Shown: positions 1 to 64,000, numbered from the stretch's first letter. The stretch is 64,000 nucleotides of DNA from a virus (IMGVR_UViG_3300007513_000001:1-64000), one strand, 5' to 3'. The notes: generated from the letters alone by a model not told the origin. Numbers and translations are program-made.

Positions 1-999
1 CAAACGAAACACACGAAACCCGACGGCATTCCGAAAGATGTCTATTACGATATGTACCAGCCAGAAGTTGTTGAAGAGTTCACAGCGGAAAAAGCTCTGA
101 TGAAGTGCATGTGGGAAGGCGGCGAGGGTCCATGGAATGATGACCTATACGCCCAGATGCAAGATCGCGATGCATGGATGAAAGAGTCTCGGGTACGTGA
201 GTATGTAAGGGCTTTACTTAAAGAAGATCCAATGGGATTTGTACATGATCTTGCCGCTGCATCGAGCGAATTCGGCGAAGAAGGTGAAACTTTTTTCGGC
301 GGTGATCCTGGAAAAGGTGGTGGAAAAGCGATTAAGCGCGCATTTAGCGCAAATGCAGACCATCAATGGCTTTCTACTCTAGACACCGTTCACTGGACTG
401 GTGAGATCTATGACATGGAAGCGCTGGCTGGTAAAGGAAAAGATGAACTTTCTACTACTATGACACTTTCAGGAGAAAACTTTGATGGCTTGATGGACTA
501 TGGCTTGTGGGTAAAGGGCCGGATTACTCTGGCAACTAATGACATGGACCAGCTTTATAGTGGTCACTGGGAGGATTATATCCCGGGTTTGACGAGTACC
601 GTGTCAGAAAAAGAATATGAACAACGGAAGAAGTCTTCTGGAATCAACAAGTTACCGACAACGTCAAAAGATTATAGTCGCTATGGAAAACTTAAGCGTG
701 GTAGTGAGTTTGGCGAAAAAATGGCGAGGAATATTCCTTATGTTTTAGATCAATCCACATGGGATAATAACGTGCCAGGTACAAACGAAGCTTTAGTTGA
801 TAACTGGAGCCCGGTTGGTATTATTCTCACCCGCGGTGATGAGATAAACGCGATATCAGGCCTGGATTATATTGAGGGAACAAAAGAAGACATTGAAGAG
901 TTTGCTCTTGGCGTGACCAAGCAGATAATGTTGACAGCTCTTGCATTCGGCGTTCCTATATACGATGAAGAGCGTGAAGTGTTATGGAGTCCGGAATGA
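1..999 (+). CDS. Leader-containing probable virion-internal protein, 5' truncated
   Basis: The frame is open from base 1, and the first ATG (52) has no ribosome site, so the gene very likely starts before the window. Counting from that ATG, residues 46-59 (SRVREYVRALLKED) match the 14-residue leader found at the start of the following genes and end in L-K-E, so the leader is internal here. The remaining ~255 residues are soluble and rich in Trp, Gly and Asp. I do not recognise the fold; its company suggests an enzyme injected into the host, possibly another ADP-ribosyltransferase-like protein. The next gene overlaps the stop by ATGA. Confidence 0.75.
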   Translation, partial: QTKHTKPDGIPKDVYYDMYQPEVVEEFTAEKALMKCMWEGGEGPWNDDLYAQMQDRDAWMKESRVREYVRALLKEDPMGFVHDLAAASSEFGEEGETFFGGDPGKGGGKAIKRAFSANADHQWLSTLDTVHWTGEIYDMEALAGKGKDELSTTMTLSGENFDGLMDYGLWVKGRITLATNDMDQLYSGHWEDYIPGLTSTVSEKEYEQRKKSSGINKLPTTSKDYSRYGKLKRGSEFGEKMARNIPYVLDQSTWDNNVPGTNEALVDNWSPVGIILTRGDEINAISGLDYIEGTKEDIEEFALGVTKQIMLTALAFGVPIYDEEREVLWSPE

Positions 1000-1343
1000 G
1001 TTCAGGTGGCGATTGCTATGAAGCAGCAGGCAAGTTCATAATGGAAGAATGTATGCTTGGGGGTGTGGATGACTGTCAATATATTCTTGTCCATGGTGAA
1101 GTTATGGGTCAAGGTCCCATCGCTGGAATACCGTTTGGACATGCTTGGGTGCTCGATGGTTCGACTGTCATTGACAGATCAAACGGAAGAGACATCTCAA
1201 TGCCAGCGCAGCTTTATTACGCGATCGGGCAGATTGATAGAATCGATAATGTTATTGAGTATCCGTGGGAAGAAGCCCGCACAAAGATATTGGATTACGG
1301 TCATTGGGGCCCGTGGGATCTTGAAACAGAAAGTGGATTATGA
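996..1343 (+). CDS. Small protein with possible Cys-His-Asp catalytic triad
   Basis: The ATG at 996 overlaps the preceding stop (ATGA) and has GGAG upstream; an in-frame ATG at 984 is the alternative. The 115-residue product has a Cys near the N-terminus (GGDCYEAAG), a His (GHAWVLDG) and an Asp (TVIDRSNG), the order and spacing seen in papain-like or transglutaminase-like folds. It carries no leader peptide. It sits between two leader-bearing genes and probably belongs to the same transcript. The enzymatic role is inferred from these residues only. Confidence 0.6.
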   Translation: MSSGGDCYEAAGKFIMEECMLGGVDDCQYILVHGEVMGQGPIAGIPFGHAWVLDGSTVIDRSNGRDISMPAQLYYAIGQIDRIDNVIEYPWEEARTKILDYGHWGPWDLETESGL

Positions 1344-1954
1344 AAAAAAAGCCAGAAATCTTTACGCAATTCAACGCGCAGAACGTTCCTGTAAGCGCTG
1401 ACATTCTTGATACGCTAGAACAAGAAGTCGTGAATGAGTCTGCTCTTCGTAAATACATAAGAGAATTATTGATTGAGAAAGACAATTCTGCCGGACCAGG
1501 TGAACGTTATATCTATCGCGGTATGAAGATTGACTTGGGCTCTGCAGGCCTGGCATCTCAAATTAGAAAAGTGGCGCAAAAGAAACCTGCAGGAATATCT
1601 GATCAAGAAGCCGGCCGTTTTATTATGGGGAAACTGCAAAACGAAGAGATTGGTGAGTCTTGGACTACAAGCATGGACGTTGCGGCCAGTTTTGCAGACG
1701 TTTGGGAAGCTACAAATCGAGGCAGCACTCTTCACGTGATGTTTACTGGTAAGATTCCAAATGAGTTTGGTTATGATCCCACAACAACAGGTGAAGAACC
1801 ACCGATGTTCGAAGATGAGAGTGAAGTCCGGATACCGAAAGGTGAAGAAATTTTCATTTCAAATGTTGCAGTTTTTATTGCCGATAAAAAAGGTGGCAAG
1901 AACTGGATGAAATTCAAACCTGTTGCTTTTAGTCTTGGGAGTGTGAAAGCATGA
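1340..1954 (+). CDS. ADP-ribosyltransferase of the R-S-E class with leader motif
   Basis: This 204-residue protein shows the three signature motifs of arginine-type ADP-ribosyltransferases in order: YRG at 59-61, a Ser-Thr-Ser type motif in SWTTS at 107-111, and an E-x-E pair (E160, E162) before VRIPKGEE. Such enzymes transfer ADP-ribose from NAD to host proteins; T4 Alt is a capsid-packaged example. Residues 35-46 (ALRKYIRELLIE) match the leader of its neighbours and end in L-I-E, so about 46 residues could be removed on maturation. Starts overlap with both flanking genes (ATGA) indicate coupled translation. The class is well supported; the target is unknown. Confidence 0.8.
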   Translation: MKKKPEIFTQFNAQNVPVSADILDTLEQEVVNESALRKYIRELLIEKDNSAGPGERYIYRGMKIDLGSAGLASQIRKVAQKKPAGISDQEAGRFIMGKLQNEEIGESWTTSMDVAASFADVWEATNRGSTLHVMFTGKIPNEFGYDPTTTGEEPPMFEDESEVRIPKGEEIFISNVAVFIADKKGGKNWMKFKPVAFSLGSVKA

Positions 1955-2493
1955 ACCTGCTCCGTGAATACATAAGAGAGTTGTTATCAGAAAGGTCTAC
2001 ATTTATGAACAAGGGATCTTCTGATTGGTTCCGTGTTGAACTACCCGGTATTGGATATGCTGAAGGAAGCCAACATTTACGCTTCAAAGAGTGTCAATCA
2101 GACGTTGATGCTATCATGAAAACTCCTGAATATTTAGCTGCAGAAAAGAAGCATCAAGAAACAGCGAAGCCAAGCACTGATATCGTTCGTAACGAAGAAA
2201 CAGGCGAGTGGGAAGAAGTCGAAGTCGGACCAGCAGCGTTTAGGCCGAGATTTTATGATGTTGAGAACGCTTGGATCTCCAACCCAGAAAACAGAGGTAA
2301 GGGGCACGGCAAAGAAATCTACAAGGCTTTTATCAATCAAGCTGTTGAATACTCAAAGAGTTACGGCGGCGTTTTCGTTGGCGCTCATCGATGTGTAATG
2401 GGGTCTGGGTCGTCTGAAGATGCCCAGCGTGTTTGGAAATCATTAGGAAGAGAATACACATCTTCTGGCATGGTTATCTTTATAGGGTTATGA
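1951..2493 (+). CDS. GNAT-family acetyltransferase with N-terminal leader
   Basis: Residues 1-14 (MNLLREYIRELLSE) form the shared leader. The C-terminal half has the GNAT acetyl-CoA pyrophosphate loop RGKGHG at 115-120, followed by the usual helix and a final beta-strand region. GNAT proteins acetylate amines on proteins or small molecules. The middle (residues 50-100) is charged and less typical. It overlaps the ADP-ribosyltransferase gene by four bases. With the leader, it is a candidate injected modifier of host proteins. Confidence 0.75.
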   Translation: MNLLREYIRELLSERSTFMNKGSSDWFRVELPGIGYAEGSQHLRFKECQSDVDAIMKTPEYLAAEKKHQETAKPSTDIVRNEETGEWEEVEVGPAAFRPRFYDVENAWISNPENRGKGHGKEIYKAFINQAVEYSKSYGGVFVGAHRCVMGSGSSEDAQRVWKSLGREYTSSGMVIFIGL

Positions 2494-2494
2494 A

Positions 2495-3184
2495 ATGAAC
2501 CTACTCCGCGAATACATAAGAGAGCTTTTGGCAGAAGCAGCAAAGGGCTTATCTGAATTTGAAGAGCGTGGAATGCATATTGCCATAGAAGATTCGGGTG
2601 ATGCATTTGAGATAAAGCTATATGATTTCGATCCGACATACCGCGAGCCGGGGACACCTGACGTGGCAAGCCCAGCTCCCAGTTCTAATTTTCCAGATGG
2701 CGCTCTTGGCATAATTTCAGCTATGAAAGAAGCAAGTACAGACAATGGTCCGTGTTTGGACGGATTTACTATTACGTGGGTAAGTGCAGAAGGCGGCTGG
2801 GGTCCGCTACTTTACGATTTGGCAATGGAGCTAGCTACGTCCAAAGGCTCCGGCTTAACGCCAGATCGAGAAAGTGTTTCATATGAAGCCAACAGGGTAT
2901 GGGATTATTACCTTGCTAATCGCAGCGATGTTGAAATGGTCCAGATGGATGATTTATCGAACCGCCTTACGCCCGGCACAAAAGAAGATAACTGCGCGAT
3001 GACACTAGCATACGAAAGAGGACTTGAGGGCGGAACGTTTTGGGATGAAGACAATCAAGAGACCCCATGGGATCCGTATGGCAAAGACGTGCTGCAACGA
3101 AGTCCTCTCTCGAAGATGGGTGTATGGAAAGGCGCTTCTAATATTGGTGCCATCAAGGCCATGGATAGATGGACAGAAATATGA
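2495..3184 (+). CDS. Leader-bearing protein, GNAT-like central region
   Basis: The ATG at 2495 begins MNLLREYIRELLAE, the shared leader. In this 229-residue protein a central segment reads GGWGPLLYDLAMELA, then a Gly/Asp-rich turn and a helix with VWDYYLANR, an arrangement reminiscent of an acetyltransferase or a related alpha/beta fold. The canonical RxxGxG acetyl-CoA loop is not clear, so the function stays open. It begins one base after the previous stop codon and overlaps the next leader gene by four bases. Confidence 0.65.
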   Translation: MNLLREYIRELLAEAAKGLSEFEERGMHIAIEDSGDAFEIKLYDFDPTYREPGTPDVASPAPSSNFPDGALGIISAMKEASTDNGPCLDGFTITWVSAEGGWGPLLYDLAMELATSKGSGLTPDRESVSYEANRVWDYYLANRSDVEMVQMDDLSNRLTPGTKEDNCAMTLAYERGLEGGTFWDEDNQETPWDPYGKDVLQRSPLSKMGVWKGASNIGAIKAMDRWTEI

Positions 3185-3792
3185 ACCTGCTACGTGAATA
3201 CATAAGAGAGCTAATATCTGAAAAAAGATATGATCCGCCAATAGAACAGGATGTCGTCCATGGATTGAGCTTTGACGAGATGCGAGCTCATCTTTCCAGA
3301 CATTTTGGTAAAGCAAAGATAACCTTAACGAATTCTCCGCTCATGCTAGAACAATCTCACAACCCAGGTCAAGGTTTGAAGCCAGAAGGGATTTGGTATG
3401 CGTGCGGAACTGATTGGTTAGATTTTCTGCAGACAGAAATGGGAGGACCATCCGCTGAAGAATATCAGGTTTGGGCTCTCAAAATTGATATGTCGAAAGT
3501 CAAATCTTTAACAACTTCAAAAGAGATCTCACGATTCTCTTGGAAATATAGAAACACTGATGAATATTTGAAAAACCCTGTAGTTAAAATTGTAGATTGG
3601 TCACTTGCGTCTAAAGAATTTGCTGGCGTAGAGTTTTGCCCCTATCCGGTTGGCGGTATGGATATTTCTGTTAAAAATGTTTGGTACGCCGGTATCGATG
3701 TCCCCTCAGGCTGTGTTTGGAACCCTTCAGCTATTACTAACTCTACTTTAGTAGCTGAGCTTAAAGACGACGGTTGGGAGGTATACGTATGA
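3181..3792 (+). CDS. Leader-bearing protein of unknown function
   Basis: The ATG at 3181 overlaps the previous stop and starts MNLLREYIRELISE. A start 12 bases upstream would put four residues before the leader and is unlikely. The 203-residue protein contains KPEGIWYACGTDWLDFL and a Trp-rich beta-type C-terminal half; the fold is not recognised. Its place between two other leader genes suggests the same delivery route. It ends overlapping the next gene by ATGA. Confidence 0.7.
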   Translation: MNLLREYIRELISEKRYDPPIEQDVVHGLSFDEMRAHLSRHFGKAKITLTNSPLMLEQSHNPGQGLKPEGIWYACGTDWLDFLQTEMGGPSAEEYQVWALKIDMSKVKSLTTSKEISRFSWKYRNTDEYLKNPVVKIVDWSLASKEFAGVEFCPYPVGGMDISVKNVWYAGIDVPSGCVWNPSAITNSTLVAELKDDGWEVYV

Positions 3793-4313
3793 AAATTTTA
3801 CGAGAATATATAAGAGAGCTATTGAGTGAAGGTGTTGAGTTTCGCGAAGTTGATTCCCCGCTGAAATACAGTCGCTCTTCAAACGTCAAACGAATTGCGT
3901 ATTGCGATTCTGGTGTGACCGAGCTTCCTGGTAAACATGACACGTATTTTGATGAGATTGAAAGGTGGCGAAAGCGTACGAGTAGAGGTAAACTACTCAA
4001 AAAGCCAAAGCTTGAAGAAATCATCCCAGGCGTTAGCGACGCATGTATTATTGGGTTTTTAGACTACCACGTTCAGGGCCAGACCATAGATGGGAAAAAT
4101 ACCATGTGGTATATCGATTACATGAAAACTCGCACCGACTCTCGGGGCGCTGGCGTTGCTAGCAAGTTGGTTGACAACTTTTATGAAACCGTTGTAAAGC
4201 CGGGTGATCATGTCCATTTTGGTAAAATGATGCATCCGGGAATTGGCCACCTTAAAGATAAGATGGTAAAAAAATACCCGGATGTCAAAACAATCGGAGC
4301 GGTAAATTACTAA
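3789..4313 (+). CDS. Leader-bearing GNAT-like protein
   Basis: The leader is MKILREYIRELLSE. The C-terminal region (MKTRTDSRGAGVASKLVDNF, residues ~115-134) has the R-x-x-G-x-G loop and following helix of GNAT acetyltransferases. It ends in a short strand-rich segment with a KKYPDVKTIGAV tail, as in the cofactor-binding end of that family. The length (174 aa) fits a leader plus a single GNAT domain. The stop overlaps the start of the cysteine synthase-like gene by one base (TAATG). Confidence 0.65.
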   Translation: MKILREYIRELLSEGVEFREVDSPLKYSRSSNVKRIAYCDSGVTELPGKHDTYFDEIERWRKRTSRGKLLKKPKLEEIIPGVSDACIIGFLDYHVQGQTIDGKNTMWYIDYMKTRTDSRGAGVASKLVDNFYETVVKPGDHVHFGKMMHPGIGHLKDKMVKKYPDVKTIGAVNY

Positions 4314-5182
4314 TGAACTTAGATGAATATAAGCAGCTATGCGGTAAAACGCCGCTTATCAAAATTAGCGATAAGATCTATGGAAAGCTAGAGACTTATA
4401 ATCCAACAGGTTCAGTTAAAGATCGAATGATTTCGTACGTTGTTGATCAAGCTATTTGCGGAGGTTTAATAACTGACGAAACGATTCTTTGCGAAGCGAC
4501 TAGCGGGAACACTGGCATTGCATTAAGCTCAGTGGCTGCTAACCTCGGATTAGAGTGCCGTATTTTTATGCCCGGCAATATGTCTATAGAGAGAAAACAA
4601 ATGATGTCAGCTTTTGGAGCGACATTTGTTGACGCTCCTGCTGATGATTTTGAGCGAGCAATTGAGATGAGAGATGAATTCATGTCAAAAAATCCCAATG
4701 CTTGGTCGCCAATGCAGTTTAGTAATCCAGCAAATGTGGAGTGCCACAAGCAGACTACAGCTTTAGAAATACTCAAGCAAGTTAACAGCATTGGATTAAA
4801 GTGGTCGGTATTCGTTCATGGTTCGGGGACTGGAGGGACTATTGAAGGCGTACGTCAGTTTTGCGCTGAAAATTTACCACGCACTAAAATAGTGATGGCT
4901 GTGCCCGCTGAGTCGCCCCACGGAATACAGGGAATCGGAGACGGTCGAGATTTCCTCGCTGATCCAGATGTTATGGACGATGTAGTCGTTATAAAAACTC
5001 AAGATGCGATCGAAAGAGCAAAGAATTTTGCTGAAGAAACTGGTTTATTTGTGGGCATAAGTTCCGGCGCGAATATTCTAGCTTCAGAAAGATTTGCTGC
5101 AGATAATGAAATTGCTGGCATAATTATAACGATGCTTTGCGATCGCGGAGAAAGATATTTATCTGTGTATGGTGAAAAATGA
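4313..5182 (+). CDS. Cysteine synthase-like PLP-dependent enzyme
   Basis: A 289-residue member of the fold-type II PLP family. The PLP lysine sits in PTGSVKDR (K36), the substrate loop is TSGNTG (63-68), the phosphate-binding loop is GSGTGG (~170), and ISSGAN lies near residue 260. In bacteria this enzyme makes cysteine from O-acetylserine and sulfide; close relatives act on other substrates. It is shorter than CysK (~320 aa) but keeps all core motifs. No leader peptide is present, so it probably acts in the infected cell. It is coupled to the leader gene before it and overlaps the next gene by four bases. Confidence 0.88.
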   Translation: MNLDEYKQLCGKTPLIKISDKIYGKLETYNPTGSVKDRMISYVVDQAICGGLITDETILCEATSGNTGIALSSVAANLGLECRIFMPGNMSIERKQMMSAFGATFVDAPADDFERAIEMRDEFMSKNPNAWSPMQFSNPANVECHKQTTALEILKQVNSIGLKWSVFVHGSGTGGTIEGVRQFCAENLPRTKIVMAVPAESPHGIQGIGDGRDFLADPDVMDDVVVIKTQDAIERAKNFAEETGLFVGISSGANILASERFAADNEIAGIIITMLCDRGERYLSVYGEK

Positions 5183-5541
5183 CGTTAGCGCTTTCAAGAC
5201 CAATCTTTATTGAAAACAGTAGGATCCCAGTGTGGCTTTCTCATTTTTCTCCTATTACTATAAACGCTATTACTCTCGGACCATTCGTTTTATCGAGGGG
5301 GAAAATATCCGAAATCACAAGAGCTCACGAGACTATACATTGGCAACAATACATTGACCTCGCGATTCTCGGATTCCCTATTTTATACTTTGCTTATTGG
5401 ATAGCTGGTTTAATTAAATATAGAGACGGCAATAAAGCGTATTATCAGATTCCTTTTGAGCAAGAAGCTTATAAAAACGAAGACAACCCCTATTATTTTA
5501 TTGCTAGAAAGAGATGGGCGTGGAGAAAATTAAAAATATGA
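5179..5541 (+). CDS. Membrane-anchored protein with HExxH zinc-site motif
   Basis: This 120-residue protein has HETIHWQQ near residue 50, a central hydrophobic segment (IDLAILGFPILYFAYWIAGL) and then PFEQEAY, which could supply the third zinc ligand. HExxH followed by a distal E is the gluzincin layout. Such small membrane zincins are common as uncharacterised phage and bacterial proteins. It starts in ATGA overlap with the cysteine synthase-like gene. Protease activity is a motif-based inference. Confidence 0.6.
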   Translation: MTLALSRPIFIENSRIPVWLSHFSPITINAITLGPFVLSRGKISEITRAHETIHWQQYIDLAILGFPILYFAYWIAGLIKYRDGNKAYYQIPFEQEAYKNEDNPYYFIARKRWAWRKLKI

Positions 5542-5678
5542 AAAAGATAATAGAGAAGCTTAAGTGGCGAGGAATTACTTTTAAAGATATAGTTTATTCT
5601 GTTTTTTGTTTGGGTTTAATAATTGCAGTGACTGGCGTAATGGCTTATAGTTTGGTGTTTTCTCTAGCTTCTCAGTAA
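5538..5678 (+). CDS. 46-residue single-pass membrane protein
   Basis: The ATG at 5538 overlaps the previous stop (ATGA). The product has a basic N-terminus (MKKIIEKLKWRG) and one strong transmembrane helix (VYSVFCLGLIIAVTGVMAYS). The function is unknown; coupling to the membrane zincin-like gene suggests the two act together. Confidence 0.55.
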   Translation: MKKIIEKLKWRGITFKDIVYSVFCLGLIIAVTGVMAYSLVFSLASQ

Positions 5679-5783
5679 ATTTTATTCGCAAAAATGCTAA
5701 TTTAGCAACTTAGCTGTTGAATAACGTCTTCTTAATTTATACTTTATAATATAGGGCGAAAGCTTTTTTTATTGGTCGTTGAG
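5679..5783 (+). promoter_or_regulatory. Intergenic region with -10-like TATAAT
   Basis: About 100 AT-rich bases without a gene. TATAAT lies at 5745-5750, but no well-spaced -35 box is visible. It probably provides a start for the following gene. Confidence 0.35.
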
Positions 5784-6266
5784 ATGCGTATTAGAGTGGC
5801 TTTTTTTAAGGGCAAAGGTAATTTTTGGAACTGGGTAGTGAGGTGGTGGACTGAAAGTCCATATAGCCACGCTGAATTAGTTATGCCCAATGAAACCACT
5901 TGGATAAGCATTAGTCCATTTCTCGCTTCTAAAGTAGCAGCAAGAGAGAAAAAAGAGTGGGATGAAAATCAGTGGGATTTTATTGATTTTTTCATCTCTG
6001 AAAAAGAATATCATGAACTAGAAGACTTTTACGACGCTACGAAAGGCTTGAAATATGACTGGGTTGGAATGATAGGATCTCAGTTGATGCCTTTTAGCTG
6101 GAGAATTAAAAGCACTAAAAAATGGTATTGTAGTGAGTGGATAGCTCACGCTTTAAGAGCTGCAGATATTATTCCGTGGAAAAAGCTTAAAATATATGAG
6201 AAAAAAGATATCAGTCCAGGAACCCTTTACAGCTTAATCTCAAATTCTTTAGACAACAATTTATAA
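5784..6266 (+). CDS. Permuted papain-like (NlpC/P60-type, YiiX-like) hydrolase
   Basis: The first ATG is at 5784; an in-frame TTG at 5772 is the alternative, and neither has a clear ribosome site. In this 160-residue protein SPYSHAELV supplies a His in the N-terminal part and KWYCSEWIAHAL a Cys in the C-terminal part. His before Cys is the circularly permuted order typical of YiiX/YebB-like enzymes that hydrolyse peptides, amides or lipids. The N-terminal FFKGKGNFWNWVVRWWT is aromatic-rich. Family assignment is fairly good; the substrate is unknown. Confidence 0.65.
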   Translation: MRIRVAFFKGKGNFWNWVVRWWTESPYSHAELVMPNETTWISISPFLASKVAAREKKEWDENQWDFIDFFISEKEYHELEDFYDATKGLKYDWVGMIGSQLMPFSWRIKSTKKWYCSEWIAHALRAADIIPWKKLKIYEKKDISPGTLYSLISNSLDNNL

Positions 6267-6289
6267 ATCTTCTTGCTTAGTAATATAAT
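6260..6289 (+). promoter_or_regulatory. Promoter of the GMP reductase-like gene
   Basis: TTTATA (6260-6265) and TATAAT (6284-6289) are 18 bases apart, the spacing seen throughout this window. It lies just after the previous stop and 25 bases before the chosen start. Confidence 0.6.
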
Positions 6290-6314
6290 CTATTTAACGA
6301 TGGAGATTAACTAC

Positions 6315-7325
6315 ATGAAGAAGACGATTTCTTTTGAAGACGTTCTATTAACACCTCAATATTCTGATATTATGTCGAGGAAAGAAATAGATCTCAGTGT
6401 TGCTTTAACTAAAGAGATTAATTTAAAAATTCCAATTATTTCTTCTCCGATGGACACAGTCACAGAAGACCAAATGGCTGTAGCTATGTCGAATCGTGGT
6501 GGACTTGGTATCATTCACCGATATAATTCTCCAAAAGAACAGCGAAAAGTGGTGGAAGATTCTCTAAAGGAAAGTTTTTACGTGGCGGCAGCAGTAGGTG
6601 TTACTGGCGATTATCTTGAAAGAGCACGAATGCTAGTAAAATCGGGCGTGTCAGTTCTTTGTTTGGACATTGCGCATGGCCACCATGCACTAATGAGGCA
6701 TGCTTTAAAAGTATTAAGAAACACGTTTGGTCAAGATATTCACTTGATGGCTGGCAATGTTGCGACGCTAGATGGATTTAATGATCTTTCAGACTGGGGC
6801 GCAGATTCAATCCGTGTAGGAATAGGGGGCGGCTCGATTTGTTCTACAAGAATTCAGACGGGCCACGGAGTTCCAACACTTCAATCTATTATTGACTGTT
6901 CTTATTCTGATCGTAATGCTCTTCTTATTGCCGATGGCGGAATTAGAAACTCTGGAGATATTGTTAAAGCTCTTGCAGCCGGAGCTGACGCGGTAATGAT
7001 TGGATCTCTTTTGGCTGGTTCAAATGAATCCCCGGGAGAAATGTTCCATAAAAACGGAGAAAGGTATAAGGTTTATCGTGGCATGGCTAGTAAAGAAGCA
7101 CAAATCCAGTGGCGCGGCCATTTTGCTTCTGTTGAGGGTGTATCCTCAGCAGTTCCGTGTAGAGGAAGCGCAGAAGATGTGTTAAGAGAGCTTGAAACTG
7201 GAATCCGCTCTGGTCTATCTTACACTGGAGCAAAAAATATTTTAGAGCTTCAAAGCAAGTCTACGTTTATAGAGCAAACATCAGCTGGACAGCTGGAAAG
7301 CTCAACTCATATTAACAAGAATTAA
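6315..7325 (+). CDS. guaC-like: GMP reductase / IMP dehydrogenase family enzyme, GMP reductase-like
   Basis: The ATG at 6315 is preceded by GGAG at good spacing, and upstream ATGs lie too close to the promoter. The 336-residue TIM barrel has the IMPDH/GMPR core: [16 protein letters not shown], the catalytic-loop cysteine in GGGSICSTR (~176), DGGIRNSGD and YRGMAS. There are no CBS domains, and the flap region after YRGM resembles GMP reductase (YRGMxS...PxRG...GIRSGLxYTGA) more than the Arg-Tyr flap of IMPDH. GMP reductase converts GMP to IMP with NADPH, rebalancing purines during infection. The exact substrate direction needs biochemical proof. Confidence 0.85.
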
Positions 7326-7332
7326 TTTTAGA

Positions 7333-7365
7333 TTCTGTAAAAAAAGCACCCCAATGTGTTATAAT
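7333..7365 (+). promoter_or_regulatory. Family promoter P1
   Basis: TTCTGTAAAAAA begins at 7333 and TATAAT is at 7360-7365, with 18 bases between TGTAAA and TATAAT. It drives the small gene at 7387 and possibly the tRNA cluster. Confidence 0.8.
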
Positions 7366-7386
7366 AAGACAGTAAAGGAAGGATTG

Positions 7387-7599
7387 ATGGAAACTCAACT
7401 TACAACTTCTGGATCTCAACTTAGCAAACTTACTCCATTTGAAGAAGCTGCTTTGAGAGCGTTTCATTTCGGGCTTGCGTTAGATAATTGCGTACAGCTT
7501 CAAGCTTATATCGACACTAGTGAAGCCAGCTCTTCGAAAGAATCAACTTGGCTAGACAAAGTGTACATTGCTGAAATTATGGATTCTGAATTTAATTAA
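7387..7599 (+). CDS. 70-residue protein, unknown, first gene after P1
   Basis: The ATG at 7387 follows GGAAGG at good spacing; an upstream in-frame ATG (7354) overlaps the promoter and is rejected. The product starts METQLTTSG, has a helical middle (FEEAALRAFHFGLALDNCVQL) and an acidic end. No family is recognised. Confidence 0.65.
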   Translation: METQLTTSGSQLSKLTPFEEAALRAFHFGLALDNCVQLQAYIDTSEASSSKESTWLDKVYIAEIMDSEFN

Positions 7600-7606
7600 A
7601 TTTTTT

Positions 7607-7692
7607 GGCTGAGTGGTGGAATCGGTATACACAGGAGACTTAAAATCTCCCGGCCACAGGCCTTGCGGGTTCGAGTCCCGCCTCAGCTACCA
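7607..7692 (+). tRNA. tRNA-Leu (UAA)
   Basis: An 86-base class II tRNA. The acceptor GGCTGAG pairs with CTCAGCT, the anticodon arm is GGAGA-CTTAAAA-TCTCC with anticodon TAA, there is a long variable arm, and the T-arm contains GGTTCGAGTCC. CCA is encoded. Confidence 0.95.
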
Positions 7693-7712
7693 TTTCTTGG
7701 ATCATCAAGAAT

Positions 7713-7747
7713 ATACTGCGTTGTAGAATATAGTGCGCAGTATTTTA
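7713..7747 (+). terminator. Hairpin with T-run after tRNA-Leu
   Basis: ATACTGCG (7713-7720) pairs perfectly with CGCAGTAT (7736-7743), followed by TTTT. It could end the tRNA-Leu transcript or act as a processing stem. Confidence 0.6.
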
Positions 7748-7824
7748 AGTTAAGCTAAGTGAACGAGAGATGAATCCTCTTTAGTAACAACTCTATTACA
7801 ATCTTTGAAATTTTATATTGAGGC

Positions 7825-8124
7825 CTTGGATTTAGCGGTCCGAGGAGCCGGTGGGGATACCGGTCGTAGTGACCAAAAAACTGACGGTGAGCGACGCATT
7901 GGTGGTCGCAAGAAGTCCGCAGGGAATGAGAGGTATGTACACCAACTGCATACTTCGTACCGTACGACGGATCCCCACCCCCTCTACCTTTTATGTGGGA
8001 GACACAGGCCAGAGTAGATGGTGGGTAAGTCTTACGAGCAGTAAGCCATCTCGTGGTTGCGTAAGCGTGGTCGAAGTACTGACTTTACAGGCTGTGTCTA
8101 GATAGAGAAGCTGGGAACTCTATC
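7825..8124 (+). ncRNA. Structured non-coding RNA of about 300 bases between tRNA genes
   Basis: No convincing gene lies here, but many complementary segments do: GGTGGGGAT (7850-7858) with ATCCCCACC (7971-7979); GGTC/GACC (7862-7874); GTATG/CATAC (7933-7953); GACACAGGCC (8001-8010) with GGCTGTGTC (8090-8098), enclosing AGATGG/CCATCT (8016/8046) and CTTAC/GTAAG (8031/8041); and a final GATAGAG/CTCTATC hairpin (8101-8124) just before tRNA-Lys. It is richer in GC than its surroundings. It is not an intron in a tRNA, and I see no RNase P or tmRNA signatures. Large phage RNAs of the GOLLD or ROOL kind occur beside tRNA genes, but I cannot match it to either. Confidence 0.7.
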
Positions 8125-8128
8125 ATAC

Positions 8129-8204
8129 GGGACCGTAGCTCAGTTGGCAGAGCACCGGCCTTTTAAGCCGAGAGTCGTGGGTTCGAGCCCCACCGGTCCC
8201 ACCA
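8129..8204 (+). tRNA. tRNA-Lys (UUU)
   Basis: The acceptor GGGACCG pairs with CGGTCCC. The D-arm is typical, the anticodon loop CTTTTAA gives anticodon TTT, and the T-arm is GTGGGTTCGAGCCCCAC. CCA is encoded. The outer pair of the anticodon stem is a C/A mismatch. Confidence 0.95.
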
Positions 8205-8211
8205 TTTTTTT

Positions 8212-8287
8212 GCCGAGATAGCTCAGCTGGCAGAGCTTCTGATTTGTAATCAGATGGTCGCAGGTTCGACTCCTGTTCTCGGCTCCA
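8212..8287 (+). tRNA. tRNA-Thr (UGU)
   Basis: The acceptor GCCGAGA pairs with TCTCGGC, the anticodon arm TCTGA-TTTGTAA-TCAGA gives anticodon TGT, and the T-arm contains AGGTTCGACTCCT. CCA is encoded, seven bases after tRNA-Lys. Confidence 0.95.
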
Positions 8288-8317
8288 TTTAAATTTTATT
8301 CTCGTATATGTATTTTT

Positions 8318-8572
8318 ATGCAGTACGAGTTTTCTTATTACAAATGTCCACTTTGCAAAGGATCGATTAATTGGTCTTTGAATAGCTCGGTTCCGGGAGC
8401 TTCATCACAAGCGTGGTGTTCAAACAGTCTTACATCTTCTAGAGCTAATTGGGATCGAAAATTATCTAAAGTTTGTTTTTGGAAAGGTAAAGTAGAAAGA
8501 AAGAAAAATGGAGAAGTACGATTATTAGACGCTAGCGGCCGTCTTCTAAATCCAGTTTTGTACAAGAAATAA
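8318..8572 (+). CDS. Small zinc-ribbon-like protein
   Basis: The 84-residue product begins MQYEFSYYKCPLCKGS, with a CxxC pair at residues ~10-13 and further cysteines at ~34 and ~52 that could complete a zinc site. The C-terminal half is basic (KGKVERKKNG). No family is recognised and there is no clear ribosome site. Confidence 0.5.
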   Translation: MQYEFSYYKCPLCKGSINWSLNSSVPGASSQAWCSNSLTSSRANWDRKLSKVCFWKGKVERKKNGEVRLLDASGRLLNPVLYKK

Positions 8573-8592
8573 ATTTGAAATAAAATATAGAT

Positions 8593-9792
8593 ATGAAAAT
8601 TAAATCTATTATTTTAGGATTAGCTTTAGCAGGAAATGCATCAGCCCAAGAGCTTAGTTCTAGTGAAACATCTTATACCGGTGCGACTATTTTAGAGGGA
8701 GACTGGGATGTAACTTTCCAGGAAAGCGTTGCAATTGCTGACAGTGATGATACGTTTCCATATGCTTTCTTTGAAGGCAACACGCTCTATGTTGGTAATT
8801 CCGATATTTATGAGAATACAGTTGATGCCATCGTGGAGTTTTTCTGGTTCCAATCTTCGATTGATAGAGGTACAGATTTTTATGTTGCCGTCATCAAGAC
8901 ACGCGCCACTCCAGGACACGACTGTTACTATGCGCCCTGGGATTGGGCACGTGGAGCACAGTGCAAACTTTGGGCAGATGAGTGGTCAGATTGGGGTGAG
9001 TATCCGGTTCTAAGCGTCGAAGCTATGACTGACGTAGAGCGCGAGCAAGGCGCTTTTCGATGGGACTGGTCAGTACCATTTGAAAGTTATGGTATTGATG
9101 CTTATGGGCAAGTAACATTTCAAAGCATATATGGAATTGGTTCTACTTCTGAGGGTGCTGCCATGGCTCATGGCGAATACCAAATGAACGAAGATGGTGA
9201 AATGAAAGCCGAAGGAAGCGTGCAAGTAAAAGGATATCACTCCTCAGAATACAGTGTACAAACCCAATACGAAGTGACACTATATGAATGGGATGTTTTT
9301 GTAGACGGAAGAGCTGATTTGATGGCTTGGGATATGTATCTTAACCTTGGAGCTAGAGAAACGCAATCTGCTTATCACGAATATTTTTTAGCGGTGCAAG
9401 TAGAATCAGGCCAACCATTCACTATAGATCAATTTAACTTTATAAGTAATTTTGATACTGGTTGGTATGATCCATTTCGACACGAGCTTGGAATTTCATT
9501 AGAGGGGATGACAATTAGCCAGCCTTATTATGAGCCAGTGGCTGATACAGAAGATCCGGATTCTAATGAAGAAGATACGGGATCCTCCGCGGGATATCAA
9601 GACACCGGAGTAGAGCAAAACTCTGACAAAGATACGGCATCATCGTTTGAGTTCGGAGATAGCTCGCAAGAGCCGGGGAGCAAATCATCTAGTGGGTGTT
9701 CTTGTTCTACCAGCTCAACTAATAGAGCTGGTCTCTTATTTGGATTATTAGCTTTATTTTCTCGTAGAAAAGAAAATCATGTCGGGGCGTAG
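8593..9792 (+). CDS. Exported protein with MYXO-CTERM-like C-terminal sorting signal
   Basis: A 399-residue protein with a signal peptide ([18 protein letters not shown]) and a beta-rich, Trp/Tyr-rich middle. An Asp/Thr/Glu linker with repeated DTG-type runs follows (~315-355), then SSSGCSC, a hydrophobic helix ([11 protein letters not shown]) and a basic end (SRRKE). Cys-containing linker, helix and basic tail is the MYXO-CTERM pattern of Myxococcota surface proteins. The protein may be a host-derived surface factor expressed during infection or lysogeny. Its last codons and stop lie inside the tRNA-Pro gene. Confidence 0.75.
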
Positions 9793-9859
9793 CGCAGTCT
9801 GGCAGCGCATCTGCTTTGGGAGCAGAGGGTCGTAGGTTCGAATCCTGCCGCCCCGACCA
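9783..9859 (+). tRNA. tRNA-Pro (UGG)
   Basis: A 77-base tRNA. The acceptor CGGGGCG pairs with CGCCCCG, the anticodon loop TTTGGGA gives anticodon TGG, and the T-arm is GTAGGTTCGAATCCTGC. CCA is encoded. Its first ten bases are also the end and stop codon of the preceding gene. Confidence 0.95.
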
Positions 9860-9889
9860 CTTATAAAATTAAAGTTCGCAGCTATAACC

Positions 9890-10615
9890 ATGTTGATTTC
9901 TCCTAACCATAAATTTATCTTTTTTAAACCAATGAAATGCGCTGGTTCTTCAGTGGAGTTTGCGCTTTATCAGAATTGTGGTGAAGAAGCTTTGTGCACT
10001 GGTGGAATCGATGATGAAACAGACCGCGGCTTTGTTCAACGAAATAACGTTTTTTATGAAGGCGAAGAATTAAAATATAGATTTCATTCACACACCTGGC
10101 CAGCTTTATTTTATGAAAGAATTGCTGATCAGTCTATTTGGGAAGAATATAAGAAAATTACTATAGTAAGAAACCCATGGGACATGCTAGTGTCTTATTA
10201 TTGGCACTTTAGACATCAACGCGCAAACTGTAATCAATGGCTAGATATAAAAGAAGATGATTCTCCCGACCAGATAAAGTGGAAGTTCGAAAGTTTTTTG
10301 ACATTATTATCTAAAATGGACAGCATATTTCCAGGAGCAGTATACACTAATGATTCGCCAATAAATTACGCATCAACAATAAGCGAAGCCTTTATAGATG
10401 ATAATATAGATTTTTATTTATCGTTTGAAAACATTCAAGAAGACTATATCGAGCTTTGTGATAAACTCTCTATTCCAACTACAAAATTGCCACGATTCAA
10501 AACGCGATATAGAAAAATAGAGATGTCCTACAAAAACTATTACAACAAAACAACTCAAGAAGCAGTATACATGAGATTTCCTAAAACAATAGAAAAGTTC
10601 GGTTATAAGTTCTAA
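9890..10615 (+). CDS. Sulfotransferase-family protein
   Basis: The 241-residue product has the 5'-phosphosulfate loop (FFKPMKCAGSSVE, residues ~11-23), a conserved His-rich segment (FHSHTW) and the 3'-phosphate binding motif (IVRNPWDMLVSYYW, near residue 90). These are the PAPS-binding elements of sulfotransferases. It would transfer sulfate from PAPS to a sugar or other acceptor, perhaps altering the host surface or a phage glycan. The acceptor is unknown. Confidence 0.78.
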   Translation: MLISPNHKFIFFKPMKCAGSSVEFALYQNCGEEALCTGGIDDETDRGFVQRNNVFYEGEELKYRFHSHTWPALFYERIADQSIWEEYKKITIVRNPWDMLVSYYWHFRHQRANCNQWLDIKEDDSPDQIKWKFESFLTLLSKMDSIFPGAVYTNDSPINYASTISEAFIDDNIDFYLSFENIQEDYIELCDKLSIPTTKLPRFKTRYRKIEMSYKNYYNKTTQEAVYMRFPKTIEKFGYKF

Positions 10616-10631
10616 CGTTATACTTATTTTT

Positions 10632-10814
10632 GTGGAATCCATAGAAGAGTGTATAGAATTATCAATAGTTTCAATGTTGGCAGGAGCATTGTTTTCTCTT
10701 TTTTTTATGAAAAAATGTTTAGTGCCTGAAGATGTAAATTTGTTTTTATTACATGAGCAACTTTCTTATGAAGAATTAAATCTAGAAGATTTAAAATCAG
10801 AATCAGTTGATTAA
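10632..10814 (+). CDS. 60-residue membrane protein
   Basis: The start is uncertain (GTG at 10632, weak ribosome site). One transmembrane helix (IVSMLAGALFSLFFM) is followed by an acidic Leu-rich tail. The frame ends 20 bases before the next gene. No homologue is recognised. Confidence 0.45.
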   Translation: MESIEECIELSIVSMLAGALFSLFFMKKCLVPEDVNLFLLHEQLSYEELNLEDLKSESVD

Positions 10815-10834
10815 ATTTAATCAATGGAGGCCAA

Positions 10835-11182
10835 ATGGGAGAATTAGTAGATTTAGAAGAATATCGTCTTAAAAAAGAAGCTGAAGAAAAAATTAAAACT
10901 GAAGAAGAAATTGAGCTCTTGCGCGAAGAACTCGAAGAAATAATGGCACGCCTCAGTCTTTCTCCGAATCTTGATTCTTGTCCAGTTTATCCAGAAGATT
11001 ATTACAGTTCAATATCTTCTGAAGGTTTTTACTTTTCTACAGTTTGGCCTCCGTATAGCGAATATCGAAAAGATATTCAAGATGAAGAAGATTTATACAG
11101 TCTTGCTTGGACGCCGGATATTCCTAAGTGGTGCATAGATTTGAAAATTTACGATGAGGAACACACCCCGCGTGAAGATTAA
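10835..11182 (+). CDS. Acidic coiled-coil protein, unknown
   Basis: The ATG at 10835 has GGAGG upstream. Residues 5-45 form a Glu/Lys-rich coiled coil (MGELVDLEEYRLKKEAEEK). The rest is acidic with several aromatic residues. 115 residues; no family recognised. Confidence 0.65.
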   Translation: MGELVDLEEYRLKKEAEEKIKTEEEIELLREELEEIMARLSLSPNLDSCPVYPEDYYSSISSEGFYFSTVWPPYSEYRKDIQDEEDLYSLAWTPDIPKWCIDLKIYDEEHTPRED

Positions 11183-11204
11183 ATTTATTAAACTCTAGTT
11201 TGGA

Positions 11205-11304
11205 TTCGACCCACCTACTTTTTAAAAGAGAGAAAACAATGAAAAAAAATATATTCTTTCAGGCCGGAGGCCGTTCGACCCACCTGGTTTTTAATTTAAG
11301 CGAT
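11205..11304 (+). repeat. Direct repeat TTCGACCCACCT
   Basis: TTCGACCCACCT followed after two variable bases by TTTTTAA occurs near 11206 and again near 11275. Both copies read Ser-Thr-His-Leu in the same frame; the second lies inside the small gene at 11239. It may be a remnant of a local duplication. Confidence 0.5.
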
Positions 11305-11376
11305 GTGATAGTCGTAAACCACGATGGTGGTTTCCTCCATCCCACGGCTCCGTCAACACAGGGGGCCCAGATATGA
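11239..11376 (+). CDS. 45-residue small protein, uncertain
   Basis: The ATG at 11239 follows AGAGAG. The product begins MKKNIFFQAGGRSTHLVF and ends overlapping the next start by ATGA, which favours a real gene. The function is unknown. Confidence 0.4.
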   Translation: MKKNIFFQAGGRSTHLVFNLSDVIVVNHDGGFLHPTAPSTQGAQI

Positions 11377-11711
11377 CCCGTATTATACCGATAATAGTGG
11401 TATTATGTTCCATAGGTTGTGCCAAGCACCGAACAACTCAGGCCCTAGAGATGCATCCTTCCGCGTGGTGGCAGTCTACTGGATCGCCATGTACCGATGC
11501 GTTACAGATTAATACTGTCGCCGAGGGATGCAGCACAGTGAACACTTCAATAATCAATAACACGTGGCTCGAGCTTCGATGCGAAGACGAAATAGAGGGT
11601 CCATGGTCTCAATCATGGTGGCTCTTCACCCCCGCCGGAATCGAACCCCTGCCGGGGTATACGCCAGTATGCGTCGATCCGTCTGGAACGCTAAGTATTC
11701 GTGACCAATAA
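11373..11711 (+). CDS. Lipoprotein, 112 residues
   Basis: It has a short signal peptide with a lipobox ending SIGC at residue 16. The mature part is Trp- and Cys-rich and probably sits on a membrane surface. The role is unknown; it opens a block of exported proteins (11.4-13.4 kb). Confidence 0.65.
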   Translation: MTRIIPIIVVLCSIGCAKHRTTQALEMHPSAWWQSTGSPCTDALQINTVAEGCSTVNTSIINNTWLELRCEDEIEGPWSQSWWLFTPAGIEPLPGYTPVCVDPSGTLSIRDQ

Positions 11712-11777
11712 TAATTTTTTTTAGAGATCTGTGACGGATCATGCGCTGGGTGCATATGTAATTAATGAGTGTACCCA

Positions 11778-11990
11778 ATGCGCCCCTCTCTCCGTCCTCA
11801 TGTCTCGATTCCCCTGCTCCTCGCCAGTGCTGCGCTGGCGGGGTGCTTCGGAAAAAATCAACGCGTGGAAGATCCCGCCTCGCTCGTTCACGAGCGATAC
11901 AGCGTAGAATTCCTCGAAGATGATGAATTCGAATTAGACGACCTGCCAGAAGCAGGCGACACCGGAGCTGAGGGAGAGGACATCGAGTAG
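11778..11990 (+). CDS. Small lipoprotein with acidic tail
   Basis: The ATG at 11778 is preferred to the GTG at 11769. It has a signal peptide with lipobox LAGC (residue ~23) and a highly acidic C-terminus ending EAGDTGAEGEDIE. Asp/Thr/Gly-rich tails of this sort are common in Myxococcota lipoproteins. It lies three bases before the protease gene. Confidence 0.6.
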   Translation: MRPSLRPHVSIPLLLASAALAGCFGKNQRVEDPASLVHERYSVEFLEDDEFELDDLPEAGDTGAEGEDIE

Positions 11991-11993
11991 ATT

Positions 11994-12629
11994 ATGCGCC
12001 AGTGCGTTCGCTGGATATGCATGTCCGCGATAGCGCTGCTATGCATGGCAAATGGACCGGTCCCTGCGCCCATGATTTACGACGCTGAAGATCTAGTGTC
12101 GATGCACCCAGATACTCAAGAGGCGATCCGGTTTCGTAGGCGGCCAATTTTATCTGCGTGGTGGGCCGAAACACCCGCGGTGCGGGTGTGCGCATCGAGT
12201 GGAGTCTCTGAAGCCAGGATGAATCGCGCCCTGGATTATTGGCGCCGGCTTGGATATAATCTAGATCGAGTGTGGTACGACGATGGATCGGCGCTCTGCA
12301 CTGGACCAGGCGTGAGCGGCGAAATTACGATTGCGATCGTCAACTCGGACGTGCCGGTTGGGAACAACCTGGCCGTGACGCAGAATTTCCACAACCGGCA
12401 TACGCATGAGATGATTCGAGCAAGAATCTGGGTCTTTCCTGCGACTGTCGGAAAAGAATTACTGCTTGAGCACGAGCTGGGGCATGCCCTGGGGTGGGCC
12501 CACTATAACAGGTACTTACACGTTATGAATGCCGACTATGCTGAGATTGGACACGACTCCACCGGGCTTCGGTCAAGAGAGTACCAGGCTGAAAAACAGC
12601 GGATTCAAGAGAGTATACGCAAGGATTAA
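11994..12629 (+). CDS. Exported matrixin-like zinc metalloprotease
   Basis: The 211-residue product has an N-terminal signal peptide (CVRWICMSAIALLCMANG) and a C-terminal metzincin active site. HELGHALGWAH (160-170) supplies the three zinc His residues and the catalytic Glu, and VMN (177-179) is the Met-turn. Matrixins cut proteins outside the cytoplasm. No propeptide Cys switch is obvious. With the two lipoproteins before it, it could remodel the host envelope or degrade competitors' proteins. Confidence 0.82.
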   Translation: MRQCVRWICMSAIALLCMANGPVPAPMIYDAEDLVSMHPDTQEAIRFRRRPILSAWWAETPAVRVCASSGVSEARMNRALDYWRRLGYNLDRVWYDDGSALCTGPGVSGEITIAIVNSDVPVGNNLAVTQNFHNRHTHEMIRARIWVFPATVGKELLLEHELGHALGWAHYNRYLHVMNADYAEIGHDSTGLRSREYQAEKQRIQESIRKD

Positions 12630-12698
12630 CAGTGACTTGTAAAATTTATGTAACAAAAAAACGTAACAGAGTTGCGCTCAAGCGCCAGTTGGGCCGAA

Positions 12699-12968
12699 AT
12701 GCACAAAATTAATCCTCCGGCCGAAGAATTTGCTACTGGAGATCTAGTGAGCTGGACGGGAGAATGTTACCTGATGTCTGGTCGACTATCTGGAGAGATG
12801 GGAGCCCATGAGCTGACACAAGTGACTTATAGAGAGACTCGTACTGGACTGGTTATTAATAGGGTCGGCGATCATATTGAAGTGATGCACGGTAAACGAT
12901 TTTATATCTTGCAGCTAATGCTTCCGATAGAAAAATTGGTAGTGTGGAAGGAGGAGATGTGGTCTTAG
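12699..12968 (+). CDS. SH3-like small protein (GDLV family)
   Basis: The ATG at 12699 is chosen over an upstream TTG. After a ten-residue lead, FATGDLVSWTG matches the opening of the MKVGDLV proteins that dominate 16-32 kb, followed by beta-strand-type sequence. 89 residues; a probable small barrel of unknown function. Confidence 0.5.
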   Translation: MHKINPPAEEFATGDLVSWTGECYLMSGRLSGEMGAHELTQVTYRETRTGLVINRVGDHIEVMHGKRFYILQLMLPIEKLVVWKEEMWS

Positions 12969-13405
12969 CAATGGGATTATTGATGGGGTGTTTTCAGAGC
13001 GCCGCACCAGAAGAGACGCTCCCTGGTTCGTGGAGCACTTGGGTAAATCAAGAGATTACAGGCTTGATCGATGTGAACACTCAGATCCACACGCAGCTCT
13101 GGCTTGAAGACGATGAAATTGTGGGTTGGCTCTATCATACCAAGGGAACGTGGGAGCTACAAGACCAATATATTACGCCTCCCTGTGACCCAGAGTGGGT
13201 TCACGGCACCTACCGTGAAGATACTTGGGGTTACCATATATCTTGCATGTACGTAGGTGATAAGTGTCTTTCTACTCGGGTGCACCCAGAGAGCGTAGAA
13301 GTAGACTTGGGAGATCTATCTTACGGAATGCTGGGCTGGATTAAGCTAGAAGATCGAATCGATCCTCCTGAAAATGGTAAAGAAGAATTCGAGTGCCAAA
13401 AATAA
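12959..13405 (+). CDS. Probable lipoprotein
   Basis: The start is uncertain: GTG at 12959 lies close to GGAGG (12950-12954), and ATG 12971 is the alternative. LLMGC, a lipobox, follows a very short hydrophobic stretch. The mature part (~135 residues) is Trp-rich and beta-type with paired cysteines, suggesting an extracytoplasmic domain. It overlaps the preceding small gene by 10 bases. Confidence 0.5.
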   Translation: MVLAMGLLMGCFQSAAPEETLPGSWSTWVNQEITGLIDVNTQIHTQLWLEDDEIVGWLYHTKGTWELQDQYITPPCDPEWVHGTYREDTWGYHISCMYVGDKCLSTRVHPESVEVDLGDLSYGMLGWIKLEDRIDPPENGKEEFECQK

Positions 13406-13423
13406 CTTAAGTTTTTTGGTTCG

Positions 13424-13456
13424 TTCTGTAAAAAAAGGCCTCAGATTTGGTATAAT
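13424..13456 (+). promoter_or_regulatory. Family promoter P2
   Basis: TTCTGTAAAAAA starts at 13424 and TATAAT is at 13451-13456, followed by ACTAATATAAGG. The 18-base spacing is kept. It precedes the GC3-rich gene at 13496. Confidence 0.88.
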
Positions 13457-13495
13457 ACTAATATAAGGAAGGAACCTCTCAATCCAGGAGAACAC

Positions 13496-14344
13496 ATGCC
13501 TCGCAAGTCAGCTAAACTTCGACTCTCTCAAGCTGAAGAGCTCTACAAGAGTTATAGCGATGAGGGAATGACCGAATCCAAAGGTGGTCGCTTCATTCGT
13601 GACATGATTGCTCGTCTCTCTCGAGGCCGTGGTCTCTCTAAGGGACAGCGAAACTGGCTTGATAGCCTCATCGAAGAAGGAGTCCCCCAGCCCAAGGGTG
13701 ACCAGGTGCTGCTCGCCAAAATCGACCAAGCGATTGAAACTCCGGGAATGGAGCGTCGACGCGACATCCTCTCCGATTTCCGTCGGAAGGTGTTCAATGG
13801 TTGGAATCTCTCTCCCAAGCAGACTCAGTGGCTCAGTTCGATGATTGCTGATGCTGAGACTCTCCGAATCGAAGGTCCATGGACTCCGAACGAAGAGCAG
13901 CTCCAAGACATGCGCGATATCGCCGCACTGTCTCGTGGATACAATTCGGTATACTGGTCTACGCATGGCGGCACTTGGCGAGCTGTGGAGAAGATTCGAG
14001 CTTACCTCGAGGTCCTGGATAAAGGAACCCTAGAAGCCCGGGTTGAATTGGCCCCCATTGCACTCGATGAGTGGTGCATCAACAAGGCGAAGAAGGCTAT
14101 GGCTGGCCGGATTCGCGAACTCCGCGAGAAGCCGTACGTTGTTATGGGCGACCTGGTCTGGACCCGGTATCGCGACCCAGGAGCGCTCTGGAATGAACCG
14201 TACCAGTGGTTCCGCGCTCCAGTCTGCGGAAGCCCTGAAATCTCTGAAAAGGGAGAGGTCGTCTATCCGGTGCTCAACCCAGTTCTCGGGCTCATTATGG
14301 TCACAAACCAACAGATTGCCAAGCGCAAGCCGAAAGGAGCATAA
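13496..14344 (+). CDS. 282-residue protein with internal helical repeat, highly expressed type
   Basis: The first gene after P2, with codon use richer in C/G than its neighbours. Two similar helical units, GLSKGQRNWLDSLI (~54-67) and NLSPKQTQWLSSMI (~104-117), suggest an internal duplication. The C-terminal third has a Trp/Pro-rich beta region including VMGDLVWTRYRD, like the GDLV proteins. No family is recognised. The basic N-terminus suggests nucleic acid contact, which is inference. Confidence 0.75.
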   Translation: MPRKSAKLRLSQAEELYKSYSDEGMTESKGGRFIRDMIARLSRGRGLSKGQRNWLDSLIEEGVPQPKGDQVLLAKIDQAIETPGMERRRDILSDFRRKVFNGWNLSPKQTQWLSSMIADAETLRIEGPWTPNEEQLQDMRDIAALSRGYNSVYWSTHGGTWRAVEKIRAYLEVLDKGTLEARVELAPIALDEWCINKAKKAMAGRIRELREKPYVVMGDLVWTRYRDPGALWNEPYQWFRAPVCGSPEISEKGEVVYPVLNPVLGLIMVTNQQIAKRKPKGA

Positions 14345-14584
14345 ATGAAAAGTGTAGCAGAAGTAGTAATGAACTACAAGATGATGGAGCGCTTCGGCGG
14401 CTCTATGCTTCGCGAAGTGAAGTGGCAATATGCTGAAATGGCCGAAGGGCGTGACGGCGGTTCACTTGGCTTTGTTCCGGATGACTGGCCAGGTGACAAC
14501 CAGCCAACTTGCCGAGAATACAACTACCCTGGTTATTCAGATAGCTTCTTTCAGGAAGTACGTGATCTCATGGGATGGAAATAA
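14345..14584 (+). CDS. 79-residue protein, unknown
   Basis: It starts directly after the previous stop, probably in the same operon. It begins MKSVAEVVMNYKMM and is acidic and aromatic toward the C-terminus. No motif is recognised. Confidence 0.55.
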   Translation: MKSVAEVVMNYKMMERFGGSMLREVKWQYAEMAEGRDGGSLGFVPDDWPGDNQPTCREYNYPGYSDSFFQEVRDLMGWK

Positions 14585-14585
14585 T

Positions 14586-14897
14586 ATGCGCCGCAAGAAA
14601 GTTAGGTCTGGAGAGAATATCTCTTTCATCGCTAAATATCTGTTTGATAATCCTGGCGCGAGGCAAGGGGAAATCCGGCAGGCGCTTTGCCAGCAAAACG
14701 GCGTAGAGTGGACTACCCCCACTGAAATGAGAGGGCAATATACAACATATTTTTGCAGTGGCTGGATTGGAGGTTCATCTTGGCCGCGTAATCCGTGCGG
14801 CAGATACTGGACTCGAATGATACGTCCGGACGGAAAGACGGGATACATGCTGACCATAGAGGGAATCTCAAAAGTTAACTTGGAGGAAACACAATGA
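14586..14897 (+). CDS. Possible winged-helix DNA-binding protein
   Basis: The ATG at 14586 is one base after the previous stop; a longer frame from 14430 overlaps the upstream gene and is rejected. Residues ~10-40 (FIAKYLFDNPGARQGEIRQAL) look like a helix-turn-helix, and a Gly/Trp-rich wing-like region follows (~50-85). 103 residues. A transcription regulator role is plausible but unproven. Confidence 0.5.
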   Translation: MRRKKVRSGENISFIAKYLFDNPGARQGEIRQALCQQNGVEWTTPTEMRGQYTTYFCSGWIGGSSWPRNPCGRYWTRMIRPDGKTGYMLTIEGISKVNLEETQ

Positions 14898-15238
14898 ACA
14901 ACACACGAAATCTTATGGAGCAACTCCGTAACCACGACTGGTATTACGCGTATAGCGATGATCATCGAGTCTGGACACGCGGAGAACAAGAAAATAAACG
15001 CCTTCGAGCGCTACTGGCAGATTTTCAATGTCCTTACGAGATGAGTAAGCTGCGAATGGCAGTACACAACATGGTCGTTGAAGATTACGTAGAAGAAAAA
15101 CCAGGTCGGTGGTTTCGTCAAGGAAATAAGTATCCAAATATCGCCCCCACGAAACGCTCAGAGTTGATGCATCGAGCAGACCAAGTTCAAATCTTGGCTT
15201 GGATTGAAGCTCAAGATAGGAAGTGGAATAATGTTTGA
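14894..15238 (+). CDS. 114-residue helical protein, unknown
   Basis: It overlaps the previous gene by four bases, with GGAGG upstream of the ATG. Charged and mainly helical, with several Trp residues (DWYYAYSDDHRVWTRGE). No family is recognised. Confidence 0.6.
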   Translation: MNNTRNLMEQLRNHDWYYAYSDDHRVWTRGEQENKRLRALLADFQCPYEMSKLRMAVHNMVVEDYVEEKPGRWFRQGNKYPNIAPTKRSELMHRADQVQILAWIEAQDRKWNNV

Positions 15239-15377
15239 TTTTTTAATTGAATTGCAACCGGGAGCTGCGGTAATAGCAGCTTTGGCTGGACTCTTTGTTG
15301 CTGGCCACGTTCTCAATTACTTGCTTGAAACTGCCTATTGGGCTTTTATTGACTGGAAAAACAAGGAGAAAAAATAA
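15231..15377 (+). CDS. 48-residue membrane protein
   Basis: The ATG at 15231 overlaps the previous gene by eight bases. A single transmembrane helix (AAVIAALAGLFVAGHVLNYLL) is followed by a basic end (WKNKEKK). It is coupled to the next gene by TAATG. Confidence 0.5.
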   Translation: MFDFLIELQPGAAVIAALAGLFVAGHVLNYLLETAYWAFIDWKNKEKK

Positions 15378-15598
15378 TGCAACCTGGTGAAGTGAAGATG
15401 TGGCTGGATCAAGGGCCAGCAGTACTGCTAGAAGAATGTGAAGTCGAAGACCCAATTTCTATTGTTGATGCTGCTCTAGATGACACTGTCCCAGTAACAG
15501 AAACTGGTTGGATTATTCATTTGCTAGCTACTGGAGAAATCTTGAGCGTACACGAAGGCACACTACATAACAACCTTGATGGAGACGTCGACGAGTAA
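15377..15598 (+). CDS. Acidic small protein, SH3-like
   Basis: 73 residues. MQPGEVKMWLDQGPAVLLEE followed by WIIHLLATGEILSVHE has the strand order of the small GDLV barrels, without the exact opening motif. It ends acidic (DGDVDE). Confidence 0.5.
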   Translation: MQPGEVKMWLDQGPAVLLEECEVEDPISIVDAALDDTVPVTETGWIIHLLATGEILSVHEGTLHNNLDGDVDE

Positions 15599-15649
15599 AG
15601 CAGCTTATAGTTGATCATTTGCAGTCTAAGTTGCTATTTATTAGCTGTG

Positions 15650-15889
15650 ATGAAGCTAAAAGACGTTGCAGAAATAATCAGGTGTGATATTCCAGACTTG
15701 ACCGAAGGACCCTTCGACGTCGAGATAGAATCTGACGATGGCGGAAGTCATATCGTCGTTAGAATAGAAGATCACGAAGATGGTAAAAGAATCTTGAAAC
15801 ACTTAACTACAGAATATTCAGGGACCCGATCATTAGTCATGCTAGTACCAGAAGGCTGGATTCAAGTTCACAATAATTTCAATAAATAA
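15650..15889 (+). CDS. 79-residue acidic alpha/beta protein, unknown
   Basis: The ATG at 15650 is the most likely start; an upstream TTG is weak. Helix (MKLKDVAEIIRCD), then strands with many Asp/Glu. No family is recognised. It ends nine bases before promoter P3. Confidence 0.5.
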   Translation: MKLKDVAEIIRCDIPDLTEGPFDVEIESDDGGSHIVVRIEDHEDGKRILKHLTTEYSGTRSLVMLVPEGWIQVHNNFNK

Positions 15890-15897
15890 TTTGTCGA

Positions 15898-15930
15898 TTC
15901 TGTAAAAAAAGCCTCTCTGTATGGTATAAT
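15898..15930 (+). promoter_or_regulatory. Family promoter P3
   Basis: TTCTGTAAAAAA (15898) and TATAAT (15925-15930) are followed by AGTACTATAA. Spacing 18. It precedes the gene at 15959. Confidence 0.88.
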
Positions 15931-15958
15931 AGTACTATAAACAAGGAAAGGAGATTCC

Positions 15959-16339
15959 ATGCGAAAGAACGATCTAGTCAAGCTCAACGTTGCAAAGTGT
16001 TTCACGATGAAGTACGGGGGCAAGCGAACTTTCCCGCTCACGAATGGATTTAACGACGAAGAAGGTACTGTCGAGGGTTTCTTCAAGCTGACTCAAGAAG
16101 ACCGGGCTCGACTCCGGGCATCGGGTCGATATGACGGAATCGACAGCGGCGGAGAGTCAAAGCTCGTCCCTAGCGAGGGGCTTGCTAAGCTGAAGAGAGA
16201 TTATGTTTACCAAGTCCTTCGAGCTCGGACCGCTGCGGTTCGCAACTACCGACGCGAGGGTGGTCTTGCCCTGGTTCTCTGCACCAACACTGGACGAAAC
16301 ATTTACATTAAACGCGAACTTTTGGAGGTTGTGAGCTAA
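15959..16339 (+). CDS. 126-residue basic protein, first gene after P3
   Basis: The ATG at 15959 follows GGAAAGGAG. It contains KNDLVKLNVAK at the start, similar in style to the GDLV proteins, and EGTVEGFFKL, with YRREGGLALVL toward the end. Basic, GC3-rich, probably a barrel-type protein. The function is unknown. Confidence 0.65.
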   Translation: MRKNDLVKLNVAKCFTMKYGGKRTFPLTNGFNDEEGTVEGFFKLTQEDRARLRASGRYDGIDSGGESKLVPSEGLAKLKRDYVYQVLRARTAAVRNYRREGGLALVLCTNTGRNIYIKRELLEVVS

Positions 16340-16476
16340 TGTTGCACGATTGGCAAATTGCACTACTGGACCAGGGTCTGTGGCTTTTGCCGACCCTTGG
16401 CGTTCTCGCTCTGGCTGTCTTCCCTTGGAAGCACTGGAACTCTCTCTTTGACGAAATTTTTGAGGTGGCAGAATGA
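16339..16476 (+). CDS. 45-residue membrane protein
   Basis: It starts in TAATG overlap with the previous gene and ends overlapping the first array gene by four bases. One transmembrane helix (LLPTLGVLALAVFPW) is followed by an acidic end. Confidence 0.55.
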   Translation: MLHDWQIALLDQGLWLLPTLGVLALAVFPWKHWNSLFDEIFEVAE

Positions 16477-16682
16477 AAGTCGGTGACTATATCTATGATT
16501 GGGCTCTCGGTAGAAATGGCGTCATAGTCGGTGGCCCATGGGTTGAGCCAGCGGGCTCAGACTCCGAAGCGGCTCATGATTCGCATCGCGACATTGCGTG
16601 GGAATGGGCTATTCTCCAAGATGGTGGCGAGATCCTTGGCGCTGATACAAAAGATTTGAAGGTGATTGATGAATGTAGGTGA
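16473..16682 (+). CDS. MKVGD array protein 1
   Basis: 69 residues, MKVGDYIYDW, acidic, ending IDECR at the 14-base junction. It reads as a small SH3-like barrel: GVIVGG and WAILQDGGEI look like adjacent strands. First true unit of the array. Confidence 0.65.
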   Translation: MKVGDYIYDWALGRNGVIVGGPWVEPAGSDSEAAHDSHRDIAWEWAILQDGGEILGADTKDLKVIDECR

Positions 16683-16866
16683 TGCAGTTAGGTTGAAACG
16701 TACCAACGAGGTTGGTATCGTTGTCAAAAAATACCGTAAGTCTATTCCTGACGGTAACCCTAATGGTGATTTCACGCTTGAATATCGTTGGAATGTACTT
16801 TTTGGTACTGAAACAAGAACGATTAACAATCGCTGGATGTGCGAGGTAGTTAGTGAAAGTCGGTGA
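16669..16866 (+). CDS. MKVGD array protein 2
   Basis: 65 residues from ATG 16669 (MNVGDAVRLKR), basic, ending VSESR. Overlaps both neighbours by 14 bases. Confidence 0.65.
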   Translation: MNVGDAVRLKRTNEVGIVVKKYRKSIPDGNPNGDFTLEYRWNVLFGTETRTINNRWMCEVVSESR

Positions 16867-17113
16867 CTTCATCGAAGTTTATCATCATCTTCCTCGTTAT
16901 GAAGCGGGAAATATTCCGCTTGGTCCGATGGGAAAAGGAATAGTGGTAGATGTAAAGAAGGACGAACCGCCGAGTCCCGTCTTCGATACGATCACTGCTG
17001 TTTCATATCTTACGACTAACGGCGAATTAAAGACAGACTGGATTAATAAAGAATACGGCGGAATTGTTGTGACTGTTAAGATTCTGCAAGAGGCAATTGA
17101 TGATTCTATCTAG
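16853..17113 (+). CDS. MKVGD array protein 3
   Basis: GTG start (codon in AGTGAAAGTCGG), 86 residues, MKVGDFIEVYHH. A GKGIVVDVKK strand pair follows. The C-terminus overlaps the next gene by 14 bases. Confidence 0.65.
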   Translation: MKVGDFIEVYHHLPRYEAGNIPLGPMGKGIVVDVKKDEPPSPVFDTITAVSYLTTNGELKTDWINKEYGGIVVTVKILQEAIDDSI

Positions 17114-17345
17114 GGTTAAGTGGGAAGTGCTCGACTTCATCGGATATGTTTTTTGCGAGGCGTCGTTTCGTTGGTGGAGTATAATGGATGACGGATCTGA
17201 TCTCGAGCAAAAAGTTTATGAGCCTACTTGGAAAGACCGGGTAGTATATTGGATCGGTGTTCCATCTTATAGAATTGGGTGCTTTTTCTACAACCTACAA
17301 GAACCGGACTCCGATCTCCCAAGTTCAACTCTAAAGAGGGATTGA
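17100..17345 (+). CDS. 81-residue protein with amphipathic Trp-rich helices
   Basis: The ATG at 17100 lies in the array junction position but the product does not begin MKVGD. Trp/Tyr-rich segments (FRWWSIMDDG, VVYWIGVPSYRIG) suggest membrane association. The stop overlaps the next start by one base. Confidence 0.5.
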   Translation: MILSRVKWEVLDFIGYVFCEASFRWWSIMDDGSDLEQKVYEPTWKDRVVYWIGVPSYRIGCFFYNLQEPDSDLPSSTLKRD

Positions 17346-17656
17346 TGAAACTAGTAAGAGACCATATACCTGAAATAATAGATGCGGCTGGAAACTGGTG
17401 TCTAACGAGACACGTCCATGGTGTAGACGAACATATAATCATGCTCAGAGAAAAGATAATAGAAGAAACTGACGAGTTTATTAAAGAGCCATCTTATGAA
17501 GAGGCTGCAGATATGTTAGAGGTTTTGCGCGCATTTTTTCACCTTCACGAACTTGATTTTAACATAGTTATTGATGCTGCTGATAAAAAACGAAAAGATA
17601 GAGGCGGTTTTCTAAAAGGTATTATTCTAAAAGAGGTAGGAACAAATGGAAACTAA
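17345..17656 (+). CDS. HisE/MazG-like nucleotide pyrophosphohydrolase
   Basis: The ATG at 17345 follows GAGGG. The 103-residue protein opens KLVRDHIPEII and continues EKIIEETDEF, EEAADMLEVLRAF and a C-terminal KKRKDRGGFLKGIIL. Two acidic helices (ExxE and ExxxD) that bind Mg are typical of the all-alpha MazG/phosphoribosyl-ATP hydrolase superfamily. In phages such enzymes trim nucleotide pools or alarmones. The substrate is not clear. Confidence 0.8.
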   Translation: MKLVRDHIPEIIDAAGNWCLTRHVHGVDEHIIMLREKIIEETDEFIKEPSYEEAADMLEVLRAFFHLHELDFNIVIDAADKKRKDRGGFLKGIILKEVGTNGN

Positions 17657-17873
17657 CCAAGAAATTTTTGAGCTCGCTGGACTCACTCCAGAAGAAGTCA
17701 GTCTTATGCCGGCTTACATAGAAGAAGAAGTCGACTTTTATGGAACTTCAGCATACGAAAAGCTCTATGCGTATTTTGTGATGGAAACAGGTGAAATGCC
17801 GTACCTTACTGCAAAAGCTCGAGACGGAGATCCTGACTTCTGGATTATTGACTGGCTAGCATCGAACGTATGA
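17646..17873 (+). CDS. 75-residue acidic helical protein, unknown
   Basis: It overlaps the previous gene by 11 bases. Very acidic, with the helical pattern LAGLTPEEVSLMPAYIEEE. No family recognised. Confidence 0.55.
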   Translation: METNQEIFELAGLTPEEVSLMPAYIEEEVDFYGTSAYEKLYAYFVMETGEMPYLTAKARDGDPDFWIIDWLASNV

Positions 17874-18079
17874 AGATTGGCGACTTAGTAAAGCTCAGGT
17901 CACCGTGGAAAGTCGGTGGAGCCAGCCCTTCTTGGAAGGAGACAGAAGAAGGAAGTTGGGTTGGGATCGTTATAGACTATCAACGAGGAGAGCCTGTGGT
18001 GTACTGGAATGAAAAATTTCCAAAAGAAATTGAGTACAAAGAGCAGCTCACAGTAGTTGAAGATTATTTTGCAAACTGA
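17870..18079 (+). CDS. MKVGD array protein 4
   Basis: 69 residues, MKIGDLVKLRSPW, four-base overlap with the previous gene. WVGIVIDYQRGEPVVYW gives two clear strands of the barrel. It ends before a short gap with a possible promoter. Confidence 0.65.
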   Translation: MKIGDLVKLRSPWKVGGASPSWKETEEGSWVGIVIDYQRGEPVVYWNEKFPKEIEYKEQLTVVEDYFAN

Positions 18080-18127
18080 AATACAATCTTAATATCAAGA
18101 TTATGATTTTAATATAGGGAGATTTAA

Positions 18128-18322
18128 ATGGGGTCAAAACTTCAAAGACAAAACCAGCATGTTAAGCGACTAGAATCTAAGATTCGTCGATGGAAGAAAA
18201 AGAATAAGAATACTGACGGTTTAGAAAAAGAGCTTGATTACTGTACGGGCGGTACAGATCGTCCAGAATTTGCCACTGGCAGAGACTGCGATCCAAGACT
18301 AAAGAAACACTATAAAAAGTAG
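18128..18322 (+). CDS. 64-residue basic helical protein
   Basis: The ATG at 18128 follows GGGAG. A Lys/Arg-rich helix (QHVKRLESKIRRWKKKNK) is followed by a Gly/Asp-rich end with two cysteines. Possible nucleic-acid binding; no family recognised. Confidence 0.55.
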   Translation: MGSKLQRQNQHVKRLESKIRRWKKKNKNTDGLEKELDYCTGGTDRPEFATGRDCDPRLKKHYKK

Positions 18323-18331
18323 GAGATTATT

Positions 18332-18508
18332 TTGGAACACAAGATTGGAGATAAGGTAACTCATGTTGATTATCCAAATAAGCCTGGAGTCGTAGTAGCG
18401 AAGACCAGCAGGTGGCAAGCTTCTTTGCCATTTTTTCTTGTTAGGTGGGAAGAATCTATGCACTGCTCTCGACATATTTCTCACGCTTTGAAAAAAGTCA
18501 AGAAATAA
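18332..18508 (+). CDS. 58-residue SH3-like protein with TTG start
   Basis: A TTG start at 18332 with AGGAG upstream gives MEHKIGDKVTHVDYPNKPG, then a strand pair (GVVVAKTSRW, FFLVRWEES) and a basic end. It resembles the array family with a diverged start. Confidence 0.55.
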   Translation: MEHKIGDKVTHVDYPNKPGVVVAKTSRWQASLPFFLVRWEESMHCSRHISHALKKVKK

Positions 18509-18510
18509 TT

Positions 18511-18714
18511 TTGAAATCTGGAGATTTAGTCAGGTTTCGCGCGCCACACTGGTTGGGCGGAGCAGGCCTCCAAGAAGAAGAACGTCCGTGGCTTGTTGGA
18601 CTACTTGTCGAGTATCATAAGTGGGAAAAGATAGCTACGATTTTATATAACGATGAGATTTTAAGATTAGCAGCACGCAACGTGCAGAAATACGGAAGGA
18701 GATATTTAGCATGA
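18511..18714 (+). CDS. MKVGD array protein 5 (TTG start)
   Basis: TTG at 18511 gives MKSGDLVRFRAPHW, 67 residues, close to array protein 4 in the first 15 residues. A longer frame from 18445 has no family match in its extension. Confidence 0.55.
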   Translation: MKSGDLVRFRAPHWLGGAGLQEEERPWLVGLLVEYHKWEKIATILYNDEILRLAARNVQKYGRRYLA

Positions 18715-18941
18715 CCCCATTAGAAACTTTTGTATTGGTGGGAATTATCATGTCTCACGACACTCTTTTCTCTACTGTTGAGTTTAATCTTAACCCTCAG
18801 ACTAATGGAGGGCCATCTATCGCGGTGTTGCCAAATTCTGCTATTCCTTGTGCAGTAGAAATAGGCAAAACTATTTACGTAATAAAAGAAGAGAACCAAG
18901 ATTTTCCGATTATCTCTTGCGAGAGAGAAGATGGAAAATAG
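18711..18941 (+). CDS. 76-residue protein, unknown
   Basis: Overlaps the previous gene by four bases (ATGA). Strand-rich with a hydrophobic N-terminus (LETFVLVGIIM). No family recognised. Confidence 0.5.
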   Translation: MTPLETFVLVGIIMSHDTLFSTVEFNLNPQTNGGPSIAVLPNSAIPCAVEIGKTIYVIKEENQDFPIISCEREDGK

Positions 18942-19047
18942 AAAGTGTTCTTCATGTGGCTGTGATTTACCTCCAGGAGATTCGAGCCAAATTTATTGTT
19001 CTTTAAAATGTCAGGTAAAAAAGGATCCGATCGATGAAGCTAAATGA
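18931..19047 (+). CDS. 38-residue zinc-finger-like peptide
   Basis: MENRKCSSCGCDL followed by IYCSLKCQVKK gives CxxC and CxxxC pairs about 14 residues apart, a compact zinc-ribbon arrangement. The gene overlaps both neighbours. Possibly a DNA- or protein-binding microprotein. Confidence 0.55.
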   Translation: MENRKCSSCGCDLPPGDSSQIYCSLKCQVKKDPIDEAK

Positions 19048-19315
19048 TTTAGTAAAGATTAAAGACAATGATTCTGACAAAATGGAAAGAACAACGGGAA
19101 TCGTACTCAAATTAGATTGGCACCACCCAGATAGCAGCGATTCTAGAATGAGAATCGCGGAAGTACTCTGGGACACCGGTCCGGAATGGATAGACGCGTC
19201 TCGTATTGAACTCGTAGATCGCGAACTGAGCATGGATCAACTAGAAAATGTTATAGGGGGGATGAGTTCTGAGAGGTTTGAGATGTGGAAAGTTAATGCA
19301 ATAAATAATGGTTGA
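19034..19315 (+). CDS. MKVGD-like protein with C-terminal helix
   Basis: 93 residues, MKLNDLVKIKDND. TGIVLKLDW and RIAEVLWDTG match barrel strands; the last 30 residues form an added acidic helix. It starts in a 14-base overlap and ends just before promoter P4. Confidence 0.6.
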   Translation: MKLNDLVKIKDNDSDKMERTTGIVLKLDWHHPDSSDSRMRIAEVLWDTGPEWIDASRIELVDRELSMDQLENVIGGMSSERFEMWKVNAINNG

Positions 19316-19348
19316 TTCTGTAAAAAACCTTGCGTAATATGGTATAAT
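19316..19348 (+). promoter_or_regulatory. Family promoter P4
   Basis: TTCTGTAAAAAA (19316) and TATAAT (19343-19348), then ACTACTATAAGG. The 44 bases are nearly identical to P6 at 29566. Confidence 0.9.
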
Positions 19349-19374
19349 ACTACTATAAGGTAAGGAGGATGATT

Positions 19375-19644
19375 ATGGAAATCGTCATTGGCACTAAGGT
19401 TCGTTCTTTTGACTTTCACTACATGCGCGACCTTGAAGGTCCCCGCAGCTGCTACATGGAGGGTATCGTCACCGGAATCGAAAAGATTCGAGGATGCGAT
19501 CGTTACATCATCGCAGTTGACCGCTGCGTATCTGGCGGTAAGGAACTGCCGGCTCAAGAATATCCACCAACCATTATTCCTCCGGTTAATGGAACCCGCA
19601 CTACGATGGGTCGGGTCACAGACGGTGTCGAGGTGATTGCATAA
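19375..19644 (+). CDS. 89-residue protein, first gene after P4
   Basis: ATG 19375 is spaced correctly from AGGAGG; ATG 19369 is too close. MEIVIGTKVRSF followed by alternating strands suggests a barrel-like fold. GC3-rich codon use. Its stop overlaps the next array gene by one base (TAATG). Confidence 0.6.
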   Translation: MEIVIGTKVRSFDFHYMRDLEGPRSCYMEGIVTGIEKIRGCDRYIIAVDRCVSGGKELPAQEYPPTIIPPVNGTRTTMGRVTDGVEVIA

Positions 19645-19808
19645 TGAAAGTCGGCGATTTGGTAAAAGTACAAACAAAGTTTTATGGCACAAAAATCGGC
19701 TTGGTTGTCAAGCACGGAATGGATGGATATTTTATCCAGCCATCTGACCACCCTCGGATGATTATTGCTGGGGCAGAAGATTGTGAGGTGATCAATGAAA
19801 ATCGGTGA
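19644..19808 (+). CDS. MKVGD array protein 6
   Basis: 54 residues, MKVGDLVKVQTKF, with KIGLVVKHG as strand 2, ending VINENR in the 14-base junction. Too short for most gene callers but clearly a family member. Confidence 0.65.
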   Translation: MKVGDLVKVQTKFYGTKIGLVVKHGMDGYFIQPSDHPRMIIAGAEDCEVINENR

Positions 19809-19989
19809 TTTGGTAAAGTGGACTAACGAGTTCAATCCAGACTATTATTCGCATAGTGGAGATGGGCTTGTCATGGACGTCACTCATTATAACGATTCTG
19901 TTGGCACTATTGTAGTCGATGTTTTGGTGAAAGGTAACATACTCCGCTGGAACAGCAAAAGCTGCGAGGTGGTCAATGAAAGTCGGTGA
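19795..19989 (+). CDS. MKVGD array protein 7
   Basis: 64 residues, MKIGDLVKWTNEF. DGLVMDVTHY and GTIVVDVLVKG are strand candidates. Ends VVNESR at the junction. Confidence 0.7.
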   Translation: MKIGDLVKWTNEFNPDYYSHSGDGLVMDVTHYNDSVGTIVVDVLVKGNILRWNSKSCEVVNESR

Positions 19990-20209
19990 TATAGTCAGAC
20001 TTGCGGTGCCGGTGTCTGGGCAAACAGGCCCGATAAACACTGGAGTCGTTTTGAAAACGTTTAAAAAGAAGTGCTGGCGCACTTCCGAGTACGGCCGAAA
20101 GATTGATTGGAATATAATTGAACCTGAGCTGCATGCAGAAGTTTTGATCAACGAAAACATTTTGTCGGTTCCAGCGGTAGAGCTTGAGGTGGTCAATGAA
20201 AGTCGGTGA
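19976..20209 (+). CDS. MKVGD array protein 8
   Basis: 77 residues, MKVGDIVRLAVPV, with a basic loop (KTFKKKCWR) and ending VVNESR. 14-base overlaps at both ends. Confidence 0.7.
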   Translation: MKVGDIVRLAVPVSGQTGPINTGVVLKTFKKKCWRTSEYGRKIDWNIIEPELHAEVLINENILSVPAVELEVVNESR

Positions 20210-20372
20210 TTTGGTGAAACATCTATATTCAGAACGCGGCATGACGGGGGTCATTGTAGAAATCGTGTCATGGAAGCATACTGAAAGCAAAACACCCTTT
20301 GTCTTGTGGGATGATGGTAGAATAGCAAAGGTCCAATGGGGACTTATCGAGGCAGTCAATGAAAGTCGGTGA
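20196..20372 (+). CDS. MKVGD array protein 9
   Basis: 58 residues from ATG 20196, MKVGDLVKHLYS. TGVIVEIVSW and FVLWDDGRI are typical strands. Ends AVNESR. Confidence 0.7.
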   Translation: MKVGDLVKHLYSERGMTGVIVEIVSWKHTESKTPFVLWDDGRIAKVQWGLIEAVNESR

Positions 20373-20541
20373 TTTGGTAAAGTTTACTGCCGGGGCCGCA
20401 TCTGTTGTGAATGCTGGCGTTGTTGTGAATGTTTGGACTATAGCTCATAAGAACAGAGTTCAGTCAGTTGATATTTTATGGGAAGGTAAAATTATCCCAA
20501 GGCTAGTCAACGCAGTTGAGGTGATCAATGAAAGTCGGTGA
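20359..20541 (+). CDS. MKVGD array protein 10
   Basis: 60 residues, MKVGDLVKFTAGA, hydrophobic strands (NAGVVVNVW) and few charges before the ending VINESR. Confidence 0.7.
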   Translation: MKVGDLVKFTAGAASVVNAGVVVNVWTIAHKNRVQSVDILWEGKIIPRLVNAVEVINESR

Positions 20542-20716
20542 TAAATGCAAATACAGAGATTACGATAGCAATGAATGGAAGAACGGAATCATATTGGATA
20601 TTCGCGGTCCGTTTAGTGCAAAAACATATGTTATCACTGGGACCGGTCACTTTACTGGTGAACTAGAAACAAGAACAAGCCACTATGTTACGAGAGCAAA
20701 AAATGAAAGTCGGTGA
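20528..20716 (+). CDS. MKVGD array protein 11
   Basis: 62 residues, MKVGDKCKYRDYD, more polar than its neighbours; GIILDIRG is the second strand. Ends AKNESR. Confidence 0.65.
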   Translation: MKVGDKCKYRDYDSNEWKNGIILDIRGPFSAKTYVITGTGHFTGELETRTSHYVTRAKNESR

Positions 20717-20939
20717 CCTGATTCGGTATAACGCTGCCGATTCTCGTAATAAAACTCTTGGGCTTGTTATCGAGCTGAAGCCTGGATGGCTATTTAATGA
20801 ACCCACGGCTACGATTCAGTGGCTACGAGTAGCGCGATATATGCCTAGAGCGTGTTCAAGAGGCTGGGATGCATCAAAACCAACCCCGGGTGACATATGT
20901 TCTCATCCACAAGGCAGCTGGTTTGAGGTGGTTTCGTGA
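20703..20939 (+). CDS. MKVGD array protein 12
   Basis: 78 residues from ATG 20703, MKVGDLIRYNAAD, with an insertion (~45-65) containing two cysteines before the ending FEVVS. The next junction is the four-base class (GTGA). Confidence 0.65.
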   Translation: MKVGDLIRYNAADSRNKTLGLVIELKPGWLFNEPTATIQWLRVARYMPRACSRGWDASKPTPGDICSHPQGSWFEVVS

Positions 20940-21133
20940 AAATCGGTGATTTAGTAATATACCAGTGGGGAGCTGCGCACGAGCCAAAACACCCAGATGT
21001 AGTTGGGACTGTTTTGAGCTTTCCAGCAGCTTCTCACCCTAAAGAATTTCAAAAAATTGAAGTGTTAACAGAGCATGGAGTGATAGAAAAGTGGGTCATG
21101 CAGTTTTGTAAGGTGATTAATGAATCCAGGTGA
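20936..21133 (+). CDS. MKVGD array protein 13 (GTG start)
   Basis: 65 residues, MKIGDLVIYQWG. VVGTVLSFP and KIEVLTEHGVIEKW form strands. Ends VINESR. Confidence 0.65.
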   Translation: MKIGDLVIYQWGAAHEPKHPDVVGTVLSFPAASHPKEFQKIEVLTEHGVIEKWVMQFCKVINESR

Positions 21134-21323
21134 TCTTGTAAGAAATAAAAACTCTGAAGGCGGAGAACTTGGGATCTTCATAGGCATGCGTACGTTTAAA
21201 CACAACGCTCCCTCAAATCCAGGCGCAGAAGACTACACTTGCGCTGAAGTTTATTGGCCAGAGCGTTCTGGAAAATACGCCGTCGGGACAATCCAAACTA
21301 ATTTGATTGAGGTGGTTTCGTGA
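21120..21323 (+). CDS. MKVGD array protein 14
   Basis: 67 residues, variant opening MNPGDLVRNKN. Strand 2 is LGIFIGMRTF. Ends IEVVS with a four-base overlap to the next gene. Confidence 0.65.
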   Translation: MNPGDLVRNKNSEGGELGIFIGMRTFKHNAPSNPGAEDYTCAEVYWPERSGKYAVGTIQTNLIEVVS

Positions 21324-21550
21324 AAATCGGTGATTTGGTGCAAGTTTCTGATTGTGGAAACGAAAAAACAAGAGATCTTGATTGGGACTGTAATTGTTTC
21401 TTTTGCAAGGGAAACTCAAACCGCATAGGATGTGTTCTTGACGTTGCGACTCGAAATGGTTGGGTGGTTATGTTCGACATCGGAGACTGTAGGCTTGATG
21501 CCTTTGACGAAGCTAACGGAAGAGTGAGGGTGATTAATGAAAGTAGGTGA
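21320..21550 (+). CDS. MKVGD array protein 15 (GTG start)
   Basis: 76 residues, MKIGDLVQVSDCG. Contains CNCFFCKG, a tight cysteine cluster that could bind zinc, unusual for the array. Ends VINESR. Confidence 0.65.
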   Translation: MKIGDLVQVSDCGNEKTRDLDWDCNCFFCKGNSNRIGCVLDVATRNGWVVMFDIGDCRLDAFDEANGRVRVINESR

Positions 21551-21737
21551 CTTGGTTCGCAACAGTTGTGACAGTGGGTATCCACCACAAGAGACTGGTA
21601 TTATTACCAAGTATGTCGAATGGAAAGATGGCGAGACGAGAGATCACCCATATGTTCTATTTGAAGTGCTTTGGGATTCTGGTATTATTAAAAAATGTTC
21701 CGAAAATCAACTTGAGGTCGCCAATGAAGGTCGGTGA
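21537..21737 (+). CDS. MKVGD array protein 16
   Basis: 66 residues, MKVGDLVRNSCDS, with EVLWDSGIIKK as a late strand pair. Ends VANEGR. Confidence 0.65.
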   Translation: MKVGDLVRNSCDSGYPPQETGIITKYVEWKDGETRDHPYVLFEVLWDSGIIKKCSENQLEVANEGR

Positions 21738-21912
21738 TTTGGTAAAAGTTACGCTCCCAAGCAACAGCTTTTTAGATGGAAAAATCGGAACAGTTGTATT
21801 ATCTGAAAAATATCAAGATCCCATATATGGTATTTGTATTTTAATCGATGAAAAAGTGTACGGGTTTAAAGAAAATGAAATAAAGACAATCAATGAAAAG
21901 GAGTTAAAATGA
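21724..21912 (+). CDS. MKVGD array protein 17
   Basis: 62 residues from ATG 21724, MKVGDLVKVTLPS. GKIGTVVLSEKYQ and GICILIDEKVYGF are strands. It overlaps the following acetyltransferase gene by four bases. Confidence 0.65.
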   Translation: MKVGDLVKVTLPSNSFLDGKIGTVVLSEKYQDPIYGICILIDEKVYGFKENEIKTINEKELK

Positions 21913-22352
21913 AATATTGTATTGAGTCTGTGGCTGACAAGCCCGAACTTTGGAAAGATGGAGACCCAGTTCGCCCAGAGCTCAACGTCATATATAAAAC
22001 TAAGCCGGGTCGTTATGTCTATGGTTTGAAGGACGAAAACGGAGAATACGTTTCCTTTTGTTGCGTTGCACGAACAAAGGGGATACCTCAAGACATTATG
22101 TCTCTCAGCAATTTAACTTCAGTAGAAGGTACAATCTATGTACCTTATACAGTTTGGAGCTTACGAAAAGGAGCTGGAAAGGCGATTATCAATGCGCTGC
22201 TCGGTTTAGCGCGTGAAGAAAATTCTGGAATCGAAAGAGTGGTGACACTATCTCCTAGAACCGAAATGGCTAGAAACTTTCATTTGAGAAATGGAGCTAT
22301 TGAACTGGCAGTAAACGTTGTTTCTATGAATTTTGAATATAAGGTCTATTAA
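21909..22352 (+). CDS. GNAT-family acetyltransferase
   Basis: 147 residues with a GNAT core: EGTIYVPYTVWSLRKGAGKA (~80-100) gives strand 4 and the RKGAGK loop, followed by the helix INALLGLAREEN and a final ARNFHLRNGA. It has no leader peptide, unlike the two acetyltransferases at 2-4 kb, so it likely acts from the cytoplasm after expression. Inserted between array genes. Confidence 0.72.
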   Translation: MKYCIESVADKPELWKDGDPVRPELNVIYKTKPGRYVYGLKDENGEYVSFCCVARTKGIPQDIMSLSNLTSVEGTIYVPYTVWSLRKGAGKAIINALLGLAREENSGIERVVTLSPRTEMARNFHLRNGAIELAVNVVSMNFEYKVY

Positions 22353-22354
22353 TC

Positions 22355-22555
22355 ATGAAAACCGGAGATCTAGTTCAGCACCACCCTTTCGGCAGTAAAG
22401 ATGAACACATCAAAGCTATTTACGAAGAGCACGATGCAGACTTTAGAATCGGGCTAATCATAAAAGAGCGAGAATCATTTCGTTTAGTCTCTCCCGAGAA
22501 AGGAAAACCCGCGTGGTATCAAGTAGAAGAACTAAAAATAATTAGTAAATCTTAA
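22355..22555 (+). CDS. MKVGD array protein 18
   Basis: 66 residues, MKTGDLVQHHPFG. IGLIIKERESF is the second strand. Ends KIISKS and is not followed by a junction. Confidence 0.6.
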   Translation: MKTGDLVQHHPFGSKDEHIKAIYEEHDADFRIGLIIKERESFRLVSPEKGKPAWYQVEELKIISKS

Positions 22556-22664
22556 ATTTAACCATGTACACCTGGGCATTCGTGATTATCTTTTAATAGC
22601 TGGAAGAATTGCCTAATGGGATTCTAACAGCGCAGTTACTCGCTTACAAAAAAAGGAGGAAAGC

Positions 22665-23099
22665 ATGACTACTGCAATTACACGCGTTGGCCCGGGACTT
22701 TTGGGCAGCAACGTTTTTGATACAATTTTTGACAGCTTCGTCACTGACATGCCACAATATGTACGGCAGTCTACCCAAGGTTACCCTGTTGCTGACATCT
22801 ATACTAATGAAGATGGGATGACAGTAATGGAATTTGCCTTGGCTGGATTCTCGCGGAGCGAACTTAACGTAGAAGTTAAACCAGAAGTTCGCAGCATTAC
22901 TATTTCAGCGCAAGCCGAAGGTGATAGCTCGAGTCCGTCTGGTCGGCGCATCGCTCGTCGATCTTTCACGAAAACTTTTGTGAATTATGATGATGATCTA
23001 GATCTCACGAGCGCTGAAGCTACGTTTGAAAACGGGTTGCTGTCGATCGTTGTTCCCCGTAGACCCGAAACGCAACCGGTTAAAATTAAGATTTTTTAG
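22665..23099 (+). CDS. Small heat shock protein, Hsp20 / alpha-crystallin family
   Basis: 144 residues after a strong AGGAGG. N-terminal FDTIFDSF, then the alpha-crystallin domain (~40-135: ADIYTNEDGMTVMEFALAGF, ELNVEV, RSFTKTF, LLSIVVPRR) and a C-terminal I-x-I type end (VKIKIF). Hsp20 proteins hold unfolded proteins; T4-like and marine phages also carry them. It is followed by a strong terminator. Confidence 0.9.
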   Translation: MTTAITRVGPGLLGSNVFDTIFDSFVTDMPQYVRQSTQGYPVADIYTNEDGMTVMEFALAGFSRSELNVEVKPEVRSITISAQAEGDSSSPSGRRIARRSFTKTFVNYDDDLDLTSAEATFENGLLSIVVPRRPETQPVKIKIF

Positions 23100-23123
23100 T
23101 AATCTTTTCTCTGGTTTAAATTG

Positions 23124-23153
23124 CAAGCGGGTTTAAAAAGCCCGCTTGTTTTG
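23124..23153 (+). terminator. Intrinsic terminator of the Hsp20 gene
   Basis: CAAGCGGG (23124-23131) pairs with CCCGCTTG (23141-23148) around the loop TTTAAAAAG, followed by TTTTG. A perfect eight-base stem. Confidence 0.88.
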
Positions 23154-23161
23154 TATATAAT
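23132..23161 (+). promoter_or_regulatory. Promoter whose -35 lies in the terminator loop
   Basis: TTTAAA (23132-23137) in the loop of the preceding terminator and TATAAT (23156-23161) have the 18-base spacing of the promoter family. It leads to the gene at 23221. Confidence 0.65.
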
Positions 23162-23220
23162 GATTATGACCGTGGCGAATGCCTCAAAGACATTGATATG
23201 CGTTTAATAAAGGAGAGTGA

Positions 23221-23532
23221 ATGTCTAGAAAAAATATCCACCGTGCTGGACCGTATAAGAGAGAAGAAGTTATTGTTGGTTTTAGAAAAGAAGAAGATGA
23301 AACTTTTACAAAGATAACAAAAATCATGTCTCGTGATTGGAAAACTGGGGGGATTAAAAACCAGAAAAAGAAAAAGCCAGTCGAAGAGGGTCCATATGAA
23401 CTAGCGACCGTTGAAGATTATGATGAGAAAATGAACTATCAAGACATAGACGGCACTGAGCTATCGATATATTTTAAAAAGGTTGGCGATTTTAAAAGAG
23501 TAGAGATTGATGAGCCAGAGGAAGATGAGTGA
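23221..23532 (+). CDS. 103-residue charged protein, unknown
   Basis: ATG after AAAGGAG. Very charged, with a Lys run (NQKKKKPVEE) and an acidic end (DEPEEDE). Segments such as KREEVIVGFRK and ELSIYFKKVGD look like strands. No family recognised. Confidence 0.6.
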   Translation: MSRKNIHRAGPYKREEVIVGFRKEEDETFTKITKIMSRDWKTGGIKNQKKKKPVEEGPYELATVEDYDEKMNYQDIDGTELSIYFKKVGDFKRVEIDEPEEDE

Positions 23533-23786
23533 AAGTAGGAGATTTAGTTAAATACAGAGGCTGGTCTCATAATGCTAGTTTCGAGCATGTTTCACGAAGT
23601 CGCGACCCTTTGGCAATAGTGGTCCAGACTCGTGCAGAAGATTCAGAATATCATAAAAGAATTAGGGTTATGTGGGTGGGAGAAGAAATCCCGATTCAAG
23701 CTCAAGTAGTTTCTACAAACGGAAATAGGTTTAGTAGCTGGTGCTCCCCTAAATATTTCCACGTTGTTAGTAAAAAAGGAGATTAA
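23529..23786 (+). CDS. MKVGD array protein 19 (GTG start)
   Basis: 85 residues, MKVGDLVKYRGWS. PLAIVVQTRA and RIRVMWVGEE form strands, with a longer polar C-terminal half. Four-base overlap with the previous gene. Confidence 0.65.
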   Translation: MKVGDLVKYRGWSHNASFEHVSRSRDPLAIVVQTRAEDSEYHKRIRVMWVGEEIPIQAQVVSTNGNRFSSWCSPKYFHVVSKKGD

Positions 23787-23787
23787 A

Positions 23788-23946
23788 ATGAGAGATTTTA
23801 TTTATTCTAAGCACTTTAGTGCTGGTTTAGCTTTGCTAAATGGTTATTTTTGCATTCAATCTCTAAACCATAGCCAGTGGGGTTGGGCTTTTTTAAGCGG
23901 CGCGTTCTGTTGGCTGTGCATAGACAATTGGCGGCGGTCGGGATAA
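23788..23946 (+). CDS. 52-residue membrane protein
   Basis: ATG 23788 follows AAAGGAG; one or two hydrophobic helices (GLALLNGYFCIQ and WAFLSGAFCWLCI) and a basic end. The stop overlaps the next start by one base. Confidence 0.5.
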   Translation: MRDFIYSKHFSAGLALLNGYFCIQSLNHSQWGWAFLSGAFCWLCIDNWRRSG

Positions 23947-24248
23947 TGTTTAAGTGGATTAAACATCGACTAATGCATAAGTTGCAGCATGTGAGCTGGT
24001 CATCAATTAAGAAAACTTTTAAAGAGCATGGATTGGCTCTTGTTGTCATCATAGTTGGGTGGGAAATTATTGAAGATGTTGGATTTCCACTGCTTTTTAT
24101 ATTTCTTGGAAACCACGTTCACCCTGTTTTTTATACTGGCGCGCCGGCAGCATGGCTACTCTGCCTTCATTGGTTGATGGTGCCCTTAACGTGGAAATGG
24201 TGGATTAAAATCAGCGGTGAAAAAAATGAATCTAGGCGACTTAGTTAA
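23946..24248 (+). CDS. 100-residue membrane protein with two to three helices
   Basis: ATG 23946. A basic N-terminal helix, then LALVVIIVGWEII, FPLLFIFLG and WLLCLHWLMVPL. The C-terminus ends NESRRLS, encoded by the region of the next start. Function unknown. Confidence 0.55.
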   Translation: MFKWIKHRLMHKLQHVSWSSIKKTFKEHGLALVVIIVGWEIIEDVGFPLLFIFLGNHVHPVFYTGAPAAWLLCLHWLMVPLTWKWWIKISGEKNESRRLS

Positions 24249-24426
24249 TCTTTACGCTTATTCTCCTCACGACGCAGAATTAGCTAATACAGTGCTACAC
24301 ACTGGCATCCTCGTCGACTGGGAATACGAAGAGCCCGATGGCGGGTGGAAAGTTTTAGTTGATGGAAAAATAGAGACTTTTACTAAGATGTGGTGGGTTT
24401 GTAGAGCCACGAGAGAAAATCAATGA
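24226..24426 (+). CDS. MKVGD array protein 20
   Basis: 66 residues from ATG 24226, MNLGDLVNLYAYS. TGILVDWEYEE and WKVLVDGKIE are strands. Overlaps the Smr-like gene by four bases. Confidence 0.6.
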   Translation: MNLGDLVNLYAYSPHDAELANTVLHTGILVDWEYEEPDGGWKVLVDGKIETFTKMWWVCRATRENQ

Positions 24427-24635
24427 ATGCGATAATCGACCTTCACGGAATAAAGCACGAAGATGTTACAAGCGTTATGATTGATGCGTGTTCTAAGTAC
24501 GATATTCCTTTTGTGGTGATAACAGGACAATCCTCTAGAATGAAAAGGATTGTTCGTTTCGCAGTGGCAAAGTTCAATCTTTCGGCGAGAGACGCTATTG
24601 ACAATCCAGGCAGGTTGATAGTGGAGGATCGATGA
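24423..24635 (+). CDS. Smr-domain-like protein
   Basis: 70 residues: IIDLHGIKHEDVTSVMIDAC gives the DLHG motif and first helix, FVVITGQSSRMKRIVRFAV the glycine-strand/helix part, and NPGRLIVE the final strand. This is the Smr (MutS2 C-terminal) nuclease-like fold in minimal form. The usual HGxG is replaced by TGQS. Confidence 0.65.
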   Translation: MNAIIDLHGIKHEDVTSVMIDACSKYDIPFVVITGQSSRMKRIVRFAVAKFNLSARDAIDNPGRLIVEDR

Positions 24636-24868
24636 AGACCGGCGATTATGTTCAAGTCCGCGAAGGAGTCCATGATGATCAAATGCCCAATAAGCGCCGA
24701 GATGGGCTAATTGTAGAAATGGTAGGTCAATATGGGTGGAATAGAGATCCAGATCAAGTGATGGTTATGTTCTCCAATGGAGCTTTTCTTAAATTTCACG
24801 TTTCACAAATCGAAGTGATTAGCGAAGGTCAGCAACAACTACCAAAGAACAAAAAAAGAGAAGATTGA
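24632..24868 (+). CDS. MKVGD array protein 21
   Basis: 78 residues, MKTGDYVQVREG. DGLIVEMVGQ and VMVMFSNGAF are strands; a Lys/Arg-rich tail follows. Ends just before promoter P5. Confidence 0.6.
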   Translation: MKTGDYVQVREGVHDDQMPNKRRDGLIVEMVGQYGWNRDPDQVMVMFSNGAFLKFHVSQIEVISEGQQQLPKNKKRED

Positions 24869-24873
24869 GTTAA

Positions 24874-24906
24874 TTCTGTAAAAAAGTGCTTCCGATATGG
24901 TATAAT
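24874..24906 (+). promoter_or_regulatory. Family promoter P5
   Basis: TTCTGTAAAAAA (24874) and TATAAT (24901-24906), spacing 18, then ATAATATAA. Precedes the 55-residue gene at 24931. Confidence 0.85.
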
Positions 24907-24930
24907 AATAATATAATCAAGGAAGAAACA

Positions 24931-25098
24931 ATGGAAGAAAAAGAATGGGGATCAATCGAATACCCAATCATTCTAGGCTATACCAAGCCTAATGGTGAGA
25001 AGTATAAAGTGGTAATTCATAACTCAGATCAGTCCGAATATGAATATGATAAGATGTTTGAGTTGTGTGGTGAAGATGTACCATTCAGTGTAGATTAA
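24931..25098 (+). CDS. 55-residue protein, first gene after P5
   Basis: ATG 24931 follows AAGGAAG. MEEKEWGSIEYPI, acidic, strand-rich; unknown. The next array gene starts nine bases after its stop. Confidence 0.6.
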   Translation: MEEKEWGSIEYPIILGYTKPNGEKYKVVIHNSDQSEYEYDKMFELCGEDVPFSVD

Positions 25099-25106
25099 GG
25101 TGATCA

Positions 25107-25286
25107 ATGAAAATCGGTGATTTGGTTCGCACCCCGGAGGGTAAGCTTGGCATTATTGACAAGTACTACCCAAACTGGGATGACTCTAGCAAAGCCAGTT
25201 ACCCATGGTATGTGAGTATCATGCCTGACTGGAGTGTTGAATACTTCAGAACAGGACAACTCGAGGTGATCAATGAAAATCGGTGA
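25107..25286 (+). CDS. MKVGD array protein 22
   Basis: 59 residues, MKIGDLVRTPEGK. KLGIIDKYYP and YVSIMPDWSVEYF are strands. Ends VINENR in a 14-base junction. Confidence 0.65.
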   Translation: MKIGDLVRTPEGKLGIIDKYYPNWDDSSKASYPWYVSIMPDWSVEYFRTGQLEVINENR

Positions 25287-25428
25287 CATGGTTAGGTTTA
25301 AGGACCTGGAGAAAAGAACTGGCGTATTACTCGAATACGGCGCGTTTTCTGATGGTTGGTGGTCTATTCTGGATTCTGATGGACAGATGGTTGTCTGGCC
25401 AGAATCCCAACTTGAGGTTATCATATGA
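25273..25428 (+). CDS. MKVGD array protein 23
   Basis: 51 residues, MKIGDMVRFKDLE, the shortest clean unit: TGVLLEYG, WWSILDSDGQMV, LEVII. Four-base overlap with the next gene. Confidence 0.65.
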   Translation: MKIGDMVRFKDLEKRTGVLLEYGAFSDGWWSILDSDGQMVVWPESQLEVII

Positions 25429-25637
25429 GACTCGGTGATGCAGTAAAAATAACAAAGCCAAAGCTTTATCAGCAGAATCTGATAGACGTGGTCGGAATTA
25501 TCGTAGAGCATTTCCCTCAAAGAGATCCACCTTACCCTCCTGGAAAAGCTATTTGTAGAGTCTTTTGGCCAGATGGAAGCGTCGATAAAACTTGGCGCCT
25601 GTGTAAAGAGCTGGAGGTAATCAATGAAAGTCGGTGA
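25425..25637 (+). CDS. MKVGD array protein 24
   Basis: 70 residues, MRLGDAVKITKPK. VGIIVEHFP and CRVFWPDGS are strands. Ends VINESR. Confidence 0.65.
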   Translation: MRLGDAVKITKPKLYQQNLIDVVGIIVEHFPQRDPPYPPGKAICRVFWPDGSVDKTWRLCKELEVINESR

Positions 25638-25848
25638 TCTAGTCATAATGCCAGGAGAAACACTTGCAAAGGTTTCCGGAAAACATAGCATAGGGCTTGT
25701 TGTTGCTGATGATTATGACAAAGTTGCGCCTAGTCGCGTTGCTGGTCGAAAGAAGTCAAGAATCGGTATCATGTGGACAGACGGCAGTGGACGTGTGGAT
25801 TATGAGCCCAGAGATTGGCTGGAGGTGATTAGTGAAGAAAAACTATAA
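25624..25848 (+). CDS. MKVGD array protein 25
   Basis: 74 residues, MKVGDLVIMPGET. SIGLVVADDY and RIGIMWTDGSG are strands, with a basic loop between. Ends VISEEKL. Confidence 0.65.
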   Translation: MKVGDLVIMPGETLAKVSGKHSIGLVVADDYDKVAPSRVAGRKKSRIGIMWTDGSGRVDYEPRDWLEVISEEKL

Positions 25849-26161
25849 ATTTGTAGAATTTAAATCTGGTTTTGGAGTTAGCATTCAAGCTAACTCTAGT
25901 AACTATTGCGAGCCTCGAAACGACGAGGGTCCCTACACCGCGGTGGAGCTCGGTTTTCCAAGCGCTGAGGACTCTTTAATTATCAAATATGCTGAAAATA
26001 AAAGTGAGCCGACAGAAACAGTTTATGGCTGGGTGCCTGTTGGTGTAGTGAAAGCGCTCATGATTAAACACGGCGAAGTTATAGCAGGCACGATGCCGCC
26101 ATTTAACATGAACATAGAGCAATCAGCAATTTTGGCGGAGGCTTTACTAGATGAAAATTAG
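25832..26161 (+). CDS. 109-residue protein, unknown (GTG start)
   Basis: MKKNYKFVEFKSG, alpha/beta with a C-terminal helix (NIEQSAILAEALLDEN). Overlaps the previous array gene by 17 bases and the zincin-like gene by 11. No family recognised. Confidence 0.6.
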   Translation: MKKNYKFVEFKSGFGVSIQANSSNYCEPRNDEGPYTAVELGFPSAEDSLIIKYAENKSEPTETVYGWVPVGVVKALMIKHGEVIAGTMPPFNMNIEQSAILAEALLDEN

Positions 26162-26489
26162 AAACTCTATTTTAGATAATCAGACTATCGTTGTTGAAAT
26201 TGAAAATGGAGACACGGGAGAAGCAGTAGATTTGTTGAATATTAAAAAGAATGGCTATGCAGTTTTTGGCGACAACGTAGAGTTGCCGATAGCAGTAATT
26301 GATGGAAGACTTCGAAACGAAGATTGGTTTACCGATAATCACCTCTTAGCAATCGAAGCTCATGAGCTCGGACATATTCTTACAAATTCAGAAAAAGAAC
26401 CCGTGGCTGAACGAAAAGGTATTCGCTTGCTTGACTCCGCGGGTTATATTATTGCTGCAAACATTTTACGCGATAGAGGCATTGCATGA
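26151..26489 (+). CDS. Small zincin-like metalloprotease
   Basis: 112 residues. EAHELGHILTNSEKEPVAERKGI (split as HELGH near residue 77 and a downstream E in VAERKG) gives an HExxH zinc site with a following acidic ligand. The N-terminal half is beta-type. Possibly a host-protein protease; no signal peptide. Confidence 0.65.
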   Translation: MKIRNSILDNQTIVVEIENGDTGEAVDLLNIKKNGYAVFGDNVELPIAVIDGRLRNEDWFTDNHLLAIEAHELGHILTNSEKEPVAERKGIRLLDSAGYIIAANILRDRGIA

Positions 26490-26665
26490 AGGTGGGTGAT
26501 TTGGTTACTGATAATCGCATCGCGCCATTTACGGTTGGTTTGATCGTTGGGTGGTATGATACACCCAAAGGCGTAGTGAATGTCGCTTGGTGGCAGCGTG
26601 GAAAGCTAATTTCTACCGCCCCGTGTCATATATCTAAATTAGAGGTGTTGAGTGAAAGTCGGTGA
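26486..26665 (+). CDS. MKVGD array protein 26
   Basis: 59 residues, MKVGDLVTDNRIA. VGLIVGWYDT and VNVAWWQRG are strands. Ends VLSESR; four-base overlap before, 14-base after. Confidence 0.65.
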   Translation: MKVGDLVTDNRIAPFTVGLIVGWYDTPKGVVNVAWWQRGKLISTAPCHISKLEVLSESR

Positions 26666-26828
26666 CCGAGTAAAAATAGCTCCTATGTGGAAGTACGAAG
26701 AAGCTCGGGGGAATATTATTAAGATAACGAAAGAATACACTGTGGTTTCTTGGGACGGGGTGAATGGTGAATGGCATTATACGAAGAAGCAAGCGGATAA
26801 AATCCAGGTGATTAATGAGCACGCTTAA
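26652..26828 (+). CDS. MKVGD array protein 27 (GTG start)
   Basis: 58 residues, MKVGDRVKIAPMW. TVVSWDGVNG is a strand-turn. Ends VINEHA, showing the junction with a different downstream gene. Confidence 0.65.
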   Translation: MKVGDRVKIAPMWKYEEARGNIIKITKEYTVVSWDGVNGEWHYTKKQADKIQVINEHA

Positions 26829-27135
26829 TAAAATCTGGGCTTGGATGAACGAGCACAAATATTTTTCAGTTTTTGGATCTGGAGTCATCATTGACTTTTG
26901 GGCAAACTGGTATTCCTATGCTATTGTTCACGATTGGATAGTGCTACAAGCGGTGTTGGGGTTTTTCTTGCCAATTATGAATTTTCCATTTATTCACTGG
27001 TTTATTGATGAAAAGGATATTGCGGAAAGGTTTAAATTGTGCCTTTGCAGCGCATTTGCAATGGTTCTTGGTTCGACATTGATGTTGCTGATGATTAGAG
27101 AAGGGATTGGATTGGGCACGGATGCAATTCCATGA
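26815..27135 (+). CDS. Membrane protein with three predicted helices
   Basis: 106 residues: YSYAIVHDWIVLQAVLGFFLP, then FPFIHWFID and LCLCSAFAMVLGSTLMLLM. It uses the 14-base junction although it does not start MKVGD, so the junction is not tied to that protein family. Confidence 0.6.
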   Translation: MSTLNKIWAWMNEHKYFSVFGSGVIIDFWANWYSYAIVHDWIVLQAVLGFFLPIMNFPFIHWFIDEKDIAERFKLCLCSAFAMVLGSTLMLLMIREGIGLGTDAIP

Positions 27136-27326
27136 AAGTCGGCGATCTAGTAGTTAGAAAAAAATGGGATACTATAGAACACAATCCAACAAAGACAGAC
27201 GGTGAGATTGGTATCGTCATCGAATCTGGCGTTTACGTTGGAAGGAAAGATGTCAAGGTGGCATGGTCAACAGAGATCAGTACAGAAAAAAGCCACAAGC
27301 TAGAGGTGGTCAATGAAGTGCGGTGA
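27132..27326 (+). CDS. MKVGD array protein 28
   Basis: 64 residues, MKVGDLVVRKKWD. IGIVIESGVYVG and VKVAWSTE are strands. Ends VVNEVR. Confidence 0.65.
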   Translation: MKVGDLVVRKKWDTIEHNPTKTDGEIGIVIESGVYVGRKDVKVAWSTEISTEKSHKLEVVNEVR

Positions 27327-27504
27327 TATGATAATGATTCGAGGAGAAAATATTTGGCGTGAAGTTTGTGGAGAAATATATAAGCCAATCTATTGCATAG
27401 GGTTTTATCCTGGCCCGAATCATCTGGCCGCTATAGAGGTTTATGATGGCGCCACAGCTAGAGAAGTTAACGTTGAAGAAATAATTAAATTGGAGAAAAA
27501 ATAA
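27313..27504 (+). CDS. MKVGD array protein 29
   Basis: 63 residues, MKCGDMIMIRGEN; more hydrophobic and Cys-containing. Stop overlaps the next start by one base (TAATG). Confidence 0.6.
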   Translation: MKCGDMIMIRGENIWREVCGEIYKPIYCIGFYPGPNHLAAIEVYDGATAREVNVEEIIKLEKK

Positions 27505-27701
27505 TGAAAGCGGGAGATCTTGTAATGTTTATTGACGAGGGCACATATGCTAAGTGGTTCTTTGGGAAGATGGCTATCGTTGAAAAAGCTACGCCAGGAA
27601 AAAGAAGTTGCCGTGTTCGGTGGCTTGAGCCTGTGAAATATTTTGATAGATATACCACCATATCAGATTTCGGGTGGGATAGCTTTGAGGTGTGCGATTG
27701 A
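27504..27701 (+). CDS. MKVGD array protein 30
   Basis: 65 residues, MKAGDLVMFIDEG. FGKMAIVEKATPG and RVRWLEPV are strands. Ends FEVCD. Confidence 0.6.
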   Translation: MKAGDLVMFIDEGTYAKWFFGKMAIVEKATPGKRSCRVRWLEPVKYFDRYTTISDFGWDSFEVCD

Positions 27702-27882
27702 ACTTCTTCTTAAGGTGGTAGTTTGGAGATTAATCTCTATTTTGATCACTCTAGCTGTGATGTTTGGACTAACTGGCGATATTAAATCTGCTACGGGTTT
27801 CACTATATTTTTGCATATTTTACTAACTGGGGCTAACTATGGATTTGAAAAATATTGGCAACGAAGATTTGAGGGTCGGTGA
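27685..27882 (+). CDS. DUF2061-like two-helix membrane protein
   Basis: The start is uncertain (TTG at 27685, within the end of the previous gene). VVWRLISILITLAVMFGLTG (split: WRLIS..., LTGD) followed by TIFLHILLTGANYGFEKYWQR matches the short DUF2061 membrane family. About 65 residues. Confidence 0.5.
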   Translation: MRCAIELLLKVVVWRLISILITLAVMFGLTGDIKSATGFTIFLHILLTGANYGFEKYWQRRFEGR

Positions 27883-28072
27883 CCTGGTAATGTATACACC
27901 TGAAGCGGCCTATAACCTTGATAGGAGTGGCGAGACTGCTTTGGTTGTAGAGACTAATATAGATATGTGGGGAGAAGAGATGATTCCCTCTGGAGTAAAG
28001 CTGCTATGGTCCGATGGAGAGTTTGAGACAGCATATTCAGATGAAGTTTTTTCTGTGAACGATTCTCAATAA
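27869..28072 (+). CDS. MKVGD array protein 31 (TTG start)
   Basis: TTG at 27869 gives MRVGDLVMYTPEA and keeps the invariant 14-base overlap; an ATG 30 bases upstream is possible. TALVVETNID and VKLLWSDGE are strands. 67 residues. Confidence 0.55.
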   Translation: MRVGDLVMYTPEAAYNLDRSGETALVVETNIDMWGEEMIPSGVKLLWSDGEFETAYSDEVFSVNDSQ

Positions 28073-28122
28073 ACGTTATATGTAATTTATAGTGGTCTCT
28101 TTTGTCCCCCGGGAGGCGCCTT

Positions 28123-28314
28123 ATGGATCTCATAACCGTAGCCATTGTTTTGTCTTTAGTGTATTTCTCGATATCTGCAGTCATGTGGGTAGCGTCAAAG
28201 AAAGAACTAAAAGAACTAGAAAGAAAAAAAGATGCAGAACTGCAGCATTTAAATAAAAAGCTCAAGCGTCTAGCAGATAAAGCTCGAAGAAGAAGAACTG
28301 GACGAAATCGATGA
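28123..28314 (+). CDS. 63-residue membrane-anchored coiled coil
   Basis: ATG 28123 after GGGAGG. N-terminal transmembrane helix (TVAIVLSLVYFSISAVMWVA) then a Lys-rich coiled coil and a basic end (ARRRRTGRNR). The layout resembles small phage spanin or DNA-tethering proteins, but no lysis role can be claimed. Confidence 0.55.
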   Translation: MDLITVAIVLSLVYFSISAVMWVASKKELKELERKKDAELQHLNKKLKRLADKARRRRTGRNR

Positions 28315-29159
28315 GCAGAGAAATCCAACTACTACTCGACAGACTTTTTGAAGAATATGAAGAATTAAACCGAGATGCTTTGCAAGTCATATTAGATGGA
28401 CCATGTAAAATCAGTGAAAAAACCCTTAAAAGAGATTTAGTTATAGGTTCAAAAAAATACGGACTCGGAAGAATGCAAGAAGTTTCTCTCATTACTTCTG
28501 CATGCTCCAACCCCAAGTGGACTAGTGTATTAGAGGTTGGCGTTGGGTATGGTATTTCTACTGTTTCGTTTGCTGGCGCTTTAAAACGTAGAGAGTCTGC
28601 TCATGAAAACCCCAGTGCGCCGAAAATAGTATTTCAAACAGTCGATTTTGCGCGCTGTTTAATACCAGGGTCAAGGGGCCAGGCACCATCTCGACAAACC
28701 AACATAAAAAATCTTCAAAAGCGTATCAAACTAAAAAACTGGAATCATTCAGACGTTGGCTCAAATCAGTGGTTTAGAGAAAAACTATTAAATAAAAAAT
28801 CAGCCCAAAAATTTAATGTTGCTTTCATCGATGGAGATCATTCTTATGAACAAACACGCAAAGACTGGAATAACTTAGAAAAGCTACTAGAAGAAGATTT
28901 CATAGTATTCTTTCATGATCTCATGTGGCGAACCCAAGGCTTAAGATACCCCAACACAGCTCGGAAAGCTTTTGAAGAAATTTCAATAGAAAAATATAAC
29001 AAGCTAATTTTGAATACGCCATTTAGGGTAGGAGTCGTTTATCCAAAAAGCAACTCCAGCACAGAAGAATGGCTAACTAATATTCTAGAAGATTTACACA
29101 TATCGATTAGAGAAACTAATCCAATAAATTGCTCGGAAGCTGAGAAACACGGGTGGTAA
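28311..29159 (+). CDS. Class I SAM-dependent methyltransferase (Methyltransf_24-like)
   Basis: 282 residues. Motif I is VLEVGVGYGISTVSF (~78-92). Mid-region TVDFARC fits motif II, and NVAFIDGDHSYEQTRKDW (~178-195) followed by FIVFFHDL is the typical family signature for sugar or small-molecule O-methylation. An N-terminal helical extension of ~70 residues precedes it. Overlaps the previous gene by four bases. Confidence 0.78.
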   Translation: MSREIQLLLDRLFEEYEELNRDALQVILDGPCKISEKTLKRDLVIGSKKYGLGRMQEVSLITSACSNPKWTSVLEVGVGYGISTVSFAGALKRRESAHENPSAPKIVFQTVDFARCLIPGSRGQAPSRQTNIKNLQKRIKLKNWNHSDVGSNQWFREKLLNKKSAQKFNVAFIDGDHSYEQTRKDWNNLEKLLEEDFIVFFHDLMWRTQGLRYPNTARKAFEEISIEKYNKLILNTPFRVGVVYPKSNSSTEEWLTNILEDLHISIRETNPINCSEAEKHGW

Positions 29160-29162
29160 CTA

Positions 29163-29354
29163 TTGACATATCTTCTTTTCGTTAATGGTAAGTTTTTTGA
29201 TTCTACGAGAAATTGTGATTTAGCATTTGCTTGGTGGAAAGATTGGCTAGATTTAGGACACCGAGCTGGACTGCGATTCGTAGGAGATGATGACAAAGAA
29301 GCTTTGAGGTGGTTAGTTCCTGCAGGGTGCTTGAGAACAGAGACACTGAGATGA
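29163..29354 (+). CDS. 63-residue protein, unknown (TTG start)
   Basis: TTG at 29163. MTYLLFVNGKFFDSTRNCD, then Trp-rich helices. Overlaps the next gene by four bases. Low family information. Confidence 0.45.
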   Translation: MTYLLFVNGKFFDSTRNCDLAFAWWKDWLDLGHRAGLRFVGDDDKEALRWLVPAGCLRTETLR

Positions 29355-29530
29355 AAAAAGGCGCAAGAGTTAAGATTTTAAATACTTTCGAAAGAGGAAC
29401 TGTGGAACATGTTCATTATATTAGCTCTGCCGGTAGCTGCTCTGTGTATATATCTCATATTGTCGTTTTACTAGACGATGGTAAAAAAATTCATATTGTT
29501 GACTCTAGACTTTTAGAAGTTCTTGAATAG
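29351..29530 (+). CDS. 59-residue SH3-like protein
   Basis: ATG 29351, MKKGARVKILNTF, a MKVGD-like opening with RGTVEHVHY and HIVVLLDDGKKI as strands, ending LLEVLE. A diverged array member. Confidence 0.55.
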   Translation: MKKGARVKILNTFERGTVEHVHYISSAGSCSVYISHIVVLLDDGKKIHIVDSRLLEVLE

Positions 29531-29565
29531 ACTAAAAGCCCTGTTATTCAAATAAAAATAATTTA

Positions 29566-29598
29566 TTCTGTAAAAAACCTTGCGTAATATGGTATAAT
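29566..29598 (+). promoter_or_regulatory. Family promoter P6
   Basis: TTCTGTAAAAAA (29566), TATAAT (29593-29598), then ACTACTATAAGG. Almost identical to P4. Confidence 0.9.
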
Positions 29599-29624
29599 AC
29601 TACTATAAGGTAAGGAAAGAATCA

Positions 29625-29981
29625 ATGGCGCGCAAACGACGCAACGACAGAAATCACGTCATCTACCTCCTCACCGGTCCCACCGGTCAGAGATACGTGG
29701 GAGTTACCTTCGCACGAGGACGAGCTTGGAAACGATCTGCTAAGATTCGATGGGAAGCCCACGTTCGAAATGCTCTCGATTACGATCGTCAAAATCTCTT
29801 GAGCGTTGCAATCCGTGAGCATGGTGCTTCGAACTTCTCACGTGAAGTTTTAGAAATTGTTCGAGGAAAGCAGAACGCTCACAATCGAGAGAGGGAGCTC
29901 CTCCAACTCATCCAACCCGAGCTTAACATGGAAGGGATGGGACGTAAAGTTAACAGCGCACAGCGCGAGGCGGTAGCATGA
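29625..29981 (+). CDS. GIY-YIG nuclease-like protein, first gene after P6
   Basis: 118 residues. HVIYLLTGPTGQRYVGVT (~11-28) is the GIY-YIG region, with IYL/YVG in place of GIY/YIG. WEAHVRNAL and the following helix, then an ERELLQLIQPELN end as in this superfamily's catalytic Glu and Asn region. GC3-rich. These enzymes cut DNA in homing, repair or defence; no recombinational context is visible. Confidence 0.72.
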   Translation: MARKRRNDRNHVIYLLTGPTGQRYVGVTFARGRAWKRSAKIRWEAHVRNALDYDRQNLLSVAIREHGASNFSREVLEIVRGKQNAHNRERELLQLIQPELNMEGMGRKVNSAQREAVA

Positions 29982-29987
29982 AAGTCG

Positions 29988-30077
29988 GTGATTTGGCTCC
30001 TTGTTTGTCTCATTGCAGAAATACTACTCTGGTCTCTGGTTTTTGGCGGAATATTCGCCGCGGCTCTTCTCTTCTAG
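29988..30077 (+). CDS. Possible 29-residue membrane peptide in an alternative frame
   Basis: GTG at 29988 inside the junction string gives one continuous hydrophobic helix (IWLLVCLIAEILLWSLVFGG) ending TAG at 30075. The overlapping MKVGD frame is unlike a barrel here, so this frame may be the real one. Confidence 0.35.
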   Translation: MIWLLVCLIAEILLWSLVFGGIFAAALLF

Positions 30078-30085
30078 GAAAAAAA

Positions 30086-30475
30086 ATGGCTCTTCAATTT
30101 TCTGATCAATCTTTTCTCGCAGACGTTTCTTCTCCAGCAGCTACCTCTCAAGGTGATGGCGCTGTTCTGGTTCCTCTCTCGGTTTTTGGAGACTCTCCTC
30201 CAGATTCGGTTTCAGTTGTAGATTTTGCTGGTCGAGAAGTTTCGTTTGTTCTTTGTGGTCGTACGTATTTTACGGATTCGGCCGCAGGTACTGAGGTTTT
30301 CGCTGGTTGGTCTTATTGGGAAGATGAAGCCTCGGATTATCCTGGCTCTCCAGCCGTTCAGTTGTTTGTTCTTTCTCCTGATTTCGCGGAAGCTGATTAT
30401 CGTGAGGTTTATGATGGCTGGGAAGAAGCTAAAGAGTTTGAGGTCGTCGAACCCGCGGGAGAGGTAGCGTCATGA
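30086..30475 (+). CDS. Acidic beta-rich protein, unknown
   Basis: ATG 30086 preceded by AGGAAA; the frame is also open from ATG 29978 (MKVGDLAPC), which would add 36 atypical residues. The 129-residue product is acidic and strand-rich (GAVLVPLSVFG, REVSFVLCG, AVQLFVLSP). No family recognised. Overlaps the next array gene by four bases. Confidence 0.55.
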   Translation: MALQFSDQSFLADVSSPAATSQGDGAVLVPLSVFGDSPPDSVSVVDFAGREVSFVLCGRTYFTDSAAGTEVFAGWSYWEDEASDYPGSPAVQLFVLSPDFAEADYREVYDGWEEAKEFEVVEPAGEVAS

Positions 30476-30660
30476 AAGTCGGAGATTTGGTAAAGTTCAG
30501 ATGCAACAAGGCGCATTTTGACCGTGCGTACCTGATAATAGAAATCGAAGTTCTTCCCGAAAGAGGAACATTTGTTCGCCTTGTCGGTGATGGACCATCG
30601 GCTTCCGCGCCGATGCCAGTTCAACAATTTCCCTCTTGGCGCTTGGAGCGTGTAGCATGA
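30472..30660 (+). CDS. MKVGD array protein 32
   Basis: 62 residues, MKVGDLVKFRCNK. YLIIEIEVLP and FVRLVGDG are strands. Four-base overlaps on both sides. Confidence 0.65.
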   Translation: MKVGDLVKFRCNKAHFDRAYLIIEIEVLPERGTFVRLVGDGPSASAPMPVQQFPSWRLERVA

Positions 30661-30857
30661 CAGCCGCCGATTGGATCAAGGCAATTAACGAAGCAGAGGG
30701 CAACGAGGTTCTGCGCTTGTGGAATGAATGCCTTAATAGATGTTGTGACAATGAAGCCGACGAGATTACACTCGCGGTTCACAAGGCTTGCGTTGATAAA
30801 GTCTTGAATACAATTGGATTTCCAAGAGACGCGGAGGCTATCAATGAAAGTCGGTGA
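30657..30857 (+). CDS. 66-residue helical protein, unknown
   Basis: MTAADWIKAINEAEGNEVL with several cysteines, ending AINESR at a 14-base junction. It is an all-helical protein placed inside a barrel array. Confidence 0.55.
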   Translation: MTAADWIKAINEAEGNEVLRLWNECLNRCCDNEADEITLAVHKACVDKVLNTIGFPRDAEAINESR

Positions 30858-31020
30858 TGTAGTCAGACTCTGCTCAAACAATTATCCTCAATACAAGGAT
30901 AAAATCGCTATGCTTATGTGGACACACACTCCGCAGGCGTGGGTGGTGCTAGTAAACCAGAAGCTCCATCCTTACGTTGTTCATGAAGATGACATGCGAG
31001 GACTCAATGAAAGTCGGTGA
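30844..31020 (+). CDS. MKVGD array protein 33
   Basis: 58 residues from ATG 30844, MKVGDVVRLCSNN. IAMLMWTHTP and WVVLVNQKLH are strands. Ends GLNESR. Confidence 0.65.
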   Translation: MKVGDVVRLCSNNYPQYKDKIAMLMWTHTPQAWVVLVNQKLHPYVVHEDDMRGLNESR

Positions 31021-31228
31021 TTTGGTAATTGTTAATGTGCCTATCGACTGGAACACCGTCCACCCAGAGTCATGTCACGGCGTGATTGTAGACAAGAAAG
31101 TCGTCCGCGAGAACGACGGTATCGACGTAAAAAATCGGACTTGGTTTTATGTCTTGCGTAGTGATACGGGAACTATTGAAAATTTTCACGAAGACTGGCT
31201 GGAGGCAGGAAAAAATGAAAGTTGGTGA
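31007..31228 (+). CDS. MKVGD array protein 34
   Basis: 73 residues from ATG 31007, MKVGDLVIVNVPI. HGVIVDKKVV and WFYVLRSDTG are strands. Ends GKNESW. Confidence 0.65.
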   Translation: MKVGDLVIVNVPIDWNTVHPESCHGVIVDKKVVRENDGIDVKNRTWFYVLRSDTGTIENFHEDWLEAGKNESW

Positions 31229-31403
31229 TATGATTAAGATGGCAACATCCTACCGAAATGACCTGAACCGTCTTGGACTGCTAGTTAGAATCGGTAGACG
31301 ACATAATAACCGACGCGTTGGCACGGTCTTGACAGCCACCGGTATTGAAACGTGGCCACTAGATTCTCATTACGAATACGAGGTGATTAGTGAAAAAAGG
31401 TGA
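31215..31403 (+). CDS. MKVGD array protein 35
   Basis: 62 residues from ATG 31215, MKVGDMIKMATSY. Arg-rich (RIGRRHNNRRVG) and basic, unlike most units. Ends VISEKR. Confidence 0.65.
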   Translation: MKVGDMIKMATSYRNDLNRLGLLVRIGRRHNNRRVGTVLTATGIETWPLDSHYEYEVISEKR

Positions 31404-31692
31404 TCTGATATCTCAGACCCGGCGACCGGGTGGCTTTTGTACCTTAGTAGAGATATTCAAATCGGAAGAAAGCTACGACGAATCAGACCATGGTTGGACA
31501 GAATATTGTTGGCCAATCTTCCGAGTTGTTCACCCAGCTGAAGGTTTGATCGATGACCCCTCTTATTATTACTGCACTTTAGAAGAACAAGAAGCTTTTG
31601 AAAGGAGACACTTGAAATATTTGTTGCAAAAAGAAGGAGCTGCAGTTCCTGATTGGCTAGAAGAGGAGATTGAAAACGATGCAAATCGGTGA
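31390..31692 (+). CDS. MKVGD array protein 36, long form (GTG start)
   Basis: 100 residues, MKKGDLISQTRRP. Barrel core plus a C-terminal acidic helix (FERRHLKYLLQKEGAAVPDW, ~73-92). 14-base overlaps on both sides. Confidence 0.62.
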   Translation: MKKGDLISQTRRPGGFCTLVEIFKSEESYDESDHGWTEYCWPIFRVVHPAEGLIDDPSYYYCTLEEQEAFERRHLKYLLQKEGAAVPDWLEEEIENDANR

Positions 31693-31837
31693 TTTGGTAA
31701 AATTTAGAGCGTCCGGACAAACCGTCCTCTACCTTGGATTAATAGACGAGATGTACACATTTTATCATGCTAAGTTCGGCCTTGTGGAACTCTGGGAGCA
31801 GAGGTTTGATATTAGCAAAGTAGAGACAGTAAAATGA
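31679..31837 (+). CDS. MKVGD array protein 37
   Basis: 52 residues from ATG 31679, MQIGDLVKFRASG. YLGLIDEMY and GLVELWEQ are strands. Four-base overlap with the next. Confidence 0.65.
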   Translation: MQIGDLVKFRASGQTVLYLGLIDEMYTFYHAKFGLVELWEQRFDISKVETVK

Positions 31838-32007
31838 AAGTCGGTGATCTAGTCCAAATAGTCAAAACTAGCAAACTAGAAATGGGCGTTCTCATTGAAA
31901 GATATATTCTACACGCTGAATATCGATTTGATGTTTTGCTAGAAAGTGGAAAGATAGCTAAAGGGTTGCCTATAACTTACATAAAGGTAATCAATGAAAG
32001 TCGGTGA
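31834..32007 (+). CDS. MKVGD array protein 38
   Basis: 57 residues, MKVGDLVQIVKTS. MGVLIERYIL and FDVLLESGKI are strands. Ends VINESR. Confidence 0.65.
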   Translation: MKVGDLVQIVKTSKLEMGVLIERYILHAEYRFDVLLESGKIAKGLPITYIKVINESR

Positions 32008-32254
32008 TTTGGTAAAAATGAAAAAAGGGCACTCTCCGCCAGGCGTCATCGTAAAAATCGATAAAGATTTCTACGGCGCTCGACAAGCATTTAAAGTTTC
32101 AAAAGTAGATCGTGGCAAGTGTATTCGACCAAACATGGTTAATATTATTGCGCCGACAAAAGATGGGATTCGACATCGTCTTTTAATCTGCTGGCCAGAC
32201 GTCGGATTTTCTTATGAATATAGCTCCGATGTAGATGTGATAAATGTTCAATAA
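31994..32254 (+). CDS. MKVGD array protein 39, last of the main array
   Basis: 86 residues, MKVGDLVKMKKGH. PGVIVKIDKDFYG and HRLLICWPDVG are strands with a basic insertion between. Ends 12 bases before promoter P7. Confidence 0.65.
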   Translation: MKVGDLVKMKKGHSPPGVIVKIDKDFYGARQAFKVSKVDRGKCIRPNMVNIIAPTKDGIRHRLLICWPDVGFSYEYSSDVDVINVQ

Positions 32255-32265
32255 AAAAGTGTTGT

Positions 32266-32298
32266 TTTTGTAAAAAACCTTGCGTATTATGGTATAAT
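32266..32298 (+). promoter_or_regulatory. Family promoter P7
   Basis: TTTTTGTAAAAAA (from 32266) and TATAAT (32293-32298), then ACTATTATAAGG. Core identical to P4/P6 apart from few bases. Confidence 0.88.
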
Positions 32299-32343
32299 AC
32301 TATTATAAGGAACAAGGAATAACCCTCACACCTCGGAGCTCTA

Positions 32344-32805
32344 ATGACTCTCACCACTCGCGAACAGGCCCTCCTCACCAACACTGACGTCCTGGGTTAC
32401 ATCCAGGCGGAGAACGCCAAGCGCGACGCGCAGGCGAAGGCTGAGGGCTGGCAGTTCTGGACCCTCATGGCTGAGAGCCTGGCGGATGAGCACGCCAACG
32501 TCTACGAGCTAGAGCACCGGCTTGCGTGGGGAACTTACAGCGACGTGTACAAGGATGCATATTTCATGCGCCCTCACATTGACCTTAGCGACTGGACCCT
32601 TAGCGAAATCGAGGCTAAGATTGAAGAGATTTGTGAAAGCGAAGCTCGTGCTGCAGAGCTAGAAGCTGAATGGCTCGCTGAGCAGAAGCAGATGGAGCGT
32701 GACCAGATCGCGCTTGGCCTGACGGACACAATGTCGTGCGGCGAAGAGGTAGAGCTGGAGGAATGGGAAATCTACGAGGCGAGAGCCGAAGCAATGGGAT
32801 ACTAA
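32344..32805 (+). CDS. Acidic helical protein, first gene after P7
   Basis: 153 residues, almost entirely helical, with Ala/Glu-rich coiled-coil stretches (EARAAELEAEWLAEQKQMER, ~108-127). Strongly C/G-ending codons, suggesting high expression. No family recognised; an antirestriction-like acidic mimic is possible but unsupported. Confidence 0.68.
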   Translation: MTLTTREQALLTNTDVLGYIQAENAKRDAQAKAEGWQFWTLMAESLADEHANVYELEHRLAWGTYSDVYKDAYFMRPHIDLSDWTLSEIEAKIEEICESEARAAELEAEWLAEQKQMERDQIALGLTDTMSCGEEVELEEWEIYEARAEAMGY

Positions 32806-32806
32806 G

Positions 32807-32893
32807 ATGAAATACGACTTCATTATCTGGACCGACTATAGCGGAAAGCTTAAGGGTGAATCCGTTCCACGCAAACGCAAGAGGCAAAAATAA
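32807..32893 (+). CDS. 28-residue basic peptide, uncertain
   Basis: MKYDFIIWTDYSGKLKGE then a Lys/Arg end (PRKRKRQK). It fills the gap between two genes and is close-packed, but there is no strong ribosome site. Confidence 0.35.
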   Translation: MKYDFIIWTDYSGKLKGESVPRKRKRQK

Positions 32894-32894
32894 T

Positions 32895-33269
32895 ATGGCA
32901 TACGTAAAGCCTGAAGACATAGTACTTATTAACGAGATGCATTTTCAAAACTTTATGGATTATCGAGAGAAGAAAAACCTCGCAACTCATTGGGATTGGA
33001 TGCATTTGCCTCTAGGTACTATGATGGAAGTCGAAGAACTCATCTTCCGAACCACATCTCGGTGGAAGAGCCGAAAGAAAACTGACGAAGATGGAGAAGA
33101 ATATTCCAAGCGCTCTAAGGGTCGGTCGTGTTGGGTAAAGTGCAAAGTTGTTACTCCTCTTCACTTATCTGGTACGTCGCATACAATTCCCTCTTGGCTA
33201 CTGAAAAAAGCAGTGGTCTCTCATATTATAGCAGAAAGAAACGATGAAAAAGAAGTCCAAGCAAAGTAA
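32895..33269 (+). CDS. 124-residue basic protein, unknown
   Basis: ATG 32895. Contains TMMEVEELIFRTTSRWKSRK and a basic middle, then WVKCKVVTPLHL. Possibly a nucleic-acid-binding barrel. Overlaps the next gene by 26 bases. Confidence 0.55.
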   Translation: MAYVKPEDIVLINEMHFQNFMDYREKKNLATHWDWMHLPLGTMMEVEELIFRTTSRWKSRKKTDEDGEEYSKRSKGRSCWVKCKVVTPLHLSGTSHTIPSWLLKKAVVSHIIAERNDEKEVQAK

Positions 33270-33435
33270 ACGCGAACAGCAGATTTGGAATCAAATCAAA
33301 GCAGATCGCGCGATTGCTCGTAAAGAATATTTCGAAAAGGGTGGAGAAGCGTGCCGCTGGAATGGTGGCTTGCATTTGGTCACTCGAGTTAGAACATATT
33401 ATAAGCGTAAAAACAAGTGGGGCGATCGATACTGA
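33244..33435 (+). CDS. 63-residue very basic protein
   Basis: Helical Lys/Arg-rich (MKKKSKQSKREQQIWNQIKA) with a basic C-terminus (RTYYKRKNKWGDRY). Probable nucleic-acid contact; unknown. Stop overlaps the next start. Confidence 0.5.
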   Translation: MKKKSKQSKREQQIWNQIKADRAIARKEYFEKGGEACRWNGGLHLVTRVRTYYKRKNKWGDRY

Positions 33436-33845
33436 TGAATGTAATTTCTATTTCACAAATAGTGATGAGAAAGATTGAGAATCATCTTGATTCGCCAAGC
33501 CCGGGCAAAATCGCAGCTATTAAGCTTTTGCGAGCAGAAGCACGCCTTGGACTTAAAGAAGCTAAATGGGCAATTGAAAAGCTTCAACACGAAAAGTTTG
33601 GCGCTAACTATCCCCAACAGGCCAGGGAGGGTATGACTATTATCGTCGGCCCGCGCATTAAAAAGCTTGTAGTTAATATGGGAGAAGGCGATGTTGAACT
33701 GGATTTAGAAGAAATGCAAATGAAAGTCTTGTCGAAACTTCAGCTCATCGGCCTCGATGCGTGCGGAGAGCTTTTGGATTTGGTACAAGCCCTCAAGGCT
33801 TTTTCTGACGGAAAGAAGATTGGAGTAATCGAAAATGATACTTGA
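33435..33845 (+). CDS. Protein with ribosomal L7/L12 C-terminal-like motif
   Basis: 136 residues from ATG 33435. KIAAIKLLRAEARLGLKEAK (~25-44) closely follows the KI.VIK.VR...GLGLKEAK signature of the L7/L12 C-terminal domain, which recruits translation factors. The remainder, including a strand-rich middle and the helix LLDLVQALKAF, is not L12. It may mimic the ribosomal stalk; that is inference. Confidence 0.6.
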   Translation: MNVISISQIVMRKIENHLDSPSPGKIAAIKLLRAEARLGLKEAKWAIEKLQHEKFGANYPQQAREGMTIIVGPRIKKLVVNMGEGDVELDLEEMQMKVLSKLQLIGLDACGELLDLVQALKAFSDGKKIGVIENDT

Positions 33846-34065
33846 CACTGACCACATTGTTATTGTAAAGAAACTTGTAAAAGACGAACTAATTCGCGAG
33901 CAAACTCAGGGAGATCGTAAAAACACACGTTCACGAGTCAAAAAGCTCGAAGCAATCTTAGAGTCGATTCGCATTCATGAAGAATGGCAAGAGAAGAAGA
34001 AGACTCTAAACACACGCCACATGACCGTCCGGCCCGGGCTATCAACCGATCCTGTGGATTGGTGA
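33835..34065 (+). CDS. 76-residue basic coiled-coil protein
   Basis: MILDTDHIVIVKKLVKDELI followed by a charged helix (RVKKLEAILESIRIHEEWQE). Ends facing the minus-strand gene one base away. Unknown. Confidence 0.5.
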   Translation: MILDTDHIVIVKKLVKDELIREQTQGDRKNTRSRVKKLEAILESIRIHEEWQEKKKTLNTRHMTVRPGLSTDPVDW

Positions 34066-34066
34066 T

Positions 34067-34498
34067 TTATTTTTTGAGAGACCCGCAAAGAAAATCAGCA
34101 ACTGGAGAAACAACGCCCCAATTTTCATTGGGGTTTTCCATGTGGTGATTCCAGTGCCACCACATATATTTTTTAGTGAAGGTAGGGTTTCGATGTTGAA
34201 GATTGTGTATTAATAAAAACAGCGCCCCGTAAAAACAAATTGCAACATAAGAAGCGACTGAAACTTTGAGAAGAGGGAGATGAAGAATTGCGAGAAATAA
34301 AATACCAAACTTTTCTCTAGCAGTAGTTCGAGGATCAGAAAAATTTTCTCTTTTTGCCGCTACGTGGTGGTCTCTTAAGTGAAAAGCAAAAACGCTGTTT
34401 TTCTTTTTCCCCAGCTTGTGAAACAAGTATTTATGAACTAACAATTCAACAAAGTTTGCGTATAATAAAGACCCAAGGACGATCGCGACAGTAAGCAT
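34067..34498 (-). CDS. Fatty acid hydroxylase-superfamily membrane enzyme
   Basis: 143 residues with the family's histidine boxes: HKYLFH (22-27), HLRDHH (~40-45), HNLQH (~97-101) and HWNHH (~114-118), spread between hydrophobic helices. These bind a di-iron centre that hydroxylates or desaturates lipids, sterols or carotenoids. It is short but complete in motifs. It is one of few minus-strand genes and could alter host membrane lipids. Confidence 0.78.
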   Translation of the reverse strand: MLTVAIVLGSLLYANFVELLVHKYLFHKLGKKKNSVFAFHLRDHHVAAKRENFSDPRTTAREKFGILFLAILHLPLLKVSVASYVAICFYGALFLLIHNLQHRNPTFTKKYMWWHWNHHMENPNENWGVVSPVADFLCGSLKK

Positions 34499-34585
34499 AA
34501 TTTGTTCCCTATTAATAGATATACGAATTTAACTTTTGCTTGTAAATTTCTTATCATAAAAATATAGTTTATTAGGAGGAAACTT

Positions 34586-34777
34586 ATGGAAACCCCAACA
34601 AGAACTACGCGTTTAGACATTTTAAAAGAGCGCCACCAATCGCTGGATGATGAAGCAGATGCATTGTCATCTCAAAACTATCTTTCTGCTACTGAAAAAA
34701 TGAAGCTTAAGAGTCTAAAGGTTTTGCGCCTCAGAGTAAAAGACGCAATAACACAACTTGAAAGCGAGAATGAATGA
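34586..34777 (+). CDS. DUF465/YdcH-like small helical protein
   Basis: 63 residues after AGGAGG. LDILKERHQSLDDEADALSS followed by KMKLKSLKVLRLRVKDAITQ matches the two-helix DUF465 pattern. Function unknown in the family. Confidence 0.6.
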   Translation: METPTRTTRLDILKERHQSLDDEADALSSQNYLSATEKMKLKSLKVLRLRVKDAITQLESENE

Positions 34778-34982
34778 AGGAGATGCTGTACTTTATCCTC
34801 GGGCTTCTTGGATAACAGCAACAAAATCATTTGAAACAATCCCCATGGAACCTAGTGAAGTTGGAGTAATAATCAGAAAACTATCCTCTGACAAGAGTGG
34901 AGAAGTTATCTTTTCTGTTTTGTGCAAAAACGGAGAGATTAAAGATTATTATGATTTTGAACTAAAGCATTTAGACGAGTAA
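34770..34982 (+). CDS. MKVGD-like protein outside the array
   Basis: 70 residues from ATG 34770, MNEGDAVLYPRAS. GVIIRKLSSDK and FSVLCKNGEI are strands. Overlaps the previous gene by eight bases. Confidence 0.55.
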   Translation: MNEGDAVLYPRASWITATKSFETIPMEPSEVGVIIRKLSSDKSGEVIFSVLCKNGEIKDYYDFELKHLDE

Positions 34983-34984
34983 CA

Positions 34985-35344
34985 ATGAACGAATATTATC
35001 AAACAAAAGCATCGCTTCCAAGGCAGGTAAAACATTCTGTTACTTTGACAGAAGCTTTGGAAAACTGGAGAGATCACAGACTTTTGCATGTTGCTAGTCT
35101 GTGCTCAGAATTAAACGATCCATTTAGGACAGAGTTTGGAAAAGTTCACTTAGAGTTTGCCCAAGCAGTAAATCTTATTTTGGAAGATGAAAGAAACATC
35201 CCCGCTGCAATTTTTAATTGGTTTACTGAATTGAAGACACACTTTAATAGCACCCAAGCTTTCAACAAGGGCGGAGGCCGGAGAGGTGGATTGGGTATTT
35301 GCGGTGCAGAACTAGAACAAATAATCAATCTTGGTTTGCAGTGA
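34985..35344 (+). CDS. 119-residue helical protein, unknown
   Basis: MNEYYQTKASLPRQVKHS, mostly helical with a Gly-rich loop (FNKGGGRRGGLG) near the C-terminus that resembles a phosphate-binding loop but lacks a Walker Lys. Stop overlaps the next start by one base. Confidence 0.55.
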   Translation: MNEYYQTKASLPRQVKHSVTLTEALENWRDHRLLHVASLCSELNDPFRTEFGKVHLEFAQAVNLILEDERNIPAAIFNWFTELKTHFNSTQAFNKGGGRRGGLGICGAELEQIINLGLQ

Positions 35345-35529
35345 TGGATTTTACTAATCTTTGGCTAAAAGTCATAAAAGAAAACAGTCTTTTACCTGTT
35401 GGAGAAGTAGTCTACTGCATTGTAGACGAAGGTTTTCAATTTAGAGTTAAGACGAGCGGAGATTTCCACGGAGTACGCGAGTTTATATTTGCGGAAGAAC
35501 ATAAAGAAAAATTTGGAATTTTAAATTGA
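35344..35529 (+). CDS. 61-residue protein, unknown
   Basis: MDFTNLWLKVIKENS, then strand-rich (GEVVYCIVDEGFQFRVK), possibly a small barrel. Start overlaps the previous stop. Confidence 0.5.
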   Translation: MDFTNLWLKVIKENSLLPVGEVVYCIVDEGFQFRVKTSGDFHGVREFIFAEEHKEKFGILN

Positions 35530-35535
35530 GGGAAA

Positions 35536-35877
35536 ATGGACAACATTATTAAAATTGTAGAAATCAAGGGCGAAGATCCTATTCTTCGCAAGGGAAATTT
35601 GGTAAGGCTCGTAATAGCAGAACCTAACGATGACCCCGATTATAATCTAGACCTAGCCGAACACTGCTTAGGCTATTGCGGTTTCGTAACAGAGGTTCAT
35701 CAACGCTATGGCGAAGATTCTGTAGCTCCGAATCAAGCCATGATATTTTCAGTCGCGTTCCCTTTTGAAGAGGGTTGGGAAGAGTTAGCGAACATTGAGC
35801 TCCCAGCTATTCATCGAATCTTAGGCCAAGATTTAGAAGCGGGTTATGGCGCGGAAGAAGCTCATGGAAATGAATAA
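35536..35877 (+). CDS. 113-residue acidic SH3-like protein
   Basis: LRKGNLVRLVIAEPNDD (~19-35) resembles the GDLV opening, followed by CGFVTEVHQR and AMIFSVAFPF strands. Acidic. Overlaps the next gene by 14 bases. Confidence 0.55.
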   Translation: MDNIIKIVEIKGEDPILRKGNLVRLVIAEPNDDPDYNLDLAEHCLGYCGFVTEVHQRYGEDSVAPNQAMIFSVAFPFEEGWEELANIELPAIHRILGQDLEAGYGAEEAHGNE

Positions 35878-36097
35878 AGAAAAATATAGCACCCTTTTAA
35901 AGCGATTTGCACTTGAAATATCTGAGGTGGGTGTAAGCGATGAATTAGTTTCGCTTGTGAGAGACAAGACTAATACGCACCCAAACACAAGCGCAGCAGC
36001 TGGAGAAGAAACTACTGATCGTTTTGAATACAGGTACCAAGGTTATTCAATCACGGCTGTTCGAACCGTAAAGCTGAGCGTACAAAAGGTAAAATAG
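35864..36097 (+). CDS. 77-residue protein, unknown
   Basis: ATG 35864 is best spaced from GGAAG. Helical N-terminus (MEMNKEKYSTLLKRFALE), polar end with RYQGYSITAV strand. No family recognised. Confidence 0.5.
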   Translation: MEMNKEKYSTLLKRFALEISEVGVSDELVSLVRDKTNTHPNTSAAAGEETTDRFEYRYQGYSITAVRTVKLSVQKVK

Positions 36098-36292
36098 ATG
36101 TCTAAGAAAAGATTAGAGTGGGAAGTAAGAAAAATCAAAGAAGGCGCCGATAAAGGAAAATGGGGCGTATTTCTTTGCGAAAAGTATTGGAAATATAAAG
36201 ACAAGCCCGTTTGTTATGGCGCAGCTGTTACAAAAAAGGGAGCGCAAGCAGCCGTCGACAGAATGAACGATCCCGACTACTACATGGAATGA
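36098..36292 (+). CDS. 64-residue basic protein (DUF2188-like layout)
   Basis: WEVRKIKEGADKGKWGVFL, then VTKKGAQAAVDRMNDPDYY: a strand pair followed by a helix, like small proteins of the DUF2188 type. Starts directly after the previous stop. Confidence 0.5.
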   Translation: MSKKRLEWEVRKIKEGADKGKWGVFLCEKYWKYKDKPVCYGAAVTKKGAQAAVDRMNDPDYYME

Positions 36293-36561
36293 CGAATAAA
36301 TGGAGACATTATGTTTTAAAGTGCTCTGATGGATCTTTCTACTCAGGGTCCACTACAGACATAATCAGAAGAGTTTATGAGCACAACCAAGGAAAAGGAG
36401 CAAAATACACGAGGGCTCGTTTACCAGTGAGCATTGTGTATATTGAAAGCTATCCGGACCGGTCTGCTGCTCAGAAAGCTGAAGCTGCATTTAAAAAATT
36501 AAGCAGAAAACAAAAGGAAGAATTTCTAGAAAAATGGGGAAATAATGAAACCCGTAAATAG
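36289..36561 (+). CDS. GIY-YIG endonuclease, YhbQ/UPF0213-like
   Basis: 90 residues from ATG 36289. RHYVLKCSDGSFYSGSTTD (6-24) is the GIY-YIG strand pair, DIIRRVYEHNQGKGAKYT gives the conserved Arg and helix, and ARLPVSIVYIES plus AEAAFKKLSRKQK complete the single-domain UPF0213 fold. Overlaps the previous gene by four bases. Confidence 0.85.
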   Translation: MTNKWRHYVLKCSDGSFYSGSTTDIIRRVYEHNQGKGAKYTRARLPVSIVYIESYPDRSAAQKAEAAFKKLSRKQKEEFLEKWGNNETRK

Positions 36562-36763
36562 AGATGAGTTTGGTACGGGGGATCTGGTAAGAGTGATCAA
36601 TAATATTGGCGAGCCAGGTCTTCCAGAAAACAGAACTGGCATAATCGTAGAAATGCTGATAAACCCCAGTCAAAACGTTGCAGACTGCGCCAATGTTTTA
36701 TTTCACAACCAAGAAATACTGAAGTTTCATGTGTGCCATTTAAGAAAAGTTGATTATTGTTAA
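36545..36763 (+). CDS. GDLV-type small protein
   Basis: 72 residues, with FGTGDLVRVINNI (9-21) as the family opening after a short N-terminal lead, then TGIIVEMLIN and NVLFHNQEIL strands. Overlaps the nuclease gene by 17 bases. Confidence 0.55.
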   Translation: MKPVNRDEFGTGDLVRVINNIGEPGLPENRTGIIVEMLINPSQNVADCANVLFHNQEILKFHVCHLRKVDYC

Positions 36764-36791
36764 TTTTTTTTTATAAACTATACGCACAGGG

Positions 36792-36797
36792 TATAAT
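36792..36797 (+). promoter_or_regulatory. -10-like TATAAT before the 36823 gene
   Basis: Extended -10 GGGTATAAT in an otherwise AT-rich gap. The -35 is not clear. Confidence 0.45.
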
Positions 36798-36822
36798 ATT
36801 AAACATCTTTAAAGGAGAAGAT

Positions 36823-37296
36823 ATGTCAATTTTGAAAAAATTAAACAGCTTAAATCTTCCACCAGAAACTATGGTGTCTCTTTCTTTCGAAGAGGGTTGT
36901 GATGTTTTCGTGCACAACGAATCCGAAGTAGAGACCGCTCTGTCTCAAACTGACGTAGTGGCTACTTTAGCTAGCTTGCTTTCTACGCCAGGAGTCAAAG
37001 TGTATTCTAATTGGGGATCCGAGCTTTTAGAAGAGATGAGAAGCCAAGACTTGCTTGAGGATTACGAAAGAGGGAGTTTTGGTTTTGAAGAATATCTTGC
37101 TGAGACGATTACTGATAATTTTTACGATCTAGAAATGGTAGATTATTCAATCGAAAAGTACGACTACAAGCGAGGATTTTGTACTTTGTCTGCTAGAGTT
37201 CAAATTCCATTGGCGAATCTTTTAGAACACGCTCCCTACATTGGCTGCTGGACAACCAAAGTATCCACTGAAAACGGTACACTAACTCTAGATTAA
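36823..37296 (+). CDS. 157-residue acidic protein, unknown
   Basis: ATG 36823 after AAAGGAGAAG. Acidic alpha/beta protein: MVSLSFEEGCDVFVHNE, a helical middle, and a beta-type C-terminal half. No family recognised. Confidence 0.62.
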   Translation: MSILKKLNSLNLPPETMVSLSFEEGCDVFVHNESEVETALSQTDVVATLASLLSTPGVKVYSNWGSELLEEMRSQDLLEDYERGSFGFEEYLAETITDNFYDLEMVDYSIEKYDYKRGFCTLSARVQIPLANLLEHAPYIGCWTTKVSTENGTLTLD

Positions 37297-37299
37297 ATT

Positions 37300-37527
37300 A
37301 TGGAAGTTGGAGATTTGGTTTGCGATCCAGATATTAAGAAGTCTAAATATTCTTGGTGTGTAGATCGCAACCTCGGTCTTATTATTGGCGATGAAAACAC
37401 TGAAAACATGAGAGTTCCACCTTCATATTGTGATTGTTATAACGAAAAATTTGTCGTTTGGTGGATAAAAGCTAACATAGTTTTTGAACAGTGCGAATGT
37501 GAGCTGGAGGTTATAAACTGTGCTTGA
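37300..37527 (+). CDS. MKVGD-like protein with extra cysteines
   Basis: 75 residues, MEVGDLVCDPDIK. Contains CDCYNEKF and EQCECEL, enough cysteines for a metal site, and ends LEVINCA. Overlaps the next gene by eight bases. Confidence 0.58.
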   Translation: MEVGDLVCDPDIKKSKYSWCVDRNLGLIIGDENTENMRVPPSYCDCYNEKFVVWWIKANIVFEQCECELEVINCA

Positions 37528-37822
37528 ATATATCCCAGACGGGTTCACGTTTGGCGCTGTGGATAACGGTATCGTACTTGTTGGTATGTATATGGGGGTC
37601 GACATCGAAGGGTGGGTAGCTAAAAAGATGGGCAAGAAATCTAATCCTCTGCTTGGAGCAGTGATAGGAGCAACTGGATTTAACGCTATTTCTGATGGAG
37701 CCGCGGCTGCGATCGACCCTTCGATGCACGGAATGACTTTTGGGGTGATGCTGGGGTGCGTGGTAGTTATGTTTGCTATTCCGTTGATCGAAAAATTCCG
37801 AGGGCGTAAAAATGAAGATTAG
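37520..37822 (+). CDS. Glycine-rich membrane protein (GTG start)
   Basis: 100 residues: DNGIVLVGMYMGVDI, LLGAVIGATGFNAISDGAAA and MTFGVMLGCVVVMFAIPLI suggest two to three membrane segments. Basic C-terminus. Unknown. Confidence 0.55.
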   Translation: MLEYIPDGFTFGAVDNGIVLVGMYMGVDIEGWVAKKMGKKSNPLLGAVIGATGFNAISDGAAAAIDPSMHGMTFGVMLGCVVVMFAIPLIEKFRGRKNED

Positions 37823-38048
37823 CAGAGACGATGTTTTTGCTGATGGACGAAAAAGCAAAATCCGCGATGCAGTAAAAACGGCTCCAGAGCCTGGAAGCTT
37901 AGTTAACTATCTCGATGGGAAAGCTCTAGTAATGTCTGCTCCACGTTATGAAAATTTTATTGGAGCTTTAGTGGAGATTTGGGTAGATAGCAGAAGAATT
38001 AAAGTTCCCCTTGGGTTAATTTCTGTTATTAAGGAGAATGAAGAATGA
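37812..38048 (+). CDS. 78-residue protein, unknown
   Basis: MKISRDDVFADGRK, then PEPGSLVNYLDGKALVMSAP and VEIWVDSRRIKVPLG, giving a GDLV-barrel-like strand order after a 30-residue lead. Overlaps the previous gene by 11 bases. Confidence 0.5.
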   Translation: MKISRDDVFADGRKSKIRDAVKTAPEPGSLVNYLDGKALVMSAPRYENFIGALVEIWVDSRRIKVPLGLISVIKENEE

Positions 38049-38269
38049 AAATGATGTTTAGAGACCAAAAAAGAGTTTATGAAGTCGAAGTAAAAGAAAA
38101 CGAAGTTATAATTTGCGATAAATTTGAAGGTGAGAAAATATCAATGAGTCGATATGGATTTCGCAGATTCCTAGAATGGATGTCAGAAGAAACTCGACCA
38201 TGGCAAAGAGCAAGCTCAGAATCGCAGACAGTAGACGTTTGGGATTTATCGGCCACAGACAAAAAATAG
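38045..38269 (+). CDS. 74-residue protein, unknown
   Basis: MKMMFRDQKRVYEVEVKEN, strand-rich N-terminus, helix with FRRFLEWMSEET. Four-base overlap with the previous gene. Confidence 0.5.
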   Translation: MKMMFRDQKRVYEVEVKENEVIICDKFEGEKISMSRYGFRRFLEWMSEETRPWQRASSESQTVDVWDLSATDKK

Positions 38270-38270
38270 A

Positions 38271-38297
38271 TGTACAAAATGTTGGGTGATATATAAT
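38271..38297 (+). promoter_or_regulatory. Candidate promoter directly ahead of a terminator
   Basis: TGTACA (38271-38276) and TATAAT (38292-38297) with a 15-base gap. The expected start site lies at the foot of the hairpin at 38309. Confidence 0.45.
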
Positions 38298-38308
38298 AGC
38301 CTAACGAT

Positions 38309-38340
38309 AAGAGGTACCTTGAAGGGTACCTCTTGTTTTT
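38309..38340 (+). terminator. Strong intrinsic terminator or attenuator
   Basis: AAGAGGTACC (38309-38318) pairs perfectly with GGTACCTCTT (38325-38334), followed by GTTTTT. Its place just after a -10 box suggests attenuation of the lipoprotein gene. Confidence 0.85.
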
Positions 38341-38370
38341 AAGTTGAACAATTTAAAGGGAGGAGATAAA

Positions 38371-38490
38371 ATGAAGTATCTCATTACAATTATTGCGTGC
38401 GGTTTTCTTGCTGCATGTGGTGATAAAGATGATGCTGATACTGGTGCCGATACCGCAGAGGTTGTCGATACCAGCGAATCAGTCGAGTAG
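38371..38490 (+). CDS. 39-residue lipoprotein with acidic Asp/Thr tail
   Basis: ATG 38371 after GGGAGGAG. MKYLITIIACGFLAACGDKD: signal peptide with lipobox LAAC (residue ~16), mature part only ~24 residues, acidic (DADTGADTAEVVDTSE). A small lipidated peptide exposed on a membrane. Confidence 0.65.
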   Translation: MKYLITIIACGFLAACGDKDDADTGADTAEVVDTSESVE

Positions 38491-38493
38491 TCG

Positions 38494-38530
38494 AAATCCG
38501 CAGGGAGGCATGGGATTATAGATGCCTCAC
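38494..38530 (+). promoter_or_regulatory. Intercistronic hairpin, copy 1
   Basis: AATCCGCAGG then GAGGCAT (38505-38511), loop GGGATTATAG, ATGCCTC (38522-38528). Matches copy 2 at 38821 with a compensatory base change. Confidence 0.7.
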
Positions 38531-38561
38531 ACTCAACACACACACATAAAGGAGATAAAAA

Positions 38562-38816
38562 ATGAGTGATTCAAAAAGAAGCGGGTATGCCATCCGCGCA
38601 GACATTCTTGGAATGGCAATTGGCATATTGGAAAGTCGTAATTCGCGGCAATTCGATAACGAAATGTTGAAAGAAGAAGTTGATCGTGAAGCGGTCACCC
38701 CCTACGCAACTGAAGATGTTATTCATGTAGCTGAAAAGCTTTATGCTTTTGTAGAGAATGGGTCTTCAAAACATAACCTTCGGAATCGTGTTGTCTTTAC
38801 GGGCGAAGAAGGCTGA
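38562..38816 (+). CDS. 84-residue acidic helical protein, unknown
   Basis: ATG 38562 after AAAGGAG. SGYAIRADILGMAIGILESR, helical, with a second helix containing DVIHVAEKLYAFVENG. Lies between the two copies of the repeated hairpin. Confidence 0.6.
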   Translation: MSDSKRSGYAIRADILGMAIGILESRNSRQFDNEMLKEEVDREAVTPYATEDVIHVAEKLYAFVENGSSKHNLRNRVVFTGEEG

Positions 38817-38820
38817 TCCG

Positions 38821-38856
38821 AATCCGCAGGGAGGCACGGGGTTACAGGTGCCTCAC
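38821..38856 (+). promoter_or_regulatory. Intercistronic hairpin, copy 2
   Basis: AATCCGCAGG then GAGGCAC (38831-38837), loop GGGGTTACAG, GTGCCTC (38848-38854). Confidence 0.7.
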
Positions 38857-38874
38857 ATTATAAGGGAACATACA

Positions 38875-38961
38875 ATGGTAGAATTCATGGCAGCAGGAGT
38901 CCTCGTCGGGCTTTGGACAGTCGCTGGAGTTGCAATGGCAAATGCTTTGGTGCGTGGATAA
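38875..38961 (+). CDS. 28-residue membrane peptide
   Basis: ATG 38875; MVEFMAAGVLVGLWTVAGVA is one hydrophobic helix with a short end. Very small; real status uncertain, though spacing to the next small gene is operon-like. Confidence 0.4.
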   Translation: MVEFMAAGVLVGLWTVAGVAMANALVRG

Positions 38962-38962
38962 A

Positions 38963-39052
38963 ATGAAAATAATTGATTACGTTGAAGTAATTTCTTTAGT
39001 CGGAGCTGGTTTCGCGATCGGAGAAGTCTGCAGAATTATTTGGTGTCTATAA
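38963..39052 (+). CDS. 29-residue membrane peptide
   Basis: ATG 38963; MKIIDYVEVISLVGAGFAIG, one helix with two cysteines at the end. Its last 17 bases overlap the convergent minus-strand methyltransferase gene. Confidence 0.4.
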   Translation: MKIIDYVEVISLVGAGFAIGEVCRIIWCL

Positions 39053-39677
39053 TCGGTAATATCTGAACTGTGTCTTGAACGACTTTTACGCGAGCTCGGC
39101 CTTTTACATCACGGACTTCTTTCACTAGCTCACCAATGGTGGGATAATCTCTAGTGCCCATTGATCTTGCGTCATCGATAATAATTGCATGTACCATCGA
39201 TTCGCCATCTCCAGAAGCTGGAATATTTGATGGGTGTCGAAGAATCATCTGAAGCTCTTGGAAAGCTACACAGTCTCGGTATGGCAGCCGAGTAGTGTCT
39301 CCTTTTGAATAGTGGGCATCTAACCAAAACACGCAAGGACCTTCAAGGGAGTTTAAAAAACTTGGAAGGACATCCAAACTATTTCCACATACCAGCTCGA
39401 CTTCAGCAGGCAGCTTACCCTGGAGTCTTCCAAAACCATTTTGTCTGTCAATTCGAACTCTTGCTACTTCTAAACATTTTTCAGACAACTCTACAGACAT
39501 GATGCGATCAAACTCTCGGATCATCATTTCTACAGTAGCTCCATCGTAAGTACCGGTTTCGATGAATTCTCTAGCTCCGATCATATCGCGGCAAGTCTTT
39601 AAGATTCCTCGCACTTCTTTTCGACGAGTTGTCATCAATTCGGGTCGGCTAAACTTTTCCACACTCTTACTACTCAT
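39036..39677 (-). CDS. SAM-dependent methyltransferase-like protein
   Basis: 213 residues. FIETGTYDGATVEMM (~38-52) matches motif I; RIMSVELSEKCLEVARVRI (~58-76) motif II; VFWLDAHYSKGDTT (~115-128) and HAIIIDDARSM (~163-173) give the acidic sites seen in this family (FkbM or Methyltransf_24 type). It faces the + strand genes. The acceptor is unknown, perhaps a glycan. Confidence 0.7.
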   Translation of the reverse strand: MSSKSVEKFSRPELMTTRRKEVRGILKTCRDMIGAREFIETGTYDGATVEMMIREFDRIMSVELSEKCLEVARVRIDRQNGFGRLQGKLPAEVELVCGNSLDVLPSFLNSLEGPCVFWLDAHYSKGDTTRLPYRDCVAFQELQMILRHPSNIPASGDGESMVHAIIIDDARSMGTRDYPTIGELVKEVRDVKGRARVKVVQDTVQILPIIDTK

Positions 39678-39764
39678 GTCATATCTCCACTACACTAAAT
39701 ATATTCAGAGACTCAGATCTTGAACGAATTTCAAACCACATTCGAGTGCAACACAAATCTAAAA

Positions 39765-39938
39765 CTATAGAATCCCCACCCACCACCACATCGCCAAGAT
39801 CGTTGTAGAACAGAAGATCAGCTGAAAGAGCAAGTAACTCACAATCGCCTTAGTGTCATCGTGCAACTCTTTAAAGTACGGAGTCGTAGACCACAGCCAA
39901 TCTATCAAGCGGTATAGCGGGTCGTCATGGTACAACAT
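39765..39938 (-). CDS. 57-residue membrane protein
   Basis: MLYHDDPLYRLIDWLWSTTP then SYLLFQLIFCSTTILAMWWW, one transmembrane helix. Same strand as the methyltransferase and upstream of it. Confidence 0.5.
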   Translation of the reverse strand: MLYHDDPLYRLIDWLWSTTPYFKELHDDTKAIVSYLLFQLIFCSTTILAMWWWVGIL

Positions 39939-40174
39939 TAACCTATAAGTATCTCATCTCTCGGTCCCTGTTCTCGATTTTTCTTTTTTGCTGGGTTCTT
40001 TTTATCTGTCGGTTCGCGAGTGAGGTCAAAATGTATATGGCAGACGGTGCAGCAGAGGCACAATGCCCAGCCGATCGACGTCCTGGAATCCTATCGTTTC
40101 TTTTTTCAGGGGCAAAACCGAGCAAAATCTAAAAGTACTCTGCCTTAGCCTACCCACGCGTAGGAGTACCCTAT
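39939..40174. other. 236-base stretch without a convincing gene
   Basis: AT-rich overall. Contains pyrimidine-rich tracts, a Pro/Ser-poor frame with no start of quality, and the approach to the TGTAWCA repeat cluster. No RNA gene is evident. Confidence 0.5.
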
Positions 40175-40297
40175 CTGTAACTGTATTTATTATTCTGCTG
40201 TGTTACTGTAACATATTAATGTATCATTTGTATCATTTAATTAATTGTAACACTGTAACACTATTTGTATCACGTTGTGTAACATATAAATGTATCA
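40175..40297 (+). repeat. TGTAWCA repeat cluster 1
   Basis: Eight direct copies of TGTAACA or TGTATCA lie at 40207, 40220, 40229, 40246, 40254, 40266, 40278 and 40291, in AT-rich DNA, with an inverted TGTTAC at 40201 forming TGTTACTGTAACA. Iteron-like; candidate origin or operator. Confidence 0.75.
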
Positions 40298-40305
40298 TCA
40301 GCTTC

Positions 40306-40338
40306 GCTGAGATTCAGTTTCACGTGGGCTGGAGTGAA
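40306..40338 (+). repeat. 33-base direct repeat, copy 1
   Basis: Starts GCTGAGATTCAGTTTC and ends GGGCTGGAGTGAA; two mismatches to copy 2 at 40579. Confidence 0.85.
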
Positions 40339-40394
40339 TTTTTTTCTATACATCCGACCCGGCAAGTTTAGATTTTAAATAGGAGGTGAAAACT

Positions 40395-40583
40395 TTGGAA
40401 CACATTCAAGTCGGGCTATTAACAGCCCGTGAGACCCTAGAGGTAAAATACGACGACGCACTGGTGCAGTTGAGTGAAGCACTAAAAGCCGACGATTCTT
40501 CGATGATTAACACATGGGAAGCTTACATTCGCGATATCGAGACACAGATGCGCCACTTGGAAAATATCCCAGCTGAAAGCTGA
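40395..40583 (+). CDS. 62-residue helical protein between two direct repeats
   Basis: TTG at 40395 lies eight bases after AGGAGG; the GTG at 40386 overlaps that site and is rejected. MEHIQVGLLTARETLEVKYD, acidic helices. Unknown. Confidence 0.55.
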   Translation: MEHIQVGLLTARETLEVKYDDALVQLSEALKADDSSMINTWEAYIRDIETQMRHLENIPAES

Positions 40584-40611
40584 GATTTAGTTTCGCGTGG
40601 GCTGGAGTGAA
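40579..40611 (+). repeat. 33-base direct repeat, copy 2
   Basis: Overlaps the stop codon of the gene at 40395 and precedes a possible promoter (TTGAAC 40629, TATATT 40650). Confidence 0.85.
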
Positions 40612-40711
40612 AAATAGTTTATAAACGCTTGAACACCCTATGGTTCGGGTATATTATTCTATCAGGTTGCAGGAAATGCAGCCAATTGCTTTCAAAACAG
40701 GAGAAAAAAGC

Positions 40712-40951
40712 ATGCCATACTCTAACACTAAGTCCACCAAGCGCTTCAGCTTCGGTATCAGCCGCAACGACACCAGCCACAAGGCCGGCGCAAACAGTCT
40801 CACCATCGCCACTCTTCCTTACGAGGACAGCCAGTACAGCGTTGGCCAGACCCAGCTCCGCATGACGGTCCGTGAAGCACGCGCTCTTCAGAGCTTCCTC
40901 AACACTGAGCTAGCTAGCGTAGATATTTCGGATGACTCCGGCGTTATCTAG
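40712..40951 (+). CDS. 79-residue protein, highly expressed type
   Basis: ATG 40712 after AGGAG. Polar, Ser/Thr-rich beta-type sequence with RMTVREARALQSFLN helix. C-ending codons dominate. Followed by a good terminator. No family recognised. Confidence 0.6.
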   Translation: MPYSNTKSTKRFSFGISRNDTSHKAGANSLTIATLPYEDSQYSVGQTQLRMTVREARALQSFLNTELASVDISDDSGVI

Positions 40952-40974
40952 TCCTGGTGGATTAGATTAGAAAT

Positions 40975-41018
40975 GAAGCCGGGTTGACAGGGGTTGGCCC
41001 GGTTTCTTTTTTGTTTTT
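40975..41018 (+). terminator. Intrinsic terminator after the 40712 gene
   Basis: GAAGCCGGG pairs with CCCGGTTTC (one G-T pair), loop of 14 bases, followed by a T-rich run from 41006. Confidence 0.88.
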
Positions 41019-41026
41019 TTTGCGCA

Positions 41027-41059
41027 ATCTGTAAAAAAAGGCCTCAGATTTGGTATAAT
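41027..41059 (+). promoter_or_regulatory. Family promoter P8
   Basis: ATCTGTAAAAAA (41027) and TATAAT (41054-41059), then ACTACTATAAGG; the first part GCCTCAGATTTGG is shared with P2. Confidence 0.88.
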
Positions 41060-41108
41060 ACTACTATAAGGACAGCAAATTAATCAACTCCCGCCCGGAG
41101 AAAAACAT

Positions 41109-41846
41109 ATGGCCCGTCGCCCGAAACTCATTACACTTGAAGCGGTTTCCGACACTACGCACAAAGATCACAAGCGACACACTGAGCACTTGATGATCGA
41201 CTTGCTCCGCAAATATCCACGCGGCGCAAATTGTAAGCTTACTCTAAGCGATTATCGTAGTCACTACTCTGGACATCCGCGGCTCGTCGACGAAGAAGTC
41301 CGTAATCACGGAAGCCACGAAGAAAACTGTGGCTATAATGATTTGCTTATCTATCGCTGGTGCTGCGCACTGAATATCGACGCTAGTGAATGGGATTGGC
41401 GACATGTCGTCCGGAAGTACTGGCCCGAACTTGGAAAGAACGGTGTTACTCGTCGGTCACGGCGACTCTCCGCACGGACTGAGGGAGCGTATCGTCGAAT
41501 TATGCGGGCAGGACGCCCCGGTATTTACAGCGTCAACTTCGGTCATGGATACAACTCTCGCAACAACGAGATGAAGGTCTACGCTGAAAATTCTGATATG
41601 GCGGTGATGACTGCTAAGATTAATCTTGGCGCCACCTTCGAAAACAAGGACGAAGCCAACGCAACCTTCGAACGTGAGGGTTGCCCTTCCGAGCTGATGG
41701 GATTGAACCACAGCCGCTGCGCGCAATTTGAACGGGCAGCCGCTCAGAAGAAAACGCAGATCGAATCACTCAAAAGAGAAATCGAACTGTTGGAGCTCCG
41801 ATCAGTTATGCTTAAGACTTACTCTATCGCAGCGGTGGCAGGATGA
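41109..41846 (+). CDS. 245-residue basic protein, unknown, first gene after P8
   Basis: GC3-rich. N-terminal region with several His (TTHKDHKRHTEHLMIDLL), a Trp-rich middle (ASEWDWRHVVRKYWPELG) and a C-terminal coiled coil (AQKKTQIESLKREIELLEL). Possibly DNA-binding. No family recognised. Overlaps the next gene by four bases. Confidence 0.68.
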   Translation: MARRPKLITLEAVSDTTHKDHKRHTEHLMIDLLRKYPRGANCKLTLSDYRSHYSGHPRLVDEEVRNHGSHEENCGYNDLLIYRWCCALNIDASEWDWRHVVRKYWPELGKNGVTRRSRRLSARTEGAYRRIMRAGRPGIYSVNFGHGYNSRNNEMKVYAENSDMAVMTAKINLGATFENKDEANATFEREGCPSELMGLNHSRCAQFERAAAQKKTQIESLKREIELLELRSVMLKTYSIAAVAG

Positions 41847-42142
41847 GCGTTGAACTCTGTAAAACTCTAGCATCGACTATGTCTGATAGCGATCTTGCGC
41901 GAGGCTGGCGTATTCTTTACGAAGAGCACAAGAAGCGTGAGGAAGGAATCGCTATTAAGAACAAATATGCTCTCATTAGCGGCATGCGCGTTGAATGGCT
42001 TGGTCGTGGTGGAATCGTCATGACTGGTACTATCGATAGAGTTAAGCGAAAGAAAGCGCTTGTCTGGGCAGACCTCAATGGTCGACCCGATAAATCACAA
42101 CGGTGGGATATTCCGCTAGGTATGCTTACAAAGATTTCCTAA
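41843..42142 (+). CDS. 99-residue protein with C-terminal SH3-like barrel
   Basis: N-terminal helix (DLARGWRILYEEHKKREEG), then ISGMRVEWLGRGGIVMTGTI (~45-64) and KKALVWADLNG strands, ending MLTKIS. The barrel part resembles the GDLV family fused after a helical lead. Confidence 0.6.
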   Translation: MSVELCKTLASTMSDSDLARGWRILYEEHKKREEGIAIKNKYALISGMRVEWLGRGGIVMTGTIDRVKRKKALVWADLNGRPDKSQRWDIPLGMLTKIS

Positions 42143-42151
42143 GGAGGGAAA

Positions 42152-42298
42152 ATGAGCAAGAAGACGTCATCCGTTCACTATAACGAAAATGTTAAGAATG
42201 CGACAATTGAATTGTTTCTAGCCGGCAGGTCGCACGATCAGATTGAGAGCGCTATCAGGAAGATGATCCGGGCCCACAAGACGCGTGGAGGTAAGTGA
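42152..42298 (+). CDS. 48-residue basic helical protein
   Basis: ATG 42152 after AAGGAGGG. MSKKTSSVHYNENVKNATIE, helical, basic end (MIRAHKTRGGK). Unknown. Overlaps the next start by one base. Confidence 0.55.
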   Translation: MSKKTSSVHYNENVKNATIELFLAGRSHDQIESAIRKMIRAHKTRGGK

Positions 42299-42483
42299 TG
42301 TACATTTACAAGATTATTATTACGTACAGCGGCGGTGGAGTAAAGACTGAATGGCTTTGCCCCAATAAGGGAGAATCGCTGTCAGACTGCGAAACTCGGA
42401 TGAAGGGATATATTGACGATCTCGAAGCCAATGTTGATATCGTGCACGTAAAGTGTACACGGCGAACGATGCCAGGAATTTAA
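42298..42483 (+). CDS. 61-residue protein, unknown
   Basis: MYIYKIIITYSGGGVKTEWL, ferredoxin-like strand-helix order with two Cys. Follows directly in the operon. Confidence 0.52.
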   Translation: MYIYKIIITYSGGGVKTEWLCPNKGESLSDCETRMKGYIDDLEANVDIVHVKCTRRTMPGI

Positions 42484-42508
42484 AAAAAAAGATAAAAAAA
42501 GATGGGAG

Positions 42509-42541
42509 TTCTGTAAAAAATCCACCTATTTATGGTATAAT
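42509..42541 (+). promoter_or_regulatory. Family promoter P9
   Basis: TTCTGTAAAAAA (42509) and TATAAT (42536-42541), then ATTACTATAAGG. Drives the MoxR-type gene. Confidence 0.9.
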
Positions 42542-42614
42542 ATTACTATAAGGTGGAAGGAACAAGGAACCCCACTTTTCAATCTCAAACCCCCAACTCC
42601 CCGGAGTCTCTCAC

Positions 42615-43694
42615 ATGGACATCAAAACTTTCAACTCCATCGCCCCCAATCTTCCTGCAGAGATCGCCATCCTGATGCGCGGTCCCACCGGAGTTGGTAA
42701 GTCCCATGTCGCCCGAGGTCTGGCTAAGAAGCTCGAACTCCCCTATATCGACGTCCGCGGTTCGACCATGGATGAGTCGGATATGGGTATCCCTGATATG
42801 GCGAAGTCTGCTGAGGTAGGCGCTTACACCAAGATGGTTCCCACCTGGTACCTCCGGGCTTGCCAAGAGCCGGTTGTCCTCATGCTGGACGAATTGAACC
42901 GCTCGATGCCGCAGGTTATGCAGAGCTTCTTCCAGATCGTTCTGGACCGTGAGCTTGGTAACCTCGCAGACGGTGAGGCACTCCGCCTTCACCCCGAAAC
43001 CCGCGTTATCGCGGCTGTCAACTGGGGCGCTGAGTACGATGTAAACGATATGGATCCCGCACTCCTCCGTCGGTTCTTCGTTGCTGACCTTGCTCCTTCT
43101 GCTGAAGATTGGATTGAGTGGGCTTCGACCGAAGGCTTGGATGAGATTCTGATCGACTTCATCCGTCAGAACTCTGCCCACTGGCGAGTTGATCCTTCGG
43201 CTGTCGAGCCGGGAACGGTTACTCCGACTCCCGCATCCTGGCACCGTCTGGATACTTCTCTCTCCCACATGGGTTGGGGACCTTCGAAGTTCGCTGGTAA
43301 GGACACCCCTGCCGGTTTCTACGGTACCCTGCTCGGCTTCGTTGGAGTCGAGGCTGCCATCGCCTTCAAGGGCTTCATCAAGGATTACGAGCGGCAGATC
43401 TCTGCAGAGGACATCGTCGAAGGACGCATTCACCCCTCTGAGTTCATGGACCTCCCTGCTGGTACGAAGAACTCGGTAATCGATAAGGTTTCCGACCACT
43501 GCAAGAACAACGAGTGGAGCATGGAGCAGGCTGATAACGTTGCTGCCTTTGGTAAGAACATCGGCGGTGAGAACACCGTTCAGCTCTGGAACAAGATTTC
43601 CAGCTCTAACAACCTCCCCAACATTCAGAAGCTCCACAAGCTGATGGGTGCCGAGGTGGTGCAGATCGTCCAAGCTTCTCGCAACCTTAAGTAA
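42615..43694 (+). CDS. MoxR-type AAA+ ATPase
   Basis: 359 residues. Walker A GPTGVGKS (23-30), Walker B VVLMLDELNR (~95-104), sensor 1 in TRVIAAVNWG, and an arginine finger in LLRRF (~160). It fits the MoxR/RavA-like group, which remodels protein complexes together with VWA-domain partners. The C-terminal third is helical and less typical. Codons are strongly biased to C and G endings, consistent with very high expression. The partner VWA protein follows at 44413. Confidence 0.85.
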   Translation: MDIKTFNSIAPNLPAEIAILMRGPTGVGKSHVARGLAKKLELPYIDVRGSTMDESDMGIPDMAKSAEVGAYTKMVPTWYLRACQEPVVLMLDELNRSMPQVMQSFFQIVLDRELGNLADGEALRLHPETRVIAAVNWGAEYDVNDMDPALLRRFFVADLAPSAEDWIEWASTEGLDEILIDFIRQNSAHWRVDPSAVEPGTVTPTPASWHRLDTSLSHMGWGPSKFAGKDTPAGFYGTLLGFVGVEAAIAFKGFIKDYERQISAEDIVEGRIHPSEFMDLPAGTKNSVIDKVSDHCKNNEWSMEQADNVAAFGKNIGGENTVQLWNKISSSNNLPNIQKLHKLMGAEVVQIVQASRNLK

Positions 43695-43702
43695 TCCCAA
43701 CT

Positions 43703-43764
43703 GGGGAGAACACTGTTCGCGCTGTTAACACAGCCGTCTGGAGCCGAAGGGCTAGGTTCTCCCC
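43703..43764 (+). promoter_or_regulatory. Branched RNA stem structure after the MoxR gene
   Basis: GGGGAGAAC (43703-43711) pairs perfectly with GTTCTCCCC (43756-43764). Inside are CTGT/ACAG and AGCC-GAAG-GGCT hairpins, giving a three-way junction. No T-run, so not a standard terminator; it may be a leader for the next small gene or protect the 3' end. Confidence 0.6.
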
Positions 43765-43787
43765 AAAACCAATCAACGGAGTCCCAC

Positions 43788-43955
43788 ATGGTTTGGACAG
43801 CAATTTGTGCAAATGAACTAGTATTGTCTTTTAACACTTCGGCCAACTGCATTCGTGAAGCTACAGATCACGCTCGCGAAGAAGCCAGGATGGCTGGATC
43901 TTGGCTGATCTGCCTCGTCAAGGGAAAGGTTGAAAATAACGTATATTTCGTTTAA
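43788..43955 (+). CDS. 55-residue protein, unknown
   Basis: ATG 43788. MVWTAICANELVLSFNTSAN, amphipathic helix in the middle, strand at the end. It sits just after the branched RNA structure. Confidence 0.5.
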   Translation: MVWTAICANELVLSFNTSANCIREATDHAREEARMAGSWLICLVKGKVENNVYFV

Positions 43956-43980
43956 ACATCGTCTATATCATTACTATAAT
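43951..43980 (+). promoter_or_regulatory. Promoter of a candidate small RNA
   Basis: TTTAAA (43951-43956) and TATAAT (43975-43980) with 18 bases between, as in the family promoters, followed by AGTATTAT. Confidence 0.65.
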
Positions 43981-43987
43981 AGTATTA

Positions 43988-44130
43988 TCGATTTCGCCGA
44001 GGGATAGGGGAGAAAAACTGCCGCGCCGAACATTATGAGAGACATGAGACGGGGAGCGCTGAGTAGTGATAATCGCTCGCTGGGACCAACACATTAACGA
44101 TTCTCTTCTCTATCCCTCGGCCTTTTCTTT
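43988..44130 (+). ncRNA. Candidate 140-base small RNA with closing terminator stem
   Basis: GCCGAGGGATAG (43996-44007) pairs perfectly with CTATCCCTCGGC (44110-44121), followed by CTTTTCTTT. The interior has further complementary pieces (GAGCG/CGCTC). Own promoter, no credible reading frame, long rod-like fold. Confidence 0.6.
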
Positions 44131-44143
44131 AATGGAAACAAAC

Positions 44144-44338
44144 ATGAACATCGATCCTAATTTTGTCCCGCAAGAACAAACCCTCCGTGAGAGGGAATCC
44201 ATGTACAGGGCAGTTAACTACAAGTATACTAAGCTCGATTACGCCAAGGATGCACTCGCAGCACTGTTTCTTACAAGCGCAGTTATCACTATGGTGTACT
44301 TCGCGTTTGCTCTAGACGCAATTTTTGCCAGTATGTAA
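44144..44338 (+). CDS. 64-residue membrane protein
   Basis: ATG 44144 (44132 possible). Helical N-terminus then LAALFLTSAVITMVYFAFAL as one transmembrane segment. Lies right after the small RNA terminator, so expression may depend on readthrough. Confidence 0.5.
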   Translation: MNIDPNFVPQEQTLRERESMYRAVNYKYTKLDYAKDALAALFLTSAVITMVYFAFALDAIFASM

Positions 44339-44353
44339 AAAAATAATTGTTGA

Positions 44354-44386
44354 TTCTGTAAAATTTCACCCTATTTATGGTATAAT
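44354..44386 (+). promoter_or_regulatory. Family promoter P10
   Basis: TTCTGTAAAATT (44354) and TATAAT (44381-44386), then AGTACTATAAGG. Drives the VWA-domain gene. Confidence 0.9.
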
Positions 44387-44412
44387 AGTACTATAAGGTA
44401 AGGAGCAGTTCA

Positions 44413-45831
44413 ATGGCCGCGAAAGCAAAAAACACCACTTCCGCAGACGTCCCCACCAACGAGCGCTATAGCGCGACTCAAGCTGAGGCTGATGCATTCG
44501 ACATGGACCGATACATGGTCCGCCTGATGTGGGACGAGCCGTTCTACGCCAAGGTTCTTCGAGGTATCAATAAGAAGCGTTCAATGGAGATCCCCACTGC
44601 AGGAGTCGGCGTCCAGGACGGACGTACTTACTACTACTGGAATCCCCGCTTCGTTGCCAGCTTGGAGAAGGACGAAGGCCCTGAGAAGATTATCGGCCTC
44701 GGGATTCACGAATGCCTCCACCTTGCATACGGTCACTGCACCACGCGGCGCTACAAGGACCATCCTCGGATTAGCAACTACGCTGCTGACCTGGCGATTA
44801 ACTGCCAGATCCCAGTGGAAAAGCTTCCTTCCTGCGGCATCTGGCCTGGCAAGACTTTCGAACCGGTGTCGGATGAGATTCGAGAGAAGATCGGTGACAA
44901 GCGCGCAGACAAGTTTGATAAGCTGTCGAAGTTCATCGAAGATCTTCCCCTCTTTCTCTCCATGGAAGAATATTATTCTCTCCTCATGCAGGACAAGGAC
45001 CTCCAGGATGCTATTGAAGGCGAGCCTGGGGAAGGACAAGGCGGAACCGGTCGTCCCGGTGAAGGTGCTCCTGGTGATGGTTCTGGTGATGATGGATTCG
45101 GTTCCGGAATGCCCGGTGGAATGGATGACCACGACGCTTGGGGCGACATGTCTGAAGAGGACCGCGCAGTAGCAGAAGCGGAAGTCAAGCAGGCCATGGC
45201 TGATGCAGCTAAGGAATGCGATCAAAAGGGTTCCTGGGGTTCGGTCCCTGCAGAGACCCGCGCTGAAATCCGTCGGATGATTGCCAACGAGATTCCATGG
45301 CAGTCGGTCCTTAAGAAGTTCGTCGGAATGAGCCGCCGTTCGGTTCGCCGGACATCCTGGAGCAAGATTAATAAAAAGAATCCTATGCTGACACCAGGAA
45401 GTAAGCGTTCGATGACCGCTTCAATCGCAGTCTACATCGATCAGTCGGGTTCGGTTGGTAACGATGAGTTGGAGATGCTGTTCGCTGAATTGGGTGGGCT
45501 GGCTAAGAAGACTGAGTTTACCACCTTCCACTTCGATACCTCTATCGATACAGATAGCGAGACAGTATGGAAGAAGGGTCGCACTCCCCAGGCACACCGG
45601 ACACGGTGCGGCGGAACCTGCTTCAACGCAGTAGTTAAGCATGCCAACAAGAACAAGCACCGCTTCGACGGTATCCTCATCCTTACCGATGGTTACGCTC
45701 CGGCACCGAAGCCCTGCCGCCTGAAGGTTGGTTGGGTTATCACTCCCAGCGGAACTACCGAGCCCTGGATGCAGGGTACCCGGAACTTCGTCATTCCGAT
45801 GAAGGAGCCCAAGGTTTCGCGGGCGGCATAA
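44413..45831 (+). CDS. VWA-domain protein with N-terminal zinc-peptidase-like site
   Basis: 472 residues. N-terminal domain contains HECLHLAYGH (99-108), an HExxH site with extra His, as in the DUF2201 group of putative metallopeptidases. A Gly/Pro-rich acidic linker (~205-255) follows, then a VWA domain with MIDAS residues in YIDQSGSVG (~D343) and ILTDGYAP. MoxR ATPases and such VWA proteins form chaperone or complex-assembly pairs; here the two genes have separate but matching promoters. GC3-rich. Confidence 0.82.
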   Translation: MAAKAKNTTSADVPTNERYSATQAEADAFDMDRYMVRLMWDEPFYAKVLRGINKKRSMEIPTAGVGVQDGRTYYYWNPRFVASLEKDEGPEKIIGLGIHECLHLAYGHCTTRRYKDHPRISNYAADLAINCQIPVEKLPSCGIWPGKTFEPVSDEIREKIGDKRADKFDKLSKFIEDLPLFLSMEEYYSLLMQDKDLQDAIEGEPGEGQGGTGRPGEGAPGDGSGDDGFGSGMPGGMDDHDAWGDMSEEDRAVAEAEVKQAMADAAKECDQKGSWGSVPAETRAEIRRMIANEIPWQSVLKKFVGMSRRSVRRTSWSKINKKNPMLTPGSKRSMTASIAVYIDQSGSVGNDELEMLFAELGGLAKKTEFTTFHFDTSIDTDSETVWKKGRTPQAHRTRCGGTCFNAVVKHANKNKHRFDGILILTDGYAPAPKPCRLKVGWVITPSGTTEPWMQGTRNFVIPMKEPKVSRAA

Positions 45832-45842
45832 AATAGAAATAA

Positions 45843-45902
45843 CTCCGTTAGCTGCATACTTATAACTGTCTAATACAGACATGACATAACAGCTTTCGGA
45901 GG
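45843..45902 (+). promoter_or_regulatory. Leader stem-loop that hides the Shine-Dalgarno of the next gene
   Basis: CTCCG (45843-45847) pairs with CGGAG (45897-45901) and AGCTG (45850-45854) with CAGCT (45890-45894), separated by a symmetric TT/TT internal loop; TGTCT/AGACA forms an inner hairpin. GGAGG (45898-45902), the ribosome site of the 45909 gene, is in the outer stem. Confidence 0.72.
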
Positions 45903-45908
45903 TAACCC

Positions 45909-46085
45909 ATGCACCTATATCAAGAAGGGCAAGTCTGGAGAAACAGACTCAGACCAGAACAATGGTTTTTAGTAGTAGATACGGAGGGCGAACACGTACA
46001 GATCAGTGAAGCTAATAAGCAGACTAAATGGCTACATCATTCCCTGCTCGGGAACTGCTATGAGTTATTAAAGGAAGCTGAATAG
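45909..46085 (+). CDS. 58-residue protein, unknown, with structured leader
   Basis: ATG 45909. MHLYQEGQVWRNRLRPEQW, then VDTEGEHVQISEA; probably a small barrel with a helical end. Translation may be controlled by the leader stem just before it. Confidence 0.58.
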   Translation: MHLYQEGQVWRNRLRPEQWFLVVDTEGEHVQISEANKQTKWLHHSLLGNCYELLKEAE

Positions 46086-46088
46086 AGG

Positions 46089-46165
46089 TTACTGTTACTT
46101 AATACAGACTATTCTGTTACTGTTACTTTATTATTTTATTTAATGTAACACTATAAATGTATCAG
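46089..46165. repeat. TGTAWCA repeat cluster 2
   Basis: Inverted TGTTAC copies (46093, 46115, 46121) and direct TGTAACA (46144) and TGTATCA (46159). TATAAATGTATCA is shared word for word with cluster 1. Confidence 0.7.
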
Positions 46166-46260
46166 ATGGGGGCCCATATATGGGGGCCTCATTTCACCCC
46201 TGCTGGGGCCCCATCGAAGGCCCCCATTTTTGCTTCTGAGGGCCCCATCTGAGGCCCCTC
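46163..46260 (+). terminator. Nested GC-rich hairpins
   Basis: CAGATGGGGGCCC (46163-46175) pairs with GGGCCCCATCTG (46240-46251); inside it ATGGGGGCCT (46180-46189) pairs with AGGCCCCCAT (46218-46227), followed by TTTTT. Strong terminator and possibly more, directly after the repeat cluster. Confidence 0.72.
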
Positions 46261-46467
46261 TGCGGCTCAATCGGGCTTCTCCGCCGGGCGGTTGCCTAAG
46301 GTCGTGTATTTTTTTTTCTAGAAATTTTTTGAAACCAAACGCCTTTTTTCTCAGCGCAGTTAAAAATAGAAAGTACCCCCAAGTGAAAAAAACTTCCCGA
46401 GAAAATCTGAGAACTAAACCGGTTTGTGAGCGCGGTTAATATTTAAAAAGAGTAAGGACGTTAATGA
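46261..46467. other. 207-base stretch without a gene
   Basis: A CCGCCGGGCGG palindrome near 46281 and an AT-rich part follow. No reading frame with a plausible start; a 69-codon frame through it lacks a ribosome site. Confidence 0.45.
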
Positions 46468-46632
46468 ATGCTCAATAAACTCAAGAAACGAATCAAGGAA
46501 AGGGTAAAAGCTAAGGGCAGTGCCATTGTCAGCAAAGTCGGTACCGAACTCCTACAGAACCCTACGGTCATAACCGCATACCTCATGTGGATCGAGTGGA
46601 CACAGGGTGTACACAGTACAAGTAAAGAATAG
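46468..46632 (+). CDS. 54-residue basic helical protein
   Basis: ATG 46468. MLNKLKKRIKERVKAKGSAI, a basic amphipathic helix, then IVSKVGTELLQNPTVITAYL. Could be a membrane-active or virion peptide. No family recognised. Confidence 0.5.
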   Translation: MLNKLKKRIKERVKAKGSAIVSKVGTELLQNPTVITAYLMWIEWTQGVHSTSKE

Positions 46633-46643
46633 GATTAACAAGG

Positions 46644-46979
46644 ATGAGAGTAACGGTTAAGCAATTACAGGAATTGGTGGCGGATGCTCGGAGCGAACTT
46701 TCCGAGGCGCAAGCACAATCCCTCAATCCAGTCGGAGACCCTGTCTCCGACGTGCTGCTTGGCGAGTTTCTAGAAGACGTGGCTATCGAGTTAATGCATG
46801 TATACGACGAAGACCCCACCGTGCCAAAGAGGTTAGGAGGCCTAGATTCATATGAAGCCCAAGTGGCCGAGGTACTCGGCTTGGTAGAGGCTTATGTACG
46901 TAATCGCCTATTAGACCTTTGGGCAGGTGAGTATGCGGGTACTGTACCCTTTAATGAGGCTGATTATGTCGGTGAATAG
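46644..46979 (+). CDS. 111-residue acidic helical protein with diverged leader
   Basis: MRVTVKQLQELVADARSELS keeps the hydrophobic positions 3, 8, 11 and 12 of the second leader family but has A-D instead of x-E at 13-14. The rest is acidic and helical. First, diverged member of the leader-gene run. Confidence 0.6.
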   Translation: MRVTVKQLQELVADARSELSEAQAQSLNPVGDPVSDVLLGEFLEDVAIELMHVYDEDPTVPKRLGGLDSYEAQVAEVLGLVEAYVRNRLLDLWAGEYAGTVPFNEADYVGE

Positions 46980-47166
46980 TGTATCTCGTTATAACTCTTA
47001 TCGAGTTCATCCCGTTAGTCACTCCGATGGTTCACCAACGAGAGACGACCGTTATCCGCGACATACACCGTTAAAAGAATATAAGACTGAACGGCAATTA
47101 ACTAATTCTGAAAATAAAGTGACTCAGCCATCGATGGTCGGTGTATTCTTAGATCGGTGGGCCTAA
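46966..47166 (+). CDS. 66-residue basic protein, uncertain
   Basis: ATG 46966 overlaps the previous gene by 14 bases. Polar, Ser/Arg/Tyr-rich (RYNSYRVHPVSHSDGSP), low complexity. May be spurious. Confidence 0.4.
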   Translation: MSVNSVSRYNSYRVHPVSHSDGSPTRDDRYPRHTPLKEYKTERQLTNSENKVTQPSMVGVFLDRWA

Positions 47167-47273
47167 CGCGGTTTTCTTCCGTATTCATTTTAATTTATTG
47201 TGCTCGCGAGTATAGTTATTGGTACTATCGACGATATACATATCTATAGTTTTGTCTAGGGAGGAGAATAGCA

Positions 47274-47585
47274 ATGCCTTTTATAATTCGCACATTACGC
47301 GCGTGGGCTTCTGTTATATCACACCGAGCGGCTTATATGTTCTATCATATAGTAGACCAAAGTACCATGAGAGATTACGGATTGATCGCTGTTAAAGGAA
47401 ATCGGGCCTGGAATCATTATTTAGTGGACCGGGATGATAGTCGCGATCCGCGACCGGAAGACCGGTCGCATTTTTTTAATTTTGGGGGCCTGTTTTTTCC
47501 GAACGAGGCGGGCCGAAACTGCCTCCCGGCAGTTTCTTGGACCGCTCATAAAAACCAATTGGTCCGGATAAAGCAAAAATATTAA
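47274..47585 (+). CDS. 103-residue reading frame containing an internal terminator
   Basis: ATG 47274 with GGGAGGAG upstream, so initiation looks real. N-terminal part basic and aromatic. The second half overlaps a strong terminator (47450) and more hairpins, so a full-length product is doubtful. Confidence 0.4.
   Translation: MPFIIRTLRAWASVISHRAAYMFYHIVDQSTMRDYGLIAVKGNRAWNHYLVDRDDSRDPRPEDRSHFFNFGGLFFPNEAGRNCLPAVSWTAHKNQLVRIKQKY
47450..47477 (+). terminator. Intrinsic terminator inside a reading frame
   Basis: GCGACCGG (47450-47457), loop AAGA, CCGGTCGC (47462-47469), then ATTTTTTT. Perfect stem. A second hairpin, GAAACTGCC-TCCC-GGCAGTTTC, follows near 47515. Confidence 0.85.
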
Positions 47586-47603
47586 TCGAAAAACGAGGTT
47601 ATT

Positions 47604-47936
47604 GTGAAAGTTACAAAGAGACAATTAAAAAGAATTATTGAACAAGCCACGGCGCTGCAGGAGCCAATGACTCCTAAATACGTTCATAATTCGCTGATGG
47701 GCAAGAGCGTTCTTAGCGGGGTCGCCTTTATGGATATCGCCATGAATGCAATTAGCGCCGGTGATTTTGTGGCGGCTGCTGATGCAGTTATGGATTCGCT
47801 AATGATAGACGACACCGCGCCAGGAGACGAAGAAGAACTAGCTGATTTACTTTCTACAGCCCAAACCGCAGAAGATGTCGCTATGATAGGTGCAGACTGG
47901 GGCACAAGAAAATTTAGAACGCATTTTGCAGGATAA
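47604..47936 (+). CDS. Leader-family protein B1 (GTG start)
   Basis: 110 residues, MKVTKRQLKRIIEQ; here the Glu is at position 13, with L-Q-E at 18-20 as a second possible cut site. The mature part is helical and acidic. Follows the hairpin region at 47.45-47.57 kb. Confidence 0.68.
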   Translation: MKVTKRQLKRIIEQATALQEPMTPKYVHNSLMGKSVLSGVAFMDIAMNAISAGDFVAAADAVMDSLMIDDTAPGDEEELADLLSTAQTAEDVAMIGADWGTRKFRTHFAG

Positions 47937-47939
47937 AAA

Positions 47940-48191
47940 ATGAGAGTTACGAAAAGACAACTTCGAAGCATTATTAAAGAGCAAATCCTCCAAGAGAAGA
48001 TGGGCACCGATGTTTATAAAGTCGTCATGCGAACTCTCAGCAAACAAGGTCCGAAGACTCATCAAGAATTATTGGCTACACTACTTAGCGATTACCCAGG
48101 CGCTTCTGATGAAGAATTAGATAGATATATTGACAGCTTTGAAGAGAGTGGTGATATTATTTACGATAGAAGAAGTCAAAAATATAGATAG
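47940..48191 (+). CDS. Leader-family protein B2
   Basis: 83 residues, MRVTKRQLRSIIKE. The mature part (YKVVMRTLSKQGPKTHQELL..., then SGDIIYDRRSQKY) looks like a winged-helix domain: three helices and a beta wing. Confidence 0.68.
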   Translation: MRVTKRQLRSIIKEQILQEKMGTDVYKVVMRTLSKQGPKTHQELLATLLSDYPGASDEELDRYIDSFEESGDIIYDRRSQKYR

Positions 48192-48200
48192 GTAAACAAT

Positions 48201-48437
48201 ATGAAAATCACGAAACGACAGTTAAAGAGAATTATCAAAGAAGAGAAGGCAAAATCGATTAAAGAGTCGAGATATATGAGCTCTCATGAAGAAAAAGCTC
48301 TCCCCAGCCAAAATGCTGACAGCATCCTCCTTGATCTCGAGTCGCTTCTTGACATGAATTATCACATTTTTACAGACGCTGAAAGTAATATACTTGAACA
48401 GGCACTAGAGATCATGAATAAGCTTCGAGGCCAATAA
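48201..48437 (+). CDS. Leader-family protein B3
   Basis: 78 residues, MKITKRQLKRIIKE. Acidic helical hairpin (ILLDLESLLDMNYHIFTDAE). Stop overlaps the next start by one base. Confidence 0.68.
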   Translation: MKITKRQLKRIIKEEKAKSIKESRYMSSHEEKALPSQNADSILLDLESLLDMNYHIFTDAESNILEQALEIMNKLRGQ

Positions 48438-48781
48438 TGAAGATCCCAAGACGACAACTTAGAAGAATCATTCGAGAATCAATTGATGATTGGGGCATGG
48501 GTCCGGATGTTGTCGGAAGATCAGGTCGTTCTTACGGCGCTGACTCTAAAGACGACGGCAGTCATTTCAGGGATGTGATTGTCATGAGCCCTAATGGAGA
48601 TTCAGTTTTGGTTGACGGAAAAGAAACCTACATTCAAGATGTCCCAATGCAATTGGAGCTAATGGGTTTTCCAATGAGCGATATAGATGCAGATAATTTA
48701 ATATTCGCACTAGAAGAATCAATGGCCGATGGCTATGTAGAGCTTGAAGTTAAGTATGAAAATGGAGTATGGAGCTGGTAA
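48437..48781 (+). CDS. Leader-family protein B4
   Basis: 114 residues, MKIPRRQLRRIIRE. Mature part acidic, alpha/beta (FRDVIVMSPNGDSVLVDGKE). Coupled to the next gene by TAATG. Confidence 0.68.
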   Translation: MKIPRRQLRRIIRESIDDWGMGPDVVGRSGRSYGADSKDDGSHFRDVIVMSPNGDSVLVDGKETYIQDVPMQLELMGFPMSDIDADNLIFALEESMADGYVELEVKYENGVWSW

Positions 48782-49104
48782 TGAAAATCACGAAACGACA
48801 ACTTAGAAAGATTATTAAAGAAGAGAAACTCATGCTTATTACTGAGCAGAGCGTTCCGCAAGGGTTAATAGAGAATCTAAATAATGCCATGATTGCTATT
48901 TTAGACCATTTAGAAAACAATGCGGATCAGCGCGTAGATCCTGAAGATATTCCTCTTCAAGCACTAGAGATAATAGAAGAAGAAGTTGCTGGGTTTAAAG
49001 AGTATTTGGGCTCCGGATATGATGCTGGTGGATGGGATGAAGCCGATCAGGATTATGCCGATCAACAGTATGCCGAACAACATGGCAACCCTTGGGATGA
49101 ATAA
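48781..49104 (+). CDS. Leader-family protein B5
   Basis: 107 residues from ATG 48781, MKITKRQLRKIIKE. Acidic helices then a low-complexity acidic tail (YDAGGWDEADQDYADQQYAE). Confidence 0.68.
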   Translation: MKITKRQLRKIIKEEKLMLITEQSVPQGLIENLNNAMIAILDHLENNADQRVDPEDIPLQALEIIEEEVAGFKEYLGSGYDAGGWDEADQDYADQQYAEQHGNPWDE

Positions 49105-49105
49105 A

Positions 49106-49897
49106 ATGAAAATTACAAAGAGACAGCTTAGAAGAATTATTCGAGAAGCCGGCCGGACCGAACACGACGCCGAAGCTCGTGGTATGGCGGCTGCATATCG
49201 CCAAGGTTACAATGATGCCTATCGTGGGCCCGGGTTTAAACGCCGCGGCGGCGGCGCTGAGTATCGTAGAGGATACGAAAAGGGAGTTGCTGATGTAGAA
49301 GAAGGTAAGCCCCCACCCGACGACTTTCGCCCAGCACGGCGCATTCGAGAAGCCGAAGGCTCTACCAAGAAATATGACGATGACTCTGCTCTGAAGGGCG
49401 GCCAAAGTAAGTTACCTGATGGACTTCAAAAGGGTATTATTGATAAGACTGTTGAAGACCGAGAGCAGCGCGAAGAAGAAGAGAGAAAAGAGAAGAACGA
49501 ATCTATCAGAATCACAAGAAGTCAGCTTAGAAGAATTATTAAAGAAGAGAAGCAAAAAATGCTTAATGAGTGGGGATCACGTCCTGAAACGGGCCTTCCA
49601 CTAATTGATTTTGCAAATGCTTATGCTGGCCTGGGAGATGCTGTACAATCACAAGTAGATGCTGTTGTTGCAGCCTACGTTAATGGGGGCGGTCCTGATA
49701 GTGAAAACTTTCGAGAGACTGTATATGAACAAAACCCAAACGCCATTGACATGGCAATGGAAAGGATTGGGCGTTTATACCTTGACGATTCAGATGATTA
49801 CCAACAAATCGTTGAAGCATTGGAATATGCTCAAAGTATTTATGAAGAAGGCGATGCAGAAGTTGAAGCTGATGCTATGGCGGCTGGAGATAGATAG
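49106..49897 (+). CDS. Leader-family protein B6 with two leaders
   Basis: 263 residues. Leader 1 MKITKRQLRRIIRE at 1-14; an Arg/Gly-rich stretch (~20-55) with RQGYNDAYRG and RRGYEKGVADV repeats; leader-like RITRSQLRRIIKE near 135-147; then an acidic helical domain. The second leader starts without a Met, so two ancestral genes appear fused in frame. Confidence 0.72.
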   Translation: MKITKRQLRRIIREAGRTEHDAEARGMAAAYRQGYNDAYRGPGFKRRGGGAEYRRGYEKGVADVEEGKPPPDDFRPARRIREAEGSTKKYDDDSALKGGQSKLPDGLQKGIIDKTVEDREQREEEERKEKNESIRITRSQLRRIIKEEKQKMLNEWGSRPETGLPLIDFANAYAGLGDAVQSQVDAVVAAYVNGGGPDSENFRETVYEQNPNAIDMAMERIGRLYLDDSDDYQQIVEALEYAQSIYEEGDAEVEADAMAAGDR

Positions 49898-50371
49898 ATG
49901 AAAATCACAAGACGCCAACTCTGCAAAATCATTAAAGAAGCAACAAATTTAACGAGTGGGTTGTTTGCTAAGCCCATGGCGTATGGCGGCATGTATGTGG
50001 AGACATCAGATGGGGAACATATTGGTATAGGAGAAATGTTATTACATCTTGTTGACGCTGGTGACACCGCATTTTTTGATACTGATGATGGGCTCGACCC
50101 GGAAAATCTCGAGAAGATCCTGTCTCGAGACAACGAAGGAGTTCAGGGAGGCGCACGAAAGTGGGACTCGGATGTATTCGAGCAGTATTATGGCGTAAAT
50201 CTCGTCAAGCTCGTTAATCGTTATGCTTACAATAAAAAGCTCCGGCCCGTGCATTGGCTCGGCGAAGATGGTGAGATGCCATCAGACGTTGCTTGGCGGG
50301 AACAAAACAACCCTCCAGAGCCTGAGTACGAAGATGATGGCACAAACAAATTTGAGGAACAGTATTCATGA
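49898..50371 (+). CDS. Leader-family protein B7
   Basis: 157 residues, MKITRRQLCKIIKE. Beta-type start (KPMAYGGMYVETSDG) then acidic alpha part (WDSDVFEQYYGVNLVKLVN) and an acidic tail. Overlaps the next gene by four bases. Confidence 0.68.
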   Translation: MKITRRQLCKIIKEATNLTSGLFAKPMAYGGMYVETSDGEHIGIGEMLLHLVDAGDTAFFDTDDGLDPENLEKILSRDNEGVQGGARKWDSDVFEQYYGVNLVKLVNRYAYNKKLRPVHWLGEDGEMPSDVAWREQNNPPEPEYEDDGTNKFEEQYS

Positions 50372-50655
50372 AAATCACCAAACGTCAGCTTAGAAACATT
50401 ATTACCGAGCTTGGTATCGATCGCATGACGAGTGGTGATAATGATCCGCGTCTTGATGACCCCGATGATATGACCCTTAGCATTGAGCTTTGGGAAAAGA
50501 TTGTTGAGCACCTTCAAGCAATAAATGATATTTTTGATAGTGACGCGGGACGACAACTCATCGTTACCGGTGGAGACGATGCGTTACAAAAAGGCGCAAT
50601 CCAAGATGCATTACCCTGGGCCCAAGACTGGCTTCAGTACATGAAGGAAGAATAA
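50368..50655 (+). CDS. Leader-family protein B8
   Basis: 95 residues, MKITKRQLRNIITE. Asp-rich middle and a helical end. The residues LGIDRMTSGDNDP after the leader resemble B20 (LGIDRQSGQEL). Confidence 0.68.
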   Translation: MKITKRQLRNIITELGIDRMTSGDNDPRLDDPDDMTLSIELWEKIVEHLQAINDIFDSDAGRQLIVTGGDDALQKGAIQDALPWAQDWLQYMKEE

Positions 50656-50656
50656 A

Positions 50657-50977
50657 ATGAAAATCACAAAAAGACAACTTAGAAAAATCATTAAAGAATC
50701 TGTGACAGATACAATTCCCTACGAAGCCGCGGCAGAACAGTCGGCAGCTAAAGTAGCCGATCTTTTCTATAAAGATATGATGGCACTATTCGAAGAGACT
50801 CCCGAAGCTTTCGAGGGTCGTACGAATAGACTGGAGTGGGAAGAACAAGTCGTTTATGCTATACAAGAAATTGAGACCGGCATAACCGCAGCAATCGAAG
50901 AAGTTATACAAAGAATCGAAACTCAACTTCACGACGGTGAATATGATACCGGCGGTGAAACTGGAGCATACGGGTGA
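50657..50977 (+). CDS. Leader-family protein B9
   Basis: 106 residues, MKITKRQLRKIIKE. Acidic helical protein with long amphipathic helices (ETGITAAIEEVIQRIETQLH). Confidence 0.68.
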   Translation: MKITKRQLRKIIKESVTDTIPYEAAAEQSAAKVADLFYKDMMALFEETPEAFEGRTNRLEWEEQVVYAIQEIETGITAAIEEVIQRIETQLHDGEYDTGGETGAYG

Positions 50978-50980
50978 ATT

Positions 50981-51760
50981 ATGAAAATTAATAAAAACAA
51001 ATTAAAGCAAATAATCAAAGAAGTTCGAATGGTACATGCTCGTCCTTCGCCAATGAAATCTAGAGCTAACTCAGAAACTATAGAAGCTATAAAAAATCAG
51101 CGCTTAGTAGAATATGAACAGTATGTCGATGAAGATGGCAATGTCTACGATGACGAGGGCAATGTAAGTCGTCGAGGCCGGAGCTTTGGAAGACAATATG
51201 GTGGTCAAACATACACTGGAACTCGACCTCCATGGAGCGGAAGAAGCAAATATAAGTCTACAAGAAAAACTTCGTATGTTGGCGCTGATTCTAACGCAGA
51301 TCAAATTGCAGCTGTAGAAGCTGCTATAGCTGTTAAGCCAAACAATTTTCTAACTTCTATATTAAAACAACTCAAAAAAGGCCGAGGTTTGAGTGCAAAG
51401 CAAAAATCAATTGTAAAGAAAATTATTGTTAAAAATGACGCAGAAGCAGCAAAGCTTTTCGAAGGTCGTAGAATGAAAATCACCAAACGCCAACTTAGAA
51501 GAATTATTAAAGAAGAGAGGCAGACACTCCTTAAAGAATATTCTGACTATCCTTCGTGGCTAGATTTATCAGACCAAGTAGACGATATTTCGGAGATGTT
51601 AGACATGGCTGCTGACAAGTATGTTACAAGTGCCTGGTTGTTTAGTGGTGAGAACGAAGGAAATGCTATTGCTGATGGTGTAGCCGAAAAATTAGAGCAG
51701 CTTTATAGAGATGCTGAAGCTTTAGGCGGATTGATTCGTGGAAGCGGAGCAATTAAATAA
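50981..51760 (+). CDS. Leader-family protein B10 with two leaders
   Basis: 259 residues. Leader 1 is diverged (MKINKNKLKQIIKE). A basic, Gly/Arg/Tyr-rich region (~55-95) and a Lys-rich helix follow, then an internal MKITKRQLRRIIKE at ~165-178 with its own Met, and an acidic helical domain. Either a fusion or two nested products. Confidence 0.7.
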   Translation: MKINKNKLKQIIKEVRMVHARPSPMKSRANSETIEAIKNQRLVEYEQYVDEDGNVYDDEGNVSRRGRSFGRQYGGQTYTGTRPPWSGRSKYKSTRKTSYVGADSNADQIAAVEAAIAVKPNNFLTSILKQLKKGRGLSAKQKSIVKKIIVKNDAEAAKLFEGRRMKITKRQLRRIIKEERQTLLKEYSDYPSWLDLSDQVDDISEMLDMAADKYVTSAWLFSGENEGNAIADGVAEKLEQLYRDAEALGGLIRGSGAIK

Positions 51761-52281
51761 TGAAAATCACAAAAAGACAACTTAAACAGATTATCAAGGA
51801 AGGTATTGATATCTTGAACTCCGAGACCGGCGAGCTTCTGGTATTTGAAGATGACTGGCAGGATGGCAGTGCTGACGCACCAGAGGCTGCTGCTAGAGAC
51901 ATAATGAAGCGCTTGAATATAACCGAGCTTCCATCGAACTGGGGCCGGGAGGATGGGGTTGAGACAATCGAGGTTACTCCCGATGACTGGGCGCTGATAG
52001 ATGTGGAGCTGCGCGGCAAACGACGCTATCGCAAAAATAAGAGAGAGCAGGAACGTTTGGATATTGATAATCTTCTTGCAAGAGCAGACCAGTGGGCAAT
52101 GGATGCTAGTGGTGATTATGGAGCCGACAACCCAGAAGTAGATATGCAAGATATAGCTTGGGATCTTGCTGCAGGCGCCAAGTATGAATTTAGAGAAGAT
52201 GAGTGGGATGAACTTATTTGGCACTTTGATAACAGCGAAGACGAGCTTCTAACTTTTATTGCGGACAGGATTGCAGGATAA
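51760..52281 (+). CDS. Leader-family protein B11
   Basis: 173 residues, MKITKRQLKQIIKE, acidic alpha/beta: VFEDDWQDGSADAPEAAARD, VTPDDWALIDVELRG, then helices. Stop overlaps nothing; a 33-residue gene follows. Confidence 0.68.
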   Translation: MKITKRQLKQIIKEGIDILNSETGELLVFEDDWQDGSADAPEAAARDIMKRLNITELPSNWGREDGVETIEVTPDDWALIDVELRGKRRYRKNKREQERLDIDNLLARADQWAMDASGDYGADNPEVDMQDIAWDLAAGAKYEFREDEWDELIWHFDNSEDELLTFIADRIAG

Positions 52282-52283
52282 CA

Positions 52284-52385
52284 ATGAAATATTTAGATTT
52301 AATATTAGAAGACTTGGAATATGCTCTTGTAGTAGAACTCGAAGACTTATATGATATTTGGTCATGGCATCCAGGGATGGGATAA
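52284..52385 (+). CDS. 33-residue acidic peptide
   Basis: MKYLDLILEDLEYALVVELE, one acidic amphipathic helix and a Trp-containing end. Starts three bases after the previous stop. It has no leader of the B type, but L-x-E triplets occur. Confidence 0.45.
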   Translation: MKYLDLILEDLEYALVVELEDLYDIWSWHPGMG

Positions 52386-52715
52386 ATGAGAATCACAAAG
52401 AGACAGCTTAGAAGAATCGTTCATGAAGCCATGGTGACCAAAGGGACACCATATTCCAGAAATCCGAGTTTTAAACTCCCTTATCGAGGAACTGGATATG
52501 GCGGGCGAAGAATAATCTCTCGAGATAGAGCGTGGCTTGAATTTGTCCCTCGGGGGTCAGATCCCCTAACGCCAGAAGACATGTTTAGATCAGTGACACT
52601 TTTAGAAATCGATGATCCAGAAATTTTAAAAGCTCTCCAGTCAGGCGCACCAAAATCGATGGGGCCACTAGACAGCTATGATGTTTATAGCGTATACGCA
52701 ACTACTGCGGGGTAA
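52386..52715 (+). CDS. Leader-family protein B12
   Basis: 109 residues, MRITKRQLRRIVHE, cut motif V-H-E. Mature part Pro/Gly-rich and basic at first (PYSRNPSFKLPYRGTGYGG), then acidic. Confidence 0.68.
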   Translation: MRITKRQLRRIVHEAMVTKGTPYSRNPSFKLPYRGTGYGGRRIISRDRAWLEFVPRGSDPLTPEDMFRSVTLLEIDDPEILKALQSGAPKSMGPLDSYDVYSVYATTAG

Positions 52716-52717
52716 AA

Positions 52718-53074
52718 ATGAGAATCACAAGACGACAGCTTAAAAGAATTATCAAGGAATATGGAAGCGGCTATTCAAGTAATAGTCCACCCTCAAAACA
52801 ATCTAACTGGCGCGGGTTTGCAGATGCGTTGGATATCGGTGTACTCGATCTAGATGAAATTGCTTACGACTTAGGGTTTCAAGATTTCAGAGATATGGAT
52901 GCCAGTATAACCCCTGATCGTTTATCTAAGCGTGACCCGGGCTCATTCCTTGCCGCTGTTCGTAATTTTGCATTGTCCGTCGATGGACTAGATGACCGCG
53001 AGATTCTGCAGGTTGCAGGAACGCCATCCGATCTTTTAGATCGTGACTCACTTGTTAGAAGAACCACTTATTAG
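52718..53074 (+). CDS. Leader-family protein B13
   Basis: 118 residues, MRITRRQLKRIIKE. Ser/Gly/Tyr stretch, then an Asp-rich helical region (GVLDLDEIAYDLGFQDFRDM). Confidence 0.68.
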   Translation: MRITRRQLKRIIKEYGSGYSSNSPPSKQSNWRGFADALDIGVLDLDEIAYDLGFQDFRDMDASITPDRLSKRDPGSFLAAVRNFALSVDGLDDREILQVAGTPSDLLDRDSLVRRTTY

Positions 53075-53083
53075 GATATTCTC

Positions 53084-53602
53084 GTGAAAATAACTAAAAA
53101 ACAAATAAAAAGAATCATAAGAGAATTTTATTCAGTTGATGTTGAAAATTATCTTCGCGCTAACGCAGCAGAATATCATAAAGATCCTTCACTAGATTTT
53201 GCATCTATAAAAATGCTTTTAATGGACGATTTCATGGACAATGTTGGATACAGCGAAGATCCTTCTCAATATGAACAACTTATTAATCAACTTGCAGCTG
53301 GAGAAGATATTAGAGAATCTCTTTTAAAAGAAACACCTGTCGGCGCTTTTGAGAATTGGGAAGCTATAAGAGATTCCATCGCACACCAGCTCTGGGAACT
53401 TGGTACAATATCTGGAATGGAGTTAGTTTCTGCAGTTCAAGGAGGGTATAATTGGGCTTCACCCCCAGCACAAAATGACATATTTTCTGTATTAGACCAA
53501 ATGCTAGAAGAAGATGAAGTTGATTTTGATGTAGAAGAAGACGAATGGAGCCTAAGTGATCGTGGCAATTACTATGATTACATGAAAGGATTTAAGTCAT
53601 GA
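53084..53602 (+). CDS. Leader-family protein B14 (GTG start)
   Basis: 172 residues, MKITKKQIKRIIRE. Acidic, helical with a C-terminal beta hairpin (VDFDVEEDEWSLSDRG). Overlaps the next by four bases. Confidence 0.68.
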   Translation: MKITKKQIKRIIREFYSVDVENYLRANAAEYHKDPSLDFASIKMLLMDDFMDNVGYSEDPSQYEQLINQLAAGEDIRESLLKETPVGAFENWEAIRDSIAHQLWELGTISGMELVSAVQGGYNWASPPAQNDIFSVLDQMLEEDEVDFDVEEDEWSLSDRGNYYDYMKGFKS

Positions 53603-54252
53603 AAATTACAAAATGCCAGCTTAGAAATATTATTAGAGAATCTCTTCTTACCGAAGGCGAAATGCAAGATATTATCGTCAACTCGTACGAAGATGTAGAG
53701 ATATACAACATTCTTGCAAATTATGCTCTCGTCAATGATATTCAAGGCGCGCTTGCCGACCCTGAAATAAAACCTTATGTTGAAAAGAATGAAGTGGGGT
53801 GGATATCTGATGAAGCCGGTGGGTGGTTCGAAAACGTTGGAGAGTACGATGAGATGCCGGCACCAGAAGGTTGGGACAGCCAAAAGGCGTACAAGTTCTT
53901 AAGAGATCTGGAGGATGCAGCTTGGAAAGTATACAACAAGCAGGCGAAGGCAGCCATTGCTGGTGATCCAGACAAGGAGTTCTTGGAATTCTTAGGTAAC
54001 GAGTGGACTAGCATGATCGAACCCAATGACTTGTCAGACATCAAGTGGAAAGAGTACAAAAAGTACATTCGACTTAAGCCGCCCCGTTCTATATCTCATG
54101 GTGTTGGAGAGATCAATGTTTCAAAAGAAAATATTAATGCTCTATATCCAGGTGCTTACGATGACTTTATAGACTTTTTAACTACACGTACAGGTGGACA
54201 GCTCGGAAGGCGCAAGCCATACAAGAGATCACCGGCGCCATACTACGATTGA
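53599..54252 (+). CDS. Leader-family protein B15
   Basis: 217 residues, MKITKCQLRNIIRE, with a second L-T-E at 17-19. Mostly helical and acidic, rich in Trp and Tyr; basic C-terminus (LGRRKPYKRSPAP). Largest single-leader member of the run. Confidence 0.7.
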   Translation: MKITKCQLRNIIRESLLTEGEMQDIIVNSYEDVEIYNILANYALVNDIQGALADPEIKPYVEKNEVGWISDEAGGWFENVGEYDEMPAPEGWDSQKAYKFLRDLEDAAWKVYNKQAKAAIAGDPDKEFLEFLGNEWTSMIEPNDLSDIKWKEYKKYIRLKPPRSISHGVGEINVSKENINALYPGAYDDFIDFLTTRTGGQLGRRKPYKRSPAPYYD

Positions 54253-54259
54253 GATACAG

Positions 54260-54709
54260 ATGAAAATTACTAAAAGACAGCTTCGAGGAATCGTCAGAAA
54301 AACCTTATTAGAAAATGCTACAGCTGATGAGCTTCGAAAAATTGAACTGCTTTGGTGGAGTGATGAAGCTGGAGGGTATTCTAACAGAGATCAAGCCAGG
54401 ATGATTATCAACACCCTGGGTGTCAACCCTAGACTTTTAAAGATTTGGACTATAATACTTCCTTGGGGAGAGATTTATGAGCCATGGACATTTTACGGTG
54501 GACCAGAAGAGGGTGAAGCTGGATTTAGAGTAGATGATGTCAACAGAATTCTTGACTACTTTAATTCTGAAAACGAGATTCAATTAACTGCTACATTTCA
54601 CAACAAGACAGGTCATGTAGAGTTAGATACTCCATCCCATTTAGACCAGGGCACCAGCTATGATATTTCTGATGGGATAGAAAAAGCCGCTTTTGAGACT
54701 GCAGAATAA
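54260..54709 (+). CDS. Leader-family protein B16
   Basis: 149 residues from ATG 54260, MKITKRQLRGIVRK, the one clear exception where position 14 is Lys, though L-L-E follows at 16-18. Mature part beta-type and acidic. Confidence 0.66.
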   Translation: MKITKRQLRGIVRKTLLENATADELRKIELLWWSDEAGGYSNRDQARMIINTLGVNPRLLKIWTIILPWGEIYEPWTFYGGPEEGEAGFRVDDVNRILDYFNSENEIQLTATFHNKTGHVELDTPSHLDQGTSYDISDGIEKAAFETAE

Positions 54710-54950
54710 AGCCGTCAGAAGCTACTCGATATATTCTTTATTTTAATTGATGAGACTTACATTTATAATAGCGGAGAACAACGAAAGACATTCTGTTAAA
54801 CTATAAGGATATTCTGTGGATAGTTCCGCTAAAAAAGTATATTTATAAAAACGATATCTAGAATATCGCATTGTTCTAAATCGGTGTTCAATTTAAACTA
54901 AAAAAATAATAACGATAAAGAGACTTGATATATAGTCTCAGAGGTGTTAA
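54710..54950 (+). promoter_or_regulatory. Structured intergenic region and promoter
   Basis: TATAAT lies near 54764, followed by TAGCGGA pairing with TCCGCTA 50 bases on, CGATAT/ATATCG (near 54860) and GAGACT/AGTCTC just before the next gene. No reading frame. Probably a fresh promoter with a folded leader for the second half of the run. Confidence 0.5.
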
Positions 54951-55409
54951 ATGAAACTTTCTAAAAGACAATTAAGAAAATTAATTAAAGAAGCTTGCGG
55001 CGATGTTGTCGACGCAGCTACAGAGCCAGTTGCTTTAGATTTAGCCCTAGAGCCAACTCCAGCCGTAGTAGAATCTACAGCTCCAGAACAAGACTTAATG
55101 GTCGAGATGGAAGTCGCGCAAAGAGCGCTAGAGCAAGTTGTAGAATCTGTTCAAAATGCTGCTCACTTGTGCCATGATTGTGTTCCTGAAGTCGCAGCTC
55201 AAGCGCCGCTAATGGAAGCAATGGTTGCACAAGCTGTAGCGCTTCAAGAAACTCTTGAGGCACAGACACTAGTTGTTGCAGAGTCTGCTGAAGATACCCC
55301 TCTTTTGGACGCTGTTGGAGATGCTGCTGAAATTGTGGCAGATGCAATGGAAGAGACTCCAAGGAGAGCTGGCGTTACGCTTGGGTTCAACGGTCCAGGG
55401 TTTATGTAA
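54951..55409 (+). CDS. Leader-family protein B17, Ala/Glu/Val-rich
   Basis: 152 residues, MKLSKRQLRKLIKE. The mature part is a long low-complexity helix rich in Ala, Val and Glu, with imperfect repeats such as VVESTAPE, VVDAATEP and MVAQAVALQETLEAQ. It ends basic (RRAGVTLGFNG). Could be a coiled-coil core or scaffold-type protein. Confidence 0.7.
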   Translation: MKLSKRQLRKLIKEACGDVVDAATEPVALDLALEPTPAVVESTAPEQDLMVEMEVAQRALEQVVESVQNAAHLCHDCVPEVAAQAPLMEAMVAQAVALQETLEAQTLVVAESAEDTPLLDAVGDAAEIVADAMEETPRRAGVTLGFNGPGFM

Positions 55410-55413
55410 AACA

Positions 55414-55629
55414 ATGAAAATTTCAAAGAGACAGCTTAAAAGAATTATTAGAGAAGAGAAAGCTCGCTTAAGCGAACTTGGTATTGACCGTCAGTCTGGT
55501 CAAGAACTGTATGCTGATCTAACCGACGCGCAACAGTTGGCATTAATTAATTTGCGGCGTGCAGTAGACGAATGTGTTGCCGTCGGAGTTTCTGAGGCTG
55601 ATATGATAGACACATTTAAATCGAGGTAG
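55414..55629 (+). CDS. Leader-family protein B18
   Basis: 71 residues from ATG 55414, MKISKRQLKRIIRE. SELGIDRQSGQELYADLTDA recalls protein B8; helical and acidic. Confidence 0.66.
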   Translation: MKISKRQLKRIIREEKARLSELGIDRQSGQELYADLTDAQQLALINLRRAVDECVAVGVSEADMIDTFKSR

Positions 55630-55633
55630 TGTT

Positions 55634-56239
55634 GTGAAAATCACAAAAAGACAATTAAGAAGAATTATTAGAGAAGAATCACACGAGTTTGGCGGTGGAG
55701 CTCACGAATATAAGCGGGATGATGGTCACCGCACGGGAGATGTAGCTGGCCACTATAAAGATTATGAGGGCGACTGGGGCGGTGATGCAGGCGATGATTC
55801 AAAAACAGACCCTGGCCATAAAGATTATGACGATGTACACCACAAAGCAAAAGCCGCAGTTGCAGCGATTCAAGACCTGGCCGCATCGGCTGGAGTAAGC
55901 ATGGATATGGATGTTGACGGTAAAGATTTAGATCCCGCAGCTTCTGATGGCGACCTAGCGCTGGCTTTAGAACGACGCATTCGCACTCGTAGACTCGCAC
56001 GAAAGATGATTAGAGAAGAAAAGAGAAAGCTTAGAAGAAGACTCTATGAAGACAGCATAGATGATGAATTAGATAATCTTCATAAAAACATTGGAAATGA
56101 TATCGATCACATCAAAGATCTTAAAGATGATATCAAAGATGAAAAAGAAGAAGAGCACAGGGCTGAATTAGAAAAAGAACGCAAAGATGAATCGTTAAGA
56201 CGTTTTATTAGAAAAGAAGTAAAACGCATTAGAGGATAA
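55634..56239 (+). CDS. Leader-family protein B19, His/Asp/Lys-rich (GTG start)
   Basis: 201 residues, MKITKRQLRRIIRE. Residues 15-85 are rich in His, Gly and Asp (HEYKRDDGHRTGDVAGHYKD). An internal diverged leader-like segment (TRRLARKMIREEKRKLRRRL) lies near 115-134, and the C-terminus is a highly charged helix ending KEVKRIRG. Metal or nucleic acid binding is possible. Confidence 0.68.
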   Translation: MKITKRQLRRIIREESHEFGGGAHEYKRDDGHRTGDVAGHYKDYEGDWGGDAGDDSKTDPGHKDYDDVHHKAKAAVAAIQDLAASAGVSMDMDVDGKDLDPAASDGDLALALERRIRTRRLARKMIREEKRKLRRRLYEDSIDDELDNLHKNIGNDIDHIKDLKDDIKDEKEEEHRAELEKERKDESLRRFIRKEVKRIRG

Positions 56240-56240
56240 T

Positions 56241-56582
56241 ATGTTCACCCAAAAAGACTTAGTTCGCATTATTCGTGAAGAGCTTGAAGCTGATCGTAAG
56301 ACTATTCCATCTGGTGAAATAGATGAAGAGGGCCCAGGATCGATTGAAGATGTCGAAGCGAGAGAAAATGTTTGGTCTGGCGGGGATAATCTTTCTATTG
56401 ATGTAGATCAGTCTGAAGCTTCCGGATCTGAGCCGACCACTAAAGAACCAGAAACTATGAAAATTTCTGAGGGTTTAAATAAAGTAGTAAAACAGCTAGA
56501 AATAGCCCAGAGAAAAGGAATCCCACCACAGCCAACGACTCTATTAGAGCTTTATAGACTGCAGGATAAGTTGAAAAAATGA
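56241..56582 (+). CDS. Leader-family protein B20 (diverged leader)
   Basis: 113 residues, MFTQKDLVRIIREE, keeping I-R-E at the end. Acidic low-complexity middle, helical end. Overlaps the next gene by four bases. Confidence 0.64.
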   Translation: MFTQKDLVRIIREELEADRKTIPSGEIDEEGPGSIEDVEARENVWSGGDNLSIDVDQSEASGSEPTTKEPETMKISEGLNKVVKQLEIAQRKGIPPQPTTLLELYRLQDKLKK

Positions 56583-56953
56583 AAATCACAAGAAAACAAC
56601 TGAGAAGAATTATTCGAGAAAGTAAAATCTTGAAAGAGCAGCCCATATCGGGAGAACAAGCTGCTGAAATGCAGGCAGCGCAAGAGAGACATTGGCCAAG
56701 GGTGGAATGGAACGATGCTGCTGATTTAGCAGATAAATGGGCTGACATGGAAGAAAAGTCTTTTGATAAAGGTGACCCTTCGATGACAAAAAACGGAGAG
56801 TTGACAGCCGCTGAAGCTAAAGAGTGGTGGAATTCTCAAGTAGAAAACGCCATGATAGACATGGAGGCTGCGTTAACAGATAGAGTTCGTAAAATAGCTT
56901 TAGAAACTATGCAAGAATATAGCTTGATGTTAGATAATGGAGATTTTGCGTAA
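56579..56953 (+). CDS. Leader-family protein B21
   Basis: 124 residues, MKITRKQLRRIIRE. Mature part helical, acidic, Trp-containing (NDAADLADKWADMEEKSF). Last member before a promoter. Confidence 0.68.
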   Translation: MKITRKQLRRIIRESKILKEQPISGEQAAEMQAAQERHWPRVEWNDAADLADKWADMEEKSFDKGDPSMTKNGELTAAEAKEWWNSQVENAMIDMEAALTDRVRKIALETMQEYSLMLDNGDFA

Positions 56954-56955
56954 AG

Positions 56956-56983
56956 TTTAAAATTCATATTCTTGTATTATAAT
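56956..56983 (+). promoter_or_regulatory. Promoter of the SET-domain gene
   Basis: TTTAAA (56956-56961) and TATAAT (56978-56983), 16 bases apart, eight bases before the gene's ATG at 56991. Confidence 0.5.
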
Positions 56984-56990
56984 TGCAATT

Positions 56991-57491
56991 ATGAAGATTT
57001 TTACTGAAAAATTATCCCGTAAAAGCTACTATATGGGTCCAATTGAAATCAAAACCAGCACTATTGAAGGTGCTGGTTTTGGTGTTTTTGCTAAAGAAAA
57101 AATAAAAAAACGCCAACTTATTGAAAGGTGTCCGGTAATACTATTTGATAGATGGATTTTTCAGCTTTATGAACAAAGTAGAGAACACGGCCATATTTTA
57201 AGTGAATATATTTTTAGATGGCCCGGTGGAAGAAATGTAGCTTTGGCAATGGGGTATGGCGGAATGTTTAATCATTCCGAAGAGGCCAACGCTAAATGGA
57301 CATACACTGTAACAGAAGGAAAATTAGTTAAGGACGGCATATCAGAACTCGGGCCGTTTAACTGCTTGAATTTTTATACAAGAAAAGATATTGAAGCTGG
57401 CGAAGAATTATTCATAGATTATGGCATAAAAAGTGAGTTCGGCTTAAACGATAATATTAATCATGATTCTATAAGAAGAACTATATTTTAG
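56991..57491 (+). CDS. SET-domain protein (lysine methyltransferase-like)
   Basis: 166 residues. IKTSTIEGAGFGVFAKEKIK (~21-40) is the N-SET strand with G-x-G; FNHSEEANAKW (~90-100) matches the NHS-x-x-P-N loop; TRKDIEAGEELFIDYG (~129-144) is the conserved end with the catalytic Tyr. SET proteins methylate lysines; in viruses they target host proteins. A role here is inference. ATG 57033 is an alternative start. Confidence 0.82.
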   Translation: MKIFTEKLSRKSYYMGPIEIKTSTIEGAGFGVFAKEKIKKRQLIERCPVILFDRWIFQLYEQSREHGHILSEYIFRWPGGRNVALAMGYGGMFNHSEEANAKWTYTVTEGKLVKDGISELGPFNCLNFYTRKDIEAGEELFIDYGIKSEFGLNDNINHDSIRRTIF

Positions 57492-57500
57492 CATGTTGAG

Positions 57501-57529
57501 CCGCTGTATACTTAGTTACGGTACAGCGG
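57501..57529 (+). promoter_or_regulatory. Hairpin before the 57537 gene
   Basis: CCGCTGTA (57501-57508) pairs with TACAGCGG (57522-57529). It stands seven bases before the start codon and could limit translation. Confidence 0.55.
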
Positions 57530-57536
57530 TGAAAAT

Positions 57537-57761
57537 ATGTCTCTCAACAAAGCCCTTCAAGTGGGCGATTTAGTGTATGTGAAAAGTCAAGAAAATAGTG
57601 CTATAGCACCACTTTTACCTAATAAAGAAGGTGGATTTGGAATTGTAGTTAATATTAAACCGACTAGAATTTTTCCGTCTGAAAAGAAATCAGAGCTATA
57701 TGGAATTTTTATTAAAGGAAAAATTCAAGACTTACTAAGCGAAAGTATAAATAAAGTTTAA
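57537..57761 (+). CDS. GDLV-type small protein
   Basis: 74 residues; LQVGDLVYVKSQE (7-19) is the MKVGD-type opening after a six-residue lead, followed by FGIVVNIKPT and LYGIFIKGKIQ strands. No good Shine-Dalgarno; a hairpin precedes it. Confidence 0.58.
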   Translation: MSLNKALQVGDLVYVKSQENSAIAPLLPNKEGGFGIVVNIKPTRIFPSEKKSELYGIFIKGKIQDLLSESINKV

Positions 57762-57803
57762 CATAGATATTTAATAAAGAAGAACCACACGGAGTTTTAT
57801 TCT

Positions 57804-58076
57804 ATGCTTATCAAAAAGAAAAAATTAAAGAAAATAATTCGAGAATCAATGCAGTTTATAAAAGAATCTCATGAAGCTCCGTGCCCTATAGCCACCGCAA
57901 ACCAATTACATGCGGCTGGGTATAGCCAAGAAGAAGTAAATCAGTTTGTTAATTCTCTATTAAATCAATATCAATCTAATAAACAAAAAGATTTTGAACC
58001 AACCAGAAGTAAAGGTTATGTTTCTAGTCCCAACAGGGGCGGAATTATTGGCGGACTCGGGTTTGGGGGATTTTAA
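57804..58076 (+). CDS. Leader-family protein B22 (diverged, Lys-rich leader)
   Basis: 90 residues, MLIKKKKLKKIIRE, ending I-R-E. Mature part helical, then a Gly-rich tail (RGGIIGGLGFGGF). Confidence 0.66.
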   Translation: MLIKKKKLKKIIRESMQFIKESHEAPCPIATANQLHAAGYSQEEVNQFVNSLLNQYQSNKQKDFEPTRSKGYVSSPNRGGIIGGLGFGGF

Positions 58077-58077
58077 A

Positions 58078-58320
58078 ATGGCGGTGTTTTGGAGATCTAA
58101 ACTTATACCAGCGCAATATAGAAGTTGGATAGACCAGCAATTTACAAAAACCCTCAGCACTAAACCTGGAGTTGGTAATGGCACCGATGCAAAAGCAGCT
58201 ATTGAAGACATGGTAAAAGATTTTAAGAAAACTCATGCTATAGAAAACAACAAAGAAGTCGAAGAAGTCGAAGAAGTCGAAGAAGTCGAAGAAGTCGAAG
58301 AAGTCGAAGATAAAGAATAA
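58078..58320 (+). CDS. 80-residue protein with Glu-Glu-Val repeat tail
   Basis: ATG 58078. Helical N-terminal part (SWIDQQFTKTLSTKPG..., AKAAIEDMVKDF), then a tract of GAAGTCGAA-type nine-base repeats encoding EEV runs, and DKE. Possibly phase-variable length; no leader. Confidence 0.6.
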   Translation: MAVFWRSKLIPAQYRSWIDQQFTKTLSTKPGVGNGTDAKAAIEDMVKDFKKTHAIENNKEVEEVEEVEEVEEVEEVEDKE

Positions 58321-58641
58321 ATGTCTAACTCTTTATTATTGGTGAGAGATTATATTTCTTTTATTTTAAAAGAAGTTATCGGGCCCGAGCAGGAAGTCGG
58401 GTTTGGAAAAAACTACCACACTTTAGATCCAAAACCTATCACTTGGGAAAATTATCCTGGGCTAAATTTCGATATATCTGCAGATCCGGATGGCACTTAT
58501 TGGGCTTCTGTAAGCGTTGAAAAAAGACCAGAGCTATCGACACCCACTAGAAACTTTGCTGATGAGACCACAGCTATGGCTTGGATAAGAGGTCAATATG
58601 ACCAATTGCATCGAGTTTTAATGAACTCTGAAGCCAAATAG
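58321..58641 (+). CDS. Leader-type A protein, 106 residues
   Basis: LLLVRDYISFILKE (5-18) resembles the first leader family with L-K-E at the end. Mature part beta-type with Pro/Asp, Trp-rich end. Its last 24 bases overlap the convergent protease gene. Confidence 0.62.
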   Translation: MSNSLLLVRDYISFILKEVIGPEQEVGFGKNYHTLDPKPITWENYPGLNFDISADPDGTYWASVSVEKRPELSTPTRNFADETTAMAWIRGQYDQLHRVLMNSEAK

Positions 58642-59370
58642 AACTTCCCAGCCGTATAAGAATTCAGCAACCTCTTCATGCGTAGTTGCTATCCCGATAT
58701 TGTCGTTTCCATAGACGGCTGAATGAATCAACCCTATTATTTCAAAGTTTTCATTAAGAATAGCTGCGCCCGATGACCCACTTTGAGTTGGAATTGTGTA
58801 TATATCATCTCTATCTAAAACATCGTTAATCTTTCCAGAATATACACCTTCAAAAATAGGAACCATCCCAGGAGAAAAGAATCCACCGGGTGCAGCTAAA
58901 GAATAAGCTCGGTCTCCAATTTCTGGAGGAGTTGACGAGATCTCTACTGGAGAAGTCCAAGAACCCTCAACTTTTAAAATACACAAATCTTTAGCTGGGT
59001 CGTTATAAATCATGTCAGCAGCCCTAGTTTCTCCAAAGTAGTCTATTATTGAATTTACTAATAGAGTTTCATCTCCATAAAGCTGTATTACGCTGTCGTA
59101 AAAAGGTGGTATACAAACATGATTAGCGGTTAACACATAAGTATAAGAGTTGTCGACATGAAACACTATTCCTGAACCCACAGCTCCAATAGTGTTGGAG
59201 TTGTTTTCTGCAAATAATAAAACTTCTGTTTCTACTTGCGCAAAAGCATCTACTGGCAGATAAGCAGCATCTAGTTTTTTTAAACTTCTAAGTTGTTTTC
59301 CGTGCATCCATATAATGCCGGTCATCATAAAAATCGTAGTCAGCCATAAGATGCGTGTAAGAGACTTCAT
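58618..59370 (-). CDS. Membrane-anchored trypsin-like serine protease
   Basis: 250 residues from ATG 59370. N-terminal hydrophobic helix (ILWLTTIFMMTGIIW), then a chymotrypsin-fold domain with His in TANHV (~84), Asp in AKDLCIL (~128) and Ser in QSGSSGAAI (~200). No PDZ domain follows, so it is HtrA-like in the catalytic part only. Perhaps exported to the periplasm for envelope or virion protein processing. Confidence 0.78.
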   Translation of the reverse strand: MKSLTRILWLTTIFMMTGIIWMHGKQLRSLKKLDAAYLPVDAFAQVETEVLLFAENNSNTIGAVGSGIVFHVDNSYTYVLTANHVCIPPFYDSVIQLYGDETLLVNSIIDYFGETRAADMIYNDPAKDLCILKVEGSWTSPVEISSTPPEIGDRAYSLAAPGGFFSPGMVPIFEGVYSGKINDVLDRDDIYTIPTQSGSSGAAILNENFEIIGLIHSAVYGNDNIGIATTHEEVAEFLYGWEVLFGFRVH

Positions 59371-59425
59371 AAAATTAAATATCAACTTAGATGCTTAAGG
59401 AGCAAAATTTTGTTTTTAGCGCATA

Positions 59426-60457
59426 TTAAAATGGTTTAACCTTATTATACTCGATAGACAAAAGCTGTCTATCGGCATCATGAGCGCTAGTCCAGCTTGT
59501 GCCGAGGTTCGAAGTATATGAAATTCCTGAATCTTTTCCACACACTACTGCTATAGTTCCATCTGTGGCAATACCCATTACTTGCCCTACGCCTGTGGGT
59601 CTTGTAACTTTTGACCATGAAGCACAGTTGTCTGTAGATTTCCAAACGTCAGACGCTCTTGAAAGTAACCAGTCGTTTCCAGACACGTGGCAAACTGCCC
59701 ACGTCGACTGGTTGCTGATAGTAATAGAGTTCCACGTATCTAGAGTATCGCTGTCTGAGATAGAGGTAGCATAATGGGGGTGGGTGCCATTGTTAGTTTT
59801 TAACCAGACACCGTTATTATATTCGATTCTATTCCCTCTCTCTTCATGGGAGACATACCACGTAAGTCCGTCGTCATGGGATTTTATAGTTTTAGAAGCG
59901 CCACCGATTAACCACAGGCCGGCGCCGTCCGTAGCTACGCTTAGGTTAACGCCAACGCCAGTTAGCCCAGTACTTATTTCAGTCCAAGTTACACCCCCAT
60001 TAGTTGATCTCTGAACTGTGCCACTTGGGTTTTTGTTTCTTGACGCTATCCATGTTCCATTAGCTCCGTATTCTGTGGCTCGAGTTTTATGCGTAGTAGT
60101 AAAATTAACTGCTGACCAGTCATCTGCATCGGTAGTGGGATCAGACGCAACATACAGCTCCGGATCAGCAATGCCTGTTGATATTACCCACATATCATCG
60201 TTGTTACCGTCCTTTCCGAATGATAGATCCCAATAATCTACTGACGTGCCAACTGGTACACGATACTCGCTCCAACTAACAGCATCTGTTGAGTGACAAA
60301 CAGTGCCATCTCTACCGATAGCAACCCAAAGTGGATCATGAGCTGGTCCCGCTTCGAGAGTTATGCTGTCAACCTTGGCTATATCTTCCTTGTTTTTACC
60401 GGTGAGCTTGACAATATCTGTAAGAGCTTTACCATTTCGCTTATCAATAATAGCCAT
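59426..60457 (-). CDS. Beta-propeller (BNR/sialidase-type) tail protein
   Basis: 343 residues with repeated S-x-D-G-x-T-W or similar blades: AIGRDGTVCHS, GGVTWTEIS, DDGLTWYVS, STDNCASWS, NLGTSWTS. Such Asp-box propellers occur in phage tail-associated sugar-binding proteins. Its start overlaps the stop of the tail-fibre gene by one base, so the two form a unit. Confidence 0.78.
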   Translation of the reverse strand: MAIIDKRNGKALTDIVKLTGKNKEDIAKVDSITLEAGPAHDPLWVAIGRDGTVCHSTDAVSWSEYRVPVGTSVDYWDLSFGKDGNNDDMWVISTGIADPELYVASDPTTDADDWSAVNFTTTHKTRATEYGANGTWIASRNKNPSGTVQRSTNGGVTWTEISTGLTGVGVNLSVATDGAGLWLIGGASKTIKSHDDGLTWYVSHEERGNRIEYNNGVWLKTNNGTHPHYATSISDSDTLDTWNSITISNQSTWAVCHVSGNDWLLSRASDVWKSTDNCASWSKVTRPTGVGQVMGIATDGTIAVVCGKDSGISYTSNLGTSWTSAHDADRQLLSIEYNKVKPF

Positions 60458-61701
60458 TATGCTAATTCAATCCAGTTGTTGCTTGGATTAAAATAGATAA
60501 CATTCGCGGTGTCTGTACAGTATCCCACAATACGAACAACTGCTCCAGCCGTGGTGGGAGCGACTGTTGTCATTGATGCCGCCGTTTCACTCATATAAAC
60601 AGCTTTACCTCCAGAAAAAGAGGATAAGTAAGTTGTTGCGTCAAAAAATCCACGAATTAGTATACCGTCTGCTGAGCTTGTACCTAGTGCAATGCCGACC
60701 ATTTGATCGGCACCGGTAGCAGGAGCTGATGCATCAATTTCTGCCCAAGCTGTTCCATTAAGGTAGTATAACTTACCAGCCACTGTTGTGCCCGTACCGA
60801 ATGTAACACATTCTCCGCCACCAGAATCATCGCCTAAAGAAGTAGGGTCGTGATGTACATCTAGACCAGTTTTTGGACTATCTGTCCAGATACCGACTGT
60901 TGATGCAGAACCATCTACTCTTAAAGCGTTAGTTGATCCAACTCTTAGGCATAAATCGTTACTTGCATTTTCTTGTCGAATAAATAAGTGCTCAGCAGAA
61001 TTTAGATAAATACTTGCCGCATCTACTCCTTCATTTTCAAGAACAATTTCTCTTGAATCTCCGTCAGCCTTAGCAATTCTCAGCACCTCTGTTCCAGCAG
61101 AACTAGACAAGTGGGTTGTACCAGCAACGTGAAAAGTGCTGTCAGGTGCAGTTGTTCCAATTCCTACATTCCCATTATTGTCTATGTGCATTCGATCGGC
61201 ACCATTTACGTAAAACCGCAAGTCAGATGTATTACCAGGTTGCCATACATATGCAGAAGCTTCGGTACCGGATTTAAGCTTAAGAGCTGCTTCATACCCA
61301 GCTTCACTTGCAATTTTTATATGTGTGGTACCCGCGCTTTCAACATGGAGGGTGTTGTCTGGCTGGGACGTTCCGATTCCGACTCTATTGTTAACATCAT
61401 CCCAATAAAAATTAGCAGCACCACCGGTGGCACCCCCGTTGTTATACTGAATTTGGGCATCGGAGCCAGCGGGGGCAGCTGTAATTCCTAAATTTCCGAT
61501 TGATACCTGTTTAAGCGCAGAGTCGGTAGCATCCCAAATAAGAAGTCTATCGTTGGTAGTATCGGTTGTCGTTATTGTTGCCTGGCCAGACACAGCTTGA
61601 GCATTAAGCTCTCCAGCTCTAATAGAGCCTGAAGCTATATCTACTGAATCTACTGATTCGTCTCTGATTCCATCTCCAGTAATGGATGTTTTTCTAGGCA
61701 T
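60457..61701 (-). CDS. Tail fibre / receptor-binding protein
   Basis: 414 residues. Pairs of G-I-G-T repeats (NRVGIGTSQPDNTLHVES near 105-122, NVGIGTTAPDSTFHVAG near 178-194) typical of phage tail fibres; Ser/Thr/Gly/Asn-rich beta-helix-like middle; C-terminal YFNPSNNWIEL. ATG preceded on the minus strand by AGGAG. No S74 peptidase or chaperone domain is visible. Confidence 0.85.
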   Translation of the reverse strand: MPRKTSITGDGIRDESVDSVDIASGSIRAGELNAQAVSGQATITTTDTTNDRLLIWDATDSALKQVSIGNLGITAAPAGSDAQIQYNNGGATGGAANFYWDDVNNRVGIGTSQPDNTLHVESAGTTHIKIASEAGYEAALKLKSGTEASAYVWQPGNTSDLRFYVNGADRMHIDNNGNVGIGTTAPDSTFHVAGTTHLSSSAGTEVLRIAKADGDSREIVLENEGVDAASIYLNSAEHLFIRQENASNDLCLRVGSTNALRVDGSASTVGIWTDSPKTGLDVHHDPTSLGDDSGGGECVTFGTGTTVAGKLYYLNGTAWAEIDASAPATGADQMVGIALGTSSADGILIRGFFDATTYLSSFSGGKAVYMSETAASMTTVAPTTAGAVVRIVGYCTDTANVIYFNPSNNWIELA

Positions 61702-61764
61702 TTTTGCTCCTATTGACTATTAAGTATTTGTGAAAAAATCAAATTATATAGTTAAAATATTCAT

Positions 61765-63384
61765 ATGAAAACTGAACAATTAAAAAAGTATTTTCCTCAT
61801 CCAGAAGTTAGAGAATCTCAGCAGCAAGCGATTGATTTTGCTATTTCTTCATTTGCCGCTGGAAAGAAATATGTTATACTCGAAGCTGGAACAGGAGTGG
61901 GCAAGAGTGCAATCGGAATTGCGATTGCAAGATACTTAGCCAATGAAGTTGCTGTTGAAGATTCTTATAAGTGCGGCGGGCTATTTTTAACCACTCAAAA
62001 AATTCTGCAAGATCAATACATTAAAGACTATTCTGCAGCCAAGGGCTTGATGGAGACAATTAAGTCATCTGCAAATTATTCATGCCGTCACCTCCGCGGG
62101 AGTTCGTGTGCAGAAGGTTTGAGAGCACTTAAGGCTGCTGATAAAAAATCTCAGTTTTTTAAAACTTGTGCTTTCCGGTGCACATATAAAAAAGCAAAAG
62201 AAAAATTTGTTGGAAGCAGTTATGGAATTACTAATTTTTCTTATTTTTTAGCAGAGACTCAATATGTCGGAAAAATTAAACCGCACCAACTCTTAGTTGT
62301 CGATGAAGCTCATAATTCAGAATTAGAATTAAGTAAATTTATTGAAATTGGAATCTCTAAAAGATTTTGTGTTAGAGTGCTTAAGCTTACAATGCCAGAT
62401 TTTTCTAGCCAAAAACAAGCTATAAACTGGGTAGAGCAAGTTTATGAACCAAGGTTGTCTTCGCACGTAAAGCATATCGAAAATATGCTAGAGAAATATG
62501 TTGGATTAAAAGAAAAGATTAAAGAATTTGCTAATATAGCTAATAAATTTGAGATGTTAGATAAACATGCATGCAAACTTAGAAGATTTCTATCTCACTA
62601 CTCTGAAGAAAATTGGGTCTTTAATTACGAAAAAGAGGGAGACAGCGCAAGACTAGAGTTTAAACCTGTGGATATATCTAAGTTTGCTCAAGAATATCTT
62701 CTCAAATATGGCAAACAAGTTTTGATGATGTCTGCAACAATATTAAATAAAGATGCATTCTGCGAGCTGATGGGGATAAAAAAAGAAGAAGCTGCTTTTA
62801 TTTCTATTCCATCTCCATTCCCAAAAGACAATCGCCCTATTATAGTCAGCCCTATTGGAAAAATGAGTTCGTCTTCTATTGATCAAACTCTGCCAAAGTT
62901 GGCCATTGCTATCAAAGAAATTATTGATAACCATGAAGATGAAAAGGGGATTATTCATTGCCACTCTTACAAAATAGCAAATTATTTGAAAAAAAATATT
63001 AAATCTAACAGGTTTTTAATTCACGATTCTTCAAATAGGGATATGATTCTTGAAAAACATATGAAATCAAAAAAACCAACCATACTACTAAGCCCATCTA
63101 TGACGGAAGGAGTAGATTTAAAAGGCGATATGAGTAGATTCCAAATTTTGTGTAAGGTGCCTTATCCGTATCTTGGAGATAAGCTAATCAAAAAGAAAAT
63201 GAATAAATGGAATTGGTGGTATCCAATGCAAACAGCTAAGACTATAGTTCAATCTGTTGGTAGAAGCATAAGAAATAAAGAAGATTATGCCGCAACTTAT
63301 ATCTTAGATTCGGATTGGAATTATTTTTATAAAAGAAATTCTGCATACTTACCTACAGATTTTTCTTCTTGCATTCTTCAATAG
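61765..63384 (+). CDS. DinG/XPD-type DNA helicase with probable Fe-S cluster
   Basis: 539 residues. Walker A AGTGVGKS (41-48), DEAH box (VVDEAHN, ~180), motif III-type MMSATIL, and C-terminal motifs GVDLKGDMSRFQIL and QSVGRSIRNKED (Arg finger region). Four cysteines at 106, 115, 135 and 139 are placed as in the Fe-S cluster of XPD/DinG helicases. It unwinds DNA 5'-3' in known relatives. No nuclease domain is fused. Confidence 0.9.
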   Translation: MKTEQLKKYFPHPEVRESQQQAIDFAISSFAAGKKYVILEAGTGVGKSAIGIAIARYLANEVAVEDSYKCGGLFLTTQKILQDQYIKDYSAAKGLMETIKSSANYSCRHLRGSSCAEGLRALKAADKKSQFFKTCAFRCTYKKAKEKFVGSSYGITNFSYFLAETQYVGKIKPHQLLVVDEAHNSELELSKFIEIGISKRFCVRVLKLTMPDFSSQKQAINWVEQVYEPRLSSHVKHIENMLEKYVGLKEKIKEFANIANKFEMLDKHACKLRRFLSHYSEENWVFNYEKEGDSARLEFKPVDISKFAQEYLLKYGKQVLMMSATILNKDAFCELMGIKKEEAAFISIPSPFPKDNRPIIVSPIGKMSSSSIDQTLPKLAIAIKEIIDNHEDEKGIIHCHSYKIANYLKKNIKSNRFLIHDSSNRDMILEKHMKSKKPTILLSPSMTEGVDLKGDMSRFQILCKVPYPYLGDKLIKKKMNKWNWWYPMQTAKTIVQSVGRSIRNKEDYAATYILDSDWNYFYKRNSAYLPTDFSSCILQ

Positions 63385-63393
63385 GACATAACG

Positions 63394-63930
63394 ATGCCAG
63401 GCTTAGTTTACAAAAATATACACGAGCTCAAGAAAGAGTTAGATAACTGGGGATATTCTATCTTTACAATATCTGGTGGTTTTGATCCTATTCACGTGGG
63501 TCATATTAGATATATAACTTCCGCAGCAGAGGCTGCTCAAGTAGGATCTCCCGATACTGGTTTCTGGAACCCGGGGGTGTTGGTGGTTATTGTTAATAGC
63601 GATGGTTTTCTAAAGAGAAAGAAAGGATATTCGTTTATGCCCTTAGAAGAAAGAATGGAAATAATCTCCTCTATTGAAGGCGTCGATTTTGTTACTTGCT
63701 GGGATGATGGCACTCAAACAGTAATAGGCGCATTAGAAATACTGAAACCTCAATTCTTTTTAAAGGGCGGCGACAGATGCGATCCAGAGAGTGTACCAGA
63801 ATTCTCGACATGCGATAAAATTGGTTGCGAAGTGCTTTTTGACATAGGGGGAAAAGAAAAGGTTCAAAGCTCTTCAGAGCTGGTGCGGCAATATGAAAAC
63901 ATTAGACTCAAAAAAGATAAAAAGAAATAA
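63394..63930 (+). CDS. Cytidylyltransferase-fold nucleotidyltransferase
   Basis: 178 residues. GGFDPIHVGHIRYI (28-41) is the HxGH nucleotide-binding motif; VVIVNSDGFLKRKKG gives the second element; FFLKGGDR and the end KVQSSSEL match HldE/TagD-type enzymes that activate a sugar phosphate or alcohol. Residues 47-60 form an insertion. Substrate unknown. Its last 38 bases overlap the next gene. Confidence 0.82.
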   Translation: MPGLVYKNIHELKKELDNWGYSIFTISGGFDPIHVGHIRYITSAAEAAQVGSPDTGFWNPGVLVVIVNSDGFLKRKKGYSFMPLEERMEIISSIEGVDFVTCWDDGTQTVIGALEILKPQFFLKGGDRCDPESVPEFSTCDKIGCEVLFDIGGKEKVQSSSELVRQYENIRLKKDKKK

Positions 63931-64000
63931 AAAAACGACTGATATTCTAAGAGAATATATTAGATTCATACAAGAAGATGTAGGAGGAATCGACTCTGTT
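63893..64000 (+). CDS. Leader-type A protein, 3' truncated
   Basis: The frame from ATG 63893 is open to the window end. After a Lys-rich lead, residues ~18-29 (ILREYIRFIQED) match the first leader family, with I-Q-E at the end. The rest lies beyond the window. Confidence 0.65.
   Translation, partial: MKTLDSKKIKRNKKTTDILREYIRFIQEDVGGIDSV

Follow-up and report, generated by a model that had tools for sequence, protein, structure and literature searches.

In integrons, small exchangeable genes lie in one direction as cassettes that an integrase links at attC sites. Several arrangements in which repeated sequences border genes have been described in phages. The promoter early stem-loop (PeSL) cassettes of T4-type phages (Arbiol et al. 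2010; Comeau et al. 2014) carry, according to the passages on them in PMC4503421, an intergenic promoter and a stem-loop, and these short repeats between small genes are proposed there to shuffle genes between relatives. In lambdoid phages, homology at the borders of modules has been proposed as the place of exchange, at least as the view is cited in PMC3029335. The Start-Associated Sequences (SAS) of cluster K mycobacteriophages are repeats upstream of translation starts, and no shuffling is reported in the part of PMC3203893 that deals with them. Termination-reinitiation pairs are co-directed genes with a short overlap and a Shine-Dalgarno (SD) sequence inside the upstream gene; the usual overlaps are 4, 1 and 8 nt, and longer ones are rarer (PMC6728339, PMC10666635).

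The locus described here lies in the first 64 kb (the window, the whole stretch analysed) of a 293,409-bp viral record. It is an array of small genes, or units, whose products start with MKxGD, and at many seams between them a short string both ends one gene and starts the next. Like integrons, it is a one-directional array of small exchangeable genes, although its seam is coding while integron cassettes are joined at attC sites. PeSL-type traits were found as well, namely a repeated element between small genes and gain, loss or reordering there between relatives. However, in the array the repeated element is itself part of two overlapping coding frames, and neither promoters nor terminators are conspicuous at the seams. 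Because the promoter and stem-loop were looked for and did not appear, the array is classed with the repeat-bordered phage cassettes and not as a PeSL. The promoter-like repeats of the window (TTCTGTAAAAAA ... TATGGTATAATA at 15884, 19301, 24869, 29552 and 32251) are nearer to PeSLs than the seams are. The lambdoid borders share homology at gene borders with the array, but the array border also holds a start, a stop and a ribosome site and, unlike the lambdoid ones, is repeated dozens of times in one genome, so that a unit can move to many places. The array resembles the SAS in that a repeat is placed at translation starts; whereas SAS lie upstream of the start, the repeat of the array spans the SD and the first codons. 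The short stop/start overlap and the SD inside the upstream gene are both present, as in termination-reinitiation pairs, but the main form of the overlap is 14 nt. What differs from known repeat-bordered phage cassettes is the position of the repeat within two overlapping reading frames and the long paralogous series. A search of the literature found no paper with MKVGDLV and none describing such an array. The features of the locus are collected in Table 1.

Table 1. Features of the MKxGD array and its surroundings (positions in the window)
Feature	Position	Strand	Evidence
Promoter-like repeat TTCTGTAAAAAA...TATGGTATAATA, before the array's first operon	15884..15940	+	blastn within window and in related record; putative promoter
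First MKxGD run: 16473, 16669, 16853; 14-nt overlaps at 16669 and 16853	16473..17113	+	
Promoter-like repeat, second operon	19301..19366	+	
Longest unbroken MKxGD run: 12 units, joined by 14-nt (9) or 4-nt (2) overlaps	19644..21912	+	
Looser part of array: MKxGD units 22355, 23529, 24226, 24632 among other genes	22355..24868	+	
HSP20-like gene in looser part of array	22665-23099		
Promoter-like repeat, third operon	24869..24934	+	
Third MKxGD run, interspersed with other genes: 25107, 25273, 25425, 25624, 26486, 26652, 27132, 27313, 27504, 27869	25107..28072	+	
Non-family gene; 14-nt overlap with preceding unit kept, string not	26815..27135	+	
Promoter-like repeat, fourth operon; 94% identical to 19301 copy	29552..29616	+	
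GIY-YIG endonuclease-like gene; 4-nt overlap with string at 29978	29625..29981	+	PHROG homing endonuclease E=6e-6; Pfam GIY-YIG below cut-off
Gene with exact string and MKVGDL start, joined in frame to a body without the family pattern	29978..30475	+	
Last MKxGD run: 30472, 30844, 31007, 31215, 31390, 31679, 31834, 31994; six with 14-nt overlaps	30472..32254	+	
Unit 97% identical to L027 unit; identity bounded by its two junctions	31215..31403	+	
Promoter-like repeat after array end	32251..32310	+	

The exact 14-mer ATGAAAGTCGGTGA occurs 12 times in the 293,409-bp record, always on the + strand and always within 16473-32007, and the reversed 14-mer, searched as a control over the same record, gave no copies. 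When up to 3 mismatches were allowed, the window contained 42 matches where 6.75 were expected. Nine of the 12 exact copies lie within a 14-nt overlap (19976, 20196, 20359, 20528, 20703, 25624, 30844, 31007 and 31994) and three within a 4-nt ATGA overlap (16473, 29978 and 31834), the copy at 16473 being ambiguous, since a small alternative ORF would give it a 14-nt overlap. The gene opened by the copy at 29978 has an internal ATG at 30087 that is preceded by AGGAAAAAA.

According to the ORF tables and junction listings, there are about 40 MKxGD-type starts in the window, with an overlap onto the preceding gene of 14 nt at about 22 of them and of 4 nt at about 12. An automated rule returned 23 such starts with a 14-nt overlap, or 22 after removal of 25425, which is better taken as a 4-nt overlap because the upstream MKIGD gene ends at 25428. 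The original prediction of about 25 junctions closed and opened by the same string thus described a real pattern but put the number slightly too high, since 22 have the 14-nt overlap and fewer have the exact string. The proposed reading of the string in two frames, as NESR-stop and as MKVGD, was correct in the junction listing. The string had also been said to join genes outside the family. This is true of the non-family gene that starts at 30657, which the string at 30844 ends (...EAINESR-stop), but at 26815 only the 14-nt overlap holds, and ATGAGCACGCTTAA stands there in place of the string. Two features had been overlooked: the SD sequence GGAGGT within the last codons of the upstream gene, and a second common type of junction, the 4-nt [AG]TGA.

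The anatomy of the seam was examined on 860 MKxGD starts in the 112 IMG/VR contigs listed, after removal of near-identical replicates. The overlap was 14 nt at 495 of these starts and 4 nt at 157. The consensus of the 14-nt class was GGAGGTgATcA-ATGAAAGTCGGTGATTTGGTaAa, with an SD-like motif in 430 of the 495 starts; the ending LEV-I/V-N/S-E-S-R of the upstream protein follows from this, its last codons being made up of the SD and the beginning of the following gene. TGA occurs twice in the string, at offset 1 (ATGA), which produces the 4-nt overlap, and at offset 11 (GGTGA), which produces the 14-nt overlap; both were present in 651 of the 860 starts, retrieved with a pattern that contained GGT and was biased toward GGT starts. 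Within 14 nt, both of the other frames were stopped in 78% of units versus 20% of other genes, and therefore the start of a cassette closes any upstream frame except its own. The second stop depends on a GGT codon. This codon was kept in 71 of the 117 starts at which the first stop is the one used and which the retrieval pattern could not have favoured, compared with 30% GGT among the glycine codons of unit bodies. The 14-nt form is unusual because prokaryotic overlaps outside the range of -8 to +6 nt are at least 10 times less common than 4-nt overlaps (PMC10666635).

The products of the units are predicted to be SH3/KOW-like barrels. An alignment of 76 units gave a predicted small barrel of five strands with a pLDDT of 92. 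Profile matches to the KOW domains of NusG and Spt5 and to uL24 were weak (the best match to a PDB profile was NusG, E=0.0056), Pfam KOW was matched weakly in 2 of the 76 members, and the PDB fold matches, to Tudor, CAP-Gly, PetP and the UvrD C-terminal domain, all had E values of 1e-3 or above. No firm family for the units was found in Pfam or PHROGs. The products may serve as diversifying host-interaction proteins.

Exchange at the seam was analyzed with homology blocks, that is, DNA of at least 80% identity between loci. The left ends of the blocks fell within -20..+10 of unit starts in 82% of cases (13% expected) and the right ends within -5..+35 in 80% (17% expected). A base-level profile showed a step at both seams, with an identity of about 0.9 inside and about 0.3 outside. 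Among 47 shared units of 80-97% identity, 31 had unrelated neighbours on both sides as compared with 9 of 55 other small genes taken from simple gene calls (p=5e-7; pairs with both flanks readable, not all of them independent). At all identities there were 33 such solo-shared pairs, spread over 23 locus pairs and 24 unit families. The 97% identity between the unit at 31215-31403 and that of L027 ends at both junctions and the neighbours are unrelated; the string variants at both ends differ between the two phages, whose helicases are 61% identical. Similarly, a unit of L106 with unrelated neighbours matches the core of the unit at 25273-25428 at 88% identity.

The order of the units was scrambled in several pairs of phages. 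L040 and L109 share 10 units with a tau of -0.11 and 0 of 6 adjacencies kept, L042 and L076 share 8 units with a tau of 0, and L106 shares 5 units with the window with a tau of -0.2. Order was kept in near-identical phages and in some more distant pairs. The orientation of units was the same in 558 cases and opposite in 0. Among the contigs compared, which are metagenomic and in part fragments, no close relative of the window spans the array; the nearest relative, L127, is uninformative on the array because its record starts at about 39 kb of the window and its far end carries no array. The string had been proposed as a homology block for shuffling cassettes, and a fixed order among relatives had been named beforehand as evidence against the idea. 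Across independent genomes, block ends lie at unit starts, single units have unrelated neighbours, and the order is scrambled with exchange at the junctions. Shuffling of gene cassettes at the seam is therefore strongly supported by these sequence comparisons.

The string itself may drive the exchange by homology. In the block-end test, the borders of exchange coincided with shared sequence. Two random seams have a median run of exact identity of 9 nt (99th percentile 23 nt) and are 71% identical over 33 nt. RecA and Red recombination are cited as needing about 30 bp (PMC2327257). Since the median run is shorter than this, the exchange may require annealing or homeologous recombination, or part of the effect may come from selection at gene borders.

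Translational coupling at the junctions, the other function originally predicted, is plausible and fits the anatomy, with the SD inside the upstream gene, a fixed short overlap and few candidate promoters within the array. The junction RNA had no special structure (z = +0.24), which is evidence against coupling by the opening of a hairpin; this mode was rejected, leaving termination-reinitiation or plain SD initiation. Consensus scans found 49 promoter-like sites where 36 were expected and 19 terminator-like sites where 15 were expected, with no series at the seams. The promoter-like repeats probably divide the array into four operons.

We consider it probable that the array consists of interchangeable gene cassettes of a T4-like phage lineage that are swapped at the start string. 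A cassette would be the stretch between two successive start codons. The 14-20 bases at its beginning (ATGAAAGTCGGTGATTTGGT) encode MKVGDLV, close the preceding gene and provide TGA in both other frames, and its last codons (LEV-I/V-N/S-E) carry the SD for the following gene. With the upstream gene closed and the downstream start given a ribosome site, nearly any order of cassettes would work, and translation would be coupled by termination-reinitiation or SD initiation. The seam of about 30 bp would be similar enough between cassettes for general recombination, by which single cassettes could be exchanged, inserted, deleted or moved between co-infecting phages. Homologous recombination is the presumed agent, and a RecA-family gene is present in the genome. 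The units of each array seem to have been drawn from a common pool. It is tentatively suggested, with somewhat more doubt than belief, that the start string is a universal port under selection for stops in both other frames, for an SD that each cassette provides at its end and for recombinable likeness, such that the syntax of translation and of recombination would be one sequence, and that the array is a cassette system of T4-like phages that needs no dedicated enzyme and maintains a shared, fast-changing pool of SH3/KOW-like host-interaction proteins. The joints are visible, dozens of them in a single genome, are found across more than 100 contigs, and offer a direct test of whether short border homology drives exchange. 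They also offer a natural design for strings of genes in which parts can be exchanged without any of them losing its start, stop or ribosome site.

Paralogues in tandem often arise by duplication, and the predicted fold and the start common to all units could mean that one gene was duplicated and diverged within each phage lineage, every copy merely inheriting the junction. This is very unlikely. When the ends encoded by the seam were removed, pairs within a genome were no more alike than pairs between genomes (0.00094 vs 0.00119 at bits>=40), only 3 DNA pairs were found within genomes compared with 129 between loci, and single units with identities of up to 97-100% are shared between phages although their neighbours are unrelated. 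Local tandem duplication was rejected as the main source on the likeness within genomes and the counts of DNA pairs. A different explanation is that joins occur anywhere by illegitimate recombination, the favoured view for most phage mosaicism (PMC3029335), and that selection keeps those at gene borders; the string would then be conserved for the protein start, the stop and translation and not as a recombination site. Outside the arrays, block ends also lie near gene starts (left 44% and right 45%, with 8% and 10% expected), which speaks for this explanation. However, ends at starts are about twice as frequent in arrays as elsewhere, solo sharing is about four times as frequent for units, and GGT is used to excess even at starts that do not need its stop, although the history of the cassettes could also explain the last point. 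Illegitimate joining is on balance unlikely to account for the array.

The single direction of the units and the short, fixed site would also suit a site-specific recombinase acting on the string, as in integrons. The site, however, lies within two coding frames, no inverted-repeat structure was seen in it by eye, and string variants are retained on both sides of exchanged units, which makes such an enzyme highly improbable. That the scrambled order is an artefact of metagenome assembly at the repeated seams is hardly credible, even though the records are metagenomic and some arrays are near contig ends (e.g. L058): the repeats at the seams are short, mostly less than 30 nt long, the identity of shared units is often 82-95% and not 100%, and the same picture is seen in many independent assemblies. 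Swapping of cassettes at the start string is the preferred explanation.

A search of metagenomes for the string had been suggested with the original prediction, and the pattern scan of IMG/VR found such units in more than 110 contigs and at least 118 stretches. The phage of the window is T4-like, and its genome contains a Gp23-type capsid protein, an S77 prohead protease and a RecA-family recombinase gene. A Gp23-type capsid protein, 46-77% identical to that of the window phage, was found in 8 of 20 listed records tested; the other 12, with no capsid match, may be fragments. No named relative was found in INPHARED by DNA or by unit protein (two units tried). The nearest named phages by capsid, all distant, are Microcystis phage Mel-JY01, the Flavobacterium immuto phages and Rhodothermus phage RM378. 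Among host-genome contigs of GTDB, 31 stretches matched, mostly with one match each. Four matches were found in NHDW01000006.1 (305,838 bp, binned as Methylococcaceae TMED69), which may be a mis-binned phage.

The promoter-like repeat recurs in the window with a conserved spacer, its copies sharing up to 94% identity, and it is also carried by the related record L166. It may be a mobile regulatory element in its own right, similar to the PeSL cassettes of T4-type phages. At one junction of the array, the exact 14-base string and its MKVGDL start form an in-frame fusion with a dissimilar body, for which position 30087 is a possible internal start; this is perhaps a foreign gene captured at the seam. 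Cargo genes lie among the small MKxGD-start units, including a possible acetyltransferase whose match falls under the Pfam cut-off.

Features located in the window
Feature	Position
Promoter-like repeat with conserved spacer	13417, 15884, 19301, 24869, 29552, 32251, 41048, 42509, 44338
String and MKVGDL start fused to dissimilar body	29978-30475
HSP20-like protein (cargo)	22665-23099
Methyltransferase (cargo)	28311-29159
Possible acetyltransferase (cargo)	21909-22352
ORF sets with common N-termini MNLLREYIRELLSE and MKITKRQLRRIIREE	1340-4313 and 48986-56239
AAA-type ATPase gene	42615-43694
Protein annotated by PHROG 1314	44413-45831

Two more sets of ORFs, otherwise dissimilar, have the common N-termini MNLLREYIRELLSE and MKITKRQLRRIIREE. 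These N-termini resemble the T4 capsid-targeting sequences that are cleaved by the prohead protease, and an S77 protease gene is present in the same phage genome.

The PHROG 1314 annotation, 'HNH endonuclease', may be wrong, because an AAA-type ATPase gene lies nearby and the protein itself, judged from its sequence, reads like a metallopeptidase/vWA-type protein. Four pattern matches were located on NHDW01000006.1 (compared stretches L141 and L152), a 305,838 bp record binned as Methylococcaceae TMED69 that may be a wrongly binned phage genome.
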